Assembly (NCBI RefSeq): GCF_038502225.1
Contig: NC_091292.1
Coordinates: forward strand, 45,604,699-45,668,698
Direction: 5' to 3'
Source: Cherax quadricarinatus
Lineage: Eukaryota > Arthropoda > Malacostraca > Decapoda > Parastacidae
DNA length: 64,000 nt
Position 1 is the first letter of the stretch; each line of letters starts with the position of its first letter. A program made the position numbers and the translations under genes. Below the pieces are notes generated by a model that was not told the origin of the DNA, made no database searches, and saw nothing but the letters and a program-made list of their open reading frames with translations. Of the stretch, positions 1-64,000 are shown piece by piece.

Positions 1-222
1 TTTGTGTGGGAGGTTAATGAAGACACCGAACTAGTGATAGCTTATCTGGTGACTAATTATGTATATTTTATGTGGAGTATTCGTAATGGTATTACTGAAG
101 AGTACATAGTTAAGTTGCTAGCGGGGAAAATGTATAGAGTTTCCTGTTTGGTATCAGGAATTAACAGTACAAGAACTGATTGGTTTATATCATGTAAATT
201 GAAGGGAATAATAGGTTATTAA
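1..222 (+). pseudogene. LINE ORF2 C-terminus (family D, copy D0), cut by window edge
   Basis: The frame is open from the first base to a TAA at 220-222. The segment VIAYLVTNYVYFMW lines up with the C-terminal ends of the three family-D ORF2s further along (for example GVAYIVVDFVYISW near 52.5 kb and AILYIVTDFLFYSW near 46.8 kb), and the downstream basic part also aligns loosely. This is therefore the last ~70 residues of a Tx1/L1-like LINE ORF2, after the C-terminal zinc knuckle. The remainder lies before the window. The match is clear only over about 40 residues, so this copy is more diverged than D1-D3. Confidence 0.6.
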
Positions 223-448
223 ATAATGTAAAGATTCATTTATACATGTATTGATGAACATGTACTAGTATACGTGTATAAATATGTAAATATAAGCGTA
301 TGTAGCTATATGCATGTTGACATCTGTATGTGTACGTGATGTTTTAAAGTATTGTAATTATATGAATAAACTAATTGTATCAATATTTTCAAGTTTGTAT
401 CGTGTAGTCATAATGTGTTAAGTTCATGTATGTTGGACTGATCTATTA
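223..448 (+). other. Probable 3' UTR of D0
   Basis: AT-rich, TGTATG-rich non-coding sequence of the kind that follows ORF2 in the other family-D copies. It contains AATAAA-like runs near 364 but no poly(A) tail. The family-B LINE starts immediately after it, so the D0 tail may have been cut by that insertion. Confidence 0.4.
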
Positions 449-479
449 CCTGGAGTTTACCTGCAGAGAGTTCCGGGGG

Positions 480-2300
480 TCAACGCCCCCGCGGCCCGGT
501 CTGTGACCAGGCCTCCTGGTGGATCACAGCCTGATCAACCAGGCTGTTACTGCTGGCTGCACCCAATCCAACGTACGAGCCACAGCTCGGCTGATCAGGT
601 ACCGACTTTAGGTGCTTGTCCAGTGCCAGCTTGAAGACAGCCAGGGGTCTATTGGTAATTTCCCTTATGTATGCTGGGAGGCAGTTGAACAATCTCGGGC
701 CCCTGACACTTATTGTATTGTCTCTTAACGTGCTAGTCACACCCCTGCTTCTCATTGGAGGGATGTTGCATCGTCCGCCAAGTCTTTTGCTTTCGTTGTC
801 ATTGATTTTCGTGTGCAAGTTCGGTACTAATCCCTCTAGGATTTTCCAGGTGTATTTAATCATGTATCTCTCCAGCCTGCGTCCCAGGGAATACAGGTTC
901 AGGAACTTCAAGCGCTCCCAGTAATTGAGGTGTTTTATCTCCGTTATGTGCGCCGTGAAGGTTCTCTGTACATTTTCTAGGTCAGCAATTTCACCTGCCT
1001 TGAAAGGTGCTGTTAGTGTGCAGCAATATTCCAGCCTAGATAGAACAAGCGACCTGAAGAGTGTCATCATGGGCTTCGCATCCCTAGTTTTGAAGGTTCT
1101 CATTATCTATTCTGTCATTTTTCTAGCAGATGCGATTGATACAATGTTATGGTCCTTGAAGGTGAGATCCTCCTACATGATCACTCCCAGGTCTTTGACG
1201 TTAGGTTTTTGCTCTATTTTGTGGCCAGAATTTGTTTTGTACTCTGATGAAGATTTAATTTCATCATGTTTACCATATCGGAGTAATTGAAATTTCTCAT
1301 TGTTGAACTTCCCATTGTTTTCTGCAGCCCACTGAAAGATTTGGTTGATGTCTGCCTGGAGACGTGCAGTGTCTGCAATGGAAAACACTGTCATGCAGAT
1401 TCGGTCGTCATCTGCAAAGGAAGACACGGTGCTGTAGCTGACATCCTGGTCTATGTCAGATATGAGGATGAGAAACAAGATGGGAGCGAGTACTGTGCCT
1501 TGTGGAACAGAGCTTTTCACCATAGCCGCCTCAGATTTTACTCTGTTGACTTCTACTCTTTGTGTTCTGTTTGTGAGGAAATTATAGATCCATCTACCAA
1601 CTTTTCCTGTTATTCCTTTAGCATGCATTTTGTGCGCTTTTACGCAAGGTCATGAGTATATTGTTTTTGATATGGTGACATTTCGTATCAGATCATCATT
1701 GTTAGTGAAGATGAGGTCTAGTGTATTCTCCAGTCTAATAGGCTCTATTATTTGATGGTTTAAGTTAAATTTTGTGCAGAGATTTAAAAGCTCGTGTGTG
1801 TGTGTAAGTTCTCGTCAGAGGTGCCGCCTGGTGTTATCACTGCAACAACATTATTTGCTACATTCCTCCATTTTAGGTGCCTCAAGTTGAAATCCCCCAG
1901 GAGCAAAATGTTGGGTGCAGGAGCTGGCAGATTTTCCAGACAGTGGTCAATTTTTGACAGCTGTTCCTGGAATTGCTGGGACGTTGCATCCGGAGGCTTG
2001 TAGACTACCACAATAACTAGGTTTTGGTTCTCGATCTTTAATGCTAAAACTTCCACTACATCATTTGAAGTATTAAGCAGTTCTGTGCAAACAAGTGACT
2101 CTGCAATATACAGGCCAACACCTCCCCTTTTGTCTGTTCACTCTGTCACATCTGTATAGGTTGTAACCTGGGATCCATATTTCGTTGTCCAAGTGATCAT
2201 TTATGTAGGTCTCTGTGAAAGCGGTGAACATTGCATTTGCCTCTGCAAGCAGTCCACGGATGAAAGGTATTTTGTTGTTCGTTGCTGGCTTTATTTGCAA
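480..2300 (-). pseudogene. B1 ORF2: endonuclease and reverse transcriptase, broken
   Basis: In the intact relative B3 this protein is an APE-type endonuclease followed by RT, used for target-primed reverse transcription. In B1 the endonuclease N-terminus is at 2300-2073 (AFTETYINDHLDNEIWIPGY), the phosphodiesterase core at 2056-1784 (NILLLGDFNLRHLKW), RT block VPQGTVLAPILF and the catalytic FADD at 1628-1173 (here FADDDRI), and the conserved C-terminal tail at 1103-480. The pieces are in different frames. There is an internal ~1.2 kb deletion near 1650 removing the end of the endonuclease and the RT fingers, and a TAG just before the tail segment. It cannot encode an active enzyme. Confidence 0.8.
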
Positions 2301-3059
2301 AGAAGAATGTCATCGGACTGGTGGTATTGGGGGTACTGGGGAGGACTTTTTTTCCGGCACTAGTATCTGTATCTGTTGGTTTGGAGTGGAGGCCATCGAC
2401 TGTGGTTCCACTCCAGAAATGACTGGATTTGGCGTACGATTTCTGCCATTTCCTGCCAGTTTTTTTCCTTCCTGGCACTAAAAAAACCCTCTCCCTCTTG
2501 AGTGGCTGTGGCTACCCAGGTTTTCCCATGTCCTGGATGTTTTGTATCTTTTTGTCCCCTTTAGATGGTGTTCCTGGCAATTTAAGTTATAGCACAGTCT
2601 TTCCTGTACTGAAGAGGGACACATTTCAGGGTGAAAAAGCTTACAGGAAGTGAGTTTGCATTTTCCCGTTGTCATATGGGCACGGCATTTTCTAGGGTGG
2701 TCAAAGTTGCACCTCCCATCTGTTTTTCCAGATTTCCCATGCCTGCAGTTACCAAGTGCGTAGTATGAGCACAGGCTTGGTTTCCGTTTGCATTGGGATT
2801 CTGTGACTGCATTCCCTGTTGGTGCATGTTTACCTGTCTCATTCCTATCCTCACTAGTAATAACAATGGAGCTCTCACCAGTTGTTTCTAGTAATATATC
2901 CTCACTGTTGCTAGTGGAGTCCCCTTGTTTGCTATCTCCTGTGGTATTACTAGTTTGTAATATTGGTTTTATCTTGTCCTTGACTACACTTGTTTCCCCA
3001 CTACAGCTCCTGTCTTCCTCGAGGTCATTTATATGCATTCCTTCATGCGTACATTTACT

Positions 3060-3311
3060 GTCTACCTGGACAGCACCTCCATCCTCACCATTACTGTCTC
3101 CCAGGACAGCACCTCCAGCCTCATCATTACTGTCTACCAGGACAGCACTTCCAGCCCCACAGTTACTGTCTCCCAGGACAGCACCTCCAGCTTCACCATT
3201 ACTGTCTCCCAGGACAGCACCTCCAGCTTCACCATTACTGTCTCCCAGGACAGCACCTCCAGCTTCACCATTACTGTCTCCCAGGACATCACCTCCAGCC
3301 TTACAGTTTCT
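3060..3311 (-). repeat. 36-bp coding minisatellite, 7 copies, within B1 ORF1
   Basis: Seven consecutive 36-bp units starting GTCTMCCWGGACAKCAC on the plus strand. Because 36 is a multiple of three, the array encodes tandem 12-residue repeats in the ORF1 frame on the minus strand. Adjacent units differ by only a few bases. Confidence 0.85.
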
Positions 3312-3576
3312 GACTACATGGCCAGCACCAAGGGCGATACCATCCAGCCCAGACTTTTTATTTTCCCATCTGTTATAGAATGCTTCCAGGTTTCTGTGAA
3401 GGCTGCTTTGATGTTATCCTCTTTTAATACCAATGTGATTTTAGTCCACAGATTGATCTCATTTGGGCATACCCAAAAACACTTCCATGATTTAATACTG
3501 CTTGTAGCTAGAACATTAAAATGGTATAAAATACCGACAGGTTGTTAGGTAAGACACATATGCAACAGTTAGGTAT

Positions 3577-3633
3577 CTTTATTATGAAACGTTTCGCCTA
3601 CACAGTAGGCTTCTTCAGTCAAGTACAGAAAAG
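3577..3633 (-). ncRNA. Hammerhead ribozyme-like motif 1
   Basis: On the minus strand: distal stem I CTTT, then TTGA, core CTGAAGA, an extra A, stem II GCCTAC-TGT-GTAGGC, GAA, stem III half ACGT, then TTCA pairing with TTGA, and AAAG closing the distal stem. Stem III is only a self-complementary ACGT, so cleavage would need a dimer. Confidence 0.7.
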
Positions 3634-3817
3634 TTGATAGAAGCAGAAGATACTTGAAGACGATGTAATCAGTCCATCACCCTTAAAGTCACTTCTTCTC
3701 CATATTGTTTCATACTATGGAACAATGCTCTTCTCCAGACTGAGGGACTGACCACCTCAAAACTTTAAGGGTGATGGACTGATTACATCGTCTTCAAGTT
3801 TCTTCTGCTTCTATCAA

Positions 3818-3874
3818 CTTTTCTGTACTTGATTGAAGAAGCCTACTGTGTAGGCGAAACGTTTCATAATAAAG
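3818..3874 (+). ncRNA. Hammerhead ribozyme-like motif 2
   Basis: Same family as motif 1, opposite strand. The core reads TTGAAGA (3833-3839), so the invariant C3 is T. Stem II and GAAACGTT are intact. Probably inactive. Confidence 0.6.
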
Positions 3875-4096
3875 ATACCTAACTGTTGCATATGTGTCTT
3901 ACCTAACAACCTGTCGGTATTTTATACCATTTTAATGTTCATCTGTCAGACACTGCAACACAAGGGTATCTTGGTACAGACCTGCAATCAACTTCGACAA
4001 CTTCCACTAGTGAGAGGGGCTGGATTTGAGAGGGACCTGACCTTTCAACATCTGAGTTCTTACCTCTCCTAGTGGCCTACGTCTCACCTCTTGGCG

Positions 4097-4106
4097 CTAT
4101 AAAAAG
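4097..4106 (+). promoter_or_regulatory. TATA-like box of P1 unit
   Basis: CTATAAAAAG lies ~150 bp upstream of hammerhead motif 3. The same relative position holds TATA-like boxes in the units at 34.7, 35.2, 37.6, 38.0 and 42.3 kb. Confidence 0.45.
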
Positions 4107-4245
4107 CTCCATCCTGTCACTTCTTCTCCATATTGTTTCATACTATGGAACAATGCTCTTCTCCAGACTGAGGGACTGACCACCTCAAAACTTTAAGGGT
4201 GATGGACTGATTACATCGTCTTCAAGTATCTTCTGCTTCTATCAA

Positions 4246-4302
4246 CTTTTCTGTACTTGACTGAAGAAGCCTACTGTGTAGGCGAAACGTTTCATAATAA
4301 AG
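4246..4302 (+). ncRNA. Hammerhead ribozyme-like motif 3
   Basis: Core CTGAAGA at 4261-4267, stem II 4269-4283, GAAACGTT at 4284-4291. Stem I pairs TGA (upstream) with TCA (4292-4294), and distally CTTT with AAAG. AATAAA (4296-4301) sits in the 3' strand of stem I. Confidence 0.72.
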
Positions 4303-4448
4303 ATACCTAACTGTTGCATATGTGTCTTGCTTGTAGCTAGTTCTTGGATATCTGCACAAGGGGCGTGACACCAATATTCACAAAAATGGCATGTAATCCA
4401 TGTGGAAGCCCGTTTGTTTGATTTACTGCAGACTACACAGAGCTTCAT

Positions 4449-5393
4449 AATGTGATTTGAATGGGTGATTTACTGTAATTCTACTAGTAACTTCTTGAAT
4501 ATTCTACTAATAACCTCCTTAAAGTGAAGTTCTGGCTATTTGTATATCTATTTCTAACTGTACTTGTATATTTGGACAGCTTACCGATGCACGTTTCTGT
4601 TTTATATTTATTGTTCGTGTTTGATAAGGGCGCCTAAAACCCCGTCTGTTTACAGTCTGCTTTATTATCCAACGAATCCGTTTGAAACCGGTCAAGGGTT
4701 CGGATCAGCCAAGGGTTCGGACCAGTCGGATCTGATCAGTGGGTCACTTACTTAAAACATATCTGGTCGGTGATTTACGCTAACACATGAAGGAACTACT
4801 GGAAATTATTTAACCGAGTAATATGTGATTAGATTAATACAAAAGTATAACTTGCGTGTTGAAGAACCGGTGATTGCTGGAAGCTCCTACAATGACGAAC
4901 GGTCGAGACCTTTATTTACAGCTTGAAGGATTATCGATCACTGTATCTAGCTTTTCTAGGTTTTTCCGTCTCCACCACAACAAATGCTATGTTATCACTA
5001 TAGTTGGCTGGTGAAAATTATTGGAGGAAAGATGCTTTTTCTGGAGTAATATTTGCTTTTCGTTGTGTATATTGCGACCGCTGGTAACTTCAGGTTGTAT
5101 GAATTTCACTGTATACGTCTGGTATTTCAAGAATGAAGAAAAAACTAATGATGGTCACTCCACTCCAATAAGTACCATTATATTACTGCTTAGTTGCCAC
5201 TACAACACTGTACTCTGCTATTCACTGGTATCACTAGATTATATGGAGGTACACTAGCAGGCCAGGAAGATTATTAAAACAGCTGACCTGTGTGGTAAGT
5301 TTCTGGCGACTCTGGCACCTGCCTCTTTAGGCCTATCACTTCAGTTTCAATTACACTAGTTTTAAATGACACTTTAGCATTCATTATCTACAT
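4449..5393. other. Non-coding; possibly the 5' UTR of B1 then unassigned
   Basis: This stretch lies upstream (minus strand) of the B1 ORF1 ATG, so part of it is probably the B1 5' UTR. A short direct repeat CAAGGGTTCGGA(T/C)CAG occurs at ~4692 and ~4711. I see no convincing coding frame, RNA gene or element boundary up to the satellite. Confidence 0.4.
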
Positions 5394-8225
5394 GCTAGGG
5401 TGCCACTGTAGTATACACTATAACACTATGTATACTAGGGTGCCACTGTAGTATACACTATAACACTATGTATACTAGGGTGCCACTGTAGTATACACTA
5501 TAACACTATGTATACTATGGTGCCACTGCAGTATACACTATGTATACTAGGGTGCCACTGTAGTATACACTATAACACTATGTATACTAGGGTGCCACTG
5601 TAGTATACACTATAACACTATGTATACTAGGGTGCCACTGTAGTATACACTATAACACTATGTATACAAGAGTGCCACTGTAGTATACACTATAACACTA
5701 TGTATACTAGGGTGCCACTGTAGTATACACTATAACACTATGTATACTAGAGTGCCACTGTAGTATACATTATAACACTATGTATACTATGGTGCCACTG
5801 TAGTATACACTATAACACTATGTATACTATGGTGCCACTGTAGTATACACTATAACACTATGTATACTAGTGGGCCACTGTTGTATATACTATAACAAAA
5901 TGTATACTAGGGTGCCACTGTAGTATACACTATAACACTATGTATACTAGGGTGCCACTGTAGTATACACTATAACACTATGTATACTAGGGTGCCAATG
6001 TAGTACACACTATAACACTAACTATACTATGGTGCCACTGTAGTATACACTATAACACTATGTATACTATGGTGCCACTGTAGTATACACTATAACACTA
6101 TGTATACTAGGGTGCCACTGTAGTATACACTATAACACTATGTATACTAGGGTGCAACTGTAGTATACACTATAACACTATGTATACTATGGTGCCACTG
6201 TAGTATACACTATAACACTATGCATACTAGGGTGCAACTGTAGTATACACTATAACACTATGTATACTATGGTGCCACTGCAGTATACACTATAACACTA
6301 TGTATACTAGAGTGCCACTGTAGTATACACTATAACACTATGTATACTATGGTGCCACTAGTATACACTATAACACTATGTATACTATGGTGCCACTGTA
6401 GTATACACTATAACACTATGTATACTATGGTGCCACTAGTATACACTATAACACTATGTATACTAGGGTGCCACTGTAGTATACACTATAACACTATGTA
6501 TACTATGATGCCACTGCAGTATACACTATAACACTATGTATACTAGAGTGCCACTGTAGTATACACTATAACACTATGTATACTATGGTGCCACTAGTAT
6601 ACACTATAACACTATGTATACTAGGGTGCCACTGTACTATACACTATAACACTATGTATACTATGGTGCCACTGTACTATACACTATAACACTATGTATA
6701 CTAGAGTGCCACTGTAGTATACACTATAACACTATGTATACTATGGTGCCACTGTAGTATACACTATAACACTATGTATACTAGGGTGCCACTGTAGTAT
6801 ACACTATAACACTATGTATACTAGGGTGCCACTGTAGTATACACTATAACACTATGTATACAAGAGTGCCACTGTAGTATACACTATAACACTATGTATA
6901 ATAGGGTGCCACTGTGGTATACACTATAACACTATGTATACTATGGTGCCACTGTAGTATACACTATAACGCTGTGTATACTAGGGTGCCACTGTAGTAT
7001 ATATTATAACACTATGTATACTATGGTGCCACTGTAGTATACACTATAACACTATGTATACTAGTGGGCCACTGTTGTATATACTATAACACAATGTATA
7101 CTAGGGTGCCACTGTAGTATACACTATAACACTATGTATACTAGGGTGCCACTGTAGTATACACTATAACACTATGTATACTAGGGTACCAATGTAGTAC
7201 ACACTATAACGCTAAGTATACTATGGTGCCACTGTATTATACACTATAACACTATGTATACTATGGTGCCACTGTAGTATACACTATAACACTATGTATA
7301 CTAGGGTGCCACTGTAGTATACACTATAACACTATGTATACTAGGGTGCAACTGTAGTATACACTATAACACTATGTATACTATGGTGCCACTGTAGTAT
7401 ACACTGTAACACTATGCATACTAGGGTGCAACTGTAGTATACACTATAACACTTTGTATACTATGGTGCCCCTGCAGTATACACTATAACACTATGTATA
7501 CTAGAGTGCCACTGTAGTATACACTATAACACTATGTATACTATGGTGCCACAAGTATACACTATAACACTATGTATACTATGGTGCCACTGTACTATAC
7601 ACTATAACACTATGTATACTATGGTGCCACTGTACTATACACTATAACACTATGTATACTAGGGTGCCACTGTAGTATACACTATAACACTATGTATACT
7701 AGGGTGCCACTGTAGTATACACTATAACACTATGTATACTAGGGTGCCACTGTAGTATACACTATAACACTATGTATACTATGGTGACACTGTAGTATAC
7801 ACTATAACACTATGTATACTATGATACCACTGTAATATACTGTAACACTATGTATACTATGGTACCACTGTAGTATACACTGTAACACTATGTATACTAG
7901 AGTGCCACTGTAGTATACACTATAACACTATGTATACTATGGTGCCACTGTAGTATACACTATAACACTATGTATACTAGGGTGGCACTGTAGTATACAC
8001 TATAACACAATGTATACTAGGGTGCCACTGTAGTATACACTATAACACTATGTATACTATGGTAAAACTGTAGTATACACTGTAACACTATGTATACTAT
8101 GATACCACTGTAGTATACACTGTAACACTATGTATACTATGGTACCACTGTAGTATACACTGTAACACTATGTATACTATGGTACCACTGTAGTATACAC
8201 TGTAACACTATGTATACTATGGTAC
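5394..8225. repeat. 40-bp satellite array, ~70 copies
   Basis: Tandem 40-bp unit reading GGTGCCACTGTAGTATACAC then TATAACACTATGTATACTAG. Each unit has two GTATAC palindromes. Most copies differ by 1-3 bases and a few are shortened by about 4 bases (for example near 6355 and 6430). Diagnostic variants recur 1190 bp apart (5671 and 6861; 5870 and 7060; 5990 and 7180), showing a higher-order duplication. The last ~10 units switch to TGTAACACTATG/GGTACCACTG variants. The Gypsy element interrupts the array at its right end. Confidence 0.95.
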
Positions 8226-8978
8226 TGTTACACAGAAAGGTGGGACAGCTGGGGGCTAGAGCCTTGTCTAAGGGCAAAGGTAAAAGTTACAAACATCTCA
8301 AGCATAAACAGGCCACCCATGGCTATCCCAGTCTAAATAGAAAGCGCTAAACCAGTATGTGTTACTTCAATGGGTTGGTTAACAGAGGGTTAGGCAAAAA
8401 TCCCAGTTAGGAAAATATATTTATTTATTCAATATAACACTATATACACACTCTAGAAACACCTTAATCCTAAACGCCCAAATGAGGGTACACAAGAAAC
8501 AGCTGGCTGGAGGTCAAGCCACCATAACCACTAGGCCTAGTCAGCGCCAGTCCATCACTACTCCACTACAAACCCCATTTCTTATTTCCTCACTCATCCC
8601 ACAGCACCCTGACCATGTCAGAGCCTAGGTGAACATACAGGTAAGCCATAGGAGAGCCTATGACTTGAGTTGGTTAAACAAAAGGAGTACACAACTACAA
8701 ACTTAGCTTAAACACACAGCACCTCCGATGCCAGCCTCCACACCATGCTGACCCCACGTGACTGCCCCCAGCCACGCTTACCCCGCATACCCAAAACACA
8801 CTTGGAAAATAACTACCTAGAAGGATTCCTTTATAATTACAGTTAGAGTACTTTACAGTGCCCCCAAATGCACATTATGAATTATAAAATTATTATTTAC
8901 AATTATAACATTCATACTATTATGGCACACTTCTCCACTATATGTACATTACAATGTCATGCAGAACCCTGCATAACA
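8226..8978 (-). repeat. 3' LTR of the Gypsy-type element
   Basis: 753 bp, TGTTA...TAACA, near-identical to 18406-19158. As the element reads on the minus strand, this copy is the 3' LTR. Confidence 0.93.
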
Positions 8979-8990
8979 CCCCCACACCCA
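8979..8990 (-). other. Putative polypurine tract
   Basis: Minus strand TGGGTGTGGGGG directly abuts the 3' LTR, as expected of the plus-strand primer site of an LTR element. It is short and not purely purine. Confidence 0.5.
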
Positions 8991-10189
8991 GACCATAGGT
9001 CTCACTCTGCTAGTGGGGTCCCTACGGACTCCGCTAGGCAAAAGGAAAAAAAAAAAGAAAATAAACCCCACATTAAGGTCTGAGGCAACGGGCAAAATGA
9101 TAATTGGGGAATGACCATACAATCACGGTCTTTTGGTACTTCAAATATGCAATATTAACAAACTGAGGTACTAGACTGCAGACATGTGAAACTCGCTGAA
9201 CATAAAAGTGATAAAGTTCTATGCCAAACGAGCCCACAGTCACACTTTTAGACAACTGTGTTAGGAAAAGGCACCATCACAACACAGCGCTGGCCAGGCA
9301 CTGGCGTTGATGCATTTTACCTAAATTACATCAAGCAAACTTATAAATGAGCAAGTTAACTTTGTACAAAAGTGCCCCTTAGGAATGCCGTTTTATGAAG
9401 TAACACCAAAGTTCAGTATGTTGCAAGGCAGACCAAACTGTATGTGCCACCAAAAAAAACTTTTAAACAGTAAGTACATTTTCCAGGAGTTCAAAGAAAA
9501 GGAAAACAGATTTTACATGTTAAATTCTACTTAGAAAGCAACATCACATTATCACTCTCATCTCACAGCAATTTTTAGTAAATGAAACTGGTTCCCCATG
9601 ACACACCTCTGTGAGAATCAAGAGAGCACAGGAGAGGGAAAAATATCAGGCCCCAAAAACAACGGGTGGATAGTCACATAAATCTTGTTGGTGGGACTGT
9701 GGCCGTAAAACCCTGGAGTCATCACTGAAGACCCCCAAAAGGTGGACCTCCCAGGCCGACACCTACATGTCATTCCAAGGACCCTGGAGTCACCCCAGCA
9801 GTGATCCAAAAGGGAAAAATTGAAAAGAGTCCTGGAGAACCAAAACACCTCGGATCAAGAGACATGACCCAAACAGTGGAGGGCATCACCGCCAGCCCCA
9901 CATTCACTAAAATGTTAGGTCCAACAGTCCCTATACCAACATAAAACAGAGGCGAGGCATTCCAACCAACACCTAAAAAAAACCTAGCATACCTTACCTA
10001 GGCATGGCACTTGATGTGACTACCCCCCAAAACACACACACACTAGGGAATCCTGATACCTCCAGCTCCAGCTCAACCTGCCCTTCTCCTTTGGGTGGTC
10101 CAGGGTTCCATCTACTCGTCTACTGCAAATCACTGCAAAATAAGAATAGATAAGTGGTCTATACACTACATCATGCACTTTAAACATGA
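8991..10189 (-). other. 3' non-coding region of the Gypsy-type element
   Basis: About 1.2 kb between the end of pol and the 3' LTR. I see no envelope-like frame, no membrane segment and no tandem structure. Short reading frames here look like chance. Confidence 0.55.
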
Positions 10190-11436
10190 GACAAGGCATC
10201 GGCAACCACATTCTCCACTCCCTTCACATAATGAATCACAAGATTAAGAGGTTGGAGAAACAAGGCCCACCTTGTTAAGTCTCTGATTGTGGTTCCTCAT
10301 TAAGTGAAGGAAACGTAGAGGGTTATGGTCACTATACACAGTTATAGGGTGAACTGATGATGATATATACACCTCAAAATGTTGCACTGCCAACACTAAT
10401 GCAAGAGCCTCTTTTTCTATGGTGGCATAGTGCTGCTGGTGTTTCTTCAGTTTTGCCAAAAAGTAGCTGACTGGCAGTAATTGTCCCGCTACTTCTTGCA
10501 GTAACACAGCCCCAACACCAGTATCACTGGCATCTACTTGTAGAGAAAATGGAAATGTGAAATTAGGACTAGCCAGCACAGGAGCACTTGTAAGCGAAGC
10601 TTTTACATGTTCAAATGCCCTCTGACACTTCATATCCCACACAAATGTATGCTTGGGGCTAGTCACGTCAGTGAGTGGAGAGATCATCTTTGACAAATTT
10701 GGACAGAACTTTCTATAAAATGTTACCATGCCCACAAAACGCATAACCTCCTTCCGGGTCTTTGGTACAGGATAATTGTCTATAGCCTCTACCTTGGCAT
10801 TCACTGGGGCCGCCTTTCCCTGGCCAATAACATGTCCTAGAAAAGCTACCTGGGCTTGCCCAAAAACACTCTTTGCCAAATTAACTGTGAGCTGAGCACC
10901 AGTGAGCCTAGAGAAAAGCTCTCTAAGCTGCCTCACATGCTCTGTCCAACAGTCGCTAAAAATAACCAGGTCATCAATATAACACCTCACGCCCTTTAGA
11001 CCACGTATAACTTCCTGCATTCTGCGTTGAAAACAGGAGGGTGCATTACGAAGCCCAAAGGGGAGAACTTTGTACTGAAAAAGCCCATCTGGCGTTACAA
11101 AAGCAGAGATGTCACTGGCACGTGGGGTTAAAGGTATCTGGTAATAACCCTTCAACAGGTCTAACTTACTTACATATTTAGCTCCCCCCACTGCATCAAT
11201 GACATCATCCATTCTGGGAAGAGGAAAACAATCGGCCTTAGTTATTAAATTAACCTTACGGTAGTCAGTGCACATCCTCATGGTGCCATCTGGTTTGGGA
11301 ACCATCAGACAGGGGGATGCCCACTTACTCTCGCTTGGTATTATTAAATCATTGTCAAGTAGAAATTTCACCTCCTTCTCCATACTTTTTCTCTTTTGTG
11401 GGTTCATTCTGTAAGGGACCTGCCGAATTGGTTCAG
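10190..11436 (-). pseudogene. Gypsy-type reverse transcriptase and RNase H
   Basis: The reading runs from an MNPQKRKSMEKEV segment through RT blocks (CTDYRKVN, FPLPRMDDV, SKLDLLKGYYQIPLT, LPFGLRNAPSCFQR, catalytic CYIDDLVIFS), the connection domain (FLGHVIG, FVGMVTFYRKF) and RNase H (LQVDASDTGVGAVL, TIEKEALAL, VYSDHNPL). RT copies the element RNA and RNase H removes it. A one-base shift near 10260 breaks the last ~35 residues, which in the other frame end in VVADALSHV and a stop near 10190, a usual Gypsy pol ending. Because integrase lies upstream, this is the last pol domain. Confidence 0.88.
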
Positions 11437-11516
11437 CTTCCCTTACATCTGAACATCAAAATGGTATACAATACCGACAGGTTGGTAGGTAAGACACATA
11501 GGCAACAGTTAGGCAA

Positions 11517-11572
11517 CTTTATTCCGAAACGTTTCGCCTACACAGTAGGCTTCTTCATTTGAATACAGAAAG
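11517..11572 (-). ncRNA. Hammerhead ribozyme-like motif 4 (degenerate)
   Basis: Stem II (GCCTAC/GTAGGC) and GAAACGTT are intact, but the core reads ATGAAGA instead of CTGANGA. Probably inactive. Confidence 0.55.
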
Positions 11573-11668
11573 TAGGCAGGAACAGTAGAGATGTGAAGAC
11601 GATGTAATCAGTCCATCAAGGGTGATGGACTGATTACATCGTCTTCACATCTCTACTGTTCCTGCCTA

Positions 11669-11724
11669 CTTTCTGTATTCAATTGAAGAAGCCTACTGTG
11701 TAGGCGAAACGTTTCGGAATAAAG
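11669..11724 (+). ncRNA. Hammerhead ribozyme-like motif 5 (degenerate)
   Basis: Mirror partner of motif 4. The core reads TTGAAGA; stem II, GAAACGTT and AATAAAG are intact. Its sibling at 38459 keeps the canonical C. Confidence 0.58.
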
Positions 11725-11769
11725 TTGCCTAACTGTTGCCTATGTGTCTTACCTACTTCCCTTACATCT

Positions 11770-12129
11770 ATATCATGGGCCTTTAGCTTGCTTACACGAG
11801 GGATATCCTGAAACAAATCCTCAAAATTCCAGAGAAGCTGAACCATCTCAGCAACCCTTTCCTTACTAAGACCTAACATACATTGTGAAGGATCTTTTAA
11901 CAATGCCCTGTTACTAAGGTGTACATCTGTGGCCCCCTGTGGATCAGTGTCCGCCCCTGGGTCACCTACTATATTTACACATGCCACACCTCTTTGGTGG
12001 TACCTTTTCAACCTGTTTATAAGTACCACCCGTTCAGAATTCCGTCGCCCAGGTGTGTGAATTCTGTAATTTTGATCTGTGGCCTTTTCCACCACCTTGT
12101 ACGGCCCACAGAACTTTGCTTTTGTTACA
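11770..12129 (-). pseudogene. Gypsy integrase C-terminal tail and integrase-RT linker
   Basis: Minus-strand reading starts AKFCGPYKVVEKATDQNYRI, which is the usual C-terminal segment of Gypsy integrases (a GPY/F-like motif). It continues through NRLKRYHQRG into a linker with FEDLFQDIP and HDIDVRE that in this element class directly precedes RT. The integrase part is separated from its upstream half by the solo LTR, and the linker from RT by P2. Both joins are in frame if the insertions are subtracted, which supports an integrase-then-RT polyprotein. Confidence 0.8.
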
Positions 12130-13352
12130 AAAAACGCGATTCTAAAAGCTTAGAGATCTCCAGTGAATACTAGAAAGGACTGCCCTTCTAGCATCCAGCC
12201 TGTTACTGGGTTTTCGTAACAAGTAGTCCTTGTCCAATTATCCATTAGAATTCAGTATGAATTAATAGTGCTTCAGGATTACAACTGGTAGGCTACTAAC
12301 TAGAGAAATTAAAATTTAATAAATTTATTAAGTCTAGAGGTATATTATCAAATTAAATTAATCACAGTAATCAAAATAATATCACTTCTCTCAAGTACAA
12401 TATTATTGTGCTGAAAGCACATATCACATTTATAATTCTTAAGTACCATCTGGTACATTAACATTTAATAAGATATTACAAATATGTACAAGTAAGTATG
12501 TATGTGTGTAAGTGCTCTAAGTAGTTCGCTATGTCTCACTACTTGACTAGACTTAAACAAGTGACTGACAAAGTCCTCACATAAACTAACTTCTTGACCA
12601 ACTGGCAATCAGAACAGTCTGCTTGAACAACAAAAAGAATGCTAAGCCCAATAGCAATATAACAAGCAACTGAGACACAGAATCAGGAACAATGAGATAA
12701 TATAACGACACTAAGTAGGGACCATCAGCAGATCCTCCACAAAAGTCACAAAACTCCCATACTACTGAATCTAAGTTCAGCATAAGAAAATACCCAACTG
12801 TGATAATACACAGATACCAGTACAAATTAGGTTAGAAGCCACAACTCAGGACCTGAGATGTTTCGAGTGTCTATGTGACACACAACCTCAGTACAACGTC
12901 GAAAATCACTAAGTCTATACAATGTTCTGTGAACAGAGTTCTATAGAACTAACAAGAATAATGAGACAGACAATCTGTCCGACCACCAAGAGAGTCTAGA
13001 CCAGACTGAATACTACAGGCGAGGTGAGGACCCCCCCCCCTCGATCACGTGATAGCTCCGTGGGCAGCAGTCGCCCAACAAGAAGCCGGCAGTCTAATGA
13101 GCCACAAGCGATAATTACAGTAGTTAGACAATCAAGACTTGAACTGAGCACACATGTTACATCCTACCTCACAAAATTTAGCTAAGTCAAATAATAATAA
13201 TAATAATATAAAGCAATATATTTACGATTTAGCTATTATCGCAAATATAAGCAATATAAAATTATATGAAAAGGTGATAATTATATATATACATTATATT
13301 CATAATCATAATATACATTACATATATTGCAACCCATTCAGGGGTTGCAACA
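12130..13352. mobile_element. Solo LTR (unassigned, possibly BEL/Pao) in integrase
   Basis: 1223-bp non-coding block starting TGTTAC and ending GCAACA, flanked by GCTTT duplications (12125-12129 and 13353-13357). Removing it rejoins the integrase frame exactly. It is AT-rich with a C-run near 13030 and an (AAT)n stretch near 13190. A hairpin (GCAACCC..GGGTTGC) sits at 13328-13348. No internal genes, so it reads as one LTR left by recombination. Orientation and family are uncertain. Confidence 0.68.
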
Positions 13353-13633
13353 GCTTTTAAGGCATTACCAGGCACCGGATCCAATGCTAGTACCTCCTCT
13401 CCCACTTCAAAGGTACGAGGCACGGCCTTGCGGTCAAATTGTTTCTTCATCTTGGTTTGGCTGATGTGCAGGTTCTAAGCCGCCAGACACTTCATGTGAG
13501 CCAAACGGTCTCTGAAAGCGAGAAAATCCTCCTAGGGGGCAGCCTCACAATCCTCACCAAGCCAGTAATCCTTCAAAATCGTCAGTGGTCTTCTTACTTG
13601 GTGGCCATAGATCAGTTCGAAGGGACTATAGCG
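13353..13633 (-). pseudogene. Gypsy integrase, segment after the DDE core
   Basis: Minus-strand reading from 13633: YSPFELIYGHQVRRPL, then a segment with two in-frame TAG codons, then MKKQFDRKAVPRTFEVGEEV and LALDPVPG. These are typical post-catalytic integrase motifs. The segment is bounded by LINE A2 on one side and the solo LTR on the other. Confidence 0.75.
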
Positions 13634-15074
13634 TAATTACCGCCCAATAAGCCTGACCTCAATTGTAGGCAAATTACTAGAGTCAATTATAGGTGAGATT
13701 ATAAGAAGCCATCTCGATAAGCATAGCTTGATTAATGATACTCAGCATGGATTCACAAGAGGCCGGTCTTGTCTAACTAATTTATTAACTTTCTTCAGTA
13801 AAGCTTTTGAGGCTGTTGACCACGATAAAGAATTTGATATTATTTACTTAGATTTTAGTAAGGCTTTTGATAGAGTTCCGCACCATAGACTGTTAAAGAA
13901 AGTGGCAGCTCATGGCATTGGGGGAAAAGTGCTCTCGTGGATCGAGTCATGGCTCACTGACAGGAAGCAGAGAGTGTCTATAAATGGGGTTAAATCCGAG
14001 TGGGGATCTGTAACAAGTGGCGTTCCACAGGGATCAGTCTTGGGCCCGTTGTTGTTTATAATATATATCAATGATCTTGATGAGGGAATTACTAGTGATA
14101 TGAACAAATTAGCCGATGACACAAAGATAGGTAGGATAATTGATTCAAACGTAGATGTTATGGAACTTCAGGAGGATTTAAACAAACTCTATTCTTGGTC
14201 AGAAAAGTGGCAGATGCAGTTCAATGTAGATAAATGCAAGGTTCTGAAGCTTGGGAGTGCCCATAACCCTAGTACTTATAAGTTAAATGATGTAGAACTT
14301 AGCCATACAGATTGCAAAAAGGACTTGGGGGTTAAGGTGAGCAGCAACCTTAAACCAAGACAGCAATGCCTAAGCGTACGTAATAAGGCAAATAGATTAC
14401 TGGGATCTATATCAAGAAGTGTAAGCAACAGAAGTCCAGAGGTCATACTGCAGCTTTATACATCATTAGTAAGGCCTCACCTAGATTATGCAGCTCAGTT
14501 CTGGTCTCCATATTACAGAATGGACATAAATTCGTTAGAAAACATTCAGCATAGGATGACTAAATTAATACATAGCATTAGAAATCTTCCTTATGAAGAA
14601 AGATTGAAGACTCTTAAGTTACATTCACTTGTTAGACGAAGAATGAGGGGAGACCTGATCGAAGTGTATAAGTGGAAGATAGGTATTAATAAACGGGATA
14701 TTAATAAGGTCTTGAGGATGTCTCTCCAAGAGAGAACCCGCAGTAATGGATTTAAATTAGATAAGTTTAGATTTAGAAAGGACATAGGAAAGTATTGGTT
14801 TGGAAATAGGGTAGTTGATGAGTGGAACAGTCTACCTAGTTGGGTTATTGAGGCTGGGACTTTGGGTAGTTTCAAATTTAGGTTGGATAAGTACATGAGT
14901 GGGAGGGGTTGGATTTGAGTGGGACTTTCACATCAGAGCTTATTTCTTGGGTGGCATTGAAAATTGGGTTGGGCAAATGTTTTGTTAGTGGGATGAATTG
15001 TAAAGGACCTGCCTAGTATGGGCCAACAGGCCTCCTGCAGTGTTCCTCCTTTCTTATGTTCTTATGTTCTTATG
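13634..15074 (+). mobile_element. CR1-group LINE, family A, 5'-truncated copy A2
   Basis: Begins within the RT domain (NYRPISLTS) and ends with the family-A 3' signature (GGGCCAACAGGCCTCCTGCAG, then octamer repeats of TTCTTATG type at 15050-15074). It sits in the Gypsy integrase gene in opposite orientation. A 4-bp TAAT at each end could be a target duplication or chance. Confidence 0.88.
13635..14918 (+). pseudogene. A2 ORF2 fragment: RT and C-terminal domain
   Basis: Uninterrupted 427-codon frame from the truncated 5' end to TGA at 14916-14918. RT blocks: QHGFTRGRSCLTNLLTFF, DIIYLDFSKAFDRVP, GVPQGSVLGPLLFIIYIND, and LADDTKIG (catalytic DD; the usual F is L). The family-A C-terminal region follows (LVRPHLDYAAQFWSPYYRMD, RKDIGKYWFGNRVVDEWNSLP). 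It lacks ORF1, the endonuclease and the RT fingers, so it is a dead-on-arrival copy, but it is open throughout and hence fairly recent. Confidence 0.85.
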
Positions 15075-15078
15075 TAAT

Positions 15079-15989
15079 GAGTCCTGAGTGCTGTCCCGCA
15101 CGACAAATAAAAGGAGGGGGATACCCTCATCCCAGTCCTTCTGGTACTGGGCACAATAAGCCCGCAGCATAGCTTTGAGAAACTGGTGAAACCGCTCCAC
15201 AACCCCTTGACTCTCTGGGTGATAGGCGGTGGAGGTCGTCATTATAATATTAAACTCCCCCAAAACCGTGCGAAAATGTTTAGATGTAAAATTTGACCCC
15301 TGATCTGTTTGAATTTCCTTAGGGATCCCGACCTGCATAAAAAATTTCACCAATGCTCTCAAGACCATGTGCGTTGTAATTTTGCGTAGTGGAATGGCCT
15401 CCGGAAACCTGGTAGAGGAACAAATAATAGTAAGTAAGTACTGGTTTCCCATCTTGGTCCTGGGTAGTGGCCCCACACAATCCACCACCAGCCTGCTAAA
15501 AGGTTCTCCAGCTACTGTAATAGGGTTAAGAGGGGCAGGTTTAACTCCCTGATTAGGTTTTCCTACCCTTTGGCAAACTGGGCATGATTCTACATACTTA
15601 CCCACTGATTCCCATACCTGGGGCCAGTAAAAATGTTTAGAAATCTTGCCCATAGTCTTTTTAACACCTAAATGTCCTCCCATGGGAACATCGTGGGCCA
15701 AACACAAAACCTGATACCTAAATGGTTCCGGCACCACCACTTGGTAGAGTGCCTGCCTTGCTTCATCATTAGATGTCGCATCCGATAGGGTCTTTCGCAT
15801 CAAAATACCGTTTTCAAAAAAGAAACATTTAGTTAGTTGAGAGGCCTCTTCCTCGGTAACAGCAAATGACCGAATAGCTTTTAGGGTGTCGTCACACCCC
15901 TGGGTCTCGATCAGCTGCTCTCGAGTAGGAGTAGCCCCCCTATACCAGCTCCAAGACCCCCACTCAAACAGGGTCCTCCCTGGGATCAT
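15079..15989 (-). pseudogene. Gypsy integrase: zinc-binding and DDE core
   Basis: Inserts element cDNA into the host genome. An HHCC finger is visible (HDVPMGGHLG, then CPVCQR). The DDE catalytic residues lie in VVDCVGPLP, QTDQGSNFTS and ESQGVVERFHQ. The open stretch begins at 15989, overlapping the protease frame by a few bases, and runs until LINE A2 cuts it. Its place upstream of RT is the notable feature of this element. The downstream continuation is at 13353-13633 and 11770-12129. Confidence 0.88.
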
Positions 15990-16651
15990 TCATCACAACC
16001 CCTAGCCAACTGCAGGCTAGGCTCGAGGAATAGATTTCCCAAACCCAAATCATCCCCAGGATCTAAAGAGTCACAGAGAGAGACTGCCCTCTCATCTTTT
16101 GACATTTTCCTGGTTACTGCACACACCGGAAATAACTCGGGCAAGGTAGCCCTAGCTTTTTCCTCCCAACTCTGTGAGGCTGGGTCCCTCCAAACCAGAG
16201 GTTCCTCATTTTCAAGACAACCCATGACATTATTGCCTAAGAGTAAGTCAACACCTGCACAAGGTATATTCTCTGTGATACCTACAGCTAAGTAACCACA
16301 CTGATATGCAGACTCCACCCATAACCTGTGCACTGGAGTCTTGACAGTGAATCCGGTAATTCCTTTGAGCAAAACGTCCAACCCAGTGTATGTGTCATCC
16401 GACACTGGCAGTATGCCCCTACGAAGCAAGGTGTACATGCTACCAGTGTCCCTCAAAGACATAACGCCTGTTACCCTACCTTCATTTTGGTGTAAGGCCA
16501 CGGTGGACTTGCTTGTAAAGACCTTCATCCGAGGGTCCAAAACTGCTGAGTTACCTGATATACCCGGAGGTGGTGCTTCAATATTAGCTACCGTGTGGGT
16601 ACCTGGTGTATCTATCTGAGAAACTCCCGCAAACGCCTGATCTCTATGCAT
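15986..16651 (-). pseudogene. Gypsy retropepsin-like protease and flanking region
   Basis: The motif LRDTGSMYTLL contains the DTG/S catalytic signature of retroviral-type aspartic proteases, followed by LLLGNNVMG, which fits the usual hydrophobic-hydrophobic-G motif near the domain end. It cleaves the Gag-Pol polyprotein. The frame is open here and overlaps the integrase frame at its end. Just upstream, in another frame, is a CCHC-like knuckle (YCHKQGHLQPYC), so gag and protease are now out of frame. Confidence 0.75.
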
Positions 16652-17743
16652 CTTCTTGCAATACGGCTGCAGATGGCCCTGTTTATGACAATAAGTACAG
16701 TAATAGGATTTAAAGGCCCCCTGCCCATTTGACCTAGGTTGGATCCCTTGACTCTGGGGAACTGGGCTCGTCCCATCTGTTCCTTGTAGTCCTGGACCTG
16801 TGACAGCTGACTTAAAACCTCCTCGGGTAGGTACTGTAAAATTAGGCTTAGTAAAACTTTGGTGGTTATTAGGCTGATAAATGGGTGGCTTAAACTTCTG
16901 AAATTTCTTATTCCTATTGGTGGGTGGAGAAAACTTACCATTATTAGTATGTGGGGGGTGGTAATATTACCAAATTTTTGGTTAGCTAAAAATCTGTCAC
17001 CCAGCTCCAAAGCATTATTAAAATCATAAAGATCCTTCTCCTCAAGATATGCCTTAAGGTCAGAAGGAACATTTCTCAAAAGATCCTCTAACAAAATTAA
17101 GGTAATTACACCTTCATAATTGCCTGACACCCCCTTTGAGCGACACCACCTATTTAGAAGTGACATCTTCTCCTTACCATATTCCACCAAAGACTGCCCT
17201 GCTTGAAACTTTAGTCCTCTAAACTTCTGCCGGCACCTTTCCAGGAACATTTGATAAGCCAGTAAAACTACCTCTTTTAGTTATGATAATCAGAAAAGGC
17301 CGATCCCTCTAAAGAACTAACAGCCTGTAACCCTTTACCAACTAATTGGGTTCTTGCTAATGTCGCCCATTCCTTTTCCGGCCAAACTTGGGATTTGGCC
17401 GTACTTTCAAATAACAGAAAAAACTGGTCTGGGTCTTTCTCTAGGAATTTGGGCACAAATTTTATGGCTTTATCCAAATGAAAAACATCTACCCTCGTTT
17501 CTGTGGCTGGGTGAGAAGCAAGCTGCCTCTCTTTAGCTCTTTCTTGAGCCCTAAGCTCCTCTAAGGCTCTCTATTCCTGGATCTTTGTACGTTCAATCCT
17601 TAACCGTTCCTTTTCTTCTGCAACTAGGGCTAATTTCATTTGTAAAATTTCTACTTCCTTATCCAGGTCCCTATCATGGGAATTTGATTCAATATCACCT
17701 TACAAATACATGTCATCCCCAGAATTTTCACTAGTGTCAGCCA
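16612..17743 (-). pseudogene. Gypsy Gag, decayed
   Basis: The likely start is the ATG at 17743 (MADTSENSGDDMY). There are in-frame stops soon after, and near 17570, and a frameshift near 17275. The capsid-like region reads VPKFLEKDPDQFFLLFES, WPEKEWATLARTQLVGKGLQ, then in the next frame LLAYQMFLERCRQKFRGLKF and VEYGKEKMSLLNRWC, a SCAN-like Gag pattern common in this Gypsy group. A CCHC knuckle lies near its end in a shifted frame. It forms the particle that packages element RNA when intact. Confidence 0.75.
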
Positions 17744-17904
17744 TTTTGAGAAATAATAGCACCAAATCTTGCTATTATCCACAGAACTTACTGATATAAA
17801 ATAATAAAGCACATAGCAAAGTACATACACTGCAGTAGTATATTCACAAGGAGTGATTGTCATGTGATTCCCTAAAATTAAACAGGATTGTACACAACAA
17901 GAAA

Positions 17905-18290
17905 ATCCTGGCAGAAAAAATGGAGCTACTGCACCTGCAAAGGAAAATTATTCCCAGAAAATTAGGTAAGCATAACCTCCCCAAAAATCGGCAAGATTGT
18001 ACCTGCAAGGGAAATTATGCACAAAATATCAGGTATTAATAACACCCTAAAAATCAACAAGATGGCACAGAAAGGTAGATTATTCACAGAGTATTAATTA
18101 ATAAGAACACCCTAAAAGCCAACAATATTGCACACAAAGGTAAATTATGCACAGGGTATTATTTAATAATAACACCCTAAAATTCAACAAAGTTGCACAC
18201 AAAGGTAAATTATGCAAAGGGTATAAGTTAAAAATAACACCCTAAAAACCAGCAATATTGCAAACAAAGGTAAATTATTATTTTAGTGTG
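17905..18290 (-). repeat. ~65-bp tandem repeats in the Gypsy 5' leader
   Basis: AACACCCTAAAA recurs at 18041, 18106, 18171 and 18236, exactly 65 bp apart, and a diverged unit begins near 17974. About five copies between the gag start and the 5' LTR. Confidence 0.8.
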
Positions 18291-18387
18291 AGTGTTATAG
18301 TGAATGCTTCCTCTGACCAACCCAGTAACGAATGATTATTGGATTTCCAGGTTGCAAACTTGAATTACCACCTAAAATTTGATAATT

Positions 18388-18405
18388 CTTCCGGACAGGC
18401 CCCCA
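18388..18405 (-). other. Putative primer binding site
   Basis: Directly after the 5' LTR on the minus strand the sequence is TGGGGGCCTGTCCGGAAG. It starts with TGG, as expected of complementarity to a tRNA CCA end. I cannot name the tRNA. Confidence 0.5.
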
Positions 18406-19158
18406 TGTTACACAGAAAGGTGGGACAGCTGGGGGCTAGAGCCTTGTCTAAGGGCAAAGGTAAAAGTTACACACATCTCAAGCATAAACAGGCCACCCAG
18501 GGCTATCCCAGTTTAAATAGAAAGCGCTAAACCAGTAAGTGTTACTTCAATGGGTTGGTTAACAGAGGGTTAGGCAAAAATCCCAGTTAGGAAAATATAT
18601 CTATTTATTCAACATAACACTATATACACACTCTAGAAACACCTTAATCCTAAACGCCCAAATGAGGGTACACAAGAAACAGCTGGCTGGAGGTCAAGCC
18701 ACCATAACCACTAGGCCTAGTCAGCGCCAGTCCATCACTACTCCACTACAAACCCCATTTCTTATTTCCTCACTCATCCCACAGCACCCTGACCATGTCA
18801 GAGCCTAGGTGAACATACAGGTAAGCCATAGGAGAGCCTATGGCTTGAGTTGGTTAAACAAAAGGAGTACACAACTATAAACTTAGCTTAAACACACAGC
18901 ACCTCCGATGCCAGCCTCCACACCATGCTGACCCCACGTGACTGCCCCCAGCCACGCTTACCCCGCATACCCAAAACACACTTGGAAAATAACTACCTAG
19001 AAGGATTTCTTTATAATTACAGTTAGAGTACTTTACAGTGCCCCCAAATGCACATTATGAATTATAAAATTATTATTTACAATTATAACATTCATACTAT
19101 TATGGCACACTTCTCCACTATATGTACATTACAATGTCATGCAGAACCCTGCATAACA
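18406..19158 (-). repeat. 5' LTR of the Gypsy-type element
   Basis: Partner of 8226-8978, same 753-bp length, with about nine single-base differences. Followed by the 5-bp duplication GGTAC. Confidence 0.93.
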
Positions 19159-19190
19159 GGTACCACTATGTAACACTATGTATACACAAT
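19159..19190. repeat. Remnant of the 40-bp satellite beyond the Gypsy element
   Basis: GGTACCACTATG and ACACTATGTATACACA match the last units before 8226, so the element landed close to the right edge of the array. Confidence 0.8.
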
Positions 19191-19905
19191 ATTATCAGGG
19201 AGACTTTCTTTCCTCTAAGAAAAGTTCTATTATTATTATTTTGCACACGGCACACTAGGCCTATGATTCCCCTCTGGCAGTAAAACTCTGCTAGGTAGTA
19301 CACACTAATCCTCCTTTATGACTCAGTATGTACTATTTTCTCCCCAAGATTGGTTCCAAGCGCTAGAGGGATGTATCGTATAAGATCGATGGCACAGATT
19401 AAAGTTCTAGCACGTAAGAGAGACCGTGAAAACACGAAAAAAACACGGAGCACAACGAGGCACGGCACCTATGTTGGGATTCCTCATGTTTGAATTTTAT
19501 GTATGTCTTATGTATATAAAGTTTTAAATAAAAAAATCTTACATCCTTACATCTTTTCTTTATAACTGACATAGCCGTGGAGGGGCAGCTCTGTACAGTT
19601 GAGGTGACCAGCTTACATTGTGTCGTTTTAGGGTCACCTCACAGACCAACCTTTTGCCAAAGTTGCGTGACCAGTCTTGCAAATGCTTACATAATGCTTT
19701 ACAATACCCTTGCTTTTGGGTCTAGCCCCGACTCTTTTCCATTCTCTGTAATTTTTTCCTCTCCCCATCTGTTCTTCAACTATCTCCACTAAGCCCTAAC
19801 CCCTAGTGAGTCCTTACCTGTGAGTCCTTTCTGTTCTGTCCCCTTACTCTGGCTACAATGTCAGGTCCACGAGCCTTGTGTATTTCAAATAAGACTTTCA
19901 TCGTA
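19191..19905. other. Unassigned non-coding DNA
   Basis: TTTTAAATAAAAAAA at ~19522-19537 resembles the poly(A) end of a plus-strand retroelement, but I do not recognise a body for it. Nothing else is supported. Confidence 0.35.
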
Positions 19906-21412
19906 AAGGAGTAGTTCCTACAAGCACCAGACAAGCTCTAAGGAGTGGTTCCTACAAGCAGCAGACAAGCTCTAAGGAGTGGGTCCTACAAGCAGCAGAC
20001 AAGCTCTAAGGAGTGGGTCCTACAAGCAGCAGACAAGCTCTAAGGAGTGGTTCCTACAAGCAGCAGACAAGCTCTAAGGAGTGGTTCCTACAAGCAGCAG
20101 ACAAGCTCTAAGGAGTGGCTCCTACAAGCAGCAGACAAGCTCTAAGGAGTGGGTTCTACAAGCAGTAGACAAGCTCTAAGGAGTGGTTCCTACATGCAGC
20201 AGACAAGCTCTAAGGAGTGGTTCCTACAAGCAGCAGACAAGCTCTAAGGAGTGGTTCCTACAAGCAGCAGACAAGCTCTAAGGAGTGGTTCCTACAAGCA
20301 GCAGACAAGCTCTAAGGAGTGGTTCCCATAAGCAGCAGACAAGCTCTAAGGAGTGGGTCCTACAAGCAGCAGACAAGCTCTAAGGAGTGGTTCCTACAAG
20401 CAGCAGACAAGCTCTAAGGAGTGGTTCCTACATGCAGCAGACAAGCTCTAAGGAGTGGTTCCTATAAGCAGCAGACAAGCCATAAGGAGTGGTTTCTACA
20501 AGCAGCAGACAAGCTCTAAGGAGTGGTTCCTAAAAGCTGCAGACAAGCTCTAAGGAGTGGTTCCTACAAGCAGCAGACAAGCTCTAAGGAGTGGTTCCTA
20601 CAAGCAGCAGACAAGCTCTAAGGAGTGGTTCCTACAAGCAGCAGACAAGCTCTAAGGAGTGGTTCCTACAAGCAGCAGACAAGCTCTAAGGAGTGGTTCC
20701 TACAAGCAGCAGACAAGCTCTAAGGAGTGGTTCCTACAAGCAGCAGACAAGCTCTAAAGAGTGGTTAATACAAGCAGCAGACAAGCTCTAAAGAGTGGCT
20801 CCTACAAGCAGCAGACAAGCTCTAAGGAGTGGTTCCTACATGCAGCAGACAAGCTCTAAGGAGTGGTTCCTACATGCAGCAGACAAGCTCTAAGGAGTGG
20901 TTCCTACATGCAGCAGACAAGCTCTAAGGATTGGTTCCTACATGCAGCAGACAAGCTCTAAGGAGTGGTTCCTACAAGCAGCAGACAAGCTCTAAGGAGT
21001 GGTTCCTACATGCAGCAGACAAGCTCTAAGGAGTGGTTCCTACATGCAGCAGACAAGCTCTAAGGAGTGGTTCCTACAAGCAGCAGACAAGCTCTAAGCC
21101 CTAAGGAGTGGTTCCTACATGCAGCAGACAAGCTCTAAGGAGTGGTTCCTTCATGCAGCAGACGAGCTCTAAGGAGTGGTTCCTACATGCAGCAGAGAAG
21201 CTCTAAAGAGTGGTTCCTACATGCAGCAGACAAGCTCTAAGGAGTGGTTCCTACATGCAGCAGACAAGCTCTAAGGAGTGGTTCCTACATGCAGCAGACA
21301 AGCTCTAAGGAGTGGTTCCTACATGCAGCAGACAAGCTCTAAGGAGTGGTTCCTACATGCAGCAGACAAGCTCTAAGGAGTGATTCCTACATGCAGCAGA
21401 CAAGCTCTAAGG
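19906..21412. repeat. 34-bp minisatellite, ~44 copies
   Basis: Unit AAGGAGTGGTTCCTACAAGC then AGCAGACAAGCTCT (34 bp). Two subtypes, ACAAGCAG and ACATGCAG, are not mixed evenly: the first dominates before ~20.8 kb and the second after it. One unit near 21100 has an 8-bp duplication (CTAAGCCCTAAGG). Confidence 0.95.
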
Positions 21413-22149
21413 ACGCCCTGATCGTACACAGGAGTGAACTATCGCATCTAGCTAACAACATTCTCGGGAATTACAATTCAATCAGGTAAAGTGTGCCAGG
21501 AACAGTGCCAAGTTAGGCCTAACATGGCTGAGGAATGTACTCAGATGGTAGGTAACCAGCTGACACCAGTGCGCCGGCAGTGACTCTAAGATAAGTATGT
21601 TTATTTAGCTACAGGTACACATAAATGCAGTTATACAAATTATCATACATAATAAAATATGTGTAACTTACCTAGGATAACCCTAAAAAGTCAGACAAAG
21701 TGTCTTATTTCCATTGGAGTCTTTGCAATACCTTATTATTTAAACCTTAAAAATTAAAACAGTTGAGTAACTCATGTAGATTTTTAACCATGTGGAGGGC
21801 AGAGTAAGTGCGCCTGCCTTCCCTTCACAGCTAGTTATCTTATTTCATACTTTTCAAATCGTTGAGGTAGAGCGAGAAATACTAGTTCAATGATGTTTAT
21901 ATAGTTCATTCTCCAGGTAACACATACTTATCTCCTCCCAGGCAGCGCCATCACACCCCCACACCTCCCTCTACTGTTGTTCCCTCAGTAACCCAGTGCA
22001 GTGTTCGTTTTTGCATTCTGCCATCTCTCTCCTCCCCCACACCTCCCTCTACTGTTGTTCCTTTAGCATCCCGTGGAAGCATTCTTCCCCCTCTCTCTCC
22101 TCCCTGCAACAATAAATTGTGCGCAAAGCTGTTTCTTGATTATAGACGC
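21413..22149. other. Unassigned non-coding DNA
   Basis: Mixed-composition sequence with CT-rich stretches (for example 21930-22100, where CCCACACCTCCCTCTACTG occurs twice about 80 bp apart). No coding frame or RNA gene is supported. Confidence 0.4.
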
Positions 22150-22435
22150 GACAGAACTGGTGTGGCCCGGTGGCCTGGTGGCTAAAGCTCCCGCTTCACA
22201 CACGGGGTGGAAACATTCGACACGTTTCCTTACACCTGTTGTCCTGTTCACCTAGCAGCAAATAGGTACCTGGGTGTTAGTCGACTGGTGTGGGTCGCAT
22301 CCTGGGGGACAAGATTAAGGACCCCAATGGAAATAAGTTAGACAGTCCTCGATGACGCACTGACTTTCTTGGGTTATCCTGGGTGGCTAACCCTCCGGGG
22401 TTAAAAATCCGAACGAAATCTTATCTTCATCAAAG
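22150..22435 (+). mobile_element. tRNA-derived SINE with damaged B box
   Basis: The tRNA-like head starts GGTGTGGCCCGGTGGCCTGG with an A-box-like TGGCCTGGTGG. The expected B box (GGTTCGANNCC) is missing because CACACGGGG jumps to TGGAAACATTCGACACG. The body (CCTAGCAGCAAATAGGTACC, TGTTAGTCGACTGGTGTGGG) ends near AAAATCCGAACG. The same body, more diverged, is at 26.9-27.1 kb. I recognise this as a SINE type widespread in decapods, from memory. Confidence 0.7.
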
Positions 22436-22795
22436 ATTTCGCACCCACCTTGAAACTTCTTAGTTCTTGTGGCGACAACAGATGGCGCTGCCGTCGTCAT
22501 GGAGTAAACAGTTCCCTGATCGCTTAACACCCCTGCTAATATCCAGGAGAAAAAAGTCTTTTCGTGTTTCCTGGATATTATTAGGATTAGTGATACTACG
22601 TTTATCGTGTTTTATATATAATCTCATTCAGTTTTATCACTGAAATGTATTCTGAGTGATAGTGTGCGGTTTGTGGTCTTGTCTCCTCAGTGAACACTTG
22701 TCATTGAAAAACAGCTAGTGTTGCAGTGACACTTATTTAATAAGCCTGCCGATGTTGTTGCACAATACAGATGTCTTTAATGTTTTGTTGTTTTT
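22436..22795. other. Unassigned non-coding DNA
   Basis: No frame, repeat or RNA gene that I can support. Confidence 0.4.
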
Positions 22796-22972
22796 GTCCC
22801 CTTAGGGAAGGTTCCTTGATGTTGGTGAGGGGCTCTTGATTTAGGGAATTGGATCTGTGCTCCAGTTCCCCGAATTAAGCCTGAATGCCTTCCACATCCC
22901 TCCCAGGCGCTGTATAATCCTACGGGTTTAGCGCTTCCCCTTGATTATAATAATAATAATGATGTTTTTGTG
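22796..22972 (+). mobile_element. Short interspersed repeat with (ATA)n tail
   Basis: Starts near GGGAAGGTTCCTTGATGTTG and ends in CTTGATTATAATAATAATAA. Short length, simple-repeat tail and lack of coding frame suggest a SINE. I recognise the sequence as common in decapod DNA but cannot point to Pol III boxes. Confidence 0.5.
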
Positions 22973-23046
22973 TGTGAGTTTTACTACAGTAGTGCTCAGC
23001 CATTCTGGTTGATTGGTGCTGCTTATATGTTTGCTCTTCTCTCAGC

Positions 23047-25886
23047 TTATTGCTGCAAAACCTAGGAAGTATGATAACTGATGCACGCATGAACAAAGAT
23101 CACTTACTACTCTCAGGTGACTTCAATATAAATCTCCTGCAAGACCAGGACCCACACGTTACTGAATTCACAAACACAATGAGTAACTGCATATTGCTAC
23201 CAACAGTAACAAAACCTACAAGAGTTACAGAGACTAGTGTTTCCCTACTTGACCACATCTGGACCAACACCATATCCCCTTTAAAATCAGGCATAATTAC
23301 AGATAATGCCACAGACCACTACCCTACTTTCCTCATAACAACTCTTGGTAAAATACCCCAAGACACTACTAAAGTCACCTTCAGACTTCACAATGAGGCA
23401 GCCATTAATAACTTCACAACAGCAGTAACAAACATTGACTGGCACACTGAGCTAGAAATCTATACAGATATTGACGAATGTTTTAATAATTTTCTAAAAA
23501 AGACCCAATACCTTTATAACAAGCACTGCCCTAAAAAAACTAAACAGATGACAGCTAAGAGACTGAACAGTCCCTGGCTAACACCCAGCATTCTCAAATC
23601 AATAAATACAAAACACCGATATGAAAAACAGTACAGAATGGGTCACATAACCAGAGACCAAACAAAACGTTACTCGTCAATCCTAACCAGCCTGATAAGA
23701 AGGGCAAAAAAATTGTATTATGAGAACAGATTATCCAACTTACGAGGTGATATAAAAAAGACCTGGAAGACCCTATCAGAAATTCTGGGAACAAAAAAGA
23801 TATCACGACATAGCGAAATAAAATTAGCAAAATCAGATGAACCCCAACTCCCACCAACAGAAACAGCAAACAGACTCAATGATTTCTTCTCCACTATAGG
23901 TCAAAACCTTGCCAATAATATCCCAAGCTCAGATACCCCACCAAATGACTACCTCACTGGCAACTACCCGAACACACTGTTCCTAGCTCCGACTAACCCA
24001 TACGAAGTCTCCCTTATTATCAACGCACTGAAAAACAAGGCAGGAGATTTAAATACCTTACCACCCTTTATATACAAAAAAGCGTCACAAGTACTATCAC
24101 CAATCATTGCAACACTCTTTAACAAATCCATTGAATCCTCCACCTTCCCTACAGTTCTCAAAATAGCAAGGGTCACCCCGATCCATAAAGGAGGTGACCA
24201 AACAGAGTCGAATAACTATAGGCCAATATCCAATTTACACCCTCTCTCAAAAATCTTCGAAAAATTAATTCATAAACGAATCTACTCCTACCTCATCTCC
24301 CATAACATTCTCAACCTCTGCCAATTTGGATTCAGGCCTATTAAAATACTAATGATGCTATTATACACATGCTAGAACATATATACACTGCAATAGAGAT
24401 AAAAGAAGTCCCTCTGGGGATCTTCATTGACTTACGTAAAGCTTTTGATACAATTGACCATGACTTGCTCCACGTAAAATTGTCACACTATGGTATAAGA
24501 GGGCACTCCCTCAACTACCTCAAGTCTTACCTCAGCAACAGAAGCCAATATGTGTACGCAAATGGGGCAAGCTCTTCCGCACAACCAATTACAGTTGGTG
24601 TCCCACAGGGAAGTGTCCTTGGCCCTCTTCTCTTTCTCCTATACATAAATGACCTACCAAATGCTTCGCAATTACTCAAACCCACACTTTTTGCAGATGA
24701 CACCACATACGTCTTCTCTCACCCGAGCCCAGTCACGCTAGCCAATAATGTAAACACCGAATTACAGAAAATATCTACCTGGATGAGGACTAACAAACTT
24801 ACACTAAACATTGACAAAACCTACTTCATTCAGTTTGGTAGCAGAGCTACAGATGTACCTCTTAACATAACGATAAACGGATCACCTATCACAAAGCTAA
24901 CAGAGGGAAAATTCTTAGGAATCCACCTCGATAATAGACTCAAATTTCATACACATATACAACAAATTTCTAAGAAAATTTCCAAGACTGTAGGCATACT
25001 ATCGAAGATACGGTACTATGTTCCACAGTCAGCCCTCCTGGCCCTCTATCACTCTCTTATTTACCCCTATCTTACCTATGGAATTTGTGCATGGGGCTCA
25101 ACAACAACTAACCATCTCAGACCACTAATTACCCAACAAAAGGCTGCAGTTAGAATGATAACAAATTCTCAATACAGGCAGCACACTCCACCAATATTCA
25201 AAACACTCAACCTACTCACCATACAAAACATCCATACTTATTATTGCACTTATTACATACATAGAACACTTAACTCTGATATTAACCCTCCCCTCAAACA
25301 TCTCCTTGCCAACCTCAACAGAACACATGACCATAATACAAGGCACAGATCACTCTTTGATGTTCCTCGTGTCCATCTAACGCTATGCAAAAACTCAATG
25401 CACATAAAAGGCCCTAAAATCTGGAATTCATTACCTGTAAATATAAAAGAAACACTACCTGTTTATAAATTCAAGTCTCTTCTCAAAGTTCACTTACTCA
25501 CTCAAAACCAAATAAATACTGAATAACTGAACCATATAAATTGTATATCCTAAATGTTACTCACAATTATATCACACAAATGTTAAACCTAACTTTGTTA
25601 TTTTTTTTAAATACTCTACCTAACAGAATACTCCATTCTACTGAATGAACAGCAATGCATGCAACCATATGACCTGTCTTTGTAATACTCATTTGTATTT
25701 TATAGTTATCTGTTTACAATAATGTCTTATCACTGATTTCATCATTGCTTAGTTAATCTTAAGTTAATTGTAAGCCAGCCCGTAATGCTATGCATATAAG
25801 TGGCTTTGGCATGCTGCTCTTACCTGTATTTTTGTGTACCTCTGTATGTATGCTAAATTTCTAAATAAATAAATAAATAAATAAAT
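23047..25886 (+). mobile_element. L2/CR1-group LINE, family E, 5'-truncated
   Basis: Encodes the end of an endonuclease, a full RT and a C-terminal domain, then a ~360-bp 3' UTR ending in (AAAT)n at 25861-25886. The sense strand is A/C-rich and G-poor, unlike the G-rich family D. The 5' end is cut within the endonuclease. No clear target duplication. Confidence 0.85.
23050..25526 (+). pseudogene. Family E ORF2: endonuclease end, RT, C-terminal domain
   Basis: Endonuclease C-terminal motifs: LLSGDFNINLL, SLLDHIWTN and the SDH-equivalent NATDHYPTFLI. RT: NYRPISNLHPLSKIFEK, FIDLRKAFDTIDHDLL, VGVPQGSVLGPLLFLLYIND and LFADDTTYV. C-terminal: YLTYGICAWGSTT and KGPKIWNSLP. One single-base shift near 24340 (reading GFRPIKILMM before, MLEHIYTAIEIKE after) is the only break; the rest is open for ~820 codons. 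It provides nicking and reverse transcription when full length; this copy lacks the endonuclease N-terminus. Confidence 0.85.
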
Positions 25887-26053
25887 GAGTTTATCTCCTT
25901 TGTGAATCCCAAATTGTTTTTTTAAGCAAGTTAAGTGCACAAACTACAGTGTCTGGTTTCTTGTACTAATAATTTTTCTTTTAATTTAAAGCACAAGAGA
26001 AAGTTTATATTGTTTACTTGCAATGTCTGCTGTTATTAAGTAACCTTTATATT
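25887..26053. other. Unassigned non-coding DNA, includes target of P3
   Basis: AT-rich flank between LINE E and insertion P3. The last 13 bases (TAACCTTTATATT, 26041-26053) are the target duplicated on insertion. Confidence 0.6.
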
Positions 26054-26089
26054 ATACACAAATAACCCGCACATAAAAGACAGAAGCTT

Positions 26090-26121
26090 ACGACGACGTT
26101 TCGGTCCGATTTGGACCATTG
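26090..26121 (-). ncRNA. Hammerhead-like motif 6 (reduced)
   Basis: Stem II GGTCC/GGACC followed by GAAACGTC. The core at the palindrome centre reads TGACAA rather than CTGANGA, and I cannot pair a stem I. Weak. Confidence 0.35.
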
Positions 26122-26154
26122 TCAATGGTCCAAGTCGGACCGAAACGTCGTCGT
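26122..26154 (+). ncRNA. Hammerhead-like motif 7 (reduced)
   Basis: Mirror of motif 6. Stem II and CGAAACGTC are intact, but the core is altered by the palindrome centre (TGTCAATGG). Confidence 0.33.
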
Positions 26155-26239
26155 AAGCTTCTGTCTTTTATGTGCGGGTTATTTGTGTATCGTTCCAGTC
26201 ACGGTATTGTGCCTTTTTGTTATTTATAACCTTTATATT

Positions 26240-26439
26240 GTCTTTATTGTTCAGTACTAATTAGACAGATTTTTCATACGTTGATGTATGTGTGGACAGA
26301 GGTTTGGATTTTACTTACCGATTCATCTGTTTACCTGTAACACCTCTGTGTTCCTGTAGTACCTGTCTGTGCTTTATTTTATTAGGACTGTCACAAAGGT
26401 GTATCTGTGAAGAGTTATGTCATTGAGCTCGCTCTTTGG
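26240..26439. other. Unassigned non-coding DNA
   Basis: AT-rich; nothing supported between P3 and the 3' end of LINE C. Confidence 0.4.
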
Positions 26440-26884
26440 TTAAGAGTGTACTCACTTATTTGTGGTTGCAGGGGTCGATTCACAGCTCCTGGCCCCGGTT
26501 CTTTGCTGGTCGCTACTAGGTCCACTCTCTCCCTGCTCCAAGAGTTTTAATGTATCTCTTCTTAAAGCTATGAATGTATCCTGCCTCCACTGCATCACTC
26601 TCCAGATTGTTCCACTTCCTGACAACTCCATGACTGAAGAAATACTTCCTAGCATCCCTGAGACTCATCTGGGTTTTCAACTTCCAGCAGTGACCTCCCT
26701 TGTTTCTGTGTCCTATTTCTGAAACATTCTGTTCCTATACACTTTGTCAGTTCCTTTCAGTATCATAGGGATCATCTCCCCTTCCCCCATCCGTCCTGTC
26801 CTCCATTGTCGTCACAATGATTTTCCTTAATCTCTCCTCAAAGGACATAACCATTACTGCCAGGACTAGTCTTGCTGTAAATCT

Positions 26885-27170
26885 TTGCTCGATTGCTAGG
26901 ACACACAGATCACACACGGGAAGCAGGGGGTGTTGATCCCTCTAAAGATGGAAACATTAAGACGTGTTTCCTTAAGGGATCTGCTATTCATGTTCACCTA
27001 TCAGTAAAATAGGAACTTGGGTATTAATCGACTGGTGTGGGTATCATCCAGGGAAGAAAATTGACAGAATTTCCCCGAAATGCTTTGCATAACAAGGGGC
27101 TTTTTATATAGTAGTGTCATTGATGTCCGCTGGGCTTGTATACCTTGTACATGTATTTGTAGAAATAAAG

Positions 27171-27225
<55 letters not shown>

Positions 27226-27235
27226 TTATTATTCT
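26885..27235 (+). mobile_element. Diverged SINE with long (ATT)n tail
   Basis: Contains TTCACCTATCAGTAAAATAGG and AATCGACTGGTGTGGG, matching the body of the SINE at 22.2-22.4 kb at reduced identity. It ends CTTGTACATGTATTTGTAG then AAATAAAG and (ATT)n at 27170-27232. Sits within LINE C. Confidence 0.6.
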
Positions 27236-27479
27236 CTTGTTTTCTGCCGTGCTTGATTAGGTGTGAGCTCCATACTTGTGCTGGATACTTCAGTGTGGAT
27301 CTGGCGTACACAGTATAGAATGTCTTGAATGACTCCTTACTTATGTGTCAAAACTATATTCTTAGGTTTGTCAGGCGCCCATGTGCTACAGCAACTATTT
27401 GGTTATGTCCGCCTCAGATGTGCTCGGTATGATACTTACCCTAGGAATCATTTCCTTGAGTGAGGTTTGCAGCCTTTAA

Positions 27480-27650
27480 CCCCAAGAGCCAAACCATACC
27501 ACGGGTGGGGTTTGAACCCGCGATCACAGAGTCTCAAAACACCAGACCGTCGCGTTAGCCACTGGGCCAGCTTGCTTCAATAAGATTCATCCAACTAGGT
27601 ATATTTCTGCACCATAGGAAGGTTAGCATAGACACCACTGTGACCACAAA
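27480..27650 (-). mobile_element. tRNA-derived SINE
   Basis: Minus strand: A-box-like TGGCCCAGTGGCTAACGC and B-box GGGTTCAAACCCC, spaced as in a tRNA. Upstream part GGTCACAGTGGTGTCTATGC. The ends of the tRNA-like part do not form an acceptor stem, so this is a SINE head and not a tRNA gene. Confidence 0.6.
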
Positions 27651-28717
27651 TGCAAGTTTTTACAGACGAATCTCCCGCTAGCATGGCCGTCTTTTGGATC
27701 GGGTTTGCAACCTGTCCAGATCCCTGTCCTCATCCGCTTGAATTCTCTGCATTAGCTTCACATCGTCTGCAAACAGGGACACCTCTGAATCTATCCTTTA
27801 CGTTATGTCATACATATATACTAGAAACAACACCGGCCTTAGGGCTGATCGTTGTGCAACCCCCGCTCGTCACATGCGCCTGCTCTGATACTTCGTCACG
27901 TACCATCACTAGTTGTTTCTTTCTTATCAACTCTTCCCTGATCTTTCCCAGTGCCTTTCCTGTTATTCCTGGCTGCTGTTTTAGCTTTGGCACTAATCTC
28001 TTGTGTGGAACTGTCAAAAACCTTATAGTCCAAGAAAATGCAGTCTACCCATCCCTTTCATGTTTTCAGTTATCTTCTCAAAAAACTTCAGTACGTATGT
28101 GACAGGATTTCCCCTCTGTGAAACTGTGCTGGTTATCGTGTATAAGCTCATTCCTTTCTAGGTGCTTCACCACTCTTCTAATAATTTTCTCCGTGATTTT
28201 TATATACTGTACATGTCAGGGACACTGGTCTGTAGTTTAATGCCGCCTGTCTGTTTCCTTTCTTAAAAACTGAGACTACATTTTCTGTCTTTCACACCTC
28301 ACATAGTTGCCCCGTTGCGATACATGTGTTGAAGACTATTGTTAGTCGATACATGTGTTGAAGATTGTTGTTGTCAGGGCAGGGAGCTATGACTAAACCC
28401 CTGAAACCACAATTAGGCGAGCACACACAGTGCATCTGCTCCCTCAGAACCCATGGAGAGATATTGTCTGGGCCCAACGCCTTAGAGGTACCTAGTATGT
28501 TTAGCATTCTCTTCACCTCTTTGGTTGTGTGTCGTGTGTCCAGCACTTGTTGGTGTACCCTACCATCCCAATTTGCTGGAATTCTTTCTGTCTCCACTGA
28601 AGTATCTCCCATACTTCTGGTAGCTTCTTGTGATCTCTCTTTCGTTCCTCAGTCTGATTATCTGGTCCTTGACTGTTGTTTTCCTCCTGATGTGGCTATA
28701 CACACTGATGTGGCTAT

Positions 28718-29293
28718 GCACACTAACAGCACCTTTCAAGGCAGGTGAAATTGCCGACCTAGAGAATGTACAGAGAACTTTCACGGCGCGCATAACGGAG
28801 ATAAAACACCTCAATTACTGGGAGCGCTTGAGGTTCCTAAACCTGTATTCCCTGGAACGCAGGAGGGAGAGATACATGATTATATACACCTGGAAAATCC
28901 TAGAGGGACTAGTACCGAACTTGCACACGAAAATCACTCACTACGAAAGCAAAAGACTTGGCAGACGATGCACCATCCCCCCAATGAAAAGCAGGGGTGT
29001 CACTAGCACGTTAAGAGACCATACAATAAGTGTCAGGGGCCCGAGACTGTTCAACTGCCTCCCAGCACACATAAGGGGGATTACCAACAGACCCCTGGCA
29101 GTCTTCAAGCTGGCACTGGACAAGCACCTAAAGTCAGTTCCTGATCAGCCGGGCTGTGGCTCGTACGTTGGTTTGCGTGCAGCCAGCAGCAACAGCCTGG
29201 TTGATCAGGCTCTGATCCACCAGGAGGCCTGGTCACAGACCGGGCCGCGGGGGCGTTGACCCCCGGAACTCTCTCCAGGTAAACTCCAGGTAA
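28718..29293 (+). mobile_element. Family B LINE, 3' fragment copy B2
   Basis: 5'-truncated copy holding only the last ~580 bp of family B, inserted in LINE C in opposite orientation. The 3' tail CTCTCCAGGTAAACTCCAGG at 29270-29293 matches B1 and B3. Confidence 0.88.
28736..29259 (+). pseudogene. B2 ORF2 C-terminal fragment
   Basis: In-frame from FKAGEIADLENVQRTFTAR to GPRGR and a TGA at 29257-29259. Nearly identical in protein to the B3 tail at 57620-58243 (HLNYWERLRFLNLYSLERRR, RGPRLFNCLPAHIRGI). The RT core is absent, so it encodes no enzyme. Confidence 0.85.
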
Positions 29294-30020
29294 ATACATC
29301 AGATATGGGTCAGCTTTAGCTTGCAATGTTATGTAATTCTCGTATTGTCGCTGGACCTCCCTCCTTATCCATGTATATTCTTTTCAGGCTCTTTGGCTTA
29401 TCTCCTTATTTTCCTGGGTCCTTTGTCTTCTCTACTTTTTTGCATGTGGCCTTTCTACGCATTCGAGTGAACTAAGGGCTTGTTCTAATTTTTCAATTGT
29501 TTCTATTGCCCTTGGGTGTGAACTTCTCCTCTGCCTCCCTGCACTTTGTGGTCACTTGATCGATCATTTTATTTGCCGTCTTTCCTTCCCTACTGAACCT
29601 CAGGCAGGAACTGCCTCAAGCTTGTGTAGCTCCCTCTTTTGTAGTTTGCCTTCTCCCATCCTTCTCGTGCTGCTTCATTCTACATTGCTAACTCTGCAAT
29701 GTAGTCAAAGATCAGAACCACATGATCACTAGCTCTGAGGGGCCTTTCATAAGTGATATCCCCAGTGTCTGCAACTCTTTCTTTCCCCCTCGGTTACCCT
29801 TTATCTTTCCTTAGGATCTGATATCTGGTTGGAAAGATTACGTCTGTTATTATCCTATGGGCTTTGTTTCTGTAAGTGCTATGATGTCTGGGTATGCTTC
29901 CATGAGTCTTTCATGCCACTTGTGACACTTATTTCTTTCTTATTCTGTCAGCATTGGTGTACTATACCTTCTTGGGAGTTTGAAAGGGCTGGGGTGTGGG
30001 AGACCTGGCAGGATATCAGG

Positions 30021-30108
30021 TCAGTGGTGACCTGTACTTAACTCAGTGGTGACCTGTACTTAACTCAGTGGTGACCTGTACTTAACTCAGTGGTGACCTG
30101 TACTTAAC
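30021..30108 (+). repeat. 22-bp tandem repeat, 4 copies, in A1 5' region
   Basis: TCAGTGGTGACCTGTACTTAAC repeated four times without change, just upstream of ORF1. Tandem 5' repeats can act as promoter modules in some LINEs; that role is inferred here. Confidence 0.85.
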
Positions 30109-30151
30109 TCTGTGAAGAAGTGTCTTGTTTGCTCCCGTGGACTGAACCAAG

Positions 30152-30991
30152 ATGCCCTCCATCGAGCAACTTTACCAGCAACTTAAGGAAGAATTGAGGG
30201 CAGCGAAGATGGAGATACGGCGATTGACCGAGGAAAACAAGAGGATTCGTAGTAGTCCTCCTGTTTCGAGTCCTCAGGTCAAGAAGGGATCGTGGTCAGT
30301 GGCTGGACAGCAGGGGACGACGAAGTTGACGATCAAGAAGACTAATGGAAAGCCAGAAACGATGAAGAAGAAAGAGACTGCTGTGGAAACTCCCGTGGAA
30401 ACCTCCAACGCATTCTCGGTGCTACCCGACGAATGTGAGTCTACTACTGGGATCTTCACGACGAACGACAACAAGGAAGGTAAGAATATTGTTGTTGTTG
30501 GGGATAGCCAGGTTAGATACATGGATAGCGCATTCTGCTTGAAGGACAGGAGTAGGAGACAAAGGGTATGCTTTCCTGGGGCTGGGATGGAGGACATTGT
30601 TAGCCGGCTTGACAACATCATGAACGGTAATGGGATCAATCCTATTATTTGCCTCAGTGCTGGAGGCAATGATGTAGGCAAGCGTAGAAGTGAGGATTTA
30701 GTTAGAAAGTTCAGGACAGCTATAGACATGATTAGGAAGAAGGGGGGGCACCCTGTTATATGTGGCATTTTGCCAAGAAGAGGTGTTGGTAATGAATGGT
30801 TGTCCAGAGCAATTGGTATTAATTGTTGGCTGGATAAACACTGTAAGGATAATGCAGTACCATTCATTGACAACTGGGACAACTTCTATTGCCGAAATGA
30901 CATGTATGCCAGGGATGGGGTTCACTTATCCAGGGCAGGTGTGGGTTTTCTTGCTAACTCAGTTGAGGGGGTTGTTAGGACTTTAAACTAG
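30152..30991 (+). CDS. A1 ORF1: coiled coil plus SGNH-hydrolase-like domain
   Basis: 279 residues. Residues ~5-35 (LYQQLKEELRAAKMEIRRLT) form a likely coiled coil. From ~110 there is an SGNH/GDSL-like esterase fold: block I VVVGDSQVRYMD with the nucleophile Ser, block III SAGGNDVGK, and block V ARDGVHLSRAG with the Asp-His pair. Esterase-type ORF1s are known in part of the CR1 group; their role in retrotransposition (RNA or membrane binding) is not settled. No zinc knuckle. All catalytic residues are present and the frame is intact. The start is the first ATG after the tandem repeats. ORF2 follows after 14 bases. Confidence 0.85.
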   Translation: MPSIEQLYQQLKEELRAAKMEIRRLTEENKRIRSSPPVSSPQVKKGSWSVAGQQGTTKLTIKKTNGKPETMKKKETAVETPVETSNAFSVLPDECESTTGIFTTNDNKEGKNIVVVGDSQVRYMDSAFCLKDRSRRQRVCFPGAGMEDIVSRLDNIMNGNGINPIICLSAGGNDVGKRRSEDLVRKFRTAIDMIRKKGGHPVICGILPRRGVGNEWLSRAIGINCWLDKHCKDNAVPFIDNWDNFYCRNDMYARDGVHLSRAGVGFLANSVEGVVRTLN

Positions 30992-31005
30992 GATTAGTTA
31001 GAGGT

Positions 31006-32997
31006 ATGGGTTTAGAAATGATTAATAATGAGTATGGATATACTGACTTATGCTCTGATATTAAGAATCTTAATAGTAACTGTCATGGAGTAACTCTGGG
31101 TAATGATAATTTCAGAAATTGTGTAAAAACAAAGATGAATAGGAAAAATGTGCAGAAGAAAAAACATATGATGGTATTTTATGCTAACAGTCGAAGTGCA
31201 AGAAATAAAATTAATGAACTACGTTTGGTAGCATGTGCTGGGAACTTTGATATCATTGCATTAACTGAAACGTGGTATGATTTAAAGAGTCGGGATATGA
31301 CTGCTGAGTGTAATATTCAGGGATTTAAGTTGTTCAATGTGGATAGATGTAATGGGAAGGGGGGAGGAGTTGCATTGTATGTTCGAGAAAATATTAATTG
31401 TTGCATAAAAACAGGTATAAAAATAGATGGAGCAGTAACAGAGTCTGTTTGGGTAGAGTTCGTGGAGGATCAAGAAAAACTAATTCTAGGTGTAATATAC
31501 CGACCTCCAGGCTTGGATCCCGATAGAGGGAGACTTCTTTGGGACGAAATTGTTAGGGCTTCTGGACACAGTAACATAGTCATAGTAGGGGACTTTAACT
31601 TTAGCCAAATTGACTGGAATTCTTTGACAGGTAATCTAGAGTCCAGTGACTTCATGGAAACAGTTCAGGACTGTTTTCTGAAACAGAGTGTAACTGAGCC
31701 TACCAGGGGTAATAATTTGCTAGACCTAGTCTTGTCAAATAAGGAAACACTCGTGAATAATCTGGAGATCACTGAAGAGCTTGGCGCAAGTGATCACAAA
31801 TCCATCACCTTTAGCATTAATTGGGAATGCAAGAATAATGATAATACAGTAAAAATCCCTGATTTTCGTTCTGCCGATTATAATGGACTTAGGGAACATC
31901 TGTCTAATCTTGATTGGGGATATCTAGCTAATGATTTTATTGACGATAATCATACTTATGAATATGAAGGGATCTGCTTTTATGATTGTTTTCTTAATAA
32001 TGTACACAGTGCCCAGAGTATATACATTCCCCAGAGAGAAATTAGGTCTAATAATAACGATCCCAAATGGGTTAACAGGAGGCTAAAGCATCTATTAGGG
32101 GAGAAAAGGGGAATTTATAGGCGCATCAGAAGAGGAGAGGTTAACCTTACTGACCAATATGTTCAGCTTAAAAGAGAAGTAAAAAAGGCGATTAGAAAGG
32201 CTAAACGTGACTATGAAATTAGAGTTGCTAATGAATCAAAGACTAATCCAAAGGGGTTCTTTCAAGTGTATAGGACGAAGGTGAAGGAAAAAGTAGGACC
32301 TCTGAAATCTGGGAATGGACAGCTGACGGATAATGAACTGGAAATGTGTTCCTTATTTAATGACTATTTTTTGTCAGTTTTTACACAGGAAGATGTAAAT
32401 GAGATTCCAGTAATTAACAATTATTTAGTTCCTGATGAATTTAAGTTAACTAATATTACTGTCACGAGGGACATGGTTATTAAACAGATAGACAAACTGA
32501 AACAAAATAAGTCCCCAGGACCCGATGAGTTGTTTTCAAGGGTACTTAAGGAATGCAAGATGGAGCTTAGTCAGCCATTAACGAGTGTATTCAATGCGTC
32601 CATCCTTACCAGTGTTGTGCCAGAGTTGTGGAAGATGGCTAATGTGGTTCCTATATTCAAATCAGGGGATAGGTCCACTCCTTCAAATTACCGTCCAATA
32701 AGCCTGACATCTATAGTGGGCAAGTTATTAGAATCAATTATAGCTGACATTATCAGAAATCACCTTGAAGAGCATAACTTGATAAATGAATCTCAGCATG
32801 GATTCACGAGAGGTCGTTCCTGCCTGACAAACTTACTGACGTTCTTCAATAGAACATTTGAGGCAGTTGACAGTGATAAGGAATATGATATTGTTTATTT
32901 GGATTTTAGTAAAGCCTTCGACAGAGTACCTCACAAGAGACTCTTAAGAAAAGTGGCAGCTCATGGTATAGGAGGTAAAGTTCTAGCATGGATTGAG
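31006..32997 (+). CDS. A1 ORF2, 5' part: endonuclease and first half of RT
   Basis: Endonuclease: FYANSRSARNKINEL, IIALTETW, CNGKGGGVALYVRE, IVIVGDFNFSQIDW and GASDHKSITF give the APE-type catalytic set (N, E, D/N, SDH). It nicks target DNA to prime reverse transcription. The linker is basic. RT begins with SPGPDELFSRVLKE, NYRPISLTSIVGKLLES, QHGFTRGRSCLTNLL and DIVYLDFSKAFDRVPHKRLL (first catalytic Asp). The frame ends artificially at the inserted array and resumes at 38594. The true start may be the ATG at 31006 or one further in, near the endonuclease. Confidence 0.87.
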
Positions 32998-33032
32998 GCG
33001 TTAGGTAAGACACATATGCAACAGTTAGGTAT

Positions 33033-33088
33033 CTTTATTTCGAAACGTTTCGCCTACACAGTAGGCTTCTTCAGTCGAGTACAGAAAG
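33033..33088 (-). ncRNA. Hammerhead ribozyme-like motif 8
   Basis: Core CTGAAGA, stem II GCCTAC-TGT-GTAGGC, GAAACGTT; stem I TCGA pairs with TCGA, and distal CTTT with AAAG. Canonical apart from an extra A before stem II and a stem III of only ACGT. Confidence 0.75.
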
Positions 33089-33228
33089 GTTGATAGAAGC
33101 AGAAGATACTTGAAGACGATGTAATCAGTCCATCACCCTTAAAGTTTTGAGGTGGTCAGTCCCTCAGTCTGGAGAAGAGCATTGTTCCGTTGTCTGAAAC
33201 AATATGAAGTTGAAGTGACAGAATGGGG

Positions 33229-33239
33229 CCTTTATATAG
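33229..33239 (-). promoter_or_regulatory. TATA-like box of a 401-bp unit
   Basis: Minus strand CTATATAAAGG, ~150 bp upstream of motif 8. Repeated at ~33750 and ~34151 in the following units. Confidence 0.45.
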
Positions 33240-33432
33240 TGCCAGGAGGTGAGACGTAGGTTGCTTTGGGAGGGCAGGTCCTTCTCAAACCCAGCCGTTC
33301 TCACTAGTAGAGGTTGTCGAAGTGGTCTGTACCAAGATACCCTTGTGTTGCAGTGTCTGACAGAATGAACATTAAAATGGTATGAAATACCGACAGATTG
33401 TTAGGTAAGACACATATGCAACAGTTAGGTAT

Positions 33433-33488
33433 CTTTATTTCGAAACGTTTCGCCTACACAGTAGGCTTCTTCAGTCGAGTACAGAAAG
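33433..33488 (-). ncRNA. Hammerhead ribozyme-like motif 9
   Basis: Identical core to motif 8. It lies in the 121-bp truncated unit, so it is directly followed by another motif. Confidence 0.75.
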
Positions 33489-33553
33489 AACATTAAAATG
33501 GTATAAAATACCGACAGATTGTTAGGTAAGACACATATGCAACAGTTAGGTAT

Positions 33554-33610
33554 CTTTATTTCGAAACGTTTCGCCTACACAGTAGGCTTCTTCAGTCGAG
33601 TACAGAAAAG
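33554..33610 (-). ncRNA. Hammerhead ribozyme-like motif 10
   Basis: Same core as motif 8, in a full 401-bp unit; only 121 bp from motif 9 in the same orientation, a spacing suited to dimer formation in one transcript. Confidence 0.75.
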
Positions 33611-33954
33611 TTGATAGAAGCAGAAGATACTTGAAGACGATGTAATCAGTCCATCACCCTTAAAGTTTTGAGGTGGTCAGTCCCTCAGTCTGGAGAAGAG
33701 CATTGTTCCGTTGTCTGAAACAATATGAAGTTGAAGTGACAGGATGGAGCCTTTATATAGTGCCAGGAGGTGAGACGTAGGTTGCTTTGGGAGGGCAGGT
33801 CCCTCTCAAACCCAGCCGTTCTCACTAGTAGAGGTCGAAGTTGATGGTCTGTACCAAGATACCCTTGTGTTGCAGTGTCTGACAGAATGAACATTAAAAT
33901 GATATAAAATACCGACAGATTGTTAGGTAAGACACATATGCAACAGTTAGGTAT

Positions 33955-34011
33955 CTTTATTTCGAAACGTTTCGCCTACACAGTAGGCTTCTTCAGTCGA
34001 GTACAGAAAAG
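33955..34011 (-). ncRNA. Hammerhead ribozyme-like motif 11
   Basis: Same core and stem I pairing as motif 8; exactly 401 bp from motif 10. Confidence 0.75.
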
Positions 34012-34355
34012 TTGATAGAAGCAGAAGATACTTGAAGACGATGTAATCAGTCCATCACCCTTAAAGTTTTGAGGTGGTCAGTCCCTCAGTCTGGAGAAGA
34101 GCATTGTTCCGTTGTCTGAAACAATATGAAGTTGAAGTGACAGGATGGAGCCTTTATATAGTGCCAGGAGGTGAGACGTAGGTTGCTTTGGGAGGGCAGG
34201 TCCCTCTCAAACCCAGCCGTTCTCACTAGTAGAGGTCGAAGTTGATGGTCTGTACCAAGATACTCTTGTGTTGCAGTGTCTGACAGAATGAACATTAAAA
34301 TGGTATAAAATACCGACAGATTGTTAGGTAAGACACATATGCAACAGTTAGGTAT

Positions 34356-34411
34356 CTTTATTTCGAAACGTTTCGCCTACACAGTAGGCTTCTTCAGTCG
34401 AGTACAGAAAA
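34356..34411 (-). ncRNA. Hammerhead ribozyme-like motif 12
   Basis: Same core; last of the minus block, abutting the inversion point of the array. Confidence 0.75.
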
Positions 34412-34503
34412 TGCTCTTCTCCAGACTTAGGGACTGACCACCTCAAAACTTTAAAGGTGATGGACTGATTACATCGTCTTCAAGTATCTTCTGCTTCTAT
34501 CAA

Positions 34504-34560
34504 CTTTTCTGTACTCGACTGAAGAAGCCTACTGTGTAGGCGAAACGTTTCGAAATAAAG
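34504..34560 (+). ncRNA. Hammerhead ribozyme-like motif 13
   Basis: First of the plus block. Core CTGAAGA at 34519-34525, GAAACGTT at 34542-34549, AATAAA in the 3' strand of stem I. Confidence 0.75.
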
Positions 34561-34754
34561 ATACCTAACTGTTGCATATGTGTCTTACCTAACAATCTGT
34601 CGGTATTTTATACCATTTTAATGTTCATTCTGTCAGACACTGCAACACAAGGGTATCTTGGTACAGGCCATCAACTTCGACCTCTACTAGTGAGAACGGC
34701 TGGGTTTGAGAGGGACCTGCCCTCCCAAAGCAACCTACGTCTCACCTCCTGGCA

Positions 34755-34765
34755 CTATATAAAGG
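34755..34765 (+). promoter_or_regulatory. TATA-like box of a 401-bp unit
   Basis: CTATATAAAGG, ~150 bp upstream of motif 14. Confidence 0.45.
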
Positions 34766-34904
34766 CTCCATCCTGTCACTTCAACTTCATATTGTTTCAG
34801 ACAACGGAACAATGCTCTTCTCCAGACTGAGGGACTGACCACCTCAAAACTTTAAGGGTGATGGACTGATTACATCGTCTTCAAGTATCTTCTGCTTCTA
34901 TCAA

Positions 34905-34961
34905 CTTTTCTGTACTCGACTGAAGAAGCCTACTGTGTAGGCGAAACGTTTCGAAATAAAG
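34905..34961 (+). ncRNA. Hammerhead ribozyme-like motif 14
   Basis: Identical to motif 13 and 401 bp downstream of it. Confidence 0.75.
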
Positions 34962-35155
34962 ATACCTAACTGTTGCATATGTGTCTTACCTAACAATCTG
35001 TCGGTATTTTATACCATTTTAATGTTCATTCTGTCAGACACTGCAACACAAGGGTATCTTGGTACAGACCATCAACTTCGACCTCTACTAGTGAGAACGG
35101 CTGGGTTTGAGAGGGACCTGCCCTCCCAAAGCAACCTACGTCTCACCTCCTGGCA

Positions 35156-35166
35156 CTATATAAAGG
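35156..35166 (+). promoter_or_regulatory. TATA-like box of a 401-bp unit
   Basis: CTATATAAAGG, 401 bp after the one at 34755. Confidence 0.45.
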
Positions 35167-35306
35167 CTCCATCCTGTCACTTCAACTTCATATTGTTTCA
35201 GACAACGGAACAATGCTCTTCTCCAGACTGAGGGACTGACCACCTCAAAACTTTAAGGGTGATGGACTGATTACATCGTCTTCAAGTATCTTCTGCTTCT
35301 ATCAAC

Positions 35307-35362
35307 CTTTCTGTACTCGACTGAAGAAGCCTACTGTGTAGGCGAAACGTTTCGAAATAAAG
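35307..35362 (+). ncRNA. Hammerhead ribozyme-like motif 15
   Basis: Same core; distal stem I begins CCTTTCTG instead of CTTTTCTG, keeping CTTT:AAAG. Confidence 0.75.
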
Positions 35363-35523
35363 ATACCTAACTGTTGCATATGTGTCTTACCTAACAATCT
35401 GTCGGTATTTTATACCATTTTAATGTTCATTCTGTCAGACACTGCAACACAAGGGTATCTTGGTACAGACCATCAACTTCGACCTCTGTTGTTAGGTAAG
35501 ACACATATGCAACAGTTAGGTAT

Positions 35524-35580
35524 CTTTATTTTGTAACGTTTCGCCTACACAGTAGGCTTCTTCAGTCGAGTACAGAAAAG
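35524..35580 (-). ncRNA. Hammerhead ribozyme-like motif 16 (degenerate)
   Basis: CTGAAGA, stem II and GAAACGTT are intact, but the 3' strand of stem I reads ACAAAA and no longer pairs with TCGA. It belongs to a more diverged unit that also has TATAAAAAGG near 35720. Confidence 0.6.
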
Positions 35581-36086
35581 TTGATAGAAGCAGAAGATAC
35601 TTGAAGACGATGTAATCAGTCCATCACCCTTAAAGTTTTGAGGTGGTCAGTCCCTCAGTCTGGAGAAGAGCATTGTTCCATAGAATGAAACAATATGGAG
35701 ATGAAGTGACAGGATGGAGCCTTTTTATAGCGCCAACAGGTGAGACGTAGGTCACTAGGAGAGGTAAGAACTCAGATGTTGGAAGGACAGGTCCCTCTCA
35801 AATCTAGCCGTTCTCACTAGTAGAGGTTGTAGAAGTTGATTGTAGGTCTGTACCAAGATACCCTTGTGTTGCAGTGTCTGACAGATTGAACATTAAAATG
35901 GTATAAAATACCGGTATTTTATACCATTTTAATGTTCAATCTGTCAGACACTGCAACACAAGGGTATCTTGGTACAGACCTACAATCAACTTCTACAACC
36001 TCTACTAGTGAGAACGGCTAGATTTGAGAGGGACCTGTCCTTCCAACATCTGAGTTCTTACCTCTCCTAGTGACCTACGTCTCATA

Positions 36087-37216
36087 AGAACATAAGAACA
36101 TAAGAACGAAGGAACACTGCAGAAGGCCTACTGGCCCATGCGAGGCAGGTCCAAGTCTCCTACCGGCTTAAGCCAATGCACCCAACCTAGTCAGGTTAGG
36201 TCACATTGACTTAAGGGAGGAACACGGCAACCGACCTGGTAGCACAAGCTATCAGGTCTAACTCACACCCACCCACATCCACTCATGTATTTATCCAACC
36301 TATTTTTAAAGCTACACAACGTTCTGGCCTCTATAACGGTACTTGGGAGTTTGTTCCACTCATCCACAACTCTATTACCAAACCAGTACTTTCCTATATC
36401 CTTCCTGAATCTGAATTTTTCCAACTTAAAACCATTGCTGCGAGTCCTGTCTAGGCTAGATATTTTCAGCACACTATTTACATCCCCTTTATTTATTCCT
36501 GTCTTCCATTTATACACCTCAATCATATCCCCCCTAATTCTACGTCTTTCTAGAGAGTGCAGATTCAGGGCCCTTAGTCTATCCTCATAGGGAAGGTTTC
36601 TGATACATGGGATCAACTTTGTCATCCTCCTTTGTACATTTTCCAGAGAATTTATATCCATTCTGTAATAAGGTGACCAAAACTGTGCAGCATAATCTAA
36701 ATGAGGCCTAACCAAGGATGTATAGAGTTGAAGAACAACCTGAGGACTCCTATTATTTATGCTTCTTGATATGAAGCCAAGGATTCTATTAGCTTTATTG
36801 CGAACACTTATGCACTGTTGTCTTGGTTTCAGATTACTGCTAACCAGAACTCCTAAATCTTTTTCGCAATCCGTAATATTAAGATCTACATTATTTAGTT
36901 TATATGTGGCATGGTTATTGTCCTGTCCAACATTTAGAACTTTGCATTTGTCTATATTAAACTGCATCTGCCACTTCTCCGACCACTGCATCAGTCTATT
37001 CAAATCTTCCTGGAGTGCTCGAATGTCCTCGTCAGAATGAATTCGACGGCCGATTTTGGTGTCATCGGCAAACTTGCCGATGTCGCTCTTTATGCCCTCA
37101 TCTATGTCGTTTATGTAGATTGTGAACAGCAGGGGGCCCAACACTGACCCCTGTGGAACACCGCTCGTGACACTTCCCCACTCTGATTTCTCCCCATTTA
37201 TGCAAACTCTCTGCTG
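36087..37216 (-). mobile_element. CR1-group LINE, family A' 3' fragment inside the array
   Basis: 5'-truncated LINE, minus orientation, inserted in a ribozyme unit after CCTACGTCTCA. The 3' octamer tail (ATAAGAAC repeats on the plus strand) lies at 36087-36110 and a long 3' UTR follows. The sequence GTCTCA occurs at both junctions (possible 6-bp duplication). Almost identical to the A' fragment at 42.5-43.2 kb. Confidence 0.85.
36263..37216 (-). pseudogene. A' ORF2 fragment: RT active site and C-terminal domain
   Basis: Open from QRVCINGEKSEWGSVTSG through VPQGSVLGPLLFTIYIND and FADDTKIGRRIHSDED (catalytic Asp pair) to the conserved C-terminal region (SLVRPHLDYAAQFWSPYYRM, LDKYMSGCGWV) with no break. 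It lacks the endonuclease and the first half of RT. The open frame and near-identity with 42538-43041 suggest a recently active A' subfamily. Confidence 0.85.
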
Positions 37217-37381
37217 TCTCACCTGTTGGCGCTATAAAAAGGCTCCATCCTGTCACTTCATCTCCATATTGTTTCATTCTATGGAACAATGCTCTTCTCC
37301 AGACTGAGGGACTGACCACCTCCAAACTTTAAGGGTGATGGACTGATTACATCGTCTTCAAGTATCTTCTGCTTCTATCAA

Positions 37382-37438
37382 CTTTTCTGTACTCGACTGA
37401 AGAAGCCTACTGTGTAGGCGAAACGTTTCAAAATAAAG
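37382..37438 (+). ncRNA. Hammerhead ribozyme-like motif 17
   Basis: Core CTGAAGA intact; stem I reads TCGA upstream against TCAA downstream, so the third pair is C-A mismatched. Confidence 0.65.
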
Positions 37439-37586
37439 ATACCTAACTGTTGCATATGTGTCTTACCTAACAACCTGTCGGTATTTTATACCATTTTAAT
37501 GTTCAACTTCGACCTCTACTAGTGAGAACGGCTGGGTTTGAGAAGGACCTGCCCTCCCAAAGCAACCTACGTCTCACCTCCTGGCA

Positions 37587-37597
37587 CTATATAAAGG
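37587..37597 (+). promoter_or_regulatory. TATA-like box of a ribozyme unit
   Basis: CTATATAAAGG, ~150 bp upstream of motif 18. Confidence 0.45.
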
Positions 37598-37737
37598 CCC
37601 CATTCTGTCACTTCAACTTCATATTGTTTCAGACAACGGAACAATGCTCTTCTCCAGACTGAGGGACTGACCACCTCAAAACTTTAAGGGTGATGGACTG
37701 ATTACATCGTCTTCAAGTATCTTCTGCTTCTATCAAC

Positions 37738-37793
37738 CTTTCTGTACTCGACTGAAGAAGCCTACTGTGTAGGCGAAACGTTTCGAAATAAAG
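37738..37793 (+). ncRNA. Hammerhead ribozyme-like motif 18
   Basis: Canonical family-1 core and stem I; its unit is interrupted 14 bases later by the nested element at 37808. Confidence 0.75.
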
Positions 37794-37839
37794 ATACCTA
37801 ACTGTTGAAAGTTAAGACACATGTGCAACATCTGGATAT

Positions 37840-37893
37840 CTTTATTGTAGTAGACGTTTCGCCATCCAGTGGCTTTATCAATACAGATTCTAG
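37840..37893 (-). ncRNA. Hammerhead-like motif 19 (TTGATAA variant)
   Basis: Core TTGATAA (C3 to U, G8 to A) but stem II GCCA-CTGGA-TGGC and GAAACGTC are intact, and stem I pairs GTA with TAC. The cleavage position would be the usual GUC. The loss of G8 argues against normal catalysis. Confidence 0.5.
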
Positions 37894-38014
37894 GACATAA
37901 TAGGAAGACAGTAGAACTATATACAAAAGATGAGGTAATCAGTCCCTCGGCCTTGGAGTTAGTGTTCACAGCATCGTGGTGGAGGAGAGTCTGGAGCAAA
38001 GGCAAGAAGACTGG

Positions 38015-38025
38015 CGCTTTTTATA
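38015..38025 (-). promoter_or_regulatory. TATA-like box of P5
   Basis: Minus strand CCTATAAAAAG, ~120 bp upstream of motif 19. Confidence 0.42.
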
Positions 38026-38458
38026 GGCGTCAGTGAATGGGACGGGCAGCAGACGAGGGCAGTCACTGGTAGGCGGGATTCCCCAGTGGAAGTAGGTCCT
38101 TCCCAAAGAGATGGGTTAGTTGCAGCAGCCGTGAAGAAGGTCTTGTAGATGTCCTCTGAACCAAGATTCCATGATGTTGCAGTGTCTGACAAGTTGTGCA
38201 AGAAAGGTATTTTATACCTTTCTTGCATACCTAACTGTTGCATATGTGTCTTACCTAACAATCTGTCGGTATTTTATACCATTTTAATGTTCATTCTGTC
38301 AGACACTGCAACACAAGAGTATCTTGGTACAGACCATTCCATAGTCAGTTCCTGACTATGGAACTGAACTTCTCCAGGCCGAGGGACTGACAACCTCAAA
38401 TTCTACGACTTTAAGGGTGATGGACTGATTACATCGTCTTCTCTACTGTTCCTGCCTA

Positions 38459-38514
38459 CTTTCTGTATTCGACTGAAGAAGCCTACTGTGTAGGCGAAAC
38501 GTTTCGGAATAAAG
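38459..38514 (+). ncRNA. Hammerhead ribozyme-like motif 20
   Basis: Family-2 motif (as in P2) with the canonical CTGAAGA. Stem I pairs TTCGA with TCGGAA (one G-U), distal CTTT with AAAG. Confidence 0.73.
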
Positions 38515-38593
38515 TTGCCTAACTGTTGCCTATGTGTCTTACCTACCAACCTGTCGGTATTGTATACCATTTTGATGTTCATTTTAATGTTCA

Positions 38594-39574
38594 TGGATTA
38601 AGGTATGGCTTACCAATAGAAAGCAGAGAGTTACCATTAATGGAGTGAAATCTGAATGGGGATTAGTCACTAGTGGCGTTCCACAAGGATCAGTTTTAGG
38701 CCCTCTCTTGTTCATAATTTACATTAATGACCTTGATGAAGGGATTACTAGTGACATGAGTAAGTTTGCTGATGATACACAGATAGGCCGTATAATTCAC
38801 TCTGAGGAGGATATCAATGAACTCCAGGACGATTTGAACAAGTTAATGTCTTGGTCTGAAAAATGGCAGATGAAGTTTAATGTAGATAAGTGTAAGGTAC
38901 TTGCCCTTGGTAATGAAAATACCCCTCGAAGCTATAATCTAGGTGAAGTAGAGCTTGGTCATACAGAATGTGAAAAAGACTTGGGAGTCATGGTAAGCAG
39001 AAATCTAAAGCCAAGACAGCAGTGCCTTAGTGTGCGCAACAAGGCCAACAGATTACTTGGATTTATCTCAAGAAGTATAAGTAACAGAAGTCCAAAAGTT
39101 ATTTTACAGCTCTATACATCACTAGTGAGGCCTCATTTAGATTATGCTGCTCAGTTCTGGTCCCCTTACTACAGGATGGACATAGACTCATTAGAGAACA
39201 TACAGAGAAGAATGACTAAAATGATTTACTGTGTAAGGAACCTCCCGTATGAAGATAGACTTAAAGCCTTAAATCTCCACTCTCTGGAGAGGCGTAGAAT
39301 GAGGGGAGATATCATTGAAGTGTATAAGTGGATGACGGGCATAAACAAGGGAGACATTAATAAAGTACTGAAGGTGTCGAACCAGGTAAGAACCAGGAAT
39401 AATGGATTTAAGTTGGATAAATTTACATTTAGAAAGGACATAGGTAAGTACTGGTTTTCTAACAGAGTTGTAGATGCGTGGAACAGTCTTCCCAGTGGGG
39501 TGATAGAGGCTAGGACCTTGGGTAGCTTTAAGAAGAGACTGGACAAATATATGAGCGGGAGGGGCTGGGTTTGA
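38594..39574 (+). CDS. A1 ORF2, 3' part: RT active site and C-terminal domain
   Basis: Continues the A1 ORF2 frame directly after the array: WIKVWLTNRKQRVTINGVKS, GVPQGSVLGPLLFIIYINDL, FADDTQIGRIIHSEED (catalytic FADD), then NVDKCKVLALG, ECEKDLGVMVS, VRPHLDYAAQFWSPYYRMD and FSNRVVDAWNSLPSGVIEA. The stop is at 39572-39574. Together with 31006-32997 this gives a protein of ~990 residues with no internal stop, a normal length for this clade. The array is the only visible lesion. Confidence 0.87.
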   Translation, partial: WIKVWLTNRKQRVTINGVKSEWGLVTSGVPQGSVLGPLLFIIYINDLDEGITSDMSKFADDTQIGRIIHSEEDINELQDDLNKLMSWSEKWQMKFNVDKCKVLALGNENTPRSYNLGEVELGHTECEKDLGVMVSRNLKPRQQCLSVRNKANRLLGFISRSISNRSPKVILQLYTSLVRPHLDYAAQFWSPYYRMDIDSLENIQRRMTKMIYCVRNLPYEDRLKALNLHSLERRRMRGDIIEVYKWMTGINKGDINKVLKVSNQVRTRNNGFKLDKFTFRKDIGKYWFSNRVVDAWNSLPSGVIEARTLGSFKKRLDKYMSGRGWV

Positions 39575-39704
39575 TTGGTGTTGGGGGGTGCGGGAGTTGT
39601 TTCTTGAGTAGCTTTAGGTAGATGTCGTTTTGATAAGGACCTGCCTCGTATGGGCCAGTAGGCCTTCTGCAGTGTTCCTACATTCTTATGTTCTTATGTT
39701 CTTA
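39575..39704 (+). other. A1 3' UTR and octamer tail
   Basis: Short 3' UTR with the family signature GGGCCAGTAGGCCTTCTGCA followed by TTCTTATG-type octamers. CR1-group LINEs typically end in such short repeats. Confidence 0.8.
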
Positions 39705-40085
39705 TAAGTGGATGACGGGCATAAACAAGGGAGACATTAATAAAGTACTGAGGGTGTCGAACCAGGTAAGAACCAGGAATAATGGATTTAAGTTGGATAA
39801 ATTTAGATTTAGAAAGGACATAGGTAAGTACTGGTTTTCTAACAGAGTTGTAGATGCGTGGAACAGTCTTCCCAGTGGGGTGATAGAGGCTAGGACCTTG
39901 GGTAGCTTTAAGAAGAGACTGGACAAATATATGAGTGGGAGGGGCTGGGTTTGATTGGTGTCAAGGGGTACGGGAGTTATTTCTTGAGTAGCTTTAGGTA
40001 GATGTCGTTTTGATAAGGACCTGCCTCGTATGGGCCAGTAGGCCTTCTGCAGTGTTCCTACATTCTTATGTTCTTATGTTCTTAA
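39705..40085 (+). mobile_element. Second family-A 3' fragment (A3) joined to the A1 tail
   Basis: Begins exactly at the octamer tail of A1 with AAGTGGATGACGGGCATAAA and repeats the last ~380 bp of A1 at ~97-98% identity, including its own octamer tail at 40062-40085. The coding part stays open to 39954 (FNSR-type C-terminal segment). Confidence 0.88.
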
Positions 40086-40406
40086 GACTGCTGTAAAGGT
40101 AGGGTTTGTGCTAAGGGGTGTGGGTCGTTAGTGCGAAGTGTGGTTTGCTTTGGGTTAATTTGTTTGGTAAGAGTGGGGCGATTGGGGTTGATGGTGTTCT
40201 GCAGGTGGTTCTATGGGTCACTGTATTTGCTGATCCTCCCGAGTCTGAGCCCTGTGTCTGTCTCTAGCCCTGTCTCTCCTTCAGGCCTTTTTCATCTTAG
40301 GATCCTCACTCTCAATTTCTGTCACTCCTTTCATGTTTTGTTGCAGTTGATGTACACCAGCTGGTATTATGATGAGTCCTTCAGCAGTGGTGTCTCCTGC
40401 AGGATC
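40086..40406. other. Unassigned non-coding DNA
   Basis: GT-rich then CT-rich; no supported frame or element. Confidence 0.4.
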
Positions 40407-40454
40407 CTGTTTCACATTGTAAAGTAAAAGGACACAAGTGCAACTAATGTGACA

Positions 40455-40500
40455 TTTATTGTGGCAACGTTTCGCTCTCCAGGAGCTTTATCAAGCCATT
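40455..40500 (-). ncRNA. Hammerhead-like motif 21 (TTGATAA variant)
   Basis: TTGATAA, stem II GCTC/GAGC, GAAACGTT, and stem I TGGC pairing with GCCA, ending in AATAAA. Confidence 0.5.
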
Positions 40501-40502
40501 GT

Positions 40503-40548
40503 AATGGCTTGATAAAGCTCCTGGAGAGCGAAACGTTGCCACAATAAA
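40503..40548 (+). ncRNA. Hammerhead-like motif 22 (TTGATAA variant)
   Basis: Mirror copy of motif 21. TGGC (40504-40508 region) pairs with GCCA just after GAAACGTT. Confidence 0.5.
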
Positions 40549-40632
40549 TGTCACATTAGTTGCACTTGTGTCCTTTTACTTTACATATTGTCGGTAATTC
40601 TACCAACTTTATTACAATCTGTTTCACATTGT

Positions 40633-40854
40633 TTCTGTCTAGAAAATCAATTTGACTGAATGATTTTTCCCCTAGAGTATTTCACTATTCTCTGAAAATC
40701 TGTCTTATTGCTCAAGTCCTCCACTCCTATTCAAAGATATTTTCACTCTCTTCTTCCTCCCCCTATCGTCTTTCTTTGTAAGTCATCCTTTCAGCCTTCT
40801 GAAGTTCCCAAATAAAAATTTACCTCTCCTTTTACTCTTTCATTGCATTCCCTT
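40633..40854. other. Unassigned non-coding DNA
   Basis: CT-rich sequence between P6 and the old LINE A; its lower end may include the decayed 3' UTR of that LINE. Confidence 0.35.
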
Positions 40855-41272
40855 CCATATGTCTTTTCTAAATCTAAATTTGTCCAATTTGAATTCATTA
40901 TTTCGAGTTCTTTCTTACAGGGATATCCCAAGAATCGTTTTTCATAACTCCCTTATTTATGTCTATATTCCACTTATGCACTTAAATCATGTCTCCCTTC
41001 ATTCTACATCTAACAAGAGAATGCAGGTTATGGGACTTCAATCTCTCTTCATATGGAAGATTCCTTAAGCAACGGATTAATTTTGTCAATCTTCTTTGAA
41101 TGTTCTCTAACGAATACATATCCATTCTCTGGTATGGAGAGCAGAACTGATCTGCATAATCTAAGTGAGGTCTTACTAATATTGTGTAGAGCTGTAGTAT
41201 AACCTCTGGACTTCTGTTGCTTACAATTCTTGATAAAAAAAAACAGTAATTTGTTTGCCTTATAACATATGC
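40855..41272 (-). pseudogene. Old family-A LINE (host copy), piece i: C-terminal ORF2
   Basis: Minus strand reads FLSRIVSNRSPEVILQLYTI, LVRPHLDYADQFCSPYQRMD, NIQRRLTKLIRCLRNLPYEE, with a stop after RCRMKGDMI. It is clearly family A but more diverged than A1-A3. It ends at the D1 insertion; its upstream continuation is at 47857. TAACATATGC (41263-41272) is the duplicated target of D1. Confidence 0.8.
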
Positions 41273-41371
41273 GTCATTGTTCGCATCGCTATTGTGCCGT
41301 GCGGACAGGCTGCGAAGTAGCTCCTGATACAACTGGTTTACTGCGCAGTTTTCCTGTTTTGTGCATACAAC

Positions 41372-42150
41372 ATGGCGGATCGCATTGGACGCCGGGTGAG
41401 CACTGTTTGTGTGGAATTGGTGCGTGGCACGCTTACAGGAACAACCATGCACGTGTTACTGCATGCCATCATCAGTGAGGTATATGGAATACCGACCGAA
41501 GAATTATATGGAGTAGCAGTAAATGGTGTGTCGAGAATTTTCATCAAGTTTAAAGACGCAGGATTCTACACAAGCATAGTCAACAAATATCAAGAGAAGA
41601 GGCTGGCAGTGAACACTATGGTGGAAGTCTGCTTACATGATGTGTCCAGCTATGTGACGTGGGTGAAAGTACGAAACGTGCCTTTTGAGGCGACGGAGCA
41701 TGATGTGACGGCGGTGTTTAGCAGCTATGGGAAAATCCACTCAGCAGTGATGGGTGTGTGGCAAAATGGACCTTATGAGGGGCTACCTGAAGGATCATTT
41801 ACGCTGAAAATGACGTTGAGGCAGCCAATTCCATCATACGTATTTATGGAGGTCTTCCGAACGCAGGTCTACGTGTACTACTCAGGGCAGCGGAAGACTT
41901 GCAGATTATGTGGTTCTTTTGAACATATGGCGGCCCTATGCTATAAAAAAGCTGGACGGAGGGAACAGGTACCAGTGATCTTACAACAGAGGAATGCTCT
42001 GGAGGTGTCGGAGGAAGGAGTAAGGCCAAACAAGATTCCTTGCCGATGGAGTGACGAAGTGGATAGGGCTGAGGCGGCCATGGAGGAAAGTGTAACACTA
42101 ACAGTTGATAAGGGGCAGACGACATCGACGTCTGATGAGGAGGGTACAGG
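41372..42150 (+). CDS. D1 ORF1, 5' part: RRM-like fold and CCHC knuckle
   Basis: Begins MADRIGRRVSTVCVELVRGT, aligned with the ORF1 starts of D2-D4. Residues ~95-175 form an RRM-like domain (WVKVRNVPFEATEHDVTAVF, GSFTLKMTLRQPIPSYVF). A CCHC knuckle follows (CRLCGSFEHMAALC). This arrangement is typical of Tx1-type ORF1 proteins, which bind element RNA. The frame is interrupted at 42151 by P7 and continues in frame at 43244. Confidence 0.85.
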
Positions 42151-42185
42151 TTGATAAATTAGACACATGTGCAACTCTTGGGTAT

Positions 42186-42237
42186 CTTTATTGAGGAAAC
42201 GTTTCGCCACACAGTGGCTTCATCAGTCCATACAAAG
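42186..42237 (-). ncRNA. Hammerhead ribozyme-like motif 23
   Basis: Best canonical core in the window: CTGATGA, an extra A, stem II GCCAC-TGT-GTGGC, GAAACGTT. Stem I pairs GGA with TCC, and distally CTTT with AAAG; AATAAA lies in the 3' strand. Confidence 0.75.
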
Positions 42238-42345
42238 GAGAATCTTGAAGAACAGGAGGAGAATGAGGTAATCAGTCCCTCAACCTTGAGTCGATGTGGT
42301 CAGTCCATCAATCTTGAATAGAATACGGCATACGTGCTGAGAAGG

Positions 42346-42355
42346 AGCTTATAAA
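42346..42355 (-). promoter_or_regulatory. TATA-like box of P7
   Basis: Minus strand GTTTATAAGC, ~115 bp upstream of motif 23. Confidence 0.4.
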
Positions 42356-42545
42356 CCGTTGGCAGGAGAGGTGCAGCAGTCATAGGTCGTGTAACATTTG
42401 TTCAATGTTGAAGTAGGTCGTGCCCAAGAATTAGGCAAGCGAAGAATTCCCAAGTATTAAGATCCCAAGAAGTTGCAGTGTCTGACAGGTTTGTAGATGA
42501 ATGGTTCAGAGAACCGACATGTTGATAAATTAGACACATGTGCAT

Positions 42546-43220
42546 AAATAATAGGAGTCCTCAGGTTGTTCTTCAACTCTATACATCCTTGGTTAGGCCT
42601 CATTTAGATTATGCTGCACAGTTTTGGTCACCGTATTACAGAATGGATATAAATTCTCTGGAAAATGTACAAAGGAGGATGACAAAGTTGATCCCATGTA
42701 TCAGAAACCTTCCCTATGAGGATAGACTAAGGGCCCTGAATCTGCACTCTCTAGAAAGACGTAGAATTAGGGGGGATATGATTGAGGTATATAAATGGAA
42801 GACAGGAATAAATAAAGGGGATGTAAATAGTGTGCTGAAAATATCTAGCCTAGACAGGACTCGCAGCAATGGTTTTAAGTTGGAAAAATTCAGATTCAGG
42901 AAGGATATAGGAAAGTACTGGTTTGGTAATAGAGTTGTGGATGAGTGGAACAAACTCCCAAGTACCGTTATAGAGGCCAGAACGTTGTGTAGCTTTAAAA
43001 ATAGGTTGGATAAATACATGAGTAGATGTGGGTGGGTGTGAGTTAGACCTGATAGCTTGTGCTAACAGGTCGGTTGCCGTGTTCCTCCCTTAAGTCAATG
43101 TGACCTGACCTGACTAGGTTGGGTGCTTTGGCTTAAGCCGGTAGGAGACTTGGACCTGCCTCGCATGGGCCAGTAGGCCTTCTGCAGTGTTCCTTCGTTC
43201 TTATGTTCTTATGTTCTTAT
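42546..43220 (+). mobile_element. CR1-group LINE family A' 3' fragment inside P7
   Basis: Starts at AATAATAGGAGTCCTCAGG and ends in TTCTTATG octamers at 43196-43220, with the same long 3' UTR as 36087-37216. Its coding part (NNRSPQVVLQ to the TGA at 43041) is open and nearly identical in protein to that copy. Confidence 0.87.
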
Positions 43221-43243
43221 TCATCTACAAAGGAGGGTACAGG

Positions 43244-43715
43244 CCAACAGGATGGCTTGCTGGAGGAAGTACTTAGTTCCTTTTTGCATGACGTTGAAGA
43301 GGGACAGGTGGATGAAGGGTGTAACCTGGTGCAGGCAACGGTGCAGCAAGATCAGGAGGTTAGGAATACTGTGTGCACTAATGTTAATGTGCACAACGTT
43401 GTGGCAGAGGTCCATAGGGCGGAAAAGACAGGTGACGAGGTGTGTGGGGAGGGGAGTTCTCGTAAGAGAACTGCAGGAACGTCTGAGATGGACGATGTTC
43501 TTACTCCAGGACAAAGAACAGGAGTAAAATCTTGGGGAAAGGATGTATGTCATAAGGGGAAAGAGGGAAGGGGTAATGTAGGGTTCAATGGTTCTAGGGA
43601 TAATGAAGGGATAGGGGGGGTGAATAAGCAAGCTGTCAAGAAAGATGCCATACAGCAGGACGGTATAGGAGGGTGTGTGCCAAGAAGAAAGGGTAAACCA
43701 CCACTATTAAAATAA
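43244..43715 (+). CDS. D1 ORF1, 3' part: acidic C-terminal region
   Basis: In-frame continuation (QQDGLLEEVLSSFLHDVEEG) ending at TAA 43713-43715. It contains the segment SRKRTAGTSEMDDVLTPGQR, which also occurs near the ends of D2 ORF1 (SRKRAAVTSDSDDVLTPAQR) and D3 ORF1, so it is a conserved C-terminal motif of unknown role. Total ORF1 length without the insertion is ~417 residues, matching D2 (416) and D3 (~420). Confidence 0.82.
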
Positions 43716-46700
43716 TTCACGATAGTAACTGTAAATGTAAATGGATTGAAGAATGAAGTGAAACGAGTATGGATGGAATGGTTTTTGAGGAGATATAATG
43801 TGGATGTATGCTTTATACAAGAACATAATTATAAGATAGGCTGTGCTTTGGCATTAAAAGGTTATAAATTGTATGTAAGTGGGTCTGTTAGGTTAAAAGG
43901 GGGAGTGGCAGTGGCTGTGAAGGAAAATAGTCCCTTACGTATTATAAAGTGGGAAGAAGGGGGGGGGGGAGGGTAGTGAGGGTGGATGGTGAGTGGGGAG
44001 CATCTCGAGTATGTTTCATTGGGGTTTATATGCCAGCGGAGAATATAATCAAAGTAAAAGAGGATTTTGTGAGAGACGTTTTAGTGTATTTTTTAAGGGG
44101 TTTACCTCTAGTCACTGTAATTGGGGGGGACTGGAACTGTGTTATAAGGGGGGGGGACGTGGAGCCAAGGGGGGCGGGTTGTGTGTTACGGTCGTTACGC
44201 AATGTTTTACAGGATGCAGGGGTGAGGGACGTGGAGGGGAGTGGGGCTTGGAGAGTGGATTACACTTTTGTTAGGAGAAATTTTTCAGCGAGGTTAGATA
44301 GGATTTATATAACGGAGGCAGTTAGGGTAGGAGGGGTAAAAACAGTGGACGTAGGGTTTTCGGATCATAGGGCAGTTTTGGTAGAACTGGATTGGGAGGG
44401 AGTGGTAAAGGTATATTCAAGTTTCTGGAAGTTAAATGCGAGGTTGGTGAGGAGTGAGGTGGTGAACGCAGAGTTTAGAGACTGGTGGAGACAATTGTGG
44501 AGGGCAAGGGATGGGGTAGGGAGTATTTTGGATTGGTGGGAAAATAGGGCTAAACCTGGTATCGCGGGGTTTTATAAATATAAAGGAAGGGAGGAGGCGA
44601 GGTGGAGGTACGGTTTACAGAATTATTTGGAACAGCAGCTCAATGAGTGTTACGCAAGAGATGAGGGGAAGTCTTTTGAAGAAATATCAGGGCTAAGAGG
44701 GAGACTAAGGGACATACATAATGAAAGATTTGATGAATTAAGGGTAAGGGCAGGTATGGATGCCGTGCTATGGGGAGATAAACCGTCGGGTAGTGTGTTA
44801 AGAAGTTTTCGCATTAGACAACAGGAGTCCACTATAATACTTTTAGAGGTTAGTGACGATTTGGAAGGTTATACTAAGGGGCAAATGTTGGTGACAACTG
44901 AGGGGATAAGTAATTATGCGGACTATTGGTTTAAAAGGAAATGGGAAAAAGGTAATGTGGGGATAGTTAATAAAGAAAGAGGAGGGGTGAAGGTCTTGGG
45001 GAAAGGTGGGGAGGACAGAGGGGGATTGGAGGGAATAATAAGTATGGAAGAAGTGAAAGAGGCAGTGTTCAATTTAAGTAAGGGGAAAGCACCGGGAATT
45101 GATGGGCTTTCCAATGATTTTTACAGAGTGCATTGGGAAACCATAAATGTTTGTTTGGTTCAGGTATTGAATTGTATGCTGAAGGAAGGGAAATTGGGAA
45201 CGTCACAGAGGACGGGTGTGGTCGTGCTTGTAAAGAAAAAAAGCGAGGGGAGAACACTGAGCACGTACAGGGCCATATCTTTAATGTGTACGGATTATAA
45301 GATTTTTGCGAAGATTTTAGGGAACAGGATGAAGAAGGTAATAGGTGGTATGGTGCACAAGGGTCAGTTGGGAATTCCGGGTCGTAGTATGAGGGATGGA
45401 CATAGTCGTATTAGGGAATTTTTGCAGGGTTGTAAGGGTGGTGGAATTTTGGGCATTGATTGGGAGAATGCTTATGACGGTGTGAATAGAGAGTACATGG
45501 TTGACACTTTAAGGCTTATGGGTTTTGGGGAGGGAATAGTAAAATGGGTGAAGACCTTGTATGCAGAAGCTACGATTCAGGTGCAAATTAATGGTAGGTT
45601 GGGTAGCGTGTTGAAAATGGAGAAAGGTTTGAGACAGGGGTGTCCTATGTCTCAAATTCTGTTTGCATGTATGCAACACCCGTTTTATGGAATGGTTGAG
45701 GAAGCAACAACGTTACAGGAGGAGGGTAAGGGGTTCACAGAGGTAGTTGGTTATGTAGATGACACAACAATACTGATCAATGATGTCGACGGTTTGCGAA
45801 AGGTGGAGAGAGTAATGAGGTTTTTTTGGAGAGGCGTCAGGCATGCGTGTCAACAGGGCTAAATCGAAATTATTAGAGATAGGAGATTGGGTGGGGGGTA
45901 GAATGGGGGTGGAGTCTGGATGGGATGTGACTGAACAGCTGAAAATTTGTGGGATTATCTATATGGCAGATGAGCAAGAGGCTAGGCGGAGGAATTCGGA
46001 ATTGGTGGGAGAGAAAGTTGTACAACGGATTAGGAACCTAAGAGCGAAGGATGTTACTCTAATGCAAAGGGCAATAATAATAAATTCATTGGTTTATAGT
46101 AAAGTGTGGAACGTGGCAGTGGTGTATCCTTTACGGGAACAGGAGATAAAGGAGATACAGAGAAGGGTGCTTCGTTATATATGGGGTTTTGGACGAGCAT
46201 GGCTAAGTAAAGAGGTGGTTATGACGAATGTGCGCAGAGGGGGAGTAGGGCTTTTGATGCTAGGGCCGAGGGTAAAGGCCATGTATGTTAAACAAAAGTA
46301 CGTAAGGGAGGGGGGGGGGGTAAAAGGGGTGAGGGTTGGGAGGGTGATGAGGGATGTACGACGATGGTGGGGAGGAAAGGACTTGATGGAATGTGAGAAT
46401 ATGCTAAGGGTTATGTTAGTAATAGGTGAGGTAAAAAAGCTCAAGGTGGGAAGGTTAGTAGAGATGAGTAGGAAACCAGAAGTGATGCAAGGGGTGGCGG
46501 TATACCCTTTGTATGATTGGGGTACGATTTGGCATGATTTCCAGAAACTTAGATTAATGCCTAGGGTAAGGGAGTTAGTTTATAGGTTTGTAATGGGGAT
46601 TTTAGCGTCAAAGCAGGCTTTGTGTGTGATGGGTTTGGTAAAGGAAGCGAAATGCGAACATTGTGAGGAATCGGAAACAGCTTTTCATGCCGTATATTTT

Positions 46701-47033
46701 TGTAGGGAGTTGGGGCAGGTACGGGTGTGGCTGGCTAGAGTCTTCAAGTTAATGGGTGGGGGCAATGTAGAGATCCTGCGTGCCCTAACTTTAGAGGTAA
46801 GGGGGGTGTCTGAGGTTGTAAAAAGAGCCATTCTGTACATTGTGACAGATTTCTTGTTTTATTCCTGGGGCTTGAAGGAAAAAGGCGGGGGGATTAGGGT
46901 AAGGGCTATTGCGGCAGGAATTTATCGCACGGTATGCAGAAATAAACTCATTTATGGTAACAGGTGGGCGACTGCGTTCCCGGAGGCATATAGAAATATA
47001 ACGGTAAGGGGACTCAGTAATTTGGCTACTTAA
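43716..47033 (+). pseudogene. D1 ORF2: APE endonuclease, RT, C-terminal zinc knuckle
   Basis: Endonuclease: TVNVNGLKNE, VCFIQEHN, GGDWNCVIRG, RLDRIYITE, FSDHRAVLVEL. RT: GKAPGIDGLSNDFYRVHW, AISLMCTDYKIFAKILGNR, GIDWENAYDGV, GLRQGCPMSQILFACM, VGYVDDTTIL (YVDD in place of FADD). C-terminal CCHC: CEHCEESETAFHAVYFC. It nicks and reverse transcribes. Two breaks: one extra G in a run of ten G at ~43961-43970, and one extra T in a T-run near 45825. Both are single-base homopolymer changes. Length without them is ~1105 residues. The start is not certain; the frame is open from 43716. Confidence 0.82.
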
Positions 47034-47856
47034 GTACTAAGGGACCATTTTCCTTTTCTAGAGCGAGTTATGACCATAATGAAGGATATGTAAATGTGGT
47101 AGGATGGTCATGAGAGTTGTATGGGAGGGGATGACATGTCAGATGTGGTATAATTGGAGAGTTTTCTTGTGTGTGAATGTTTTAGTTTAACCATGTGTTG
47201 AAAGACAAGAGGTCATTGATGATCATAGTTTTAATAAGGTAAATGATCTTTGTAAGTGAGACAACTACAAGAAGGAACACTCAAAGCATTGTTAACACAC
47301 TGATAATAATGTGCTATGTAACATGAGTGTGTATCTTTGTTATTTTAATAGTGTGTTTAGTTTCTCTGTGGTAAGGTGTGGAAATGGCTATTTTGTCACC
47401 TTTATTATATTGTAATTTTTGAGGTGTTTAGTATTATGTCTTTGTGTATAAAGTTTAATATACAATACTAATGAGTGTGCAACGAATTGGATTATATGAG
47501 AATGTCTTTGTTTATAAAGTTTCATATATAATGTAAATAAGTGTGACATTCTTTGGATTATATTGCCTTTTGTTATAAGATACTGGCTGTATTTTATGGA
47601 TATAATAAACCCACCTGTATGTACAGGTGTGGGCTGTTTTTAGTTACATGTATGTTGTGTGTGCTGGTTGGGCACTTTGGAGGGGGAATCAAGCATTTAC
47701 AGTTGAACGTGTTTTTCTTATGTATAAGTTTAGTGCTGGGATAAGGAATGTGAAGTTGTTTGTTTTTATTATTTAATGGATCACGTTTCTTTGTTTATGT
47801 AACCTAAGTATAGCATACATGTATGATGTGTATTGTGTTTTTTAAATAAAAAAAAA
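47034..47856 (+). other. D1 3' UTR
   Basis: AT-rich, with an imperfect ~75-bp tandem (GTCTTTGTGTATAAAGTTTA near 47442 and GTCTTTGTTTATAAAGTTTC near 47506), ending in poly(A). Confidence 0.7.
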
Positions 47857-48029
47857 TAACATATGCTTAGGCACTGTTGACTTGGTTTCAGGTTCCTGCT
47901 TACCATAACTCTTGAGTAATTTTCGCATTCTGTATGGCCAAGTTTTACATTATTTAGTTTATAAGCACTAGGGTTACGAACATTTCTAAGCTTCGGGACT
48001 TTGCATTTGTCTACAATAAACAGCATCAT
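47857..48029 (-). pseudogene. Old family-A LINE, piece ii
   Basis: Minus strand reads FIVDKCKVPKLRNVRNPSAY, KLNNVKLGHTECE and SRNLKPSQQCLS, the part of ORF2 that lies directly upstream of piece i. Its right end AACAGCATCAT (48019-48029) is the target of D2. Confidence 0.82.
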
Positions 48030-48113
48030 CATATTCCTCGCCCAGCTGCCGGTGAGGGTGGACGTTTTTGCTACTCCTCTCTGACAGGCGCAAGTGCTAG
48101 CCAGGCTGTCACA

Positions 48114-49364
48114 ATGGTGGTTGGTGTGCGACGCAGAATTAACACTGTCGGCATAGAATTACTGAGAGGTACAATTAATCAAGATTCGGCGTTGACGTTG
48201 TTGCCTCTGATTATTCGAGAGACATATGGGATTGAGGATTGCGACCTTTACGGTGTAGCCTTAAATGGAAACTACCGAATGTTCGTGAAACTGCTGTCAT
48301 CACACGTGTATGAGGATCTACTTGCTCAATATCAGGATGTTGCTATCGAGGTTAACGAGGGCATCCTGGTAAAGATGGTCGATGTTTCGAGTCAATTTAC
48401 GTATGTAAAGTTACGTAATGTGCCTTTCGAGGCAAATGAAGCTGACCTACGTAGTGTGTTCGGGAAATTTGGAACTGTACACGTAGCGCAACCAGGCAAG
48501 TGGACGGCAGGGGCTTATGTGGGTTATCCGGAAGGTAGTTTTAACCTAAAGATGACTCTGAGGCAACCTATACCTTCGTATGTGTTCTTAGATGAATTTA
48601 GGACACAAATACTCGTAACTTACGCTGGCCAACGTAGAACTTGTAGACTGTGTGATGGTTATGATCACATAGCGGCTGAATGTGTGCCGCGGAGGACTGG
48701 CCAGGGAATACCAAGAAGTGACATTACGAGGCGAGGACCTACAGTGACAGATCAGAACCGCCAGGATGGACGTAGGCGTGGTCGGTTGTGGAGTGAGGAA
48801 GTGGAGGAAATGCAACGTGAGGTGGAGCATGAGGGTGCAGTGCAGCAATTGAGTGCGTCTGCTGAGGATGTGATCCACGAGGCGGACAAGGACGTACCAA
48901 ATGACGTAGAAATTGACGTAGTGCTTGAGACAGTTTTGCAGGAGATGTTCCCTAAAGCGGAGGAAGCCTTGACAGAGGTAACGACGGGAGACCAGGTACA
49001 GGGACAAGGGGAAGCATGCGGGTCTGAAGAAAGGAATGTAATGTCGGCTTGGCCAAGTAGTGAGAAGGGGAATGAGGTGATAGAGGTGGAGGTGCACAAT
49101 GAGGAAGGTCAGGAGACTAGCATGGCGGAAGAGGAAGTGTCGAGGAAGCGGGCAGCTGTCACGTCTGACTCGGATGACGTCCTCACTCCAGCACAAAGAC
49201 CAGGGAAAAAGGCGGGGATTGAAGGTGTGTGTAGAGGCACAGAGAAAAAGAAACGCCAGCAAGGGGTTAGGAGTGGAGGGGATGGGGTGAGTGCCAAGGA
49301 CGGTGTGTATGAGGTTACTGGACAGCGGAAAAATGTGGTGGGGAAAAGTGGGTGGAAAACGTAA
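48114..49364 (+). CDS. D2 ORF1: RRM-like fold, CCHC knuckle, acidic tail
   Basis: 416 residues, intact. Start MVVGVRRRINTVGIELLRGT aligned with D3 and D4. RRM-like region YVKLRNVPFEANEADLRSVF with GSFNLKMTLRQPIPSYVFLD; CCHC CRLCDGYDHIAAEC at ~residue 178; an acidic, low-complexity region; then the conserved SRKRAAVTSDSDDVLTPAQR and a basic end. RNA-binding partner of ORF2 in target-primed reverse transcription. ORF2 starts 15 bases after the stop. Confidence 0.87.
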   Translation: MVVGVRRRINTVGIELLRGTINQDSALTLLPLIIRETYGIEDCDLYGVALNGNYRMFVKLLSSHVYEDLLAQYQDVAIEVNEGILVKMVDVSSQFTYVKLRNVPFEANEADLRSVFGKFGTVHVAQPGKWTAGAYVGYPEGSFNLKMTLRQPIPSYVFLDEFRTQILVTYAGQRRTCRLCDGYDHIAAECVPRRTGQGIPRSDITRRGPTVTDQNRQDGRRRGRLWSEEVEEMQREVEHEGAVQQLSASAEDVIHEADKDVPNDVEIDVVLETVLQEMFPKAEEALTEVTTGDQVQGQGEACGSEERNVMSAWPSSEKGNEVIEVEVHNEEGQETSMAEEEVSRKRAAVTSDSDDVLTPAQRPGKKAGIEGVCRGTEKKKRQQGVRSGGDGVSAKDGVYEVTGQRKNVVGKSGWKT

Positions 49365-49379
49365 GCAGGCCTAAGGTGT

Positions 49380-52300
49380 ATGACAATTAATGTTAATGGT
49401 TTATGTAAGAGTGGTAAGTGTGTATGGTTGCGAGGACTGCTGTATCGTTACAAGGTAGATGTTGCCTTTATACAAGAGCATAACTTGAAAATAGGAAAAT
49501 TGCTGGAGGTGGATGGATATAGGGCTTTTGTAACTCCAACGACACGTTTAAAAGGTGGAGTAGGTGTTTTAATTCGTGAGGTAAGCCCGTTTGTTTTGCA
49601 AAGGTTTGAGGGGGGGGTGAGGGAAGAATAATGAGAGTGGACGGGTGGTGGATGCATGAACGCGTGTCCTTTGTTGGAGTGTATGCTCCGGCGGAGAACG
49701 ATGCGAGGGTAAAATCGGCTTTTGTAAGGGATGATCTGGTGTATTTCTTGAGAGCACTGCCCAGGGTTGCATTGATTGGGGGAGATTGGAATTGTATAAT
49801 ACGGAGATTTGATGTGATGCCAGCAGGGGCGGGATATTTTTCAAACGTGTTGCGAGACCTGTGTAGAGATATTGGGGTACGAGATGCATTTTGGGGTGGA
49901 ATAGGTGAAGTGCAACATACGTACGTAAGGAGGGAATACGCAGCTAGACTGGATAGGATCTATATAACGCAAGGGGTTTCAGTGGAGTCTTTTAACACTA
50001 TAGAAGCAATTTATTCAGATCACAGGGCAGTGGTGGTGGGGGTAGCATGGGACTCGTTAGTGAAACGGTTTGAAAGCTACTGGAAATTAAACACGCGACT
50101 CCTTGAGGATGAGGAAGTGGAGGAAGGGTTTGCTTCGCTGTGGAGGAAGCTAAGTGAGGAGGCAAAAAGGGTTGATAATGTTGTACGTTGGTGGGACAGT
50201 GTGGCCAAGGAGAGGATTCGTAGGTTTTACGTGGGTGAGGGGAAGCGGATAAATCGACTGAAGTATGGATTAACAAATTATTTGGAAAGTAAAATAGGAT
50301 ACTATCATGAACAAGGAGTAGTGGGAGGGGTATTCCAAACAGAGGCAATAGATGATCTGAAGAGCAGGATAAGAGAGGTGCAGGAGGAGAGATTTCATGC
50401 GGTGCGGGTGCAGGCGGGTGTGGAGGAAGTGCTTTGGGGGGACAAGCCATCGGCATGTGTGTTGAGGAGACAACAGCAGAGGAGGACAGCGACCACAATA
50501 GCAGATTTGGAAGTGCACACTGAGGTGAAAGGGTTTAGGGAGGGGCAGGTGTTAAAAACAACGGAGGTGATGAGTATGTTTGCGGATGCGTGGTATGGGC
50601 ATTATTGGAAAAGTAAAGGAGTTAAAAGGAGGATCTTGATGGGGTGTGTGCTGTAGAGCCCGTAGCTCTGGGGAGTAAGGACAGGGAAGCTTTGGGTGGG
50701 GAGATTGAAGAGGGGGAGATATGGAGAGCGCTTGTAGACATGTGCAGAGGCAAAGCACCAGGTATTGATGGACTACCAAGTGAATTTTACTTAAAACATT
50801 GGGATCTGTTAAGGGTTTTTTTAGTAACGCTGTTCAACAGAATGAAAGATGGGGGAGAATTGGGCGAGAAGCAAAGTACAGGGGTCGTAGTGCTTGTGCC
50901 CAAGGGTAAGGGGCAGAGTACACTTAAGGATTACAGGGCGATTACTCTCATGTGTGCGGACTATAAATTGTTCGCGAAGATTTTGGGGAATAGGTTAAAA
51001 TGTGTAGTGGGACGTGTAGTTTCAAAAGGTCAACTAGGGTTGCCAGGACGGTCGATGGTCATGGGGCACGGAATTCTAAAGGGGTTTGTTGAGAGTTTTG
51101 AGGGGACGCAGGAAGGAGGGGGTATGGTGGCGATTGATTGGCAGGGTGCTTATGATCAGGTGGAAAGTTAAGACAGATCCTTAACAAACAAGGTTTTGGG
51201 GATGAGATTGTGGGGTGGGTTGAAACGTTGTATAAAGGGGCAAAAGCGAGAATTCAGATCAATGGACGTGTGGGAGGTGTGGTGAACATGGATAGGGGCT
51301 TGAGGCAGGGTTGCCCGCTATCACAGTTATTATTCGCATGTGTGCAAGATCCATTTTATAGGTTGGTTGAGACCAGAGTGTGTGGTGGGGAGGGGTCGAG
51401 GGAGGGCTTGATTAGGCATCATGTGGTAGGTTACGTGGATGACACGACACTCCTAGTCCGGAAGGGAACAAGATTGGGAGAGTTGGGAGGGGTGGTTGGC
51501 ATGTTTGGAGGGGCGACAGGCATGACGGTAAACGTTGAGAAAACAAAGATCATGGGGCTAGCGGAGTGGAGAGACAGAGTTGATTGGGACTGTGATGTGG
51601 TGAGAAGGCAGGAAGGTCAGTTATTAATATGTGGCATTTCGTATAGAGCGACCATACGGGAGGCTAGGGAGGCGAATTCGTTGAGAATGGTGGAACGCGT
51701 GGAACATCGGTTGGGGATGTTGCGGCCTTATCACTTGACATTGTTGCAACGGGCGATTGTTATTAACGTATTGCTGTACAGTAAGGTATGGTATGTAGCA
51801 GCAGTTTTTCCATTGCTGAGGGCTGACATTACTCGTATCCTTAGAAGTGTTTTTAGGTTCTTATGGGGCTCAGGATGTGAATGGATGAAGAGGGAGGTGG
51901 TGACTTTGCCGGTGAGGAAGGGAGGTTTAGGTCTGTTGGACCTGGGAAGGAGGGTGAAATGCATTTTTGTCAGGTGGGAGTGGAAAAGATTAGGGGGACA
52001 GAGGGGGACATGCATGCAAAGGTTACATGATATTTTGAGGGGAATGTATGTGGGTGGGGAATGGAGGGAGTGTGAGATTTTGTTGAGGGCACTTTTGTGG
52101 GCGCACGAGCCAGACAAATTAAAGGTGAGGGATTTATATCGAATATTGAGGGTAGAGGAGACGGCCCCAGTTGAGGGGCTGTTCCCGATGTATGCATGGG
52201 GAGCTATATGGAGTCTGTTCGGTAAACTAAAGTTAGGGCCCAGGGTGCGAGAGATCATGTTTAAATTTTTACATGGGATTCTGCCTACTGGATCAGTCCT

Positions 52301-52709
52301 CAGAAACAGACGTGTGGTAGAGGAGGGTTGGTGTGGGTTATGTGGGGAGTTGGAAACAGCCTATCACGTGGTATACTTTTGCGATTTTTTGGGGAGTGTG
52401 AGGGAATGGCTGGGGAAAGTGGTCAGGAGGATAGGAGGAACTGGGGTGTCAGTGTTGAGAGCGCTGAGTCTTGATATAGGGGGGGTGGGGGAGAATGTGG
52501 CACGGGGAGTAGCTTATATCGTGGTGGATTTCGTGTACATATCGTGGGGAATGAGAGGGGTGGATAATGGGGAGACGAGGAAACGAGTTTTAGCGAGGAT
52601 TTTTTGTAGGACAATGAATAGGAATCGGGGAATTTATGGGAGGAGATGGGAGGGAGCTTTCACTGAGGGTTACAGGTCCATAACTGTTGGGGAGTTGCTA
52701 GAGTTGTGA
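49380..52709 (+). pseudogene. D2 ORF2: APE endonuclease, RT, C-terminal zinc knuckle
   Basis: Domains as in D1: VDVAFIQEHN, GGDWNCIIRR, RLDRIYITQ and YSDHRAVVVGV (endonuclease); GKAPGIDGLPSEFYLKHWDL, AITLMCADYKLFAKILGNRL, AIDWQGAYDQV, GLRQGCPLSQLLFACV, VGYVDDTTLL (RT); CGLCGELETAYHVVYFC (zinc knuckle). Three lesions: a missing G in the G-run at ~49611-49618, a single-base shift near 50640, and a small deletion near 51168 (after YDQVE, before LRQILNKQGFG). Otherwise open. The first lesion is at the same place as in D1 but in the other direction. Confidence 0.82.
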
Positions 52710-53500
52710 GGGGGGGGGAAGTGGGTTTAGATTGTTGTGTAAAGCATTAGATAAAAAAACGGGGGGGTACCAAACGGGCTTGCCAAACGAAAGATGTTGG
52801 TTTGGTGTGCATGTGCGTGGGGGAGTGATAAGTGCAAGAGAGAACGAATGTGTGTAATTGGGGTGTGCATGGGAGTGCTGAGTTCATGCATTCTTAGTAG
52901 TTATTTAATATTGTTAATTAATGCCTTCTGCTGAAGGCTATCGTAGTAGCGTATAAGAGTACAAGTCTGAGAATGCTGCATGGGACAGCAATAAAGTTAG
53001 GATTTGACTCCCATTGTAAACTGATTCAGTTTCTAATGTATATATATACATATGTATATATAAATAATATTAGGACAGCAGCTGGCGTTTTCACTACTGT
53101 AGAGTTATTGTTTTCAATTTAATATGTTCTTAAGTTTAATTTAGTATGGTTAGTTTATAAGTTACATAAACAACGGTGAAATGCTGTACATTTTGGTGAG
53201 CTGGGGTAAATAGGGGGGGGGTTATACTGCTTGCATTTTTGCGGTATGTAATTATTGTGTGTGGATATTGAAATTAGCAGTCGGGAAGGAGTCAGAGGAT
53301 TCTTTATTTTGTATTACTTGAATAGTTATATTTTGTAGTAAAGAATTATGTATACGGCAGTATTCACCTATCAGCTGCATGACATATTACTGCATATTGC
53401 AGTGTATAGAAATTGATGAATTTATATTGTCTGTCGATGCTCTCATACTGTATGCTTTTGTTCATGTATTGTATGTTATTAATAAAATATAAAAAAAAAA
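52710..53500 (+). other. D2 3' UTR
   Basis: Begins with a run of nine G, then AT-rich sequence ending AATAAAATATAAAAAAAAAA. The same AAATAAAATATAAAAA end occurs in D3. Confidence 0.7.
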
Positions 53501-53659
53501 AACAGCATCATTCGCTGCCTGACCACGGTAGTGTGCGGTAGTGCTCTGCACCCCTCTGCTGTTAGTAGGCGAGCGCCCTTGTCAGTTACCTGGCTGCAGT
53601 GGTGTGAAGTGGTGCTGTCACACCTCGGCTGACAACTTAAATGCTCTGTGATCGTCAAG

Positions 53660-54919
53660 ATGGCGGTTAGTCTGAGACGAAGGATAAATACTGTAGGCAT
53701 CGAGCTACTTAAAGGAACGATAACACCCAGTTCTGCGCAAGTCTTATTGCCAAAGATCATATGGGAGACTTATGGAGTACAAGATAGTGACTTGTATGGT
53801 GTAGCATTGAACGGAGGACAACGAATTTTCGTCAAACTGCTATCAGCAACGGTTTATGAATCGTTAGTCACCAGGTTTCAGGACGTGAGTCTTAACGTCA
53901 CACCAGCTGTCACTGTAAGAATGATAGATGTTTCACGGTATTATACGTGGATCAAGTTACGCAACGTTCCCTTTGAGGCGGACGAGGCGGATATAAGGAA
54001 AGTTTTTGAGAAGTATGGGACGGTGCATTATGCTCAACATAGTACGTGGGCGGCAGGAGCCTATGCTGGTTTTCCAGAGGGTTCTTTCAACCTCAAAACG
54101 ACTTTGAGGCACCCAATACCATCCTATGTGTACCTACAAGATTTCAGGACGCAGGTAATGGTAATGTACCCAGGACAACGACGTACGTGCCGCCTATGTG
54201 GTGAGTATGATCACATAGCGGCGACCTGTGACAAGCGAAGACATGTGCCTGGACCTGTGGTGGACGTCGCAGCCCCTGCTTCAAAGGTGGCAGGTGAGGA
54301 ACAAACATCGGATGGAGGGCGTGGTGTTTTGTGGAGCGAGATAGTGGATCGGGCACACAGGACTGGTGGTGAGTTGGAGTCCCGCCCCCAACTGCCTGAT
54401 CAGGTGTCGTCTCCTGTGGATAAGGAGGAGCAGCAAGTACAAGAGAAGGTTCTTGAGATTGAGGAGGAATTGGTGGAGGTGTTGAAGACGTTGTCACCAC
54501 CAGAGAGGGATGTTACATCTGAGCGTGGTGTCATTGGAGAATCGTCGCTTCCAGAAAGTCTGAGACATGATAATTTGGGACGTGATGGTGGTTTGGAGTC
54601 GTCCATTGACTCATTAAACCATTCTCAGGTGGAGGTGGAGGTTCATCGAGAGGTAACATCTGACCAAGATATGTGTAACATGACTGTCACGAGAAAGAGG
54701 GCGGCTACATCAGATTCTGATGACGTCCTTACGCCTGCACAAAGGCCTGGGAAACAGACTGAGGTGAAGTGTGAAGGTAGTGGTGTAGGTGGTGGTAGCC
54801 ATGATAGGAGGCACCGGAAGAAGGGGGGAGGGAAAGAGAGCACTCTGAAGGTGTTGAACATAAATTCAAGCTCTGGAGTTGTAAAGAGTGATGAGAGGAA
54901 GCAGGGGTGGAAACTTTAA
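53660..54919 (+). CDS. D3 ORF1: RRM-like fold, CCHC knuckle, acidic tail
   Basis: Start chosen at MAVSLRRRINTVGIELLKGT, which aligns with D2 and D4, rather than an upstream ATG at 53648. RRM-like WIKLRNVPFEADEADIRKVF and GSFNLKTTLRHPIPSYVYLQ; CCHC CRLCGEYDHIAATC; acidic middle; conserved TRKRAATSDSDDVLTPAQRP near the end. Intact, ~420 residues. Its last codons overlap the ORF2 start region (54907), so ORF2 translation may depend on reinitiation or termination coupling. Confidence 0.86.
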   Translation: MAVSLRRRINTVGIELLKGTITPSSAQVLLPKIIWETYGVQDSDLYGVALNGGQRIFVKLLSATVYESLVTRFQDVSLNVTPAVTVRMIDVSRYYTWIKLRNVPFEADEADIRKVFEKYGTVHYAQHSTWAAGAYAGFPEGSFNLKTTLRHPIPSYVYLQDFRTQVMVMYPGQRRTCRLCGEYDHIAATCDKRRHVPGPVVDVAAPASKVAGEEQTSDGGRGVLWSEIVDRAHRTGGELESRPQLPDQVSSPVDKEEQQVQEKVLEIEEELVEVLKTLSPPERDVTSERGVIGESSLPESLRHDNLGRDGGLESSIDSLNHSQVEVEVHREVTSDQDMCNMTVTRKRAATSDSDDVLTPAQRPGKQTEVKCEGSGVGGGSHDRRHRKKGGGKESTLKVLNINSSSGVVKSDERKQGWKL

Positions 54920-57590
54920 TAGGCCTTAGGTGTATGTCTGTAAATGTTAATGGGTTATGTAGCGGTATGAAGAGAGATTGGTTTCGTAATTTTCTGAATA
55001 AATCTAGAGTGGATGTTGTGTTCCTGCAGGAGCACAATTTCAAAGAGGGTAGGGTGTTGGAGGTGGCAGGATTTCGGGTAGTTACCCTGCCATCTCCCCG
55101 TCTGAAAGGTGGTGTGGGAATTTTAATAAGGGAGACGAGCCCGTTTGTTTTGTAGAGAAGCGAGGGAGGAGGGGGAGGGAGGGTGTTGCGTGTGGATGGG
55201 TGGTGGATGGGTAAGCGTGTGTCTTTTGTGAGTGTGTATGCGCCGGCAGAAAATAACATAAAGGTAAAGAATGATTTTGTGTGTGAGGATCTTGTGTTTT
55301 TCTTAAGTGCACTGCCAGAGGTGGCGATAGTTGGTGGGGACTGGAATAGTGTAATCAGGGTGGCTGATGTGGACCCAAGAGGGGCTGGATATATGTCTGT
55401 GGCTCTTAGGGATTTATTAAGGGATGTTAGGTTACGTGATGCCTTTGGGGGAGCGGTGTGGGAGACTGAATATACGTTTGTTAGGAGTGGATATGCTGCT
55501 AGACTAGATAGAGTGTACCTTTCTCAGGGAGTGGATGTGAAATCTTTCAGTACTGTTGAGGCTACAATGTCAGATCATAGGGCAGTGGTGGTGGAGGTTG
55601 GGTGGGGGACGCTCGCGGACATATATAGAAGTTATTGGAAATTAAATATAAGTGTGTTAGGTGATGAGGAGGGGTTGGAGGGGTTTTCAGTCCTATGGAG
55701 GGAGCTTAGTGTGGAAGAACAGGGAGTGGATGACATTGTGACATGATGGGATAGTGTCGCAAAGAAAAGGATTAGAAAGTTTTATGTGAGAGAAGGAAGA
55801 CGTATTAATAATTTAAAATATGGACTGGCTAACTATTTAGAGGATAGGTTAAGAGGTTGCTATGGGAGGGGGGTGGGTGGGAATAATTTTCCTATGGATG
55901 AAATAGCTGAAATAAAGGGGAGGTTGAGGGTGTTGCAAAATGAAAGGTTTCAAGCTGTAAGGATGCAGGCAGGGGTGGAGGAAGTGCTTTGGGGCGACAA
56001 GCCGTCAGCGTGTGTTTTGCGGCATCAAAAGCAAAGGCAGGCGCTGACGGCTATACCATGTTTAGAGGTAACGGAGATGGTTGGGAATTATAGAGTAGGG
56101 CAGGAGATACGAACCACGAAGGGGATGTGTGCGTATGCGGAGGCTTGGTACGAGAAGTACTGGAACAGTGGGGGGGTGGGTGACGGGGCATTGGACAAGG
56201 TGTGTACGTATGTGACGTGTAATTTAGGAAATAGTGATCGAAAGGCTTTAGGTGGGACGATTACGGCAGAGGAAATAGAGAATGCGTTAAGGGGAATGAG
56301 GAAGGGGAAAGCTCCCGGTATTGATGGTCTCCCGGTAGAATTTTATTTACAACATTGGGCGTTGATAAAGGAATTTATAGTTAGGTTATTTAATAGTATG
56401 AAGGAGAAGGGTAAGTTGGGGGAGAAGCAGGAAACAGCAGTAGTAGTGTTGGTCCCGAAGGTCAAGGGGCAGCCCACCCTTCGGGAGTACCGAGCCATAT
56501 CACTGATGTGTGCAGACTATAAGGTGTTTGCAAAAATTTTAGGTAATAGGTTCAAATGTGTAGTGGAGAGGGTGGTGTCAAAATCTCAGTTCGGGTTGCC
56601 GGGAAGGTCGATGATTGAAGGACATGGGATACTGAGAAGTTTTGTGGAAGCTAAGGGTGGGGGTGGAGGGGCGGCTTTGTTGGCTCTAGACTGGCAGGGA
56701 GCATATGATAGAGTGGAAAGGGGAGCTTTGCAGGTTATACTTAGGAGACAGGGTTTTGGGGAGGAAATAGTCGAGTGGGTAAATACGTTGTACAAGGGGG
56801 CGAAAATGAGGATACAGATTAATGGGTGTATGGGGAGGGAAATTGCAATGGGAAGAGGCCTTAGACAGGGATGCCCCATGTCCCAAATATTGTTTGCTTG
56901 TTTCCAGGACCCCTTTTATAGAATGGTTGACCGTAGTTTATGTACGCCATGTGAGGGAAGTGTGGGGGGTGGGAGGGCCTGGCCGGGGTTAATTGGATAT
57001 GTTGACGACACCACTGTTCTCATTCGTGAAGGGATGTCAATGAGTGTGTTGGACGAGGTGGTGCAATTATTTGGAAGTGCCACGGGTATGCAGGTAAATA
57101 GTGCGAAGTCAAGGTGCATGGGGTTGGGTTCTTGGGTGGGGGGTGTAGGGGGGAGATGTAATGTTGTTAAAGAATGGGCGGTGTCTTTAAAGATTTGTGG
57201 TATTATTTATAGGGATGACATGGTTGCGGCACGGGAGGAAAATTCGGATAGGTTATTGGAAAGGATCGTGGGGCGTCTAGGTGTTCTGAGACCCCAGCAT
57301 CTAACTCTGATACAGCGAGTGATAGTCGTAAACATTTTATTGTATAGTAAGGTTTGGTATGTTGCAGCTGTGTTCCCAATTACAGGGACAGCGATTGTGG
57401 GGATATTAAGACGGGTGTACAAATTTTTATGGGGTTCACGTTGTGATTGGTTACGGAGGGAGGTTGTAATGTTACTTGTAAGTCAGGGTGGGTTGGGGTT
57501 GTTGGATTTGAGACAGAGGGCTAAATGTGTGTTTATTAAATGGGAAGTGTTGCGTGAGGGTGTGAACGCGGGGCGTTTGGGAAGGATACC
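54907..57590 (+). pseudogene. D3 ORF2, 5' part: endonuclease and RT
   Basis: Endonuclease: MSVNVNGLCSGMKRDW, VDVVFLQEHN, GGDWNSVIRV, RLDRVYLSQ, MSDHRAVVVEV. RT: GKAPGIDGLPVEFYLQHW, AISLMCADYKVFAKILGNRF, ALDWQGAYDRV, GLRQGCPMSQILFACF, IGYVDDTTVL. The frame is continuous but has two nonsense codons: TAG at 55153-55155, just before the G-rich segment where D1 and D2 are frameshifted, and TGA at 55744-55746 where the relatives have Trp. It ends at LINE B3. Confidence 0.84.
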
Positions 57591-57619
57591 TGGAGTTTAC
57601 CTGGAGAGAGTTCCGGGGG

Positions 57620-60600
57620 TCAACGCCCCCGCGGCCCGGTCTGAGACCAGGCCTCCTGGTGGATCAGAGCCTGATCAACCAGGCTGTTGCTGCTGGCTGC
57701 ACGCAAACCAACATACGAGCCACAGCCCGGCTGATCCGGAACTGACTTTAGGTGCTTGTCCAGTGCCAGCTTGAAGACTGCCAGGGGTCTGTTGGTAATC
57801 CCCCTTATGTGTGCTGGGAGGCAGTTGAACAGTCTCGGGCCCCTGACACTTATTGTATGGTCTCTTAACGTGCTAGTGACACCCCTGCTTTTCATTGGGG
57901 GGATGGTGCATCGTCTGCCAAGTCTTTTGCTTTCGTAGTGGGTGATTTTCGTGTGCAAGTTCGGTACTAGTCCCTCTAGGATTTTCCAGGTGTATATAAT
58001 CATGTATCTCTCCCTCCTGCGTTCCAGGGAATACAGGTTTAGGAACCTCAAGCGCTCCCAATAATTGAGGTGTTTTATCTCCGTTATGCGCGCCGTGAAA
58101 GTTCTCTGTACATTTTCTAGGTCGGCAATTTCACCTGCCTTGAAAGGTGCTGTTAGTGTGCAGCAATATTCCAGCCTAGATAGAACAAGTGACCTGAAGA
58201 GTGTCATCATGGGCTTGGCCTCCCTAGTTTTGAAGGTTCTCATTATCCATCCTGTCTTTTTCTAGCAGATGCGATTGATACAATGTTATGGTCCTTGAAG
58301 GTGAGATCCTCCGACATGATCACTCCCAGGTCTTTGACGTTGGTGTTTCGCTCTATTTTGTGGCCAGAATTTGTTTTGTACTCTGATGAAGATTTAATTT
58401 CCTCATGTTTACCATATCTGAGTAATTGAAATTTCTCATCGTTGAACTTCATATTGTTTTCTGCAGCCCACTGAAAGATTTGGTTGATGTCTGCCTGGAG
58501 CTTTGCAGTGTCTGCAATGGAAGACACTGTCATGCAGATTCGGGTGTCATCTGCAAAGGAAGACACGGTGCTGTGGCTGACATCCTTGTCTATGTCGGAT
58601 ATAAGGATGAGGAACAAGATGGGAGCGAGTACTGTGCCTTGTGGAACAGAGCTTTTCACCGTAGCTGCCTCGGACTTTACTCTGTTGACGACTACTCTCT
58701 GTGTTCTGTTAGTGAGGAAATTATAGATCCATCGACCGACTTTTCCTGTTATTCCTTTAGCACGCATTTTGTGCGCTATTACGCCATGGTCACACTTGTC
58801 GAAGGCTTTTGCAAAGTCTGTATATATTACATCTGCATTCTTTTTGTCTTCTAGTGCATTTAGGACCTTGTCGTAGTGGTCCAATAGTTGAGACAGACAG
58901 GAGCGACCTGTTCTAAACCCATGTTGCCCTGGGTTGTGTAACTGATGGGTTTCTAGATGCGTGGTGATCTTGCTTCTTAGGACCCTTTCAAAGATTTTTA
59001 TGATATGGGATGTTAGTGCTATTGGTCTGTAGTTCTTTGCTGTTGCTTTACTGCCCCCTTTGTGGAGTGGGGCTATGTCTGTTGTTTTTAGTAACTGTGG
59101 GACGACCCCCGTGTCCATGCTCCCTCTCCATAGGATGGAAAAGGCTCGTGATAGGGGCTTCTTGCAGTTCTTGATGAACACAGAGTTCCATGAGTCTGGC
59201 CCTGGGGCAGAGTGCATGGGCATGTCATTTATCGCCTGTTCGAAGTCATTTGGCGTCAGGATAACATCGGATAGGCTTGTGTTAATCAAATTTTGTGGCT
59301 CTCTCATAAAAAATTCATTTTGATCTTCGACTCTCAGTCTGGTTAGCGGCTTGCTAAAAACTGAGTCATATTGGGACTTGAGTAGCTCACTCATTTCCTT
59401 GTTGTCATCTGTGTAGGACCCATCTTGTTTAAGTAGGGGCCCAATACTGGACGTTGTTCTCGATTTTGATTTGGCATAGGAGAAGAAATACTTTGGGTTT
59501 CTTTCGATTTCATTTATGGCTTTTAGTTCTTCCCGCGATTCCTGACTCCTAAAGGATTCTTTTAGCTTAAGTTCGATGCTTGCTATTTCTCTGACCAGTG
59601 TCTCCCTACGCATTTCAGATATATTGACCTCTTTTAGCCGCTCTGTTATTCTTTTCCGTCGCCTGTAAAGGGAGCGCCTGTCTCTTTCTGTTTTACATCT
59701 ACTCCTCCTTTTTCTTAGAGGAATAAGCCTTGTGCATACATCGAGTGCTACCGAGTTAATCTGTTCTAGGCATAAGTTGGGGTCTGTGTTGCTTAGTATA
59801 TCTTCCCAGCTTATATCGGTTAGGACTTGGTTTACTTGGTCCCACTTTATGTTTTTGTTATTGAAGTTGAATTTGGTGAATGCTCCCTCGTGACTAATCT
59901 CCTTATGTCGGTCTGGGGCTCCGCGCATACATGACTGAACCTCAATTATGTTGTGATCTGAGTATATTGTTTTTGATATGGTGATATTTCTTATCAGATC
60001 ATCATTGTTAGTGAAGATGAGGTCTAGTGTATTCTCCAGTCTAGTAGGCTCTATTATTTGCTGGTTTAAATTGAATTTTGTGCAGAGATTTAAAAGCTCG
60101 CGTGAGTGTGAGTTTTCATCAGAGCTGCCTCCTGGTGTTATTACTGCAACAATATTATTTGCTATATTCCTCCATTTTAGGTGCCTTAAGTTGAAATCCC
60201 CCAGGAGCAAGATGTTGGGTGCAGGAGCTGGAAGGTTTTCCAGACAGTGGTCAATTTTTAACAGCTGTTCCTGGAATTGCTGGGATGTTGCATCCGGAGG
60301 CTTGTAGACTATCACAATGACTAGGTTTTGGTTCTCGACCTTTACTGCTAAAACTTCCACTACATCATTTGAGGCATTTAGCAGTTCTGTGCAAACAAGT
60401 GACTCTGCAATGTACAGGCCAACCCCCCCCTTTTGCCTGTTCACTCTGTCACATCTGTATAGGTTGTAACCTGGGATCCATATTTCGTTGTCCAAGTGAT
60501 CCTTTATGTGGGTCTCAGTGAAAGCCGCGAACATTGCCTTTGCCACTGCAAGCAGTCCACGGATGAAAGGTATTTTGTTGTTTGTTGCTAGCTTTAGACC

Positions 60601-60726
60601 CTGTATATTTGCAAAGAAGAATGTTATCGGACTGGTGGTATTGTTGGTACTGGGGGGGGATTTTTTTTCCGGCATTAGTATCTGTATCTGTTGGTTTGGA
60701 GTGGAGGCCATCGACTGTGGTTCCAC
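57620..60726 (-). pseudogene. B3 ORF2: endonuclease, RT and C-terminal domain, one frameshift
   Basis: From MEPQSMASTPNQQIQILMPE. Endonuclease: FFFANIQGLK, AFTETHIKDHLDNEI, QKGGVGLYIAES, NILLLGDFNLRHLKW and YSDHNIIEV. RT: MHSAPGPDSWNSVFIKNC, NYRPIALTSHIIKIFE, QHGFRTGRSCLSQLLDHYD, IYTDFAKAFDKCDHGVI, VPQGTVLAPILFLILISDID, FADDTRICMTV. The C-terminal tail (HLNYWERLRFLNLYSLERRR) is in another frame because one A is missing from an A-run near 58254; B1 keeps the correct length there. Apart from that single base, ~1035 residues are open. Confidence 0.86.
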
Positions 60727-61235
60727 TCCAGGAATGACTGGATTTGGTGTACGATTTCTGCCATTTCCTGCCAGTTTTTTTTCCTTCCTGGCACTAAAAA
60801 ACCTCTCCCTCTTGAGTGGCTGTGGCTACCCAGGTTTTCCCATGGCCTGGATGTTTTGTATCTTTTTGTCCCCTTTAGATGGTATGCCTGGCAATTTAAG
60901 TTATAGCACAGTCTTTCCTGTACTGAAGAGGTACACAGTTCAGGGTGAAAAAGCTTACAGGAAGGGAGTTTGCATTTTCCTGTTGTCATATGGGCATGGC
61001 ATTTCCTAGGGTGGTCATAGTTGCACGTCCCATCTGTTTTTCCAGATTTCCCATGCCAGCAGATACCGAGTGCATAGTATGTGCACAGGCTTGGTTTCCG
61101 TTTGCCTTGGGTTTCTGTGACTGTATTCCCTGTTGGTGCATGTTTCCCTGTCTTACTTCTATCCTCCCTAGCACCAACAATGGAGCTCCCACCATTTGTT
61201 TTTGGTAATATATCCTCACTATTGCTAGTGGAGTC
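60675..61235 (-). pseudogene. B3 ORF1, 3' part with CCCH fingers
   Basis: 5'-truncated ORF1: CTYYALGICWHGKSGKTDG, HPRKCHAHMTTGKC, CKLFHPELC, CYNLNCQAYH (CCCH/zinc-ribbon-like clusters). Overlaps the ORF2 start by ~50 bases in another frame. The PHD-like finger and the 12-residue repeats seen in B1 are missing because the copy is truncated. Confidence 0.78.
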
Positions 61236-61242
61236 CTCTTGT

Positions 61243-61920
61243 TTGCTGGGTATGTGGTATCGAGGAATGGAGTTGAGGGAATGTGAAATAGTTTTGAGGG
61301 CTGTGATGTTGGTTAGGGAACTGAGAAAGGTTCGTATAAGGGTTTTGTGTAGGTTACTTGTAGGTAGGTGCGTTGTCCCAGTTGAGGGTTTGTTCCCCAT
61401 GTATGCGTGGAAGAGTATTTGGTTTAGATTTAGTAAATTGAAGTTAAAACCTCGGGCGCGTGAGGTGATGTTTCGTTTTCTGCATGGGATCCTTCCGTCT
61501 GGTGAGATATTACGAAACAGACAGGTTGTAGAGGGTGGGGGGTGTGGTATCTGTGGAGGGGATGAGACAGCGTTCCATGTAGTTTACTTTTGTGAAGGGC
61601 TAGAGGAGGTTAGGTGCTGGTTAAGTAGGTTGGTACAGAGGGTGGGGGGCCGTGGGGTGTCGGTTCTGCGTGCTCTAAGTCTAGATATGGGTGGGTTAGA
61701 CGAGGGTGTCATAAGAGCTTTAGATTATATCATGGTAGATTATATATATATGTCGTGGGTGATGAGGGGGAGAGGGGATAGTGAGGAGAGAAGAAAGGTT
61801 CTTGCGGTAACGTTCTATAGTACGAGGTGTCGTAACAGAGATTTGTATGGGAGGAGGTGGGATCAGGCTTTCTCAGAGGGGTATAGAATGCTAACGTTAG
61901 GGATTCTCGTAAATCTGTGA
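61243..61920 (+). pseudogene. D3 ORF2, 3' part with zinc knuckle
   Basis: In-frame relative to D2 from MWYRGMELRECEIVLRAVM. Contains VEGLFPMYAWKSIWFRFSKL, PRAREVMFRFLHGILPSG and the CCHC cluster CGICGGDETAFHVVYFC, ending NL and TGA at 61918-61920. This C-terminal knuckle is shared by D1, D2 and D3. Confidence 0.85.
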
Positions 61921-63093
61921 TTGGAAATGAGTGAGTGAAGGGGTTTTCATAGGTTGGAAGGAGTCAGGGGGCAACAGCGGGCTCGCCTCCCTGTGGGGGG
62001 GGGGTCGTGAGTGTGTTGTGAATGTGGGTTTGGAATGGTTTCCTGGTTTTCATTGGGACTTTATGGCATCCAAGTGTGGATGTAGAGCTCAAGGTCTCGT
62101 TATGGTAGATATAACACTTTTCAGAATGTAGGTATAATATAGTAGATTTTTTATGTATAATTATGATGTGTATCAGTCTTGTATAACATGATTCTTGAGA
62201 AATAAGTTATTTGCGACATGAAGTGTGTTTTAGTTTGTATTTATGTTACGTGCTGGGTTTTTGCACGATGAGATATACTTATATACTGTTTTGCATTGTG
62301 CATACAGTGCATCTGATTAATGTGATTTTGTGAAAATTTTTGTGTGTACGTGTGGGTGTGTGTGGATGTGGGTGTGGGTGTGTGGGTGTGTGTGTGTATA
62401 TATATAAATATATATCTCTTTCTATTGTATTGAGCCTTTGTCATGGGTCAGACGTTATGTAATACTTTATATATGCATGATTGATTCTTTTTAAAGTTTA
62501 TAATTATGGTCTGTACCCTGATACCGGTTTGGTGTTCATGCAAGTTCTTGATGTTAAGTTTTAGTCTGTATGGTATACAGACATATCTAGACAGTTTAGT
62601 GACGTAGTCCATTTGTCTGAAATTTGTATATGGGTGTATTGTAACAGTATAGAGCTTGTTATTGTGTTCTAAGCTATGTTCTTTTTCTGTTTATTTGTAT
62701 GTTGGGATATGTTCAGCTGTATTGTTAGGGATAAGTATGTAGATTATCTAGTCAGATTATGATGTTAGGTTTTGGTTTTTTGATTAATGTGAAGGATGGG
62801 ATTTAACTGATATAACTTCTTTGTATATTTTATGTTCAAGTGTATTGAACCTTTGTCAGATGTCATTTATATGTACAATTTATATATATGCAAGGTTTTG
62901 TATATATGTCAATTCATGACCCTGTGACATGTAATTTTGTTTTTAGTTATGTTCTTGATGTAAGTTTTTGTTGTAATATCTTGCGAGCATGTAGGTACAA
63001 TCCGTTTGTCAGTTAATTTGATTAGGTTCCATACTGTTTCTTTATTTTTATGTTAAACTGTATTGGTTTTAAATAAAATATAAAAAAAAAAAT
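61921..63093 (+). other. D3 3' UTR with GT/TA microsatellite
   Basis: ~1.17 kb, longer than in D1 and D2. An interrupted (GT)n then (AT)n tract lies at 62341-62415. Ends AAATAAAATATAAAAAAAAAA. Confidence 0.75.
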
Positions 63094-63103
63094 AAACAGC
63101 ATC

Positions 63104-63254
63104 TGCCACTTTTCTAACCACGGCGTGAGTTTGTTTAAATCCTCCTGAGGTTAAATGGCATCCTCCTCGGAATCAATTATCCTGCTTAATTTTGTATCAT
63201 CAGCGAATTTGCTTATATCACTTGTTATTCCCTCGTCAAGGTCATTAATGTACG
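63104..63254 (-). pseudogene. Old family-A LINE, piece iii
   Basis: Minus strand reads DLDEGITSDISKFADDTKLS and KLTPWLEKWQMLF, the RT active-site region directly upstream of piece ii, with one in-frame stop. Completes the order i-ii-iii-iv along the minus strand. Confidence 0.82.
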
Positions 63255-63579
63255 TCTCCCCTCTCCCTTTTCTTCGTCTTCCCGCTTATCCTCTTCATTC
63301 TGTTCGCTTTTCCTCTCTTCCCTCTTCCATCCTCTTCTGTTTAAACAAGACATTTCATTTATAGTTTTCTTCCTCTCCCTTCCTCTCAATTTTTCCCTAG
63401 CTATTTTATCAGTTACCAGTCTAGGGTAATATAGTTTTGCAGCTGGAGCTGCAAAACTATATTACCCTAGAGAGCTTGTAGAGACTGCTTTGTTGGCTGT
63501 TAGGAAAACTTATCATAGGATTGAACTAGAATAATCCCTCATTACAGGTATATGCTTGCCCTACCATACATTGAGAATT
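63255..63579. other. ~325-bp insertion of unknown type in the old LINE A
   Basis: Separates pieces iii and iv. CT-rich on the plus strand (63255-63400), followed by a perfect 24-bp inverted repeat at 63421-63470. No terminal inverted repeats or coding frame recognised; a 3-bp TAC at each junction may be chance. Confidence 0.5.
63421..63470. repeat. Perfect 50-bp palindrome
   Basis: CTAGGGTAATATAG.. (63421-63444), two G, then its exact reverse complement (63447-63470). Could fold into a 24-bp hairpin. Confidence 0.9.
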
Positions 63580-63655
63580 TATCAGTCCTACATTATTAAC
63601 AACAATGAGCCTAAAACTTATCCCTGTGAAACACCACTTATTACTGACCTCCCTC
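63580..63655 (-). pseudogene. Old family-A LINE, piece iv
   Basis: Minus strand matches the GVPQGSVLGPLL block of family A in degenerate form (GVSQG). Ends at the D4 insertion. Confidence 0.65.
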
Positions 63656-64000
63656 ACGTGATTGTCTGCATCGCTCTTGGGCTGTGTAGACCCCCTTGCC
63701 TGACGCTCCTCAGTAACCTGACAGCAGTGGTACGAGGAGGTGTTGTGTCTCTGTTGACACCGCTGGGAAATTACTGGTGTTGAGATGGCGGTTTGTTATC
63801 GCAGACGCGTTAATACTATTGGTATTGAACTGCTTCGAGGTGCGATTACACCTAGTTCAGCTCAAATACTCTTACCCAAGATAATCAGGGAGACATACGG
63901 CATACAAGATAGTGAATTGTATGGAGTAGCGCTGAACGGAGCGCATAGAGTATTTGTGAAACTGCTTGCTGCGACAGTTTATGAATCGGTGGTTACGCGC
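63656..64000 (+). mobile_element. Tx1/L1-like LINE, family D, copy D4 (cut by window end)
   Basis: 5' UTR beginning near GTGATTGTCTGCATCGCTCT, similar to the D1 5' end (GTCATTGTTCGCATCGCTAT), then ORF1. The remainder lies beyond the window. Confidence 0.8.
63785..64000 (+). CDS. D4 ORF1 N-terminus, partial
   Basis: ATG at 63785 opens a frame to the window end (72 codons): MAVCYRRRVNTIGIELLRGA, ILLPKIIRETYGIQDSELYG, VALNGAHRVFVKLLAATVYE. It aligns without gaps to D3 ORF1 (MAVSLRRRINTVGIELLKGT) and D2. The RRM-like domain and CCHC knuckle would follow outside the window. Confidence 0.85.
   Translation, partial: MAVCYRRRVNTIGIELLRGAITPSSAQILLPKIIRETYGIQDSELYGVALNGAHRVFVKLLAATVYESVVTR

Follow-up and report, generated by a model that had tools for sequence, protein, structure and literature searches.

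Most copies of the hammerhead-like motif in the 64,000 nucleotides of Cherax quadricarinatus DNA analysed here (the window) belong to non-coding units of about 380-430 bp (complete units 378-428 bp), which, judging from their leader, tail, two end points and target duplication, descend from Penelope-like elements (PLEs). Derivatives and PLEs stand back to back, in the order (-)n(+)m with their 3' ends outward, and the features of these arrays together point to two-ended priming of reverse transcription on a multimeric or circular template. The initial annotation missed that most copies are non-coding and not PLE genes, and that the information lies in the architecture of the arrays. How PLEs transpose is poorly understood, and the arrays can be read as a fossil record, with fixed outer ends, one tail and one target duplication per array, and variable inner joins; the motif type itself is known, but the arrays preserve the traces of insertion with unusual clarity. 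The role of the hammerhead in PLEs is called unknown in a passage of the review PMC7761336.

The motifs in the window are genuine and lie far above chance. A strict scan, requiring the core, GAAACGT and 4 or more base pairs in stem II, gives 21 matches, of which 17 have 3 or more pairs in stem I, and no match with stem II appears in 200 dinucleotide shuffles of the window. Since the Rfam hammerhead models find nothing in the window (no Rfam match at the gathering cut-off, and no hammerhead up to E = 10), I built a covariance model, R1, trained on 47 distinct sites from this genome. It returns 21 sites of 53.2-66.3 bits, the runner-up (19.1 bits) being at chance level, and its maximum is 20.7 bits in 25 viral contigs that hold the core pattern by chance (25 matches, stem II reaching 5 bp in none of them). 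The covariance-model search proposed in the initial annotation thus succeeds with a model built from these sites, and returns nothing at cut-off with the Rfam models. When applied to short motif stretches, Rfam Hammerhead_3 reached at best 13.4 bits on one (cut-off 48.5), and the Rfam hammerhead models did not match a second. As both scans give 21, the count for the window is 21 and not 23 as first claimed. The two lists differ: the strict scan contains 26096(-) and lacks 11529(-), which escapes it because C3 is replaced by A, and R1 shows the reverse (11522-11564(-)). I dropped 26096(-) as a hammerhead site, as it has no stem I and no R1 match. A long pattern match at 42151 is an opposite-strand artefact, and matches to microRNA families in Rfam are below cut-off and mostly located on inverted-unit palindromes or on a 40-bp minisatellite.

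By stem II, the sites in the window fall into four families, A1 (17 sites), A2 (1), B1 (1) and B2 (2). About six had been proposed, and the number depends on splitting, as A1 comprises several stem I subtypes. Both strands carry sites, which form tandem as well as inverted arrays, a feature absent from the initial annotation. The sites are contained in the following elements, where an array end with the PLE tail of about 32 nt is classed L and one without it S:

3511-4328, both strands: non-coding A1 array in the order - + +, hammerheads at 3589-3618(-), 3833-3862(+) and 4261-4290(+); left end L (with tail), right end S (without tail); 11-bp target duplication GCTTGTAGCTA at 3500-3510 and 4329-4339
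11441-11755, both strands: near-palindromic A1 pair, hammerhead-like at 11529-11558(-), with base A3, and 11683-11712(+), with base U3 and a broken stem I; flanks match over 4 bp only
33000-35487, both strands: main array of 401-bp A1 units in the order - - - - - + + +, hammerheads at 33045, 33445, 33566, 33967 and 34368 (-) and at 34519, 34920 and 35321 (+); left end S, within the open reading frame of a non-LTR retrotransposon, right end unclassed; inner inversion junction at about 34404-34411
35488-36084, both strands: further A1-type insert adjoining the main array, hammerhead at 35536-35565(-) with a broken stem I, + arm without hammerhead; 344-bp palindrome with its centre near 35913
37216-37807 (limits approximate), + strand: two A1 copies, hammerheads at 37397-37426, with one broken pair in stem I, and at 37752-37781
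37804-38226 (limits approximate), - strand: B1 unit, hammerhead at 37854-37881(-), core TTGATAA (U3-A8)
38227-38583 (limits approximate), + strand: A1 copy, hammerhead at 38473-38502(+)
40418-40585, both strands: B2 pseudo-LTR palindrome of 168 bp, hammerheads at 40467-40494(-) and 40509-40536(+); B2 is the family found on the coding element PLE-1
42146-42520 (right limit approximate), - strand: A2 unit, hammerhead at 42199-42226(-), core CTGATGA (C3-G8)

Stem I, stem II and the core pair 3-8 covary between families. The flanks on both sides of the core pair as TCGA/TCGA, TGA/TCA, GGA/TCC, GTA/TAC and TGGC/GCCA, all five as the initial annotation described them, and its paired change in stem II is likewise seen across families in the 47 distinct sites. 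In these sites, double-sided changes occur in 10 of 11 pairs (5.9 in shuffles, 1 of 500 equally high), the doubly changed cells number 61 (17.2 in shuffles, 0 of 500 equally high) and the covariation score is 0.378 (0.150 in shuffles, 0 of 500 equally high), in shuffles that ignore kinship among the 47 sequences; covariation beyond shuffled controls, on which the first claim had been made to depend, is therefore present in this set from one genome. When the partner is slid along the alignment, paired cells fall from 89.9% to 34-49%. C3-G8 or U3-A8 is present in 44 of the 47 aligned sites, U3-A8 occurring in three of the six families distinguished in this analysis. The additional A ahead of stem II, noted before, is invariant (47/47), and so is a helix III consisting of ACGU without a loop (47/47). 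The distal CTTT/AAAG pairing recurs in part of the copies, as had been claimed; many A1 copies have TTTT instead of CTTT, and B1 lacks the pairing. Decay is visible at pair 3-8, with U3 facing G8 at 3833 and 11683 and A3 at 11529, and in stem I, which is disrupted at 11683, 35536 and 37397.

By its predicted structure, the motif is the minimal type I hammerhead without helix III that has already been published for PLEs. Such hammerheads were reportedly described by Cervera and de la Pena in 2014 and by Lunse, Weinberg and Breaker in 2017. Passages of the reviews PMC7761336 and PMC6155905 describe PLE hammerheads without helix III, perhaps dimeric, so that the ACGU-only stem III, first taken for a departure, is usual within the group. 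Core, short stems, absence of a helix III loop, position in pseudo-LTRs, tandem occurrence and suspected dimers are shared, whereas two features may set the present motifs apart, an extra A that always separates the CUGAnRA box from stem II, and the U3-A8 cores of three of six families. One- or two-nucleotide insertions beside the CUGAnGA box are on record in a portion of PMC10085705, and natural U3-A8 cores are reported active in section 8 of PMC3088659; U3-A8 covariation was dropped as a novelty, since that source reports it.

The assignment of the motifs to the PLE-type minimal hammerheads holds, as the motif occurs in both pseudo-LTRs of three coding PLE families in the genome (one copy each), namely B2, also present in the window, in PLE-1, family A3 in PLE-2 and family B3 in PLE-3. 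An ATG follows the motif by about 100 nt in all three. The PLE-1 copy L029 consists of a hammerhead, a 773-codon open frame and a second hammerhead, with a period of 2,679 bp; the C-terminal part of the frame (P0001) contains RVT_1 and GIY-YIG according to Pfam, and TERT proteins are its sole solved relatives in a PDB sequence search. The copies of PLE-2 (L055) and PLE-3 (L056) have periods of 2,559 and 2,588 bp and are 59% and 61% identical to PLE-1. The GIY-YIG call was made for PLE-1; PLE-2 is assigned via RVT_1 in its relative P0002 and, like PLE-3, via identity. No relatives of the PLE proteins were found in the viral contigs.

The non-coding units share a leader with these PLEs, composed of the hammerhead, AATAAA 4-7 nt later, a GTCGGT..ACC hairpin tail and a GTCAGACACTGCA-like block, and the ATG is kept at the PLE position in A2 and B1 units. 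No reverse transcriptase (RT) or endonuclease frame of their own was found in the units, and a search of the window for PLE RT gave short matches to the non-PLE start of P0002 and nothing else. The units could instead be ordinary non-LTR retrozymes mobilised by CR1/Jockey-type retrotransposons, which abound in the window and whose RT frames are common there. According to the part of PMC7229834 considered, animal retrozymes are likewise non-coding hammerhead units of a few hundred bp (150-450 bp) in tandem order. The present units differ from those described there in their minimal hammerhead without helix III loop, PLE leader and inverted arrays; they lack the type I hammerhead of canonical form, helix III included, by which non-LTR retrozymes are recognised. 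As the units agree with the PLE families of this genome in leader, hairpin tail and S end and carry the hammerhead in its minimal PLE form, and no poly-A run was seen in the 12-nt flanks examined, I consider this alternative very improbable. PLEs are already suspected as helpers of retrozymes in a passage of PMC7761336, and the units could be a concrete candidate for this suspected link.

For array statistics I used 20 places picked by eye from the site list, together with the adjoining region L029 and the window. Among non-coding neighbours the order -+ occurs 40 times and +- seven times, the latter perhaps representing separate insertions, and among the listed PLE copies less than 10 kb apart all inverted pairs are -+ (30/30, 28/28 and 18/18 in the three families). 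The outer ends of most arrays measured cluster around two points, some 46 and 78 nt beyond the hammerhead, and each point is used once per array. Of 36 arrays, 26 could be classed at both ends, the other 10 having an end that could not be classed, and 25 of the 26 combine one S and one L end (expected 13.2, maximum 23 in 20,000 reshuffles). A target duplication of at least 7 bp surrounds the entire array in 18 of the 26, as opposed to 9 of 620 mismatched flanks, and was not found in eight. In the portions of PMC11167929 and PMC3846280 consulted, the Penelope/Poseidon elements PAc of Anolis and Adineta Penelope resemble the present PLEs in their RT and GIY-YIG frame, pseudo-LTRs, head-to-head copies and an optional tail of 30-40 bp between two RT start sites, and the Adineta target duplications measure 8-10 bp (PMC3846280). 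What differs from these descriptions is the occurrence of whole multi-unit arrays of non-coding derivatives, bounded by S on one side and by L on the opposite side.

The inner junctions are variable. Overlaps of 1-25 nt are found in 23 of 36 (22 of these 1-8 nt; expected mean 0.67 nt). For rotifer Penelope, self-priming with an antisense template has been proposed, in which the cDNA folds back and copies itself into an inverted array, and part of PMC3846280 invokes it for head-to-head copies with palindromic junctions. The near-perfect palindromes at 11485-11756 and 40418-40585 agree with this, as do the 9 of 36 inner junctions that differ by at most 20 nt, with a slight excess of symmetric ones (difference of at most 10 nt, 6 versus 3.0 expected, P 0.07). 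However, 27 of the 36 are asymmetric by more than 20 nt, unit numbers are unequal between arms in 18 of 36 arrays, and the S and L ends of 25 of 26 classed arrays would not arise if the first arm were copied by folding back; self-priming is therefore not a likely source of the arrays.

Where units can be distinguished, the best reading is that both arms derive from one unit, as suggested by sequence differences. Complete A1 units in opposite arms differ at 1.7 sites per about 400, those of different arrays at 26, and for B1 the values are 0.9 and 80. With truncated units included, the own opposite arm is closer than other loci in 22 of 26 A1 and 5 of 5 B1 arrays. Among A1 arrays with at least two complete units, another locus is equally close as the own units in four of eight, which leaves five arrays as the basis for a common origin of the two arms. 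Gene conversion could likewise make arms homogeneous, as could transcripts of arrays that were homogeneous beforehand. Satellites are often homogeneous with regular spacing, and it seems unlikely, but is conceivable, that insertion brings about one unit per arm and that the arms grow afterwards by unequal crossing-over and conversion. The homogeneity of the arrays and the same-strand spacing of 378-428 bp between 65 of 80 neighbours would fit such growth. Against it stand the five arrays whose opposite-strand arms are alike yet unlike other loci, the preservation of target duplications and S/L ends in most classed arrays, and some coding PLE-1 copies that already form tandems of full units (spacing of 2,672-2,694 bp in 6 of 9 tandem cases), with proteins identical over 388 aa, and hence little time elapsed.

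I therefore regard two-ended priming as the probable mechanism, with a single unit RNA, multimeric or circular, as template for PLE reverse transcription and with hammerhead processing included, although the uneven tandem spacing of coding PLEs weighs against it. The PLE protein would cut both DNA strands, mostly with a stagger of 9-14 nt, and both broken 3' ends would prime cDNA synthesis on one and the same unit RNA, the one starting at S and the other at L. A multimeric or circular template would account for several units per arm, and microhomology would join the two arms of cDNA. Less surely, a hammerhead dimer formed via the palindromic ACGU helix III may cut the tandem transcript into unit RNAs, and a host ligase may close these into circles; ribozyme cleavage and RNA circles are what I infer from the sequences. 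For a lizard PLE, parts of PMC11167929 report that the protein cuts both strands in vitro and extends them, that two adjacent RT start sites bound the tail, that hammerhead mutants insert normally in vitro, and that hammerhead cleavage is protein-dependent, with no reads ending at the cut site.

To look for cDNA ending at the cut site, I examined 126 A1 copies; all keep the core upstream of AATAAA, and therefore none ends at the predicted cut site, which is compatible with circles and uncut templates alike. This count, and the insertion of the lizard PLE without ribozyme activity (PMC11167929, in part), would also suit a hammerhead shape that has no RNA function and instead acts in the pseudo-LTR DNA, for example as a recognition site for an endonuclease or as a hairpin bound by RT or protein. 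I consider this rather improbable, as stem I pairs and C3-G8/U3-A8 covary while UGA and GAAACGU are fixed, the pattern of a hammerhead core, and U3-A8 cores are reported active in the cited section of PMC3088659. To return to two-ended priming, its more specific form, in which the PLE RT copies ribozyme-cut circular unit RNAs by rolling circle from both ends of one break, with S and L starts, and the derivatives spread as arrays, is a tentative and somewhat doubtful proposal. If true, retrozymes and PLEs would share one life cycle, and inverted pseudo-LTRs, optional tail and conserved hammerhead would be explained together. In in silico folds of six sequences, A1 and A1b dimerise via GAAACGUUUC, and the remaining four pair differently.

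A scan of the window with a strict pattern yields 21 sites that have the hammerhead core, and in 17 of them stem I reaches 3 bp or more, whereas 200 dinucleotide shuffles of the window give no match with stem II. The motif proposed in the initial annotation is present far above shuffles, with its count of 23 lowered to 21 by both the strict scan and a covariance model. The strict-scan match at 26096 (minus strand) was rejected as a family member for lack of stem I; it lies in a 137-bp palindrome (26054-26190) in which TTGACAA..GAAACGTCGTCG mimics the core. The covariance-model search that had been suggested as a check gives opposite answers for the two kinds of model. Rfam shows no match in the window at the gathering level, and when the limit is relaxed to E = 10 none of its 27 weak matches is a hammerhead; Hammerhead_3 scores 13.4 bits on a 66-base stretch near 42.2 kb, with the extra A aligned as an insertion, and a second stretch, at 34.5 kb, has no Rfam match. 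In contrast, a model built from 47 distinct sites, 26096 excluded, gives 53.2-66.3 bits to 21 window sites and at most 19.1 to anything else, which measures separation and not independence, as the model was built with these window sites or copies of them. Its maximum is 20.7 bits on 25 viral contigs with the core pattern.

These 47 sites, which come from the window and from loci L009-L027 of the same genome, all have U4 G5 A6, A9, G10.1 and GAAACGU, and none lacks the extra A. The covarying stems proposed earlier stand out from shuffled controls in double-changed cells (61 vs. 17.2, 0/500 as high), covariation score (0.378 vs. 0.150, 0/500), pairs changed on both sides (10 of 11 tested, shuffle mean 5.9, as high in 1/500) and further pair types (22 vs. 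17.4, 3/500), in a comparison of related copies from about six families of one genome with shuffles that ignore kinship. When the partner is slid by 1-3 columns, the share of cells that pair falls from 89.9% to 34-49%. At core pair 3-8, 30 sites have C-G, 14 have U-A, two have U-G and one has a different combination; the corresponding numbers in 210 raw matches, which contain three non-members (26096 and two later dropped), are 164, 42, two and two. Natural occurrence and in vitro activity of the U3-A8 exchange are already on record in the excerpt of PMC3088659.

The assignment to Penelope-like elements (PLEs) is borne out by three coding families, which carry the motif on both sides of the open reading frame (one copy each).

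Coding PLE families carrying the hammerhead motif
PLE-1, L029 (minus strand): open frame 1038-3356 between hammerheads 3418-3445 and 739-766
PLE-2, L055: hammerheads at 813 and 3372, 789-codon frame
PLE-3, L056: hammerheads at 472 and 3060, 793-codon frame

The C-terminal part of the PLE-1 protein matches RVT_1 and GIY-YIG, and telomerase reverse transcriptase chains in PDB. Copies of PLE-1, scored out of 77,189 candidates, number at least 106 and lie on 35 contigs, and every one of those listed is 100% identical over 388 aa: the spread and activity of this family are very recent. A small protein tree joins PLE-1 (U-A) with PLE-2 (C-G), with support 0.94, and leaves PLE-3 (U-A) outside; for these three cores this implies one change if U-A is ancestral, and two if C-G is. 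In the one copy of each family the protein's first ATG is found 99-100 nt past GAAACGT, behind a leader with AATAAA at 4-7 nt and a GTCGGT..ACC hairpin at 53-56 nt. This leader and a GTCAGACACTGCA block are common to the non-coding families A1, A2 and B1, and three of four A2 and B1 copies inspected have an ATG at 97-101 nt; judged by their sequence, the units of these families are best seen as deletion derivatives of PLEs.

Arrays in the 3.95-Gb source genome were sampled at 20 places, picked by eye from 82 matches listed (40 scored candidates), in one adjoining region and in the window; together these contain 208 sites that have stem II, 26096 among them. Non-coding neighbours of the same family within 1 kb are oriented minus/minus in 49 cases, plus/plus in 31, minus/plus in 40 and plus/minus in seven. 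Among the copies listed, neighbours within 10 kb are minus/plus 30, plus/plus eight and minus/minus one for PLE-1, minus/plus 28, minus/minus four and plus/plus one for PLE-2, and minus/plus 18 and plus/plus three for PLE-3, the inverted coding pairs thus being minus/plus in 76 of 76 and never plus/minus. Same-strand non-coding spacing is mostly constant inside one array and measures 378-428 bp in 65 of 80 cases (remainder 89-366 or 474 bp). Coding tandems among the copies listed are less regular, with 2,672-2,694 bp in six of nine for PLE-1 (the other three 2,150-2,532), 1,974-2,559 bp for PLE-2 (n = 5) and 2,536-2,584 bp for PLE-3 (n = 3). Spacing over the inversion is variable, at 42-749 bp in non-coding arrays and 822-6,108 bp in PLEs.

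Most classed arrays are one insertion with the 3' ends outward, one short (S) and one long (L), the latter with a PLE tail of about 32 nt. Measured from GAAACGT, S ends lie at 38-53 nt and L ends at 72-86 nt. These classes take in 71 of 80 A1 arm 3' ends (31 S, 40 L, with peaks at 43-49 and 78-80 nt, and seven L ends reading 85 nt through chance extension), 13 of 14 in B1 and 15 of 28 in A2, where seven of the unclassed ends stop at 20 nt and belong to a subtype that lacks a close reference. The right ends of the PLE-2 and PLE-3 copies examined likewise lie at about 47-48 nt, counted by eye. Arm 5' ends range from 0 to 396 nt and are overrepresented at 8-17 nt (A1: 12 of 79). As an array was defined by a minus run followed by a plus run, orientation is fixed beforehand and forms no part of the S/L test. 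Both ends are classed in 26 of the 36 arrays (LS 13, SL 12, LL one, SS none), and the 25 mixed arrays exceed the mean of 13.2 and the maximum of 23 in 20,000 reshufflings of the ends. A target duplication of at least 7 bp surrounds 18 of the 26 (9-14 bp in 17 of these), compared with 9 of 620 mismatched flanks.

Window array
3511-4328: array flanked on both sides by GCTTGTAGCTA

The stretch from S to L is the counterpart of the PLE 'tail'. In the lizard PLE the tail sits between two reverse transcription start sites (excerpt of PMC11167929), and in rotifer Penelope elements it is optional on one inverted pseudo-LTR (excerpt of PMC3846280).

In a comparison of complete units (39 A1 in 15 arrays, 10 B1 in three, and one A2 array), A1 units differ at 1.87 sites if they share an arm, at 1.73 if they lie in opposite arms of the same array and at 26.1 if they come from different arrays; the corresponding values for B1 are 1.18, 0.86 and 80.2. 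In five arrays (A1 L020, L022, L024; B1 L009, L013) the arms are alike yet unlike other loci; in four of eight A1 arrays with at least two complete units (L012, L019, L025, window) another locus is as close as their own units. Variable sites inside arrays comprise 24 private singletons, four of them in the sole A2 array, which gives no means of judging privacy, and 10 other states. Seven of these 10 are found in the window array, where the leftmost unit appears to be a copy of its own. Of the 36 inner junctions, 27 show an asymmetry above 20 nt and 23 an overlap of 1-25 nt (random expectation: a mean of 0.67 nt).

The best explanation of the whole, which I consider probable, is that reverse transcription would be primed by both target ends on a single RNA, either multimeric or circular, and that the two cDNA arms would be joined through microhomology; less surely, and speculatively, hammerhead cleavage of a tandem transcript followed by ligation might produce the circle. 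I am rather doubtful that PLE reverse transcriptase copies ribozyme-cut, putatively circular unit RNAs by a rolling circle from both break ends. Two observations lower both estimates slightly: in half of the A1 arrays the array's own units are no closer to one another than to another locus, and the spacing of coding tandems is irregular. No cDNA end falls at the predicted cut site among 126 A1 copies, which fits closed circles and, equally, uncut templates. The strongest published evidence I encountered against a required ribozyme comes from the lizard PLE, in which cleavage depended on the PLE protein while insertion in vitro could do without cleavage (excerpt of PMC11167929). I found no report of non-coding PLE derivatives with minimal hammerheads in S/L-ended inverted arrays, a weak negative, the primary PLE hammerhead papers lying outside the search.

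Several A1 and B1 arrays sit in A2 units at a common position, marked by all or part of CAAAGAGGAA and located a little upstream of the hammerhead of these units.

Arrays at the CAAAGAGGAA site
L013:4792-5834
L013:5846-6192
L014:4871-6176
L015:4831-6035
L019:2420-5110

Their inner junctions differ, which suggests that arrays favour a particular site when they enter other pseudo-LTRs; this probable hot spot of insertion would account for nested clusters. Junctions with a same-strand spacing of 121-122 bp (window 33445-33566; also L009, L010, L024, L026, L027, L028) have an L end fused directly to a copy cut off at a recurrent point just upstream of the hammerhead. Spaced 70-bp repeats at L024:6183-6393, made of the PLE-1 end/tail region, are a possible satellite seed. 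The window holds what I take to be many non-LTR retrotransposon frames (30152-33000, 58243-60726 and others), including, at 30152-30991, presumably the esterase-like first frame of such an element; the frame at 31006-33093 is broken by an A1 array at 33000. Two minisatellites occupy 5395-8223 (40 bp, 71 copies) and 19906-21413 (34 bp, 44 copies).
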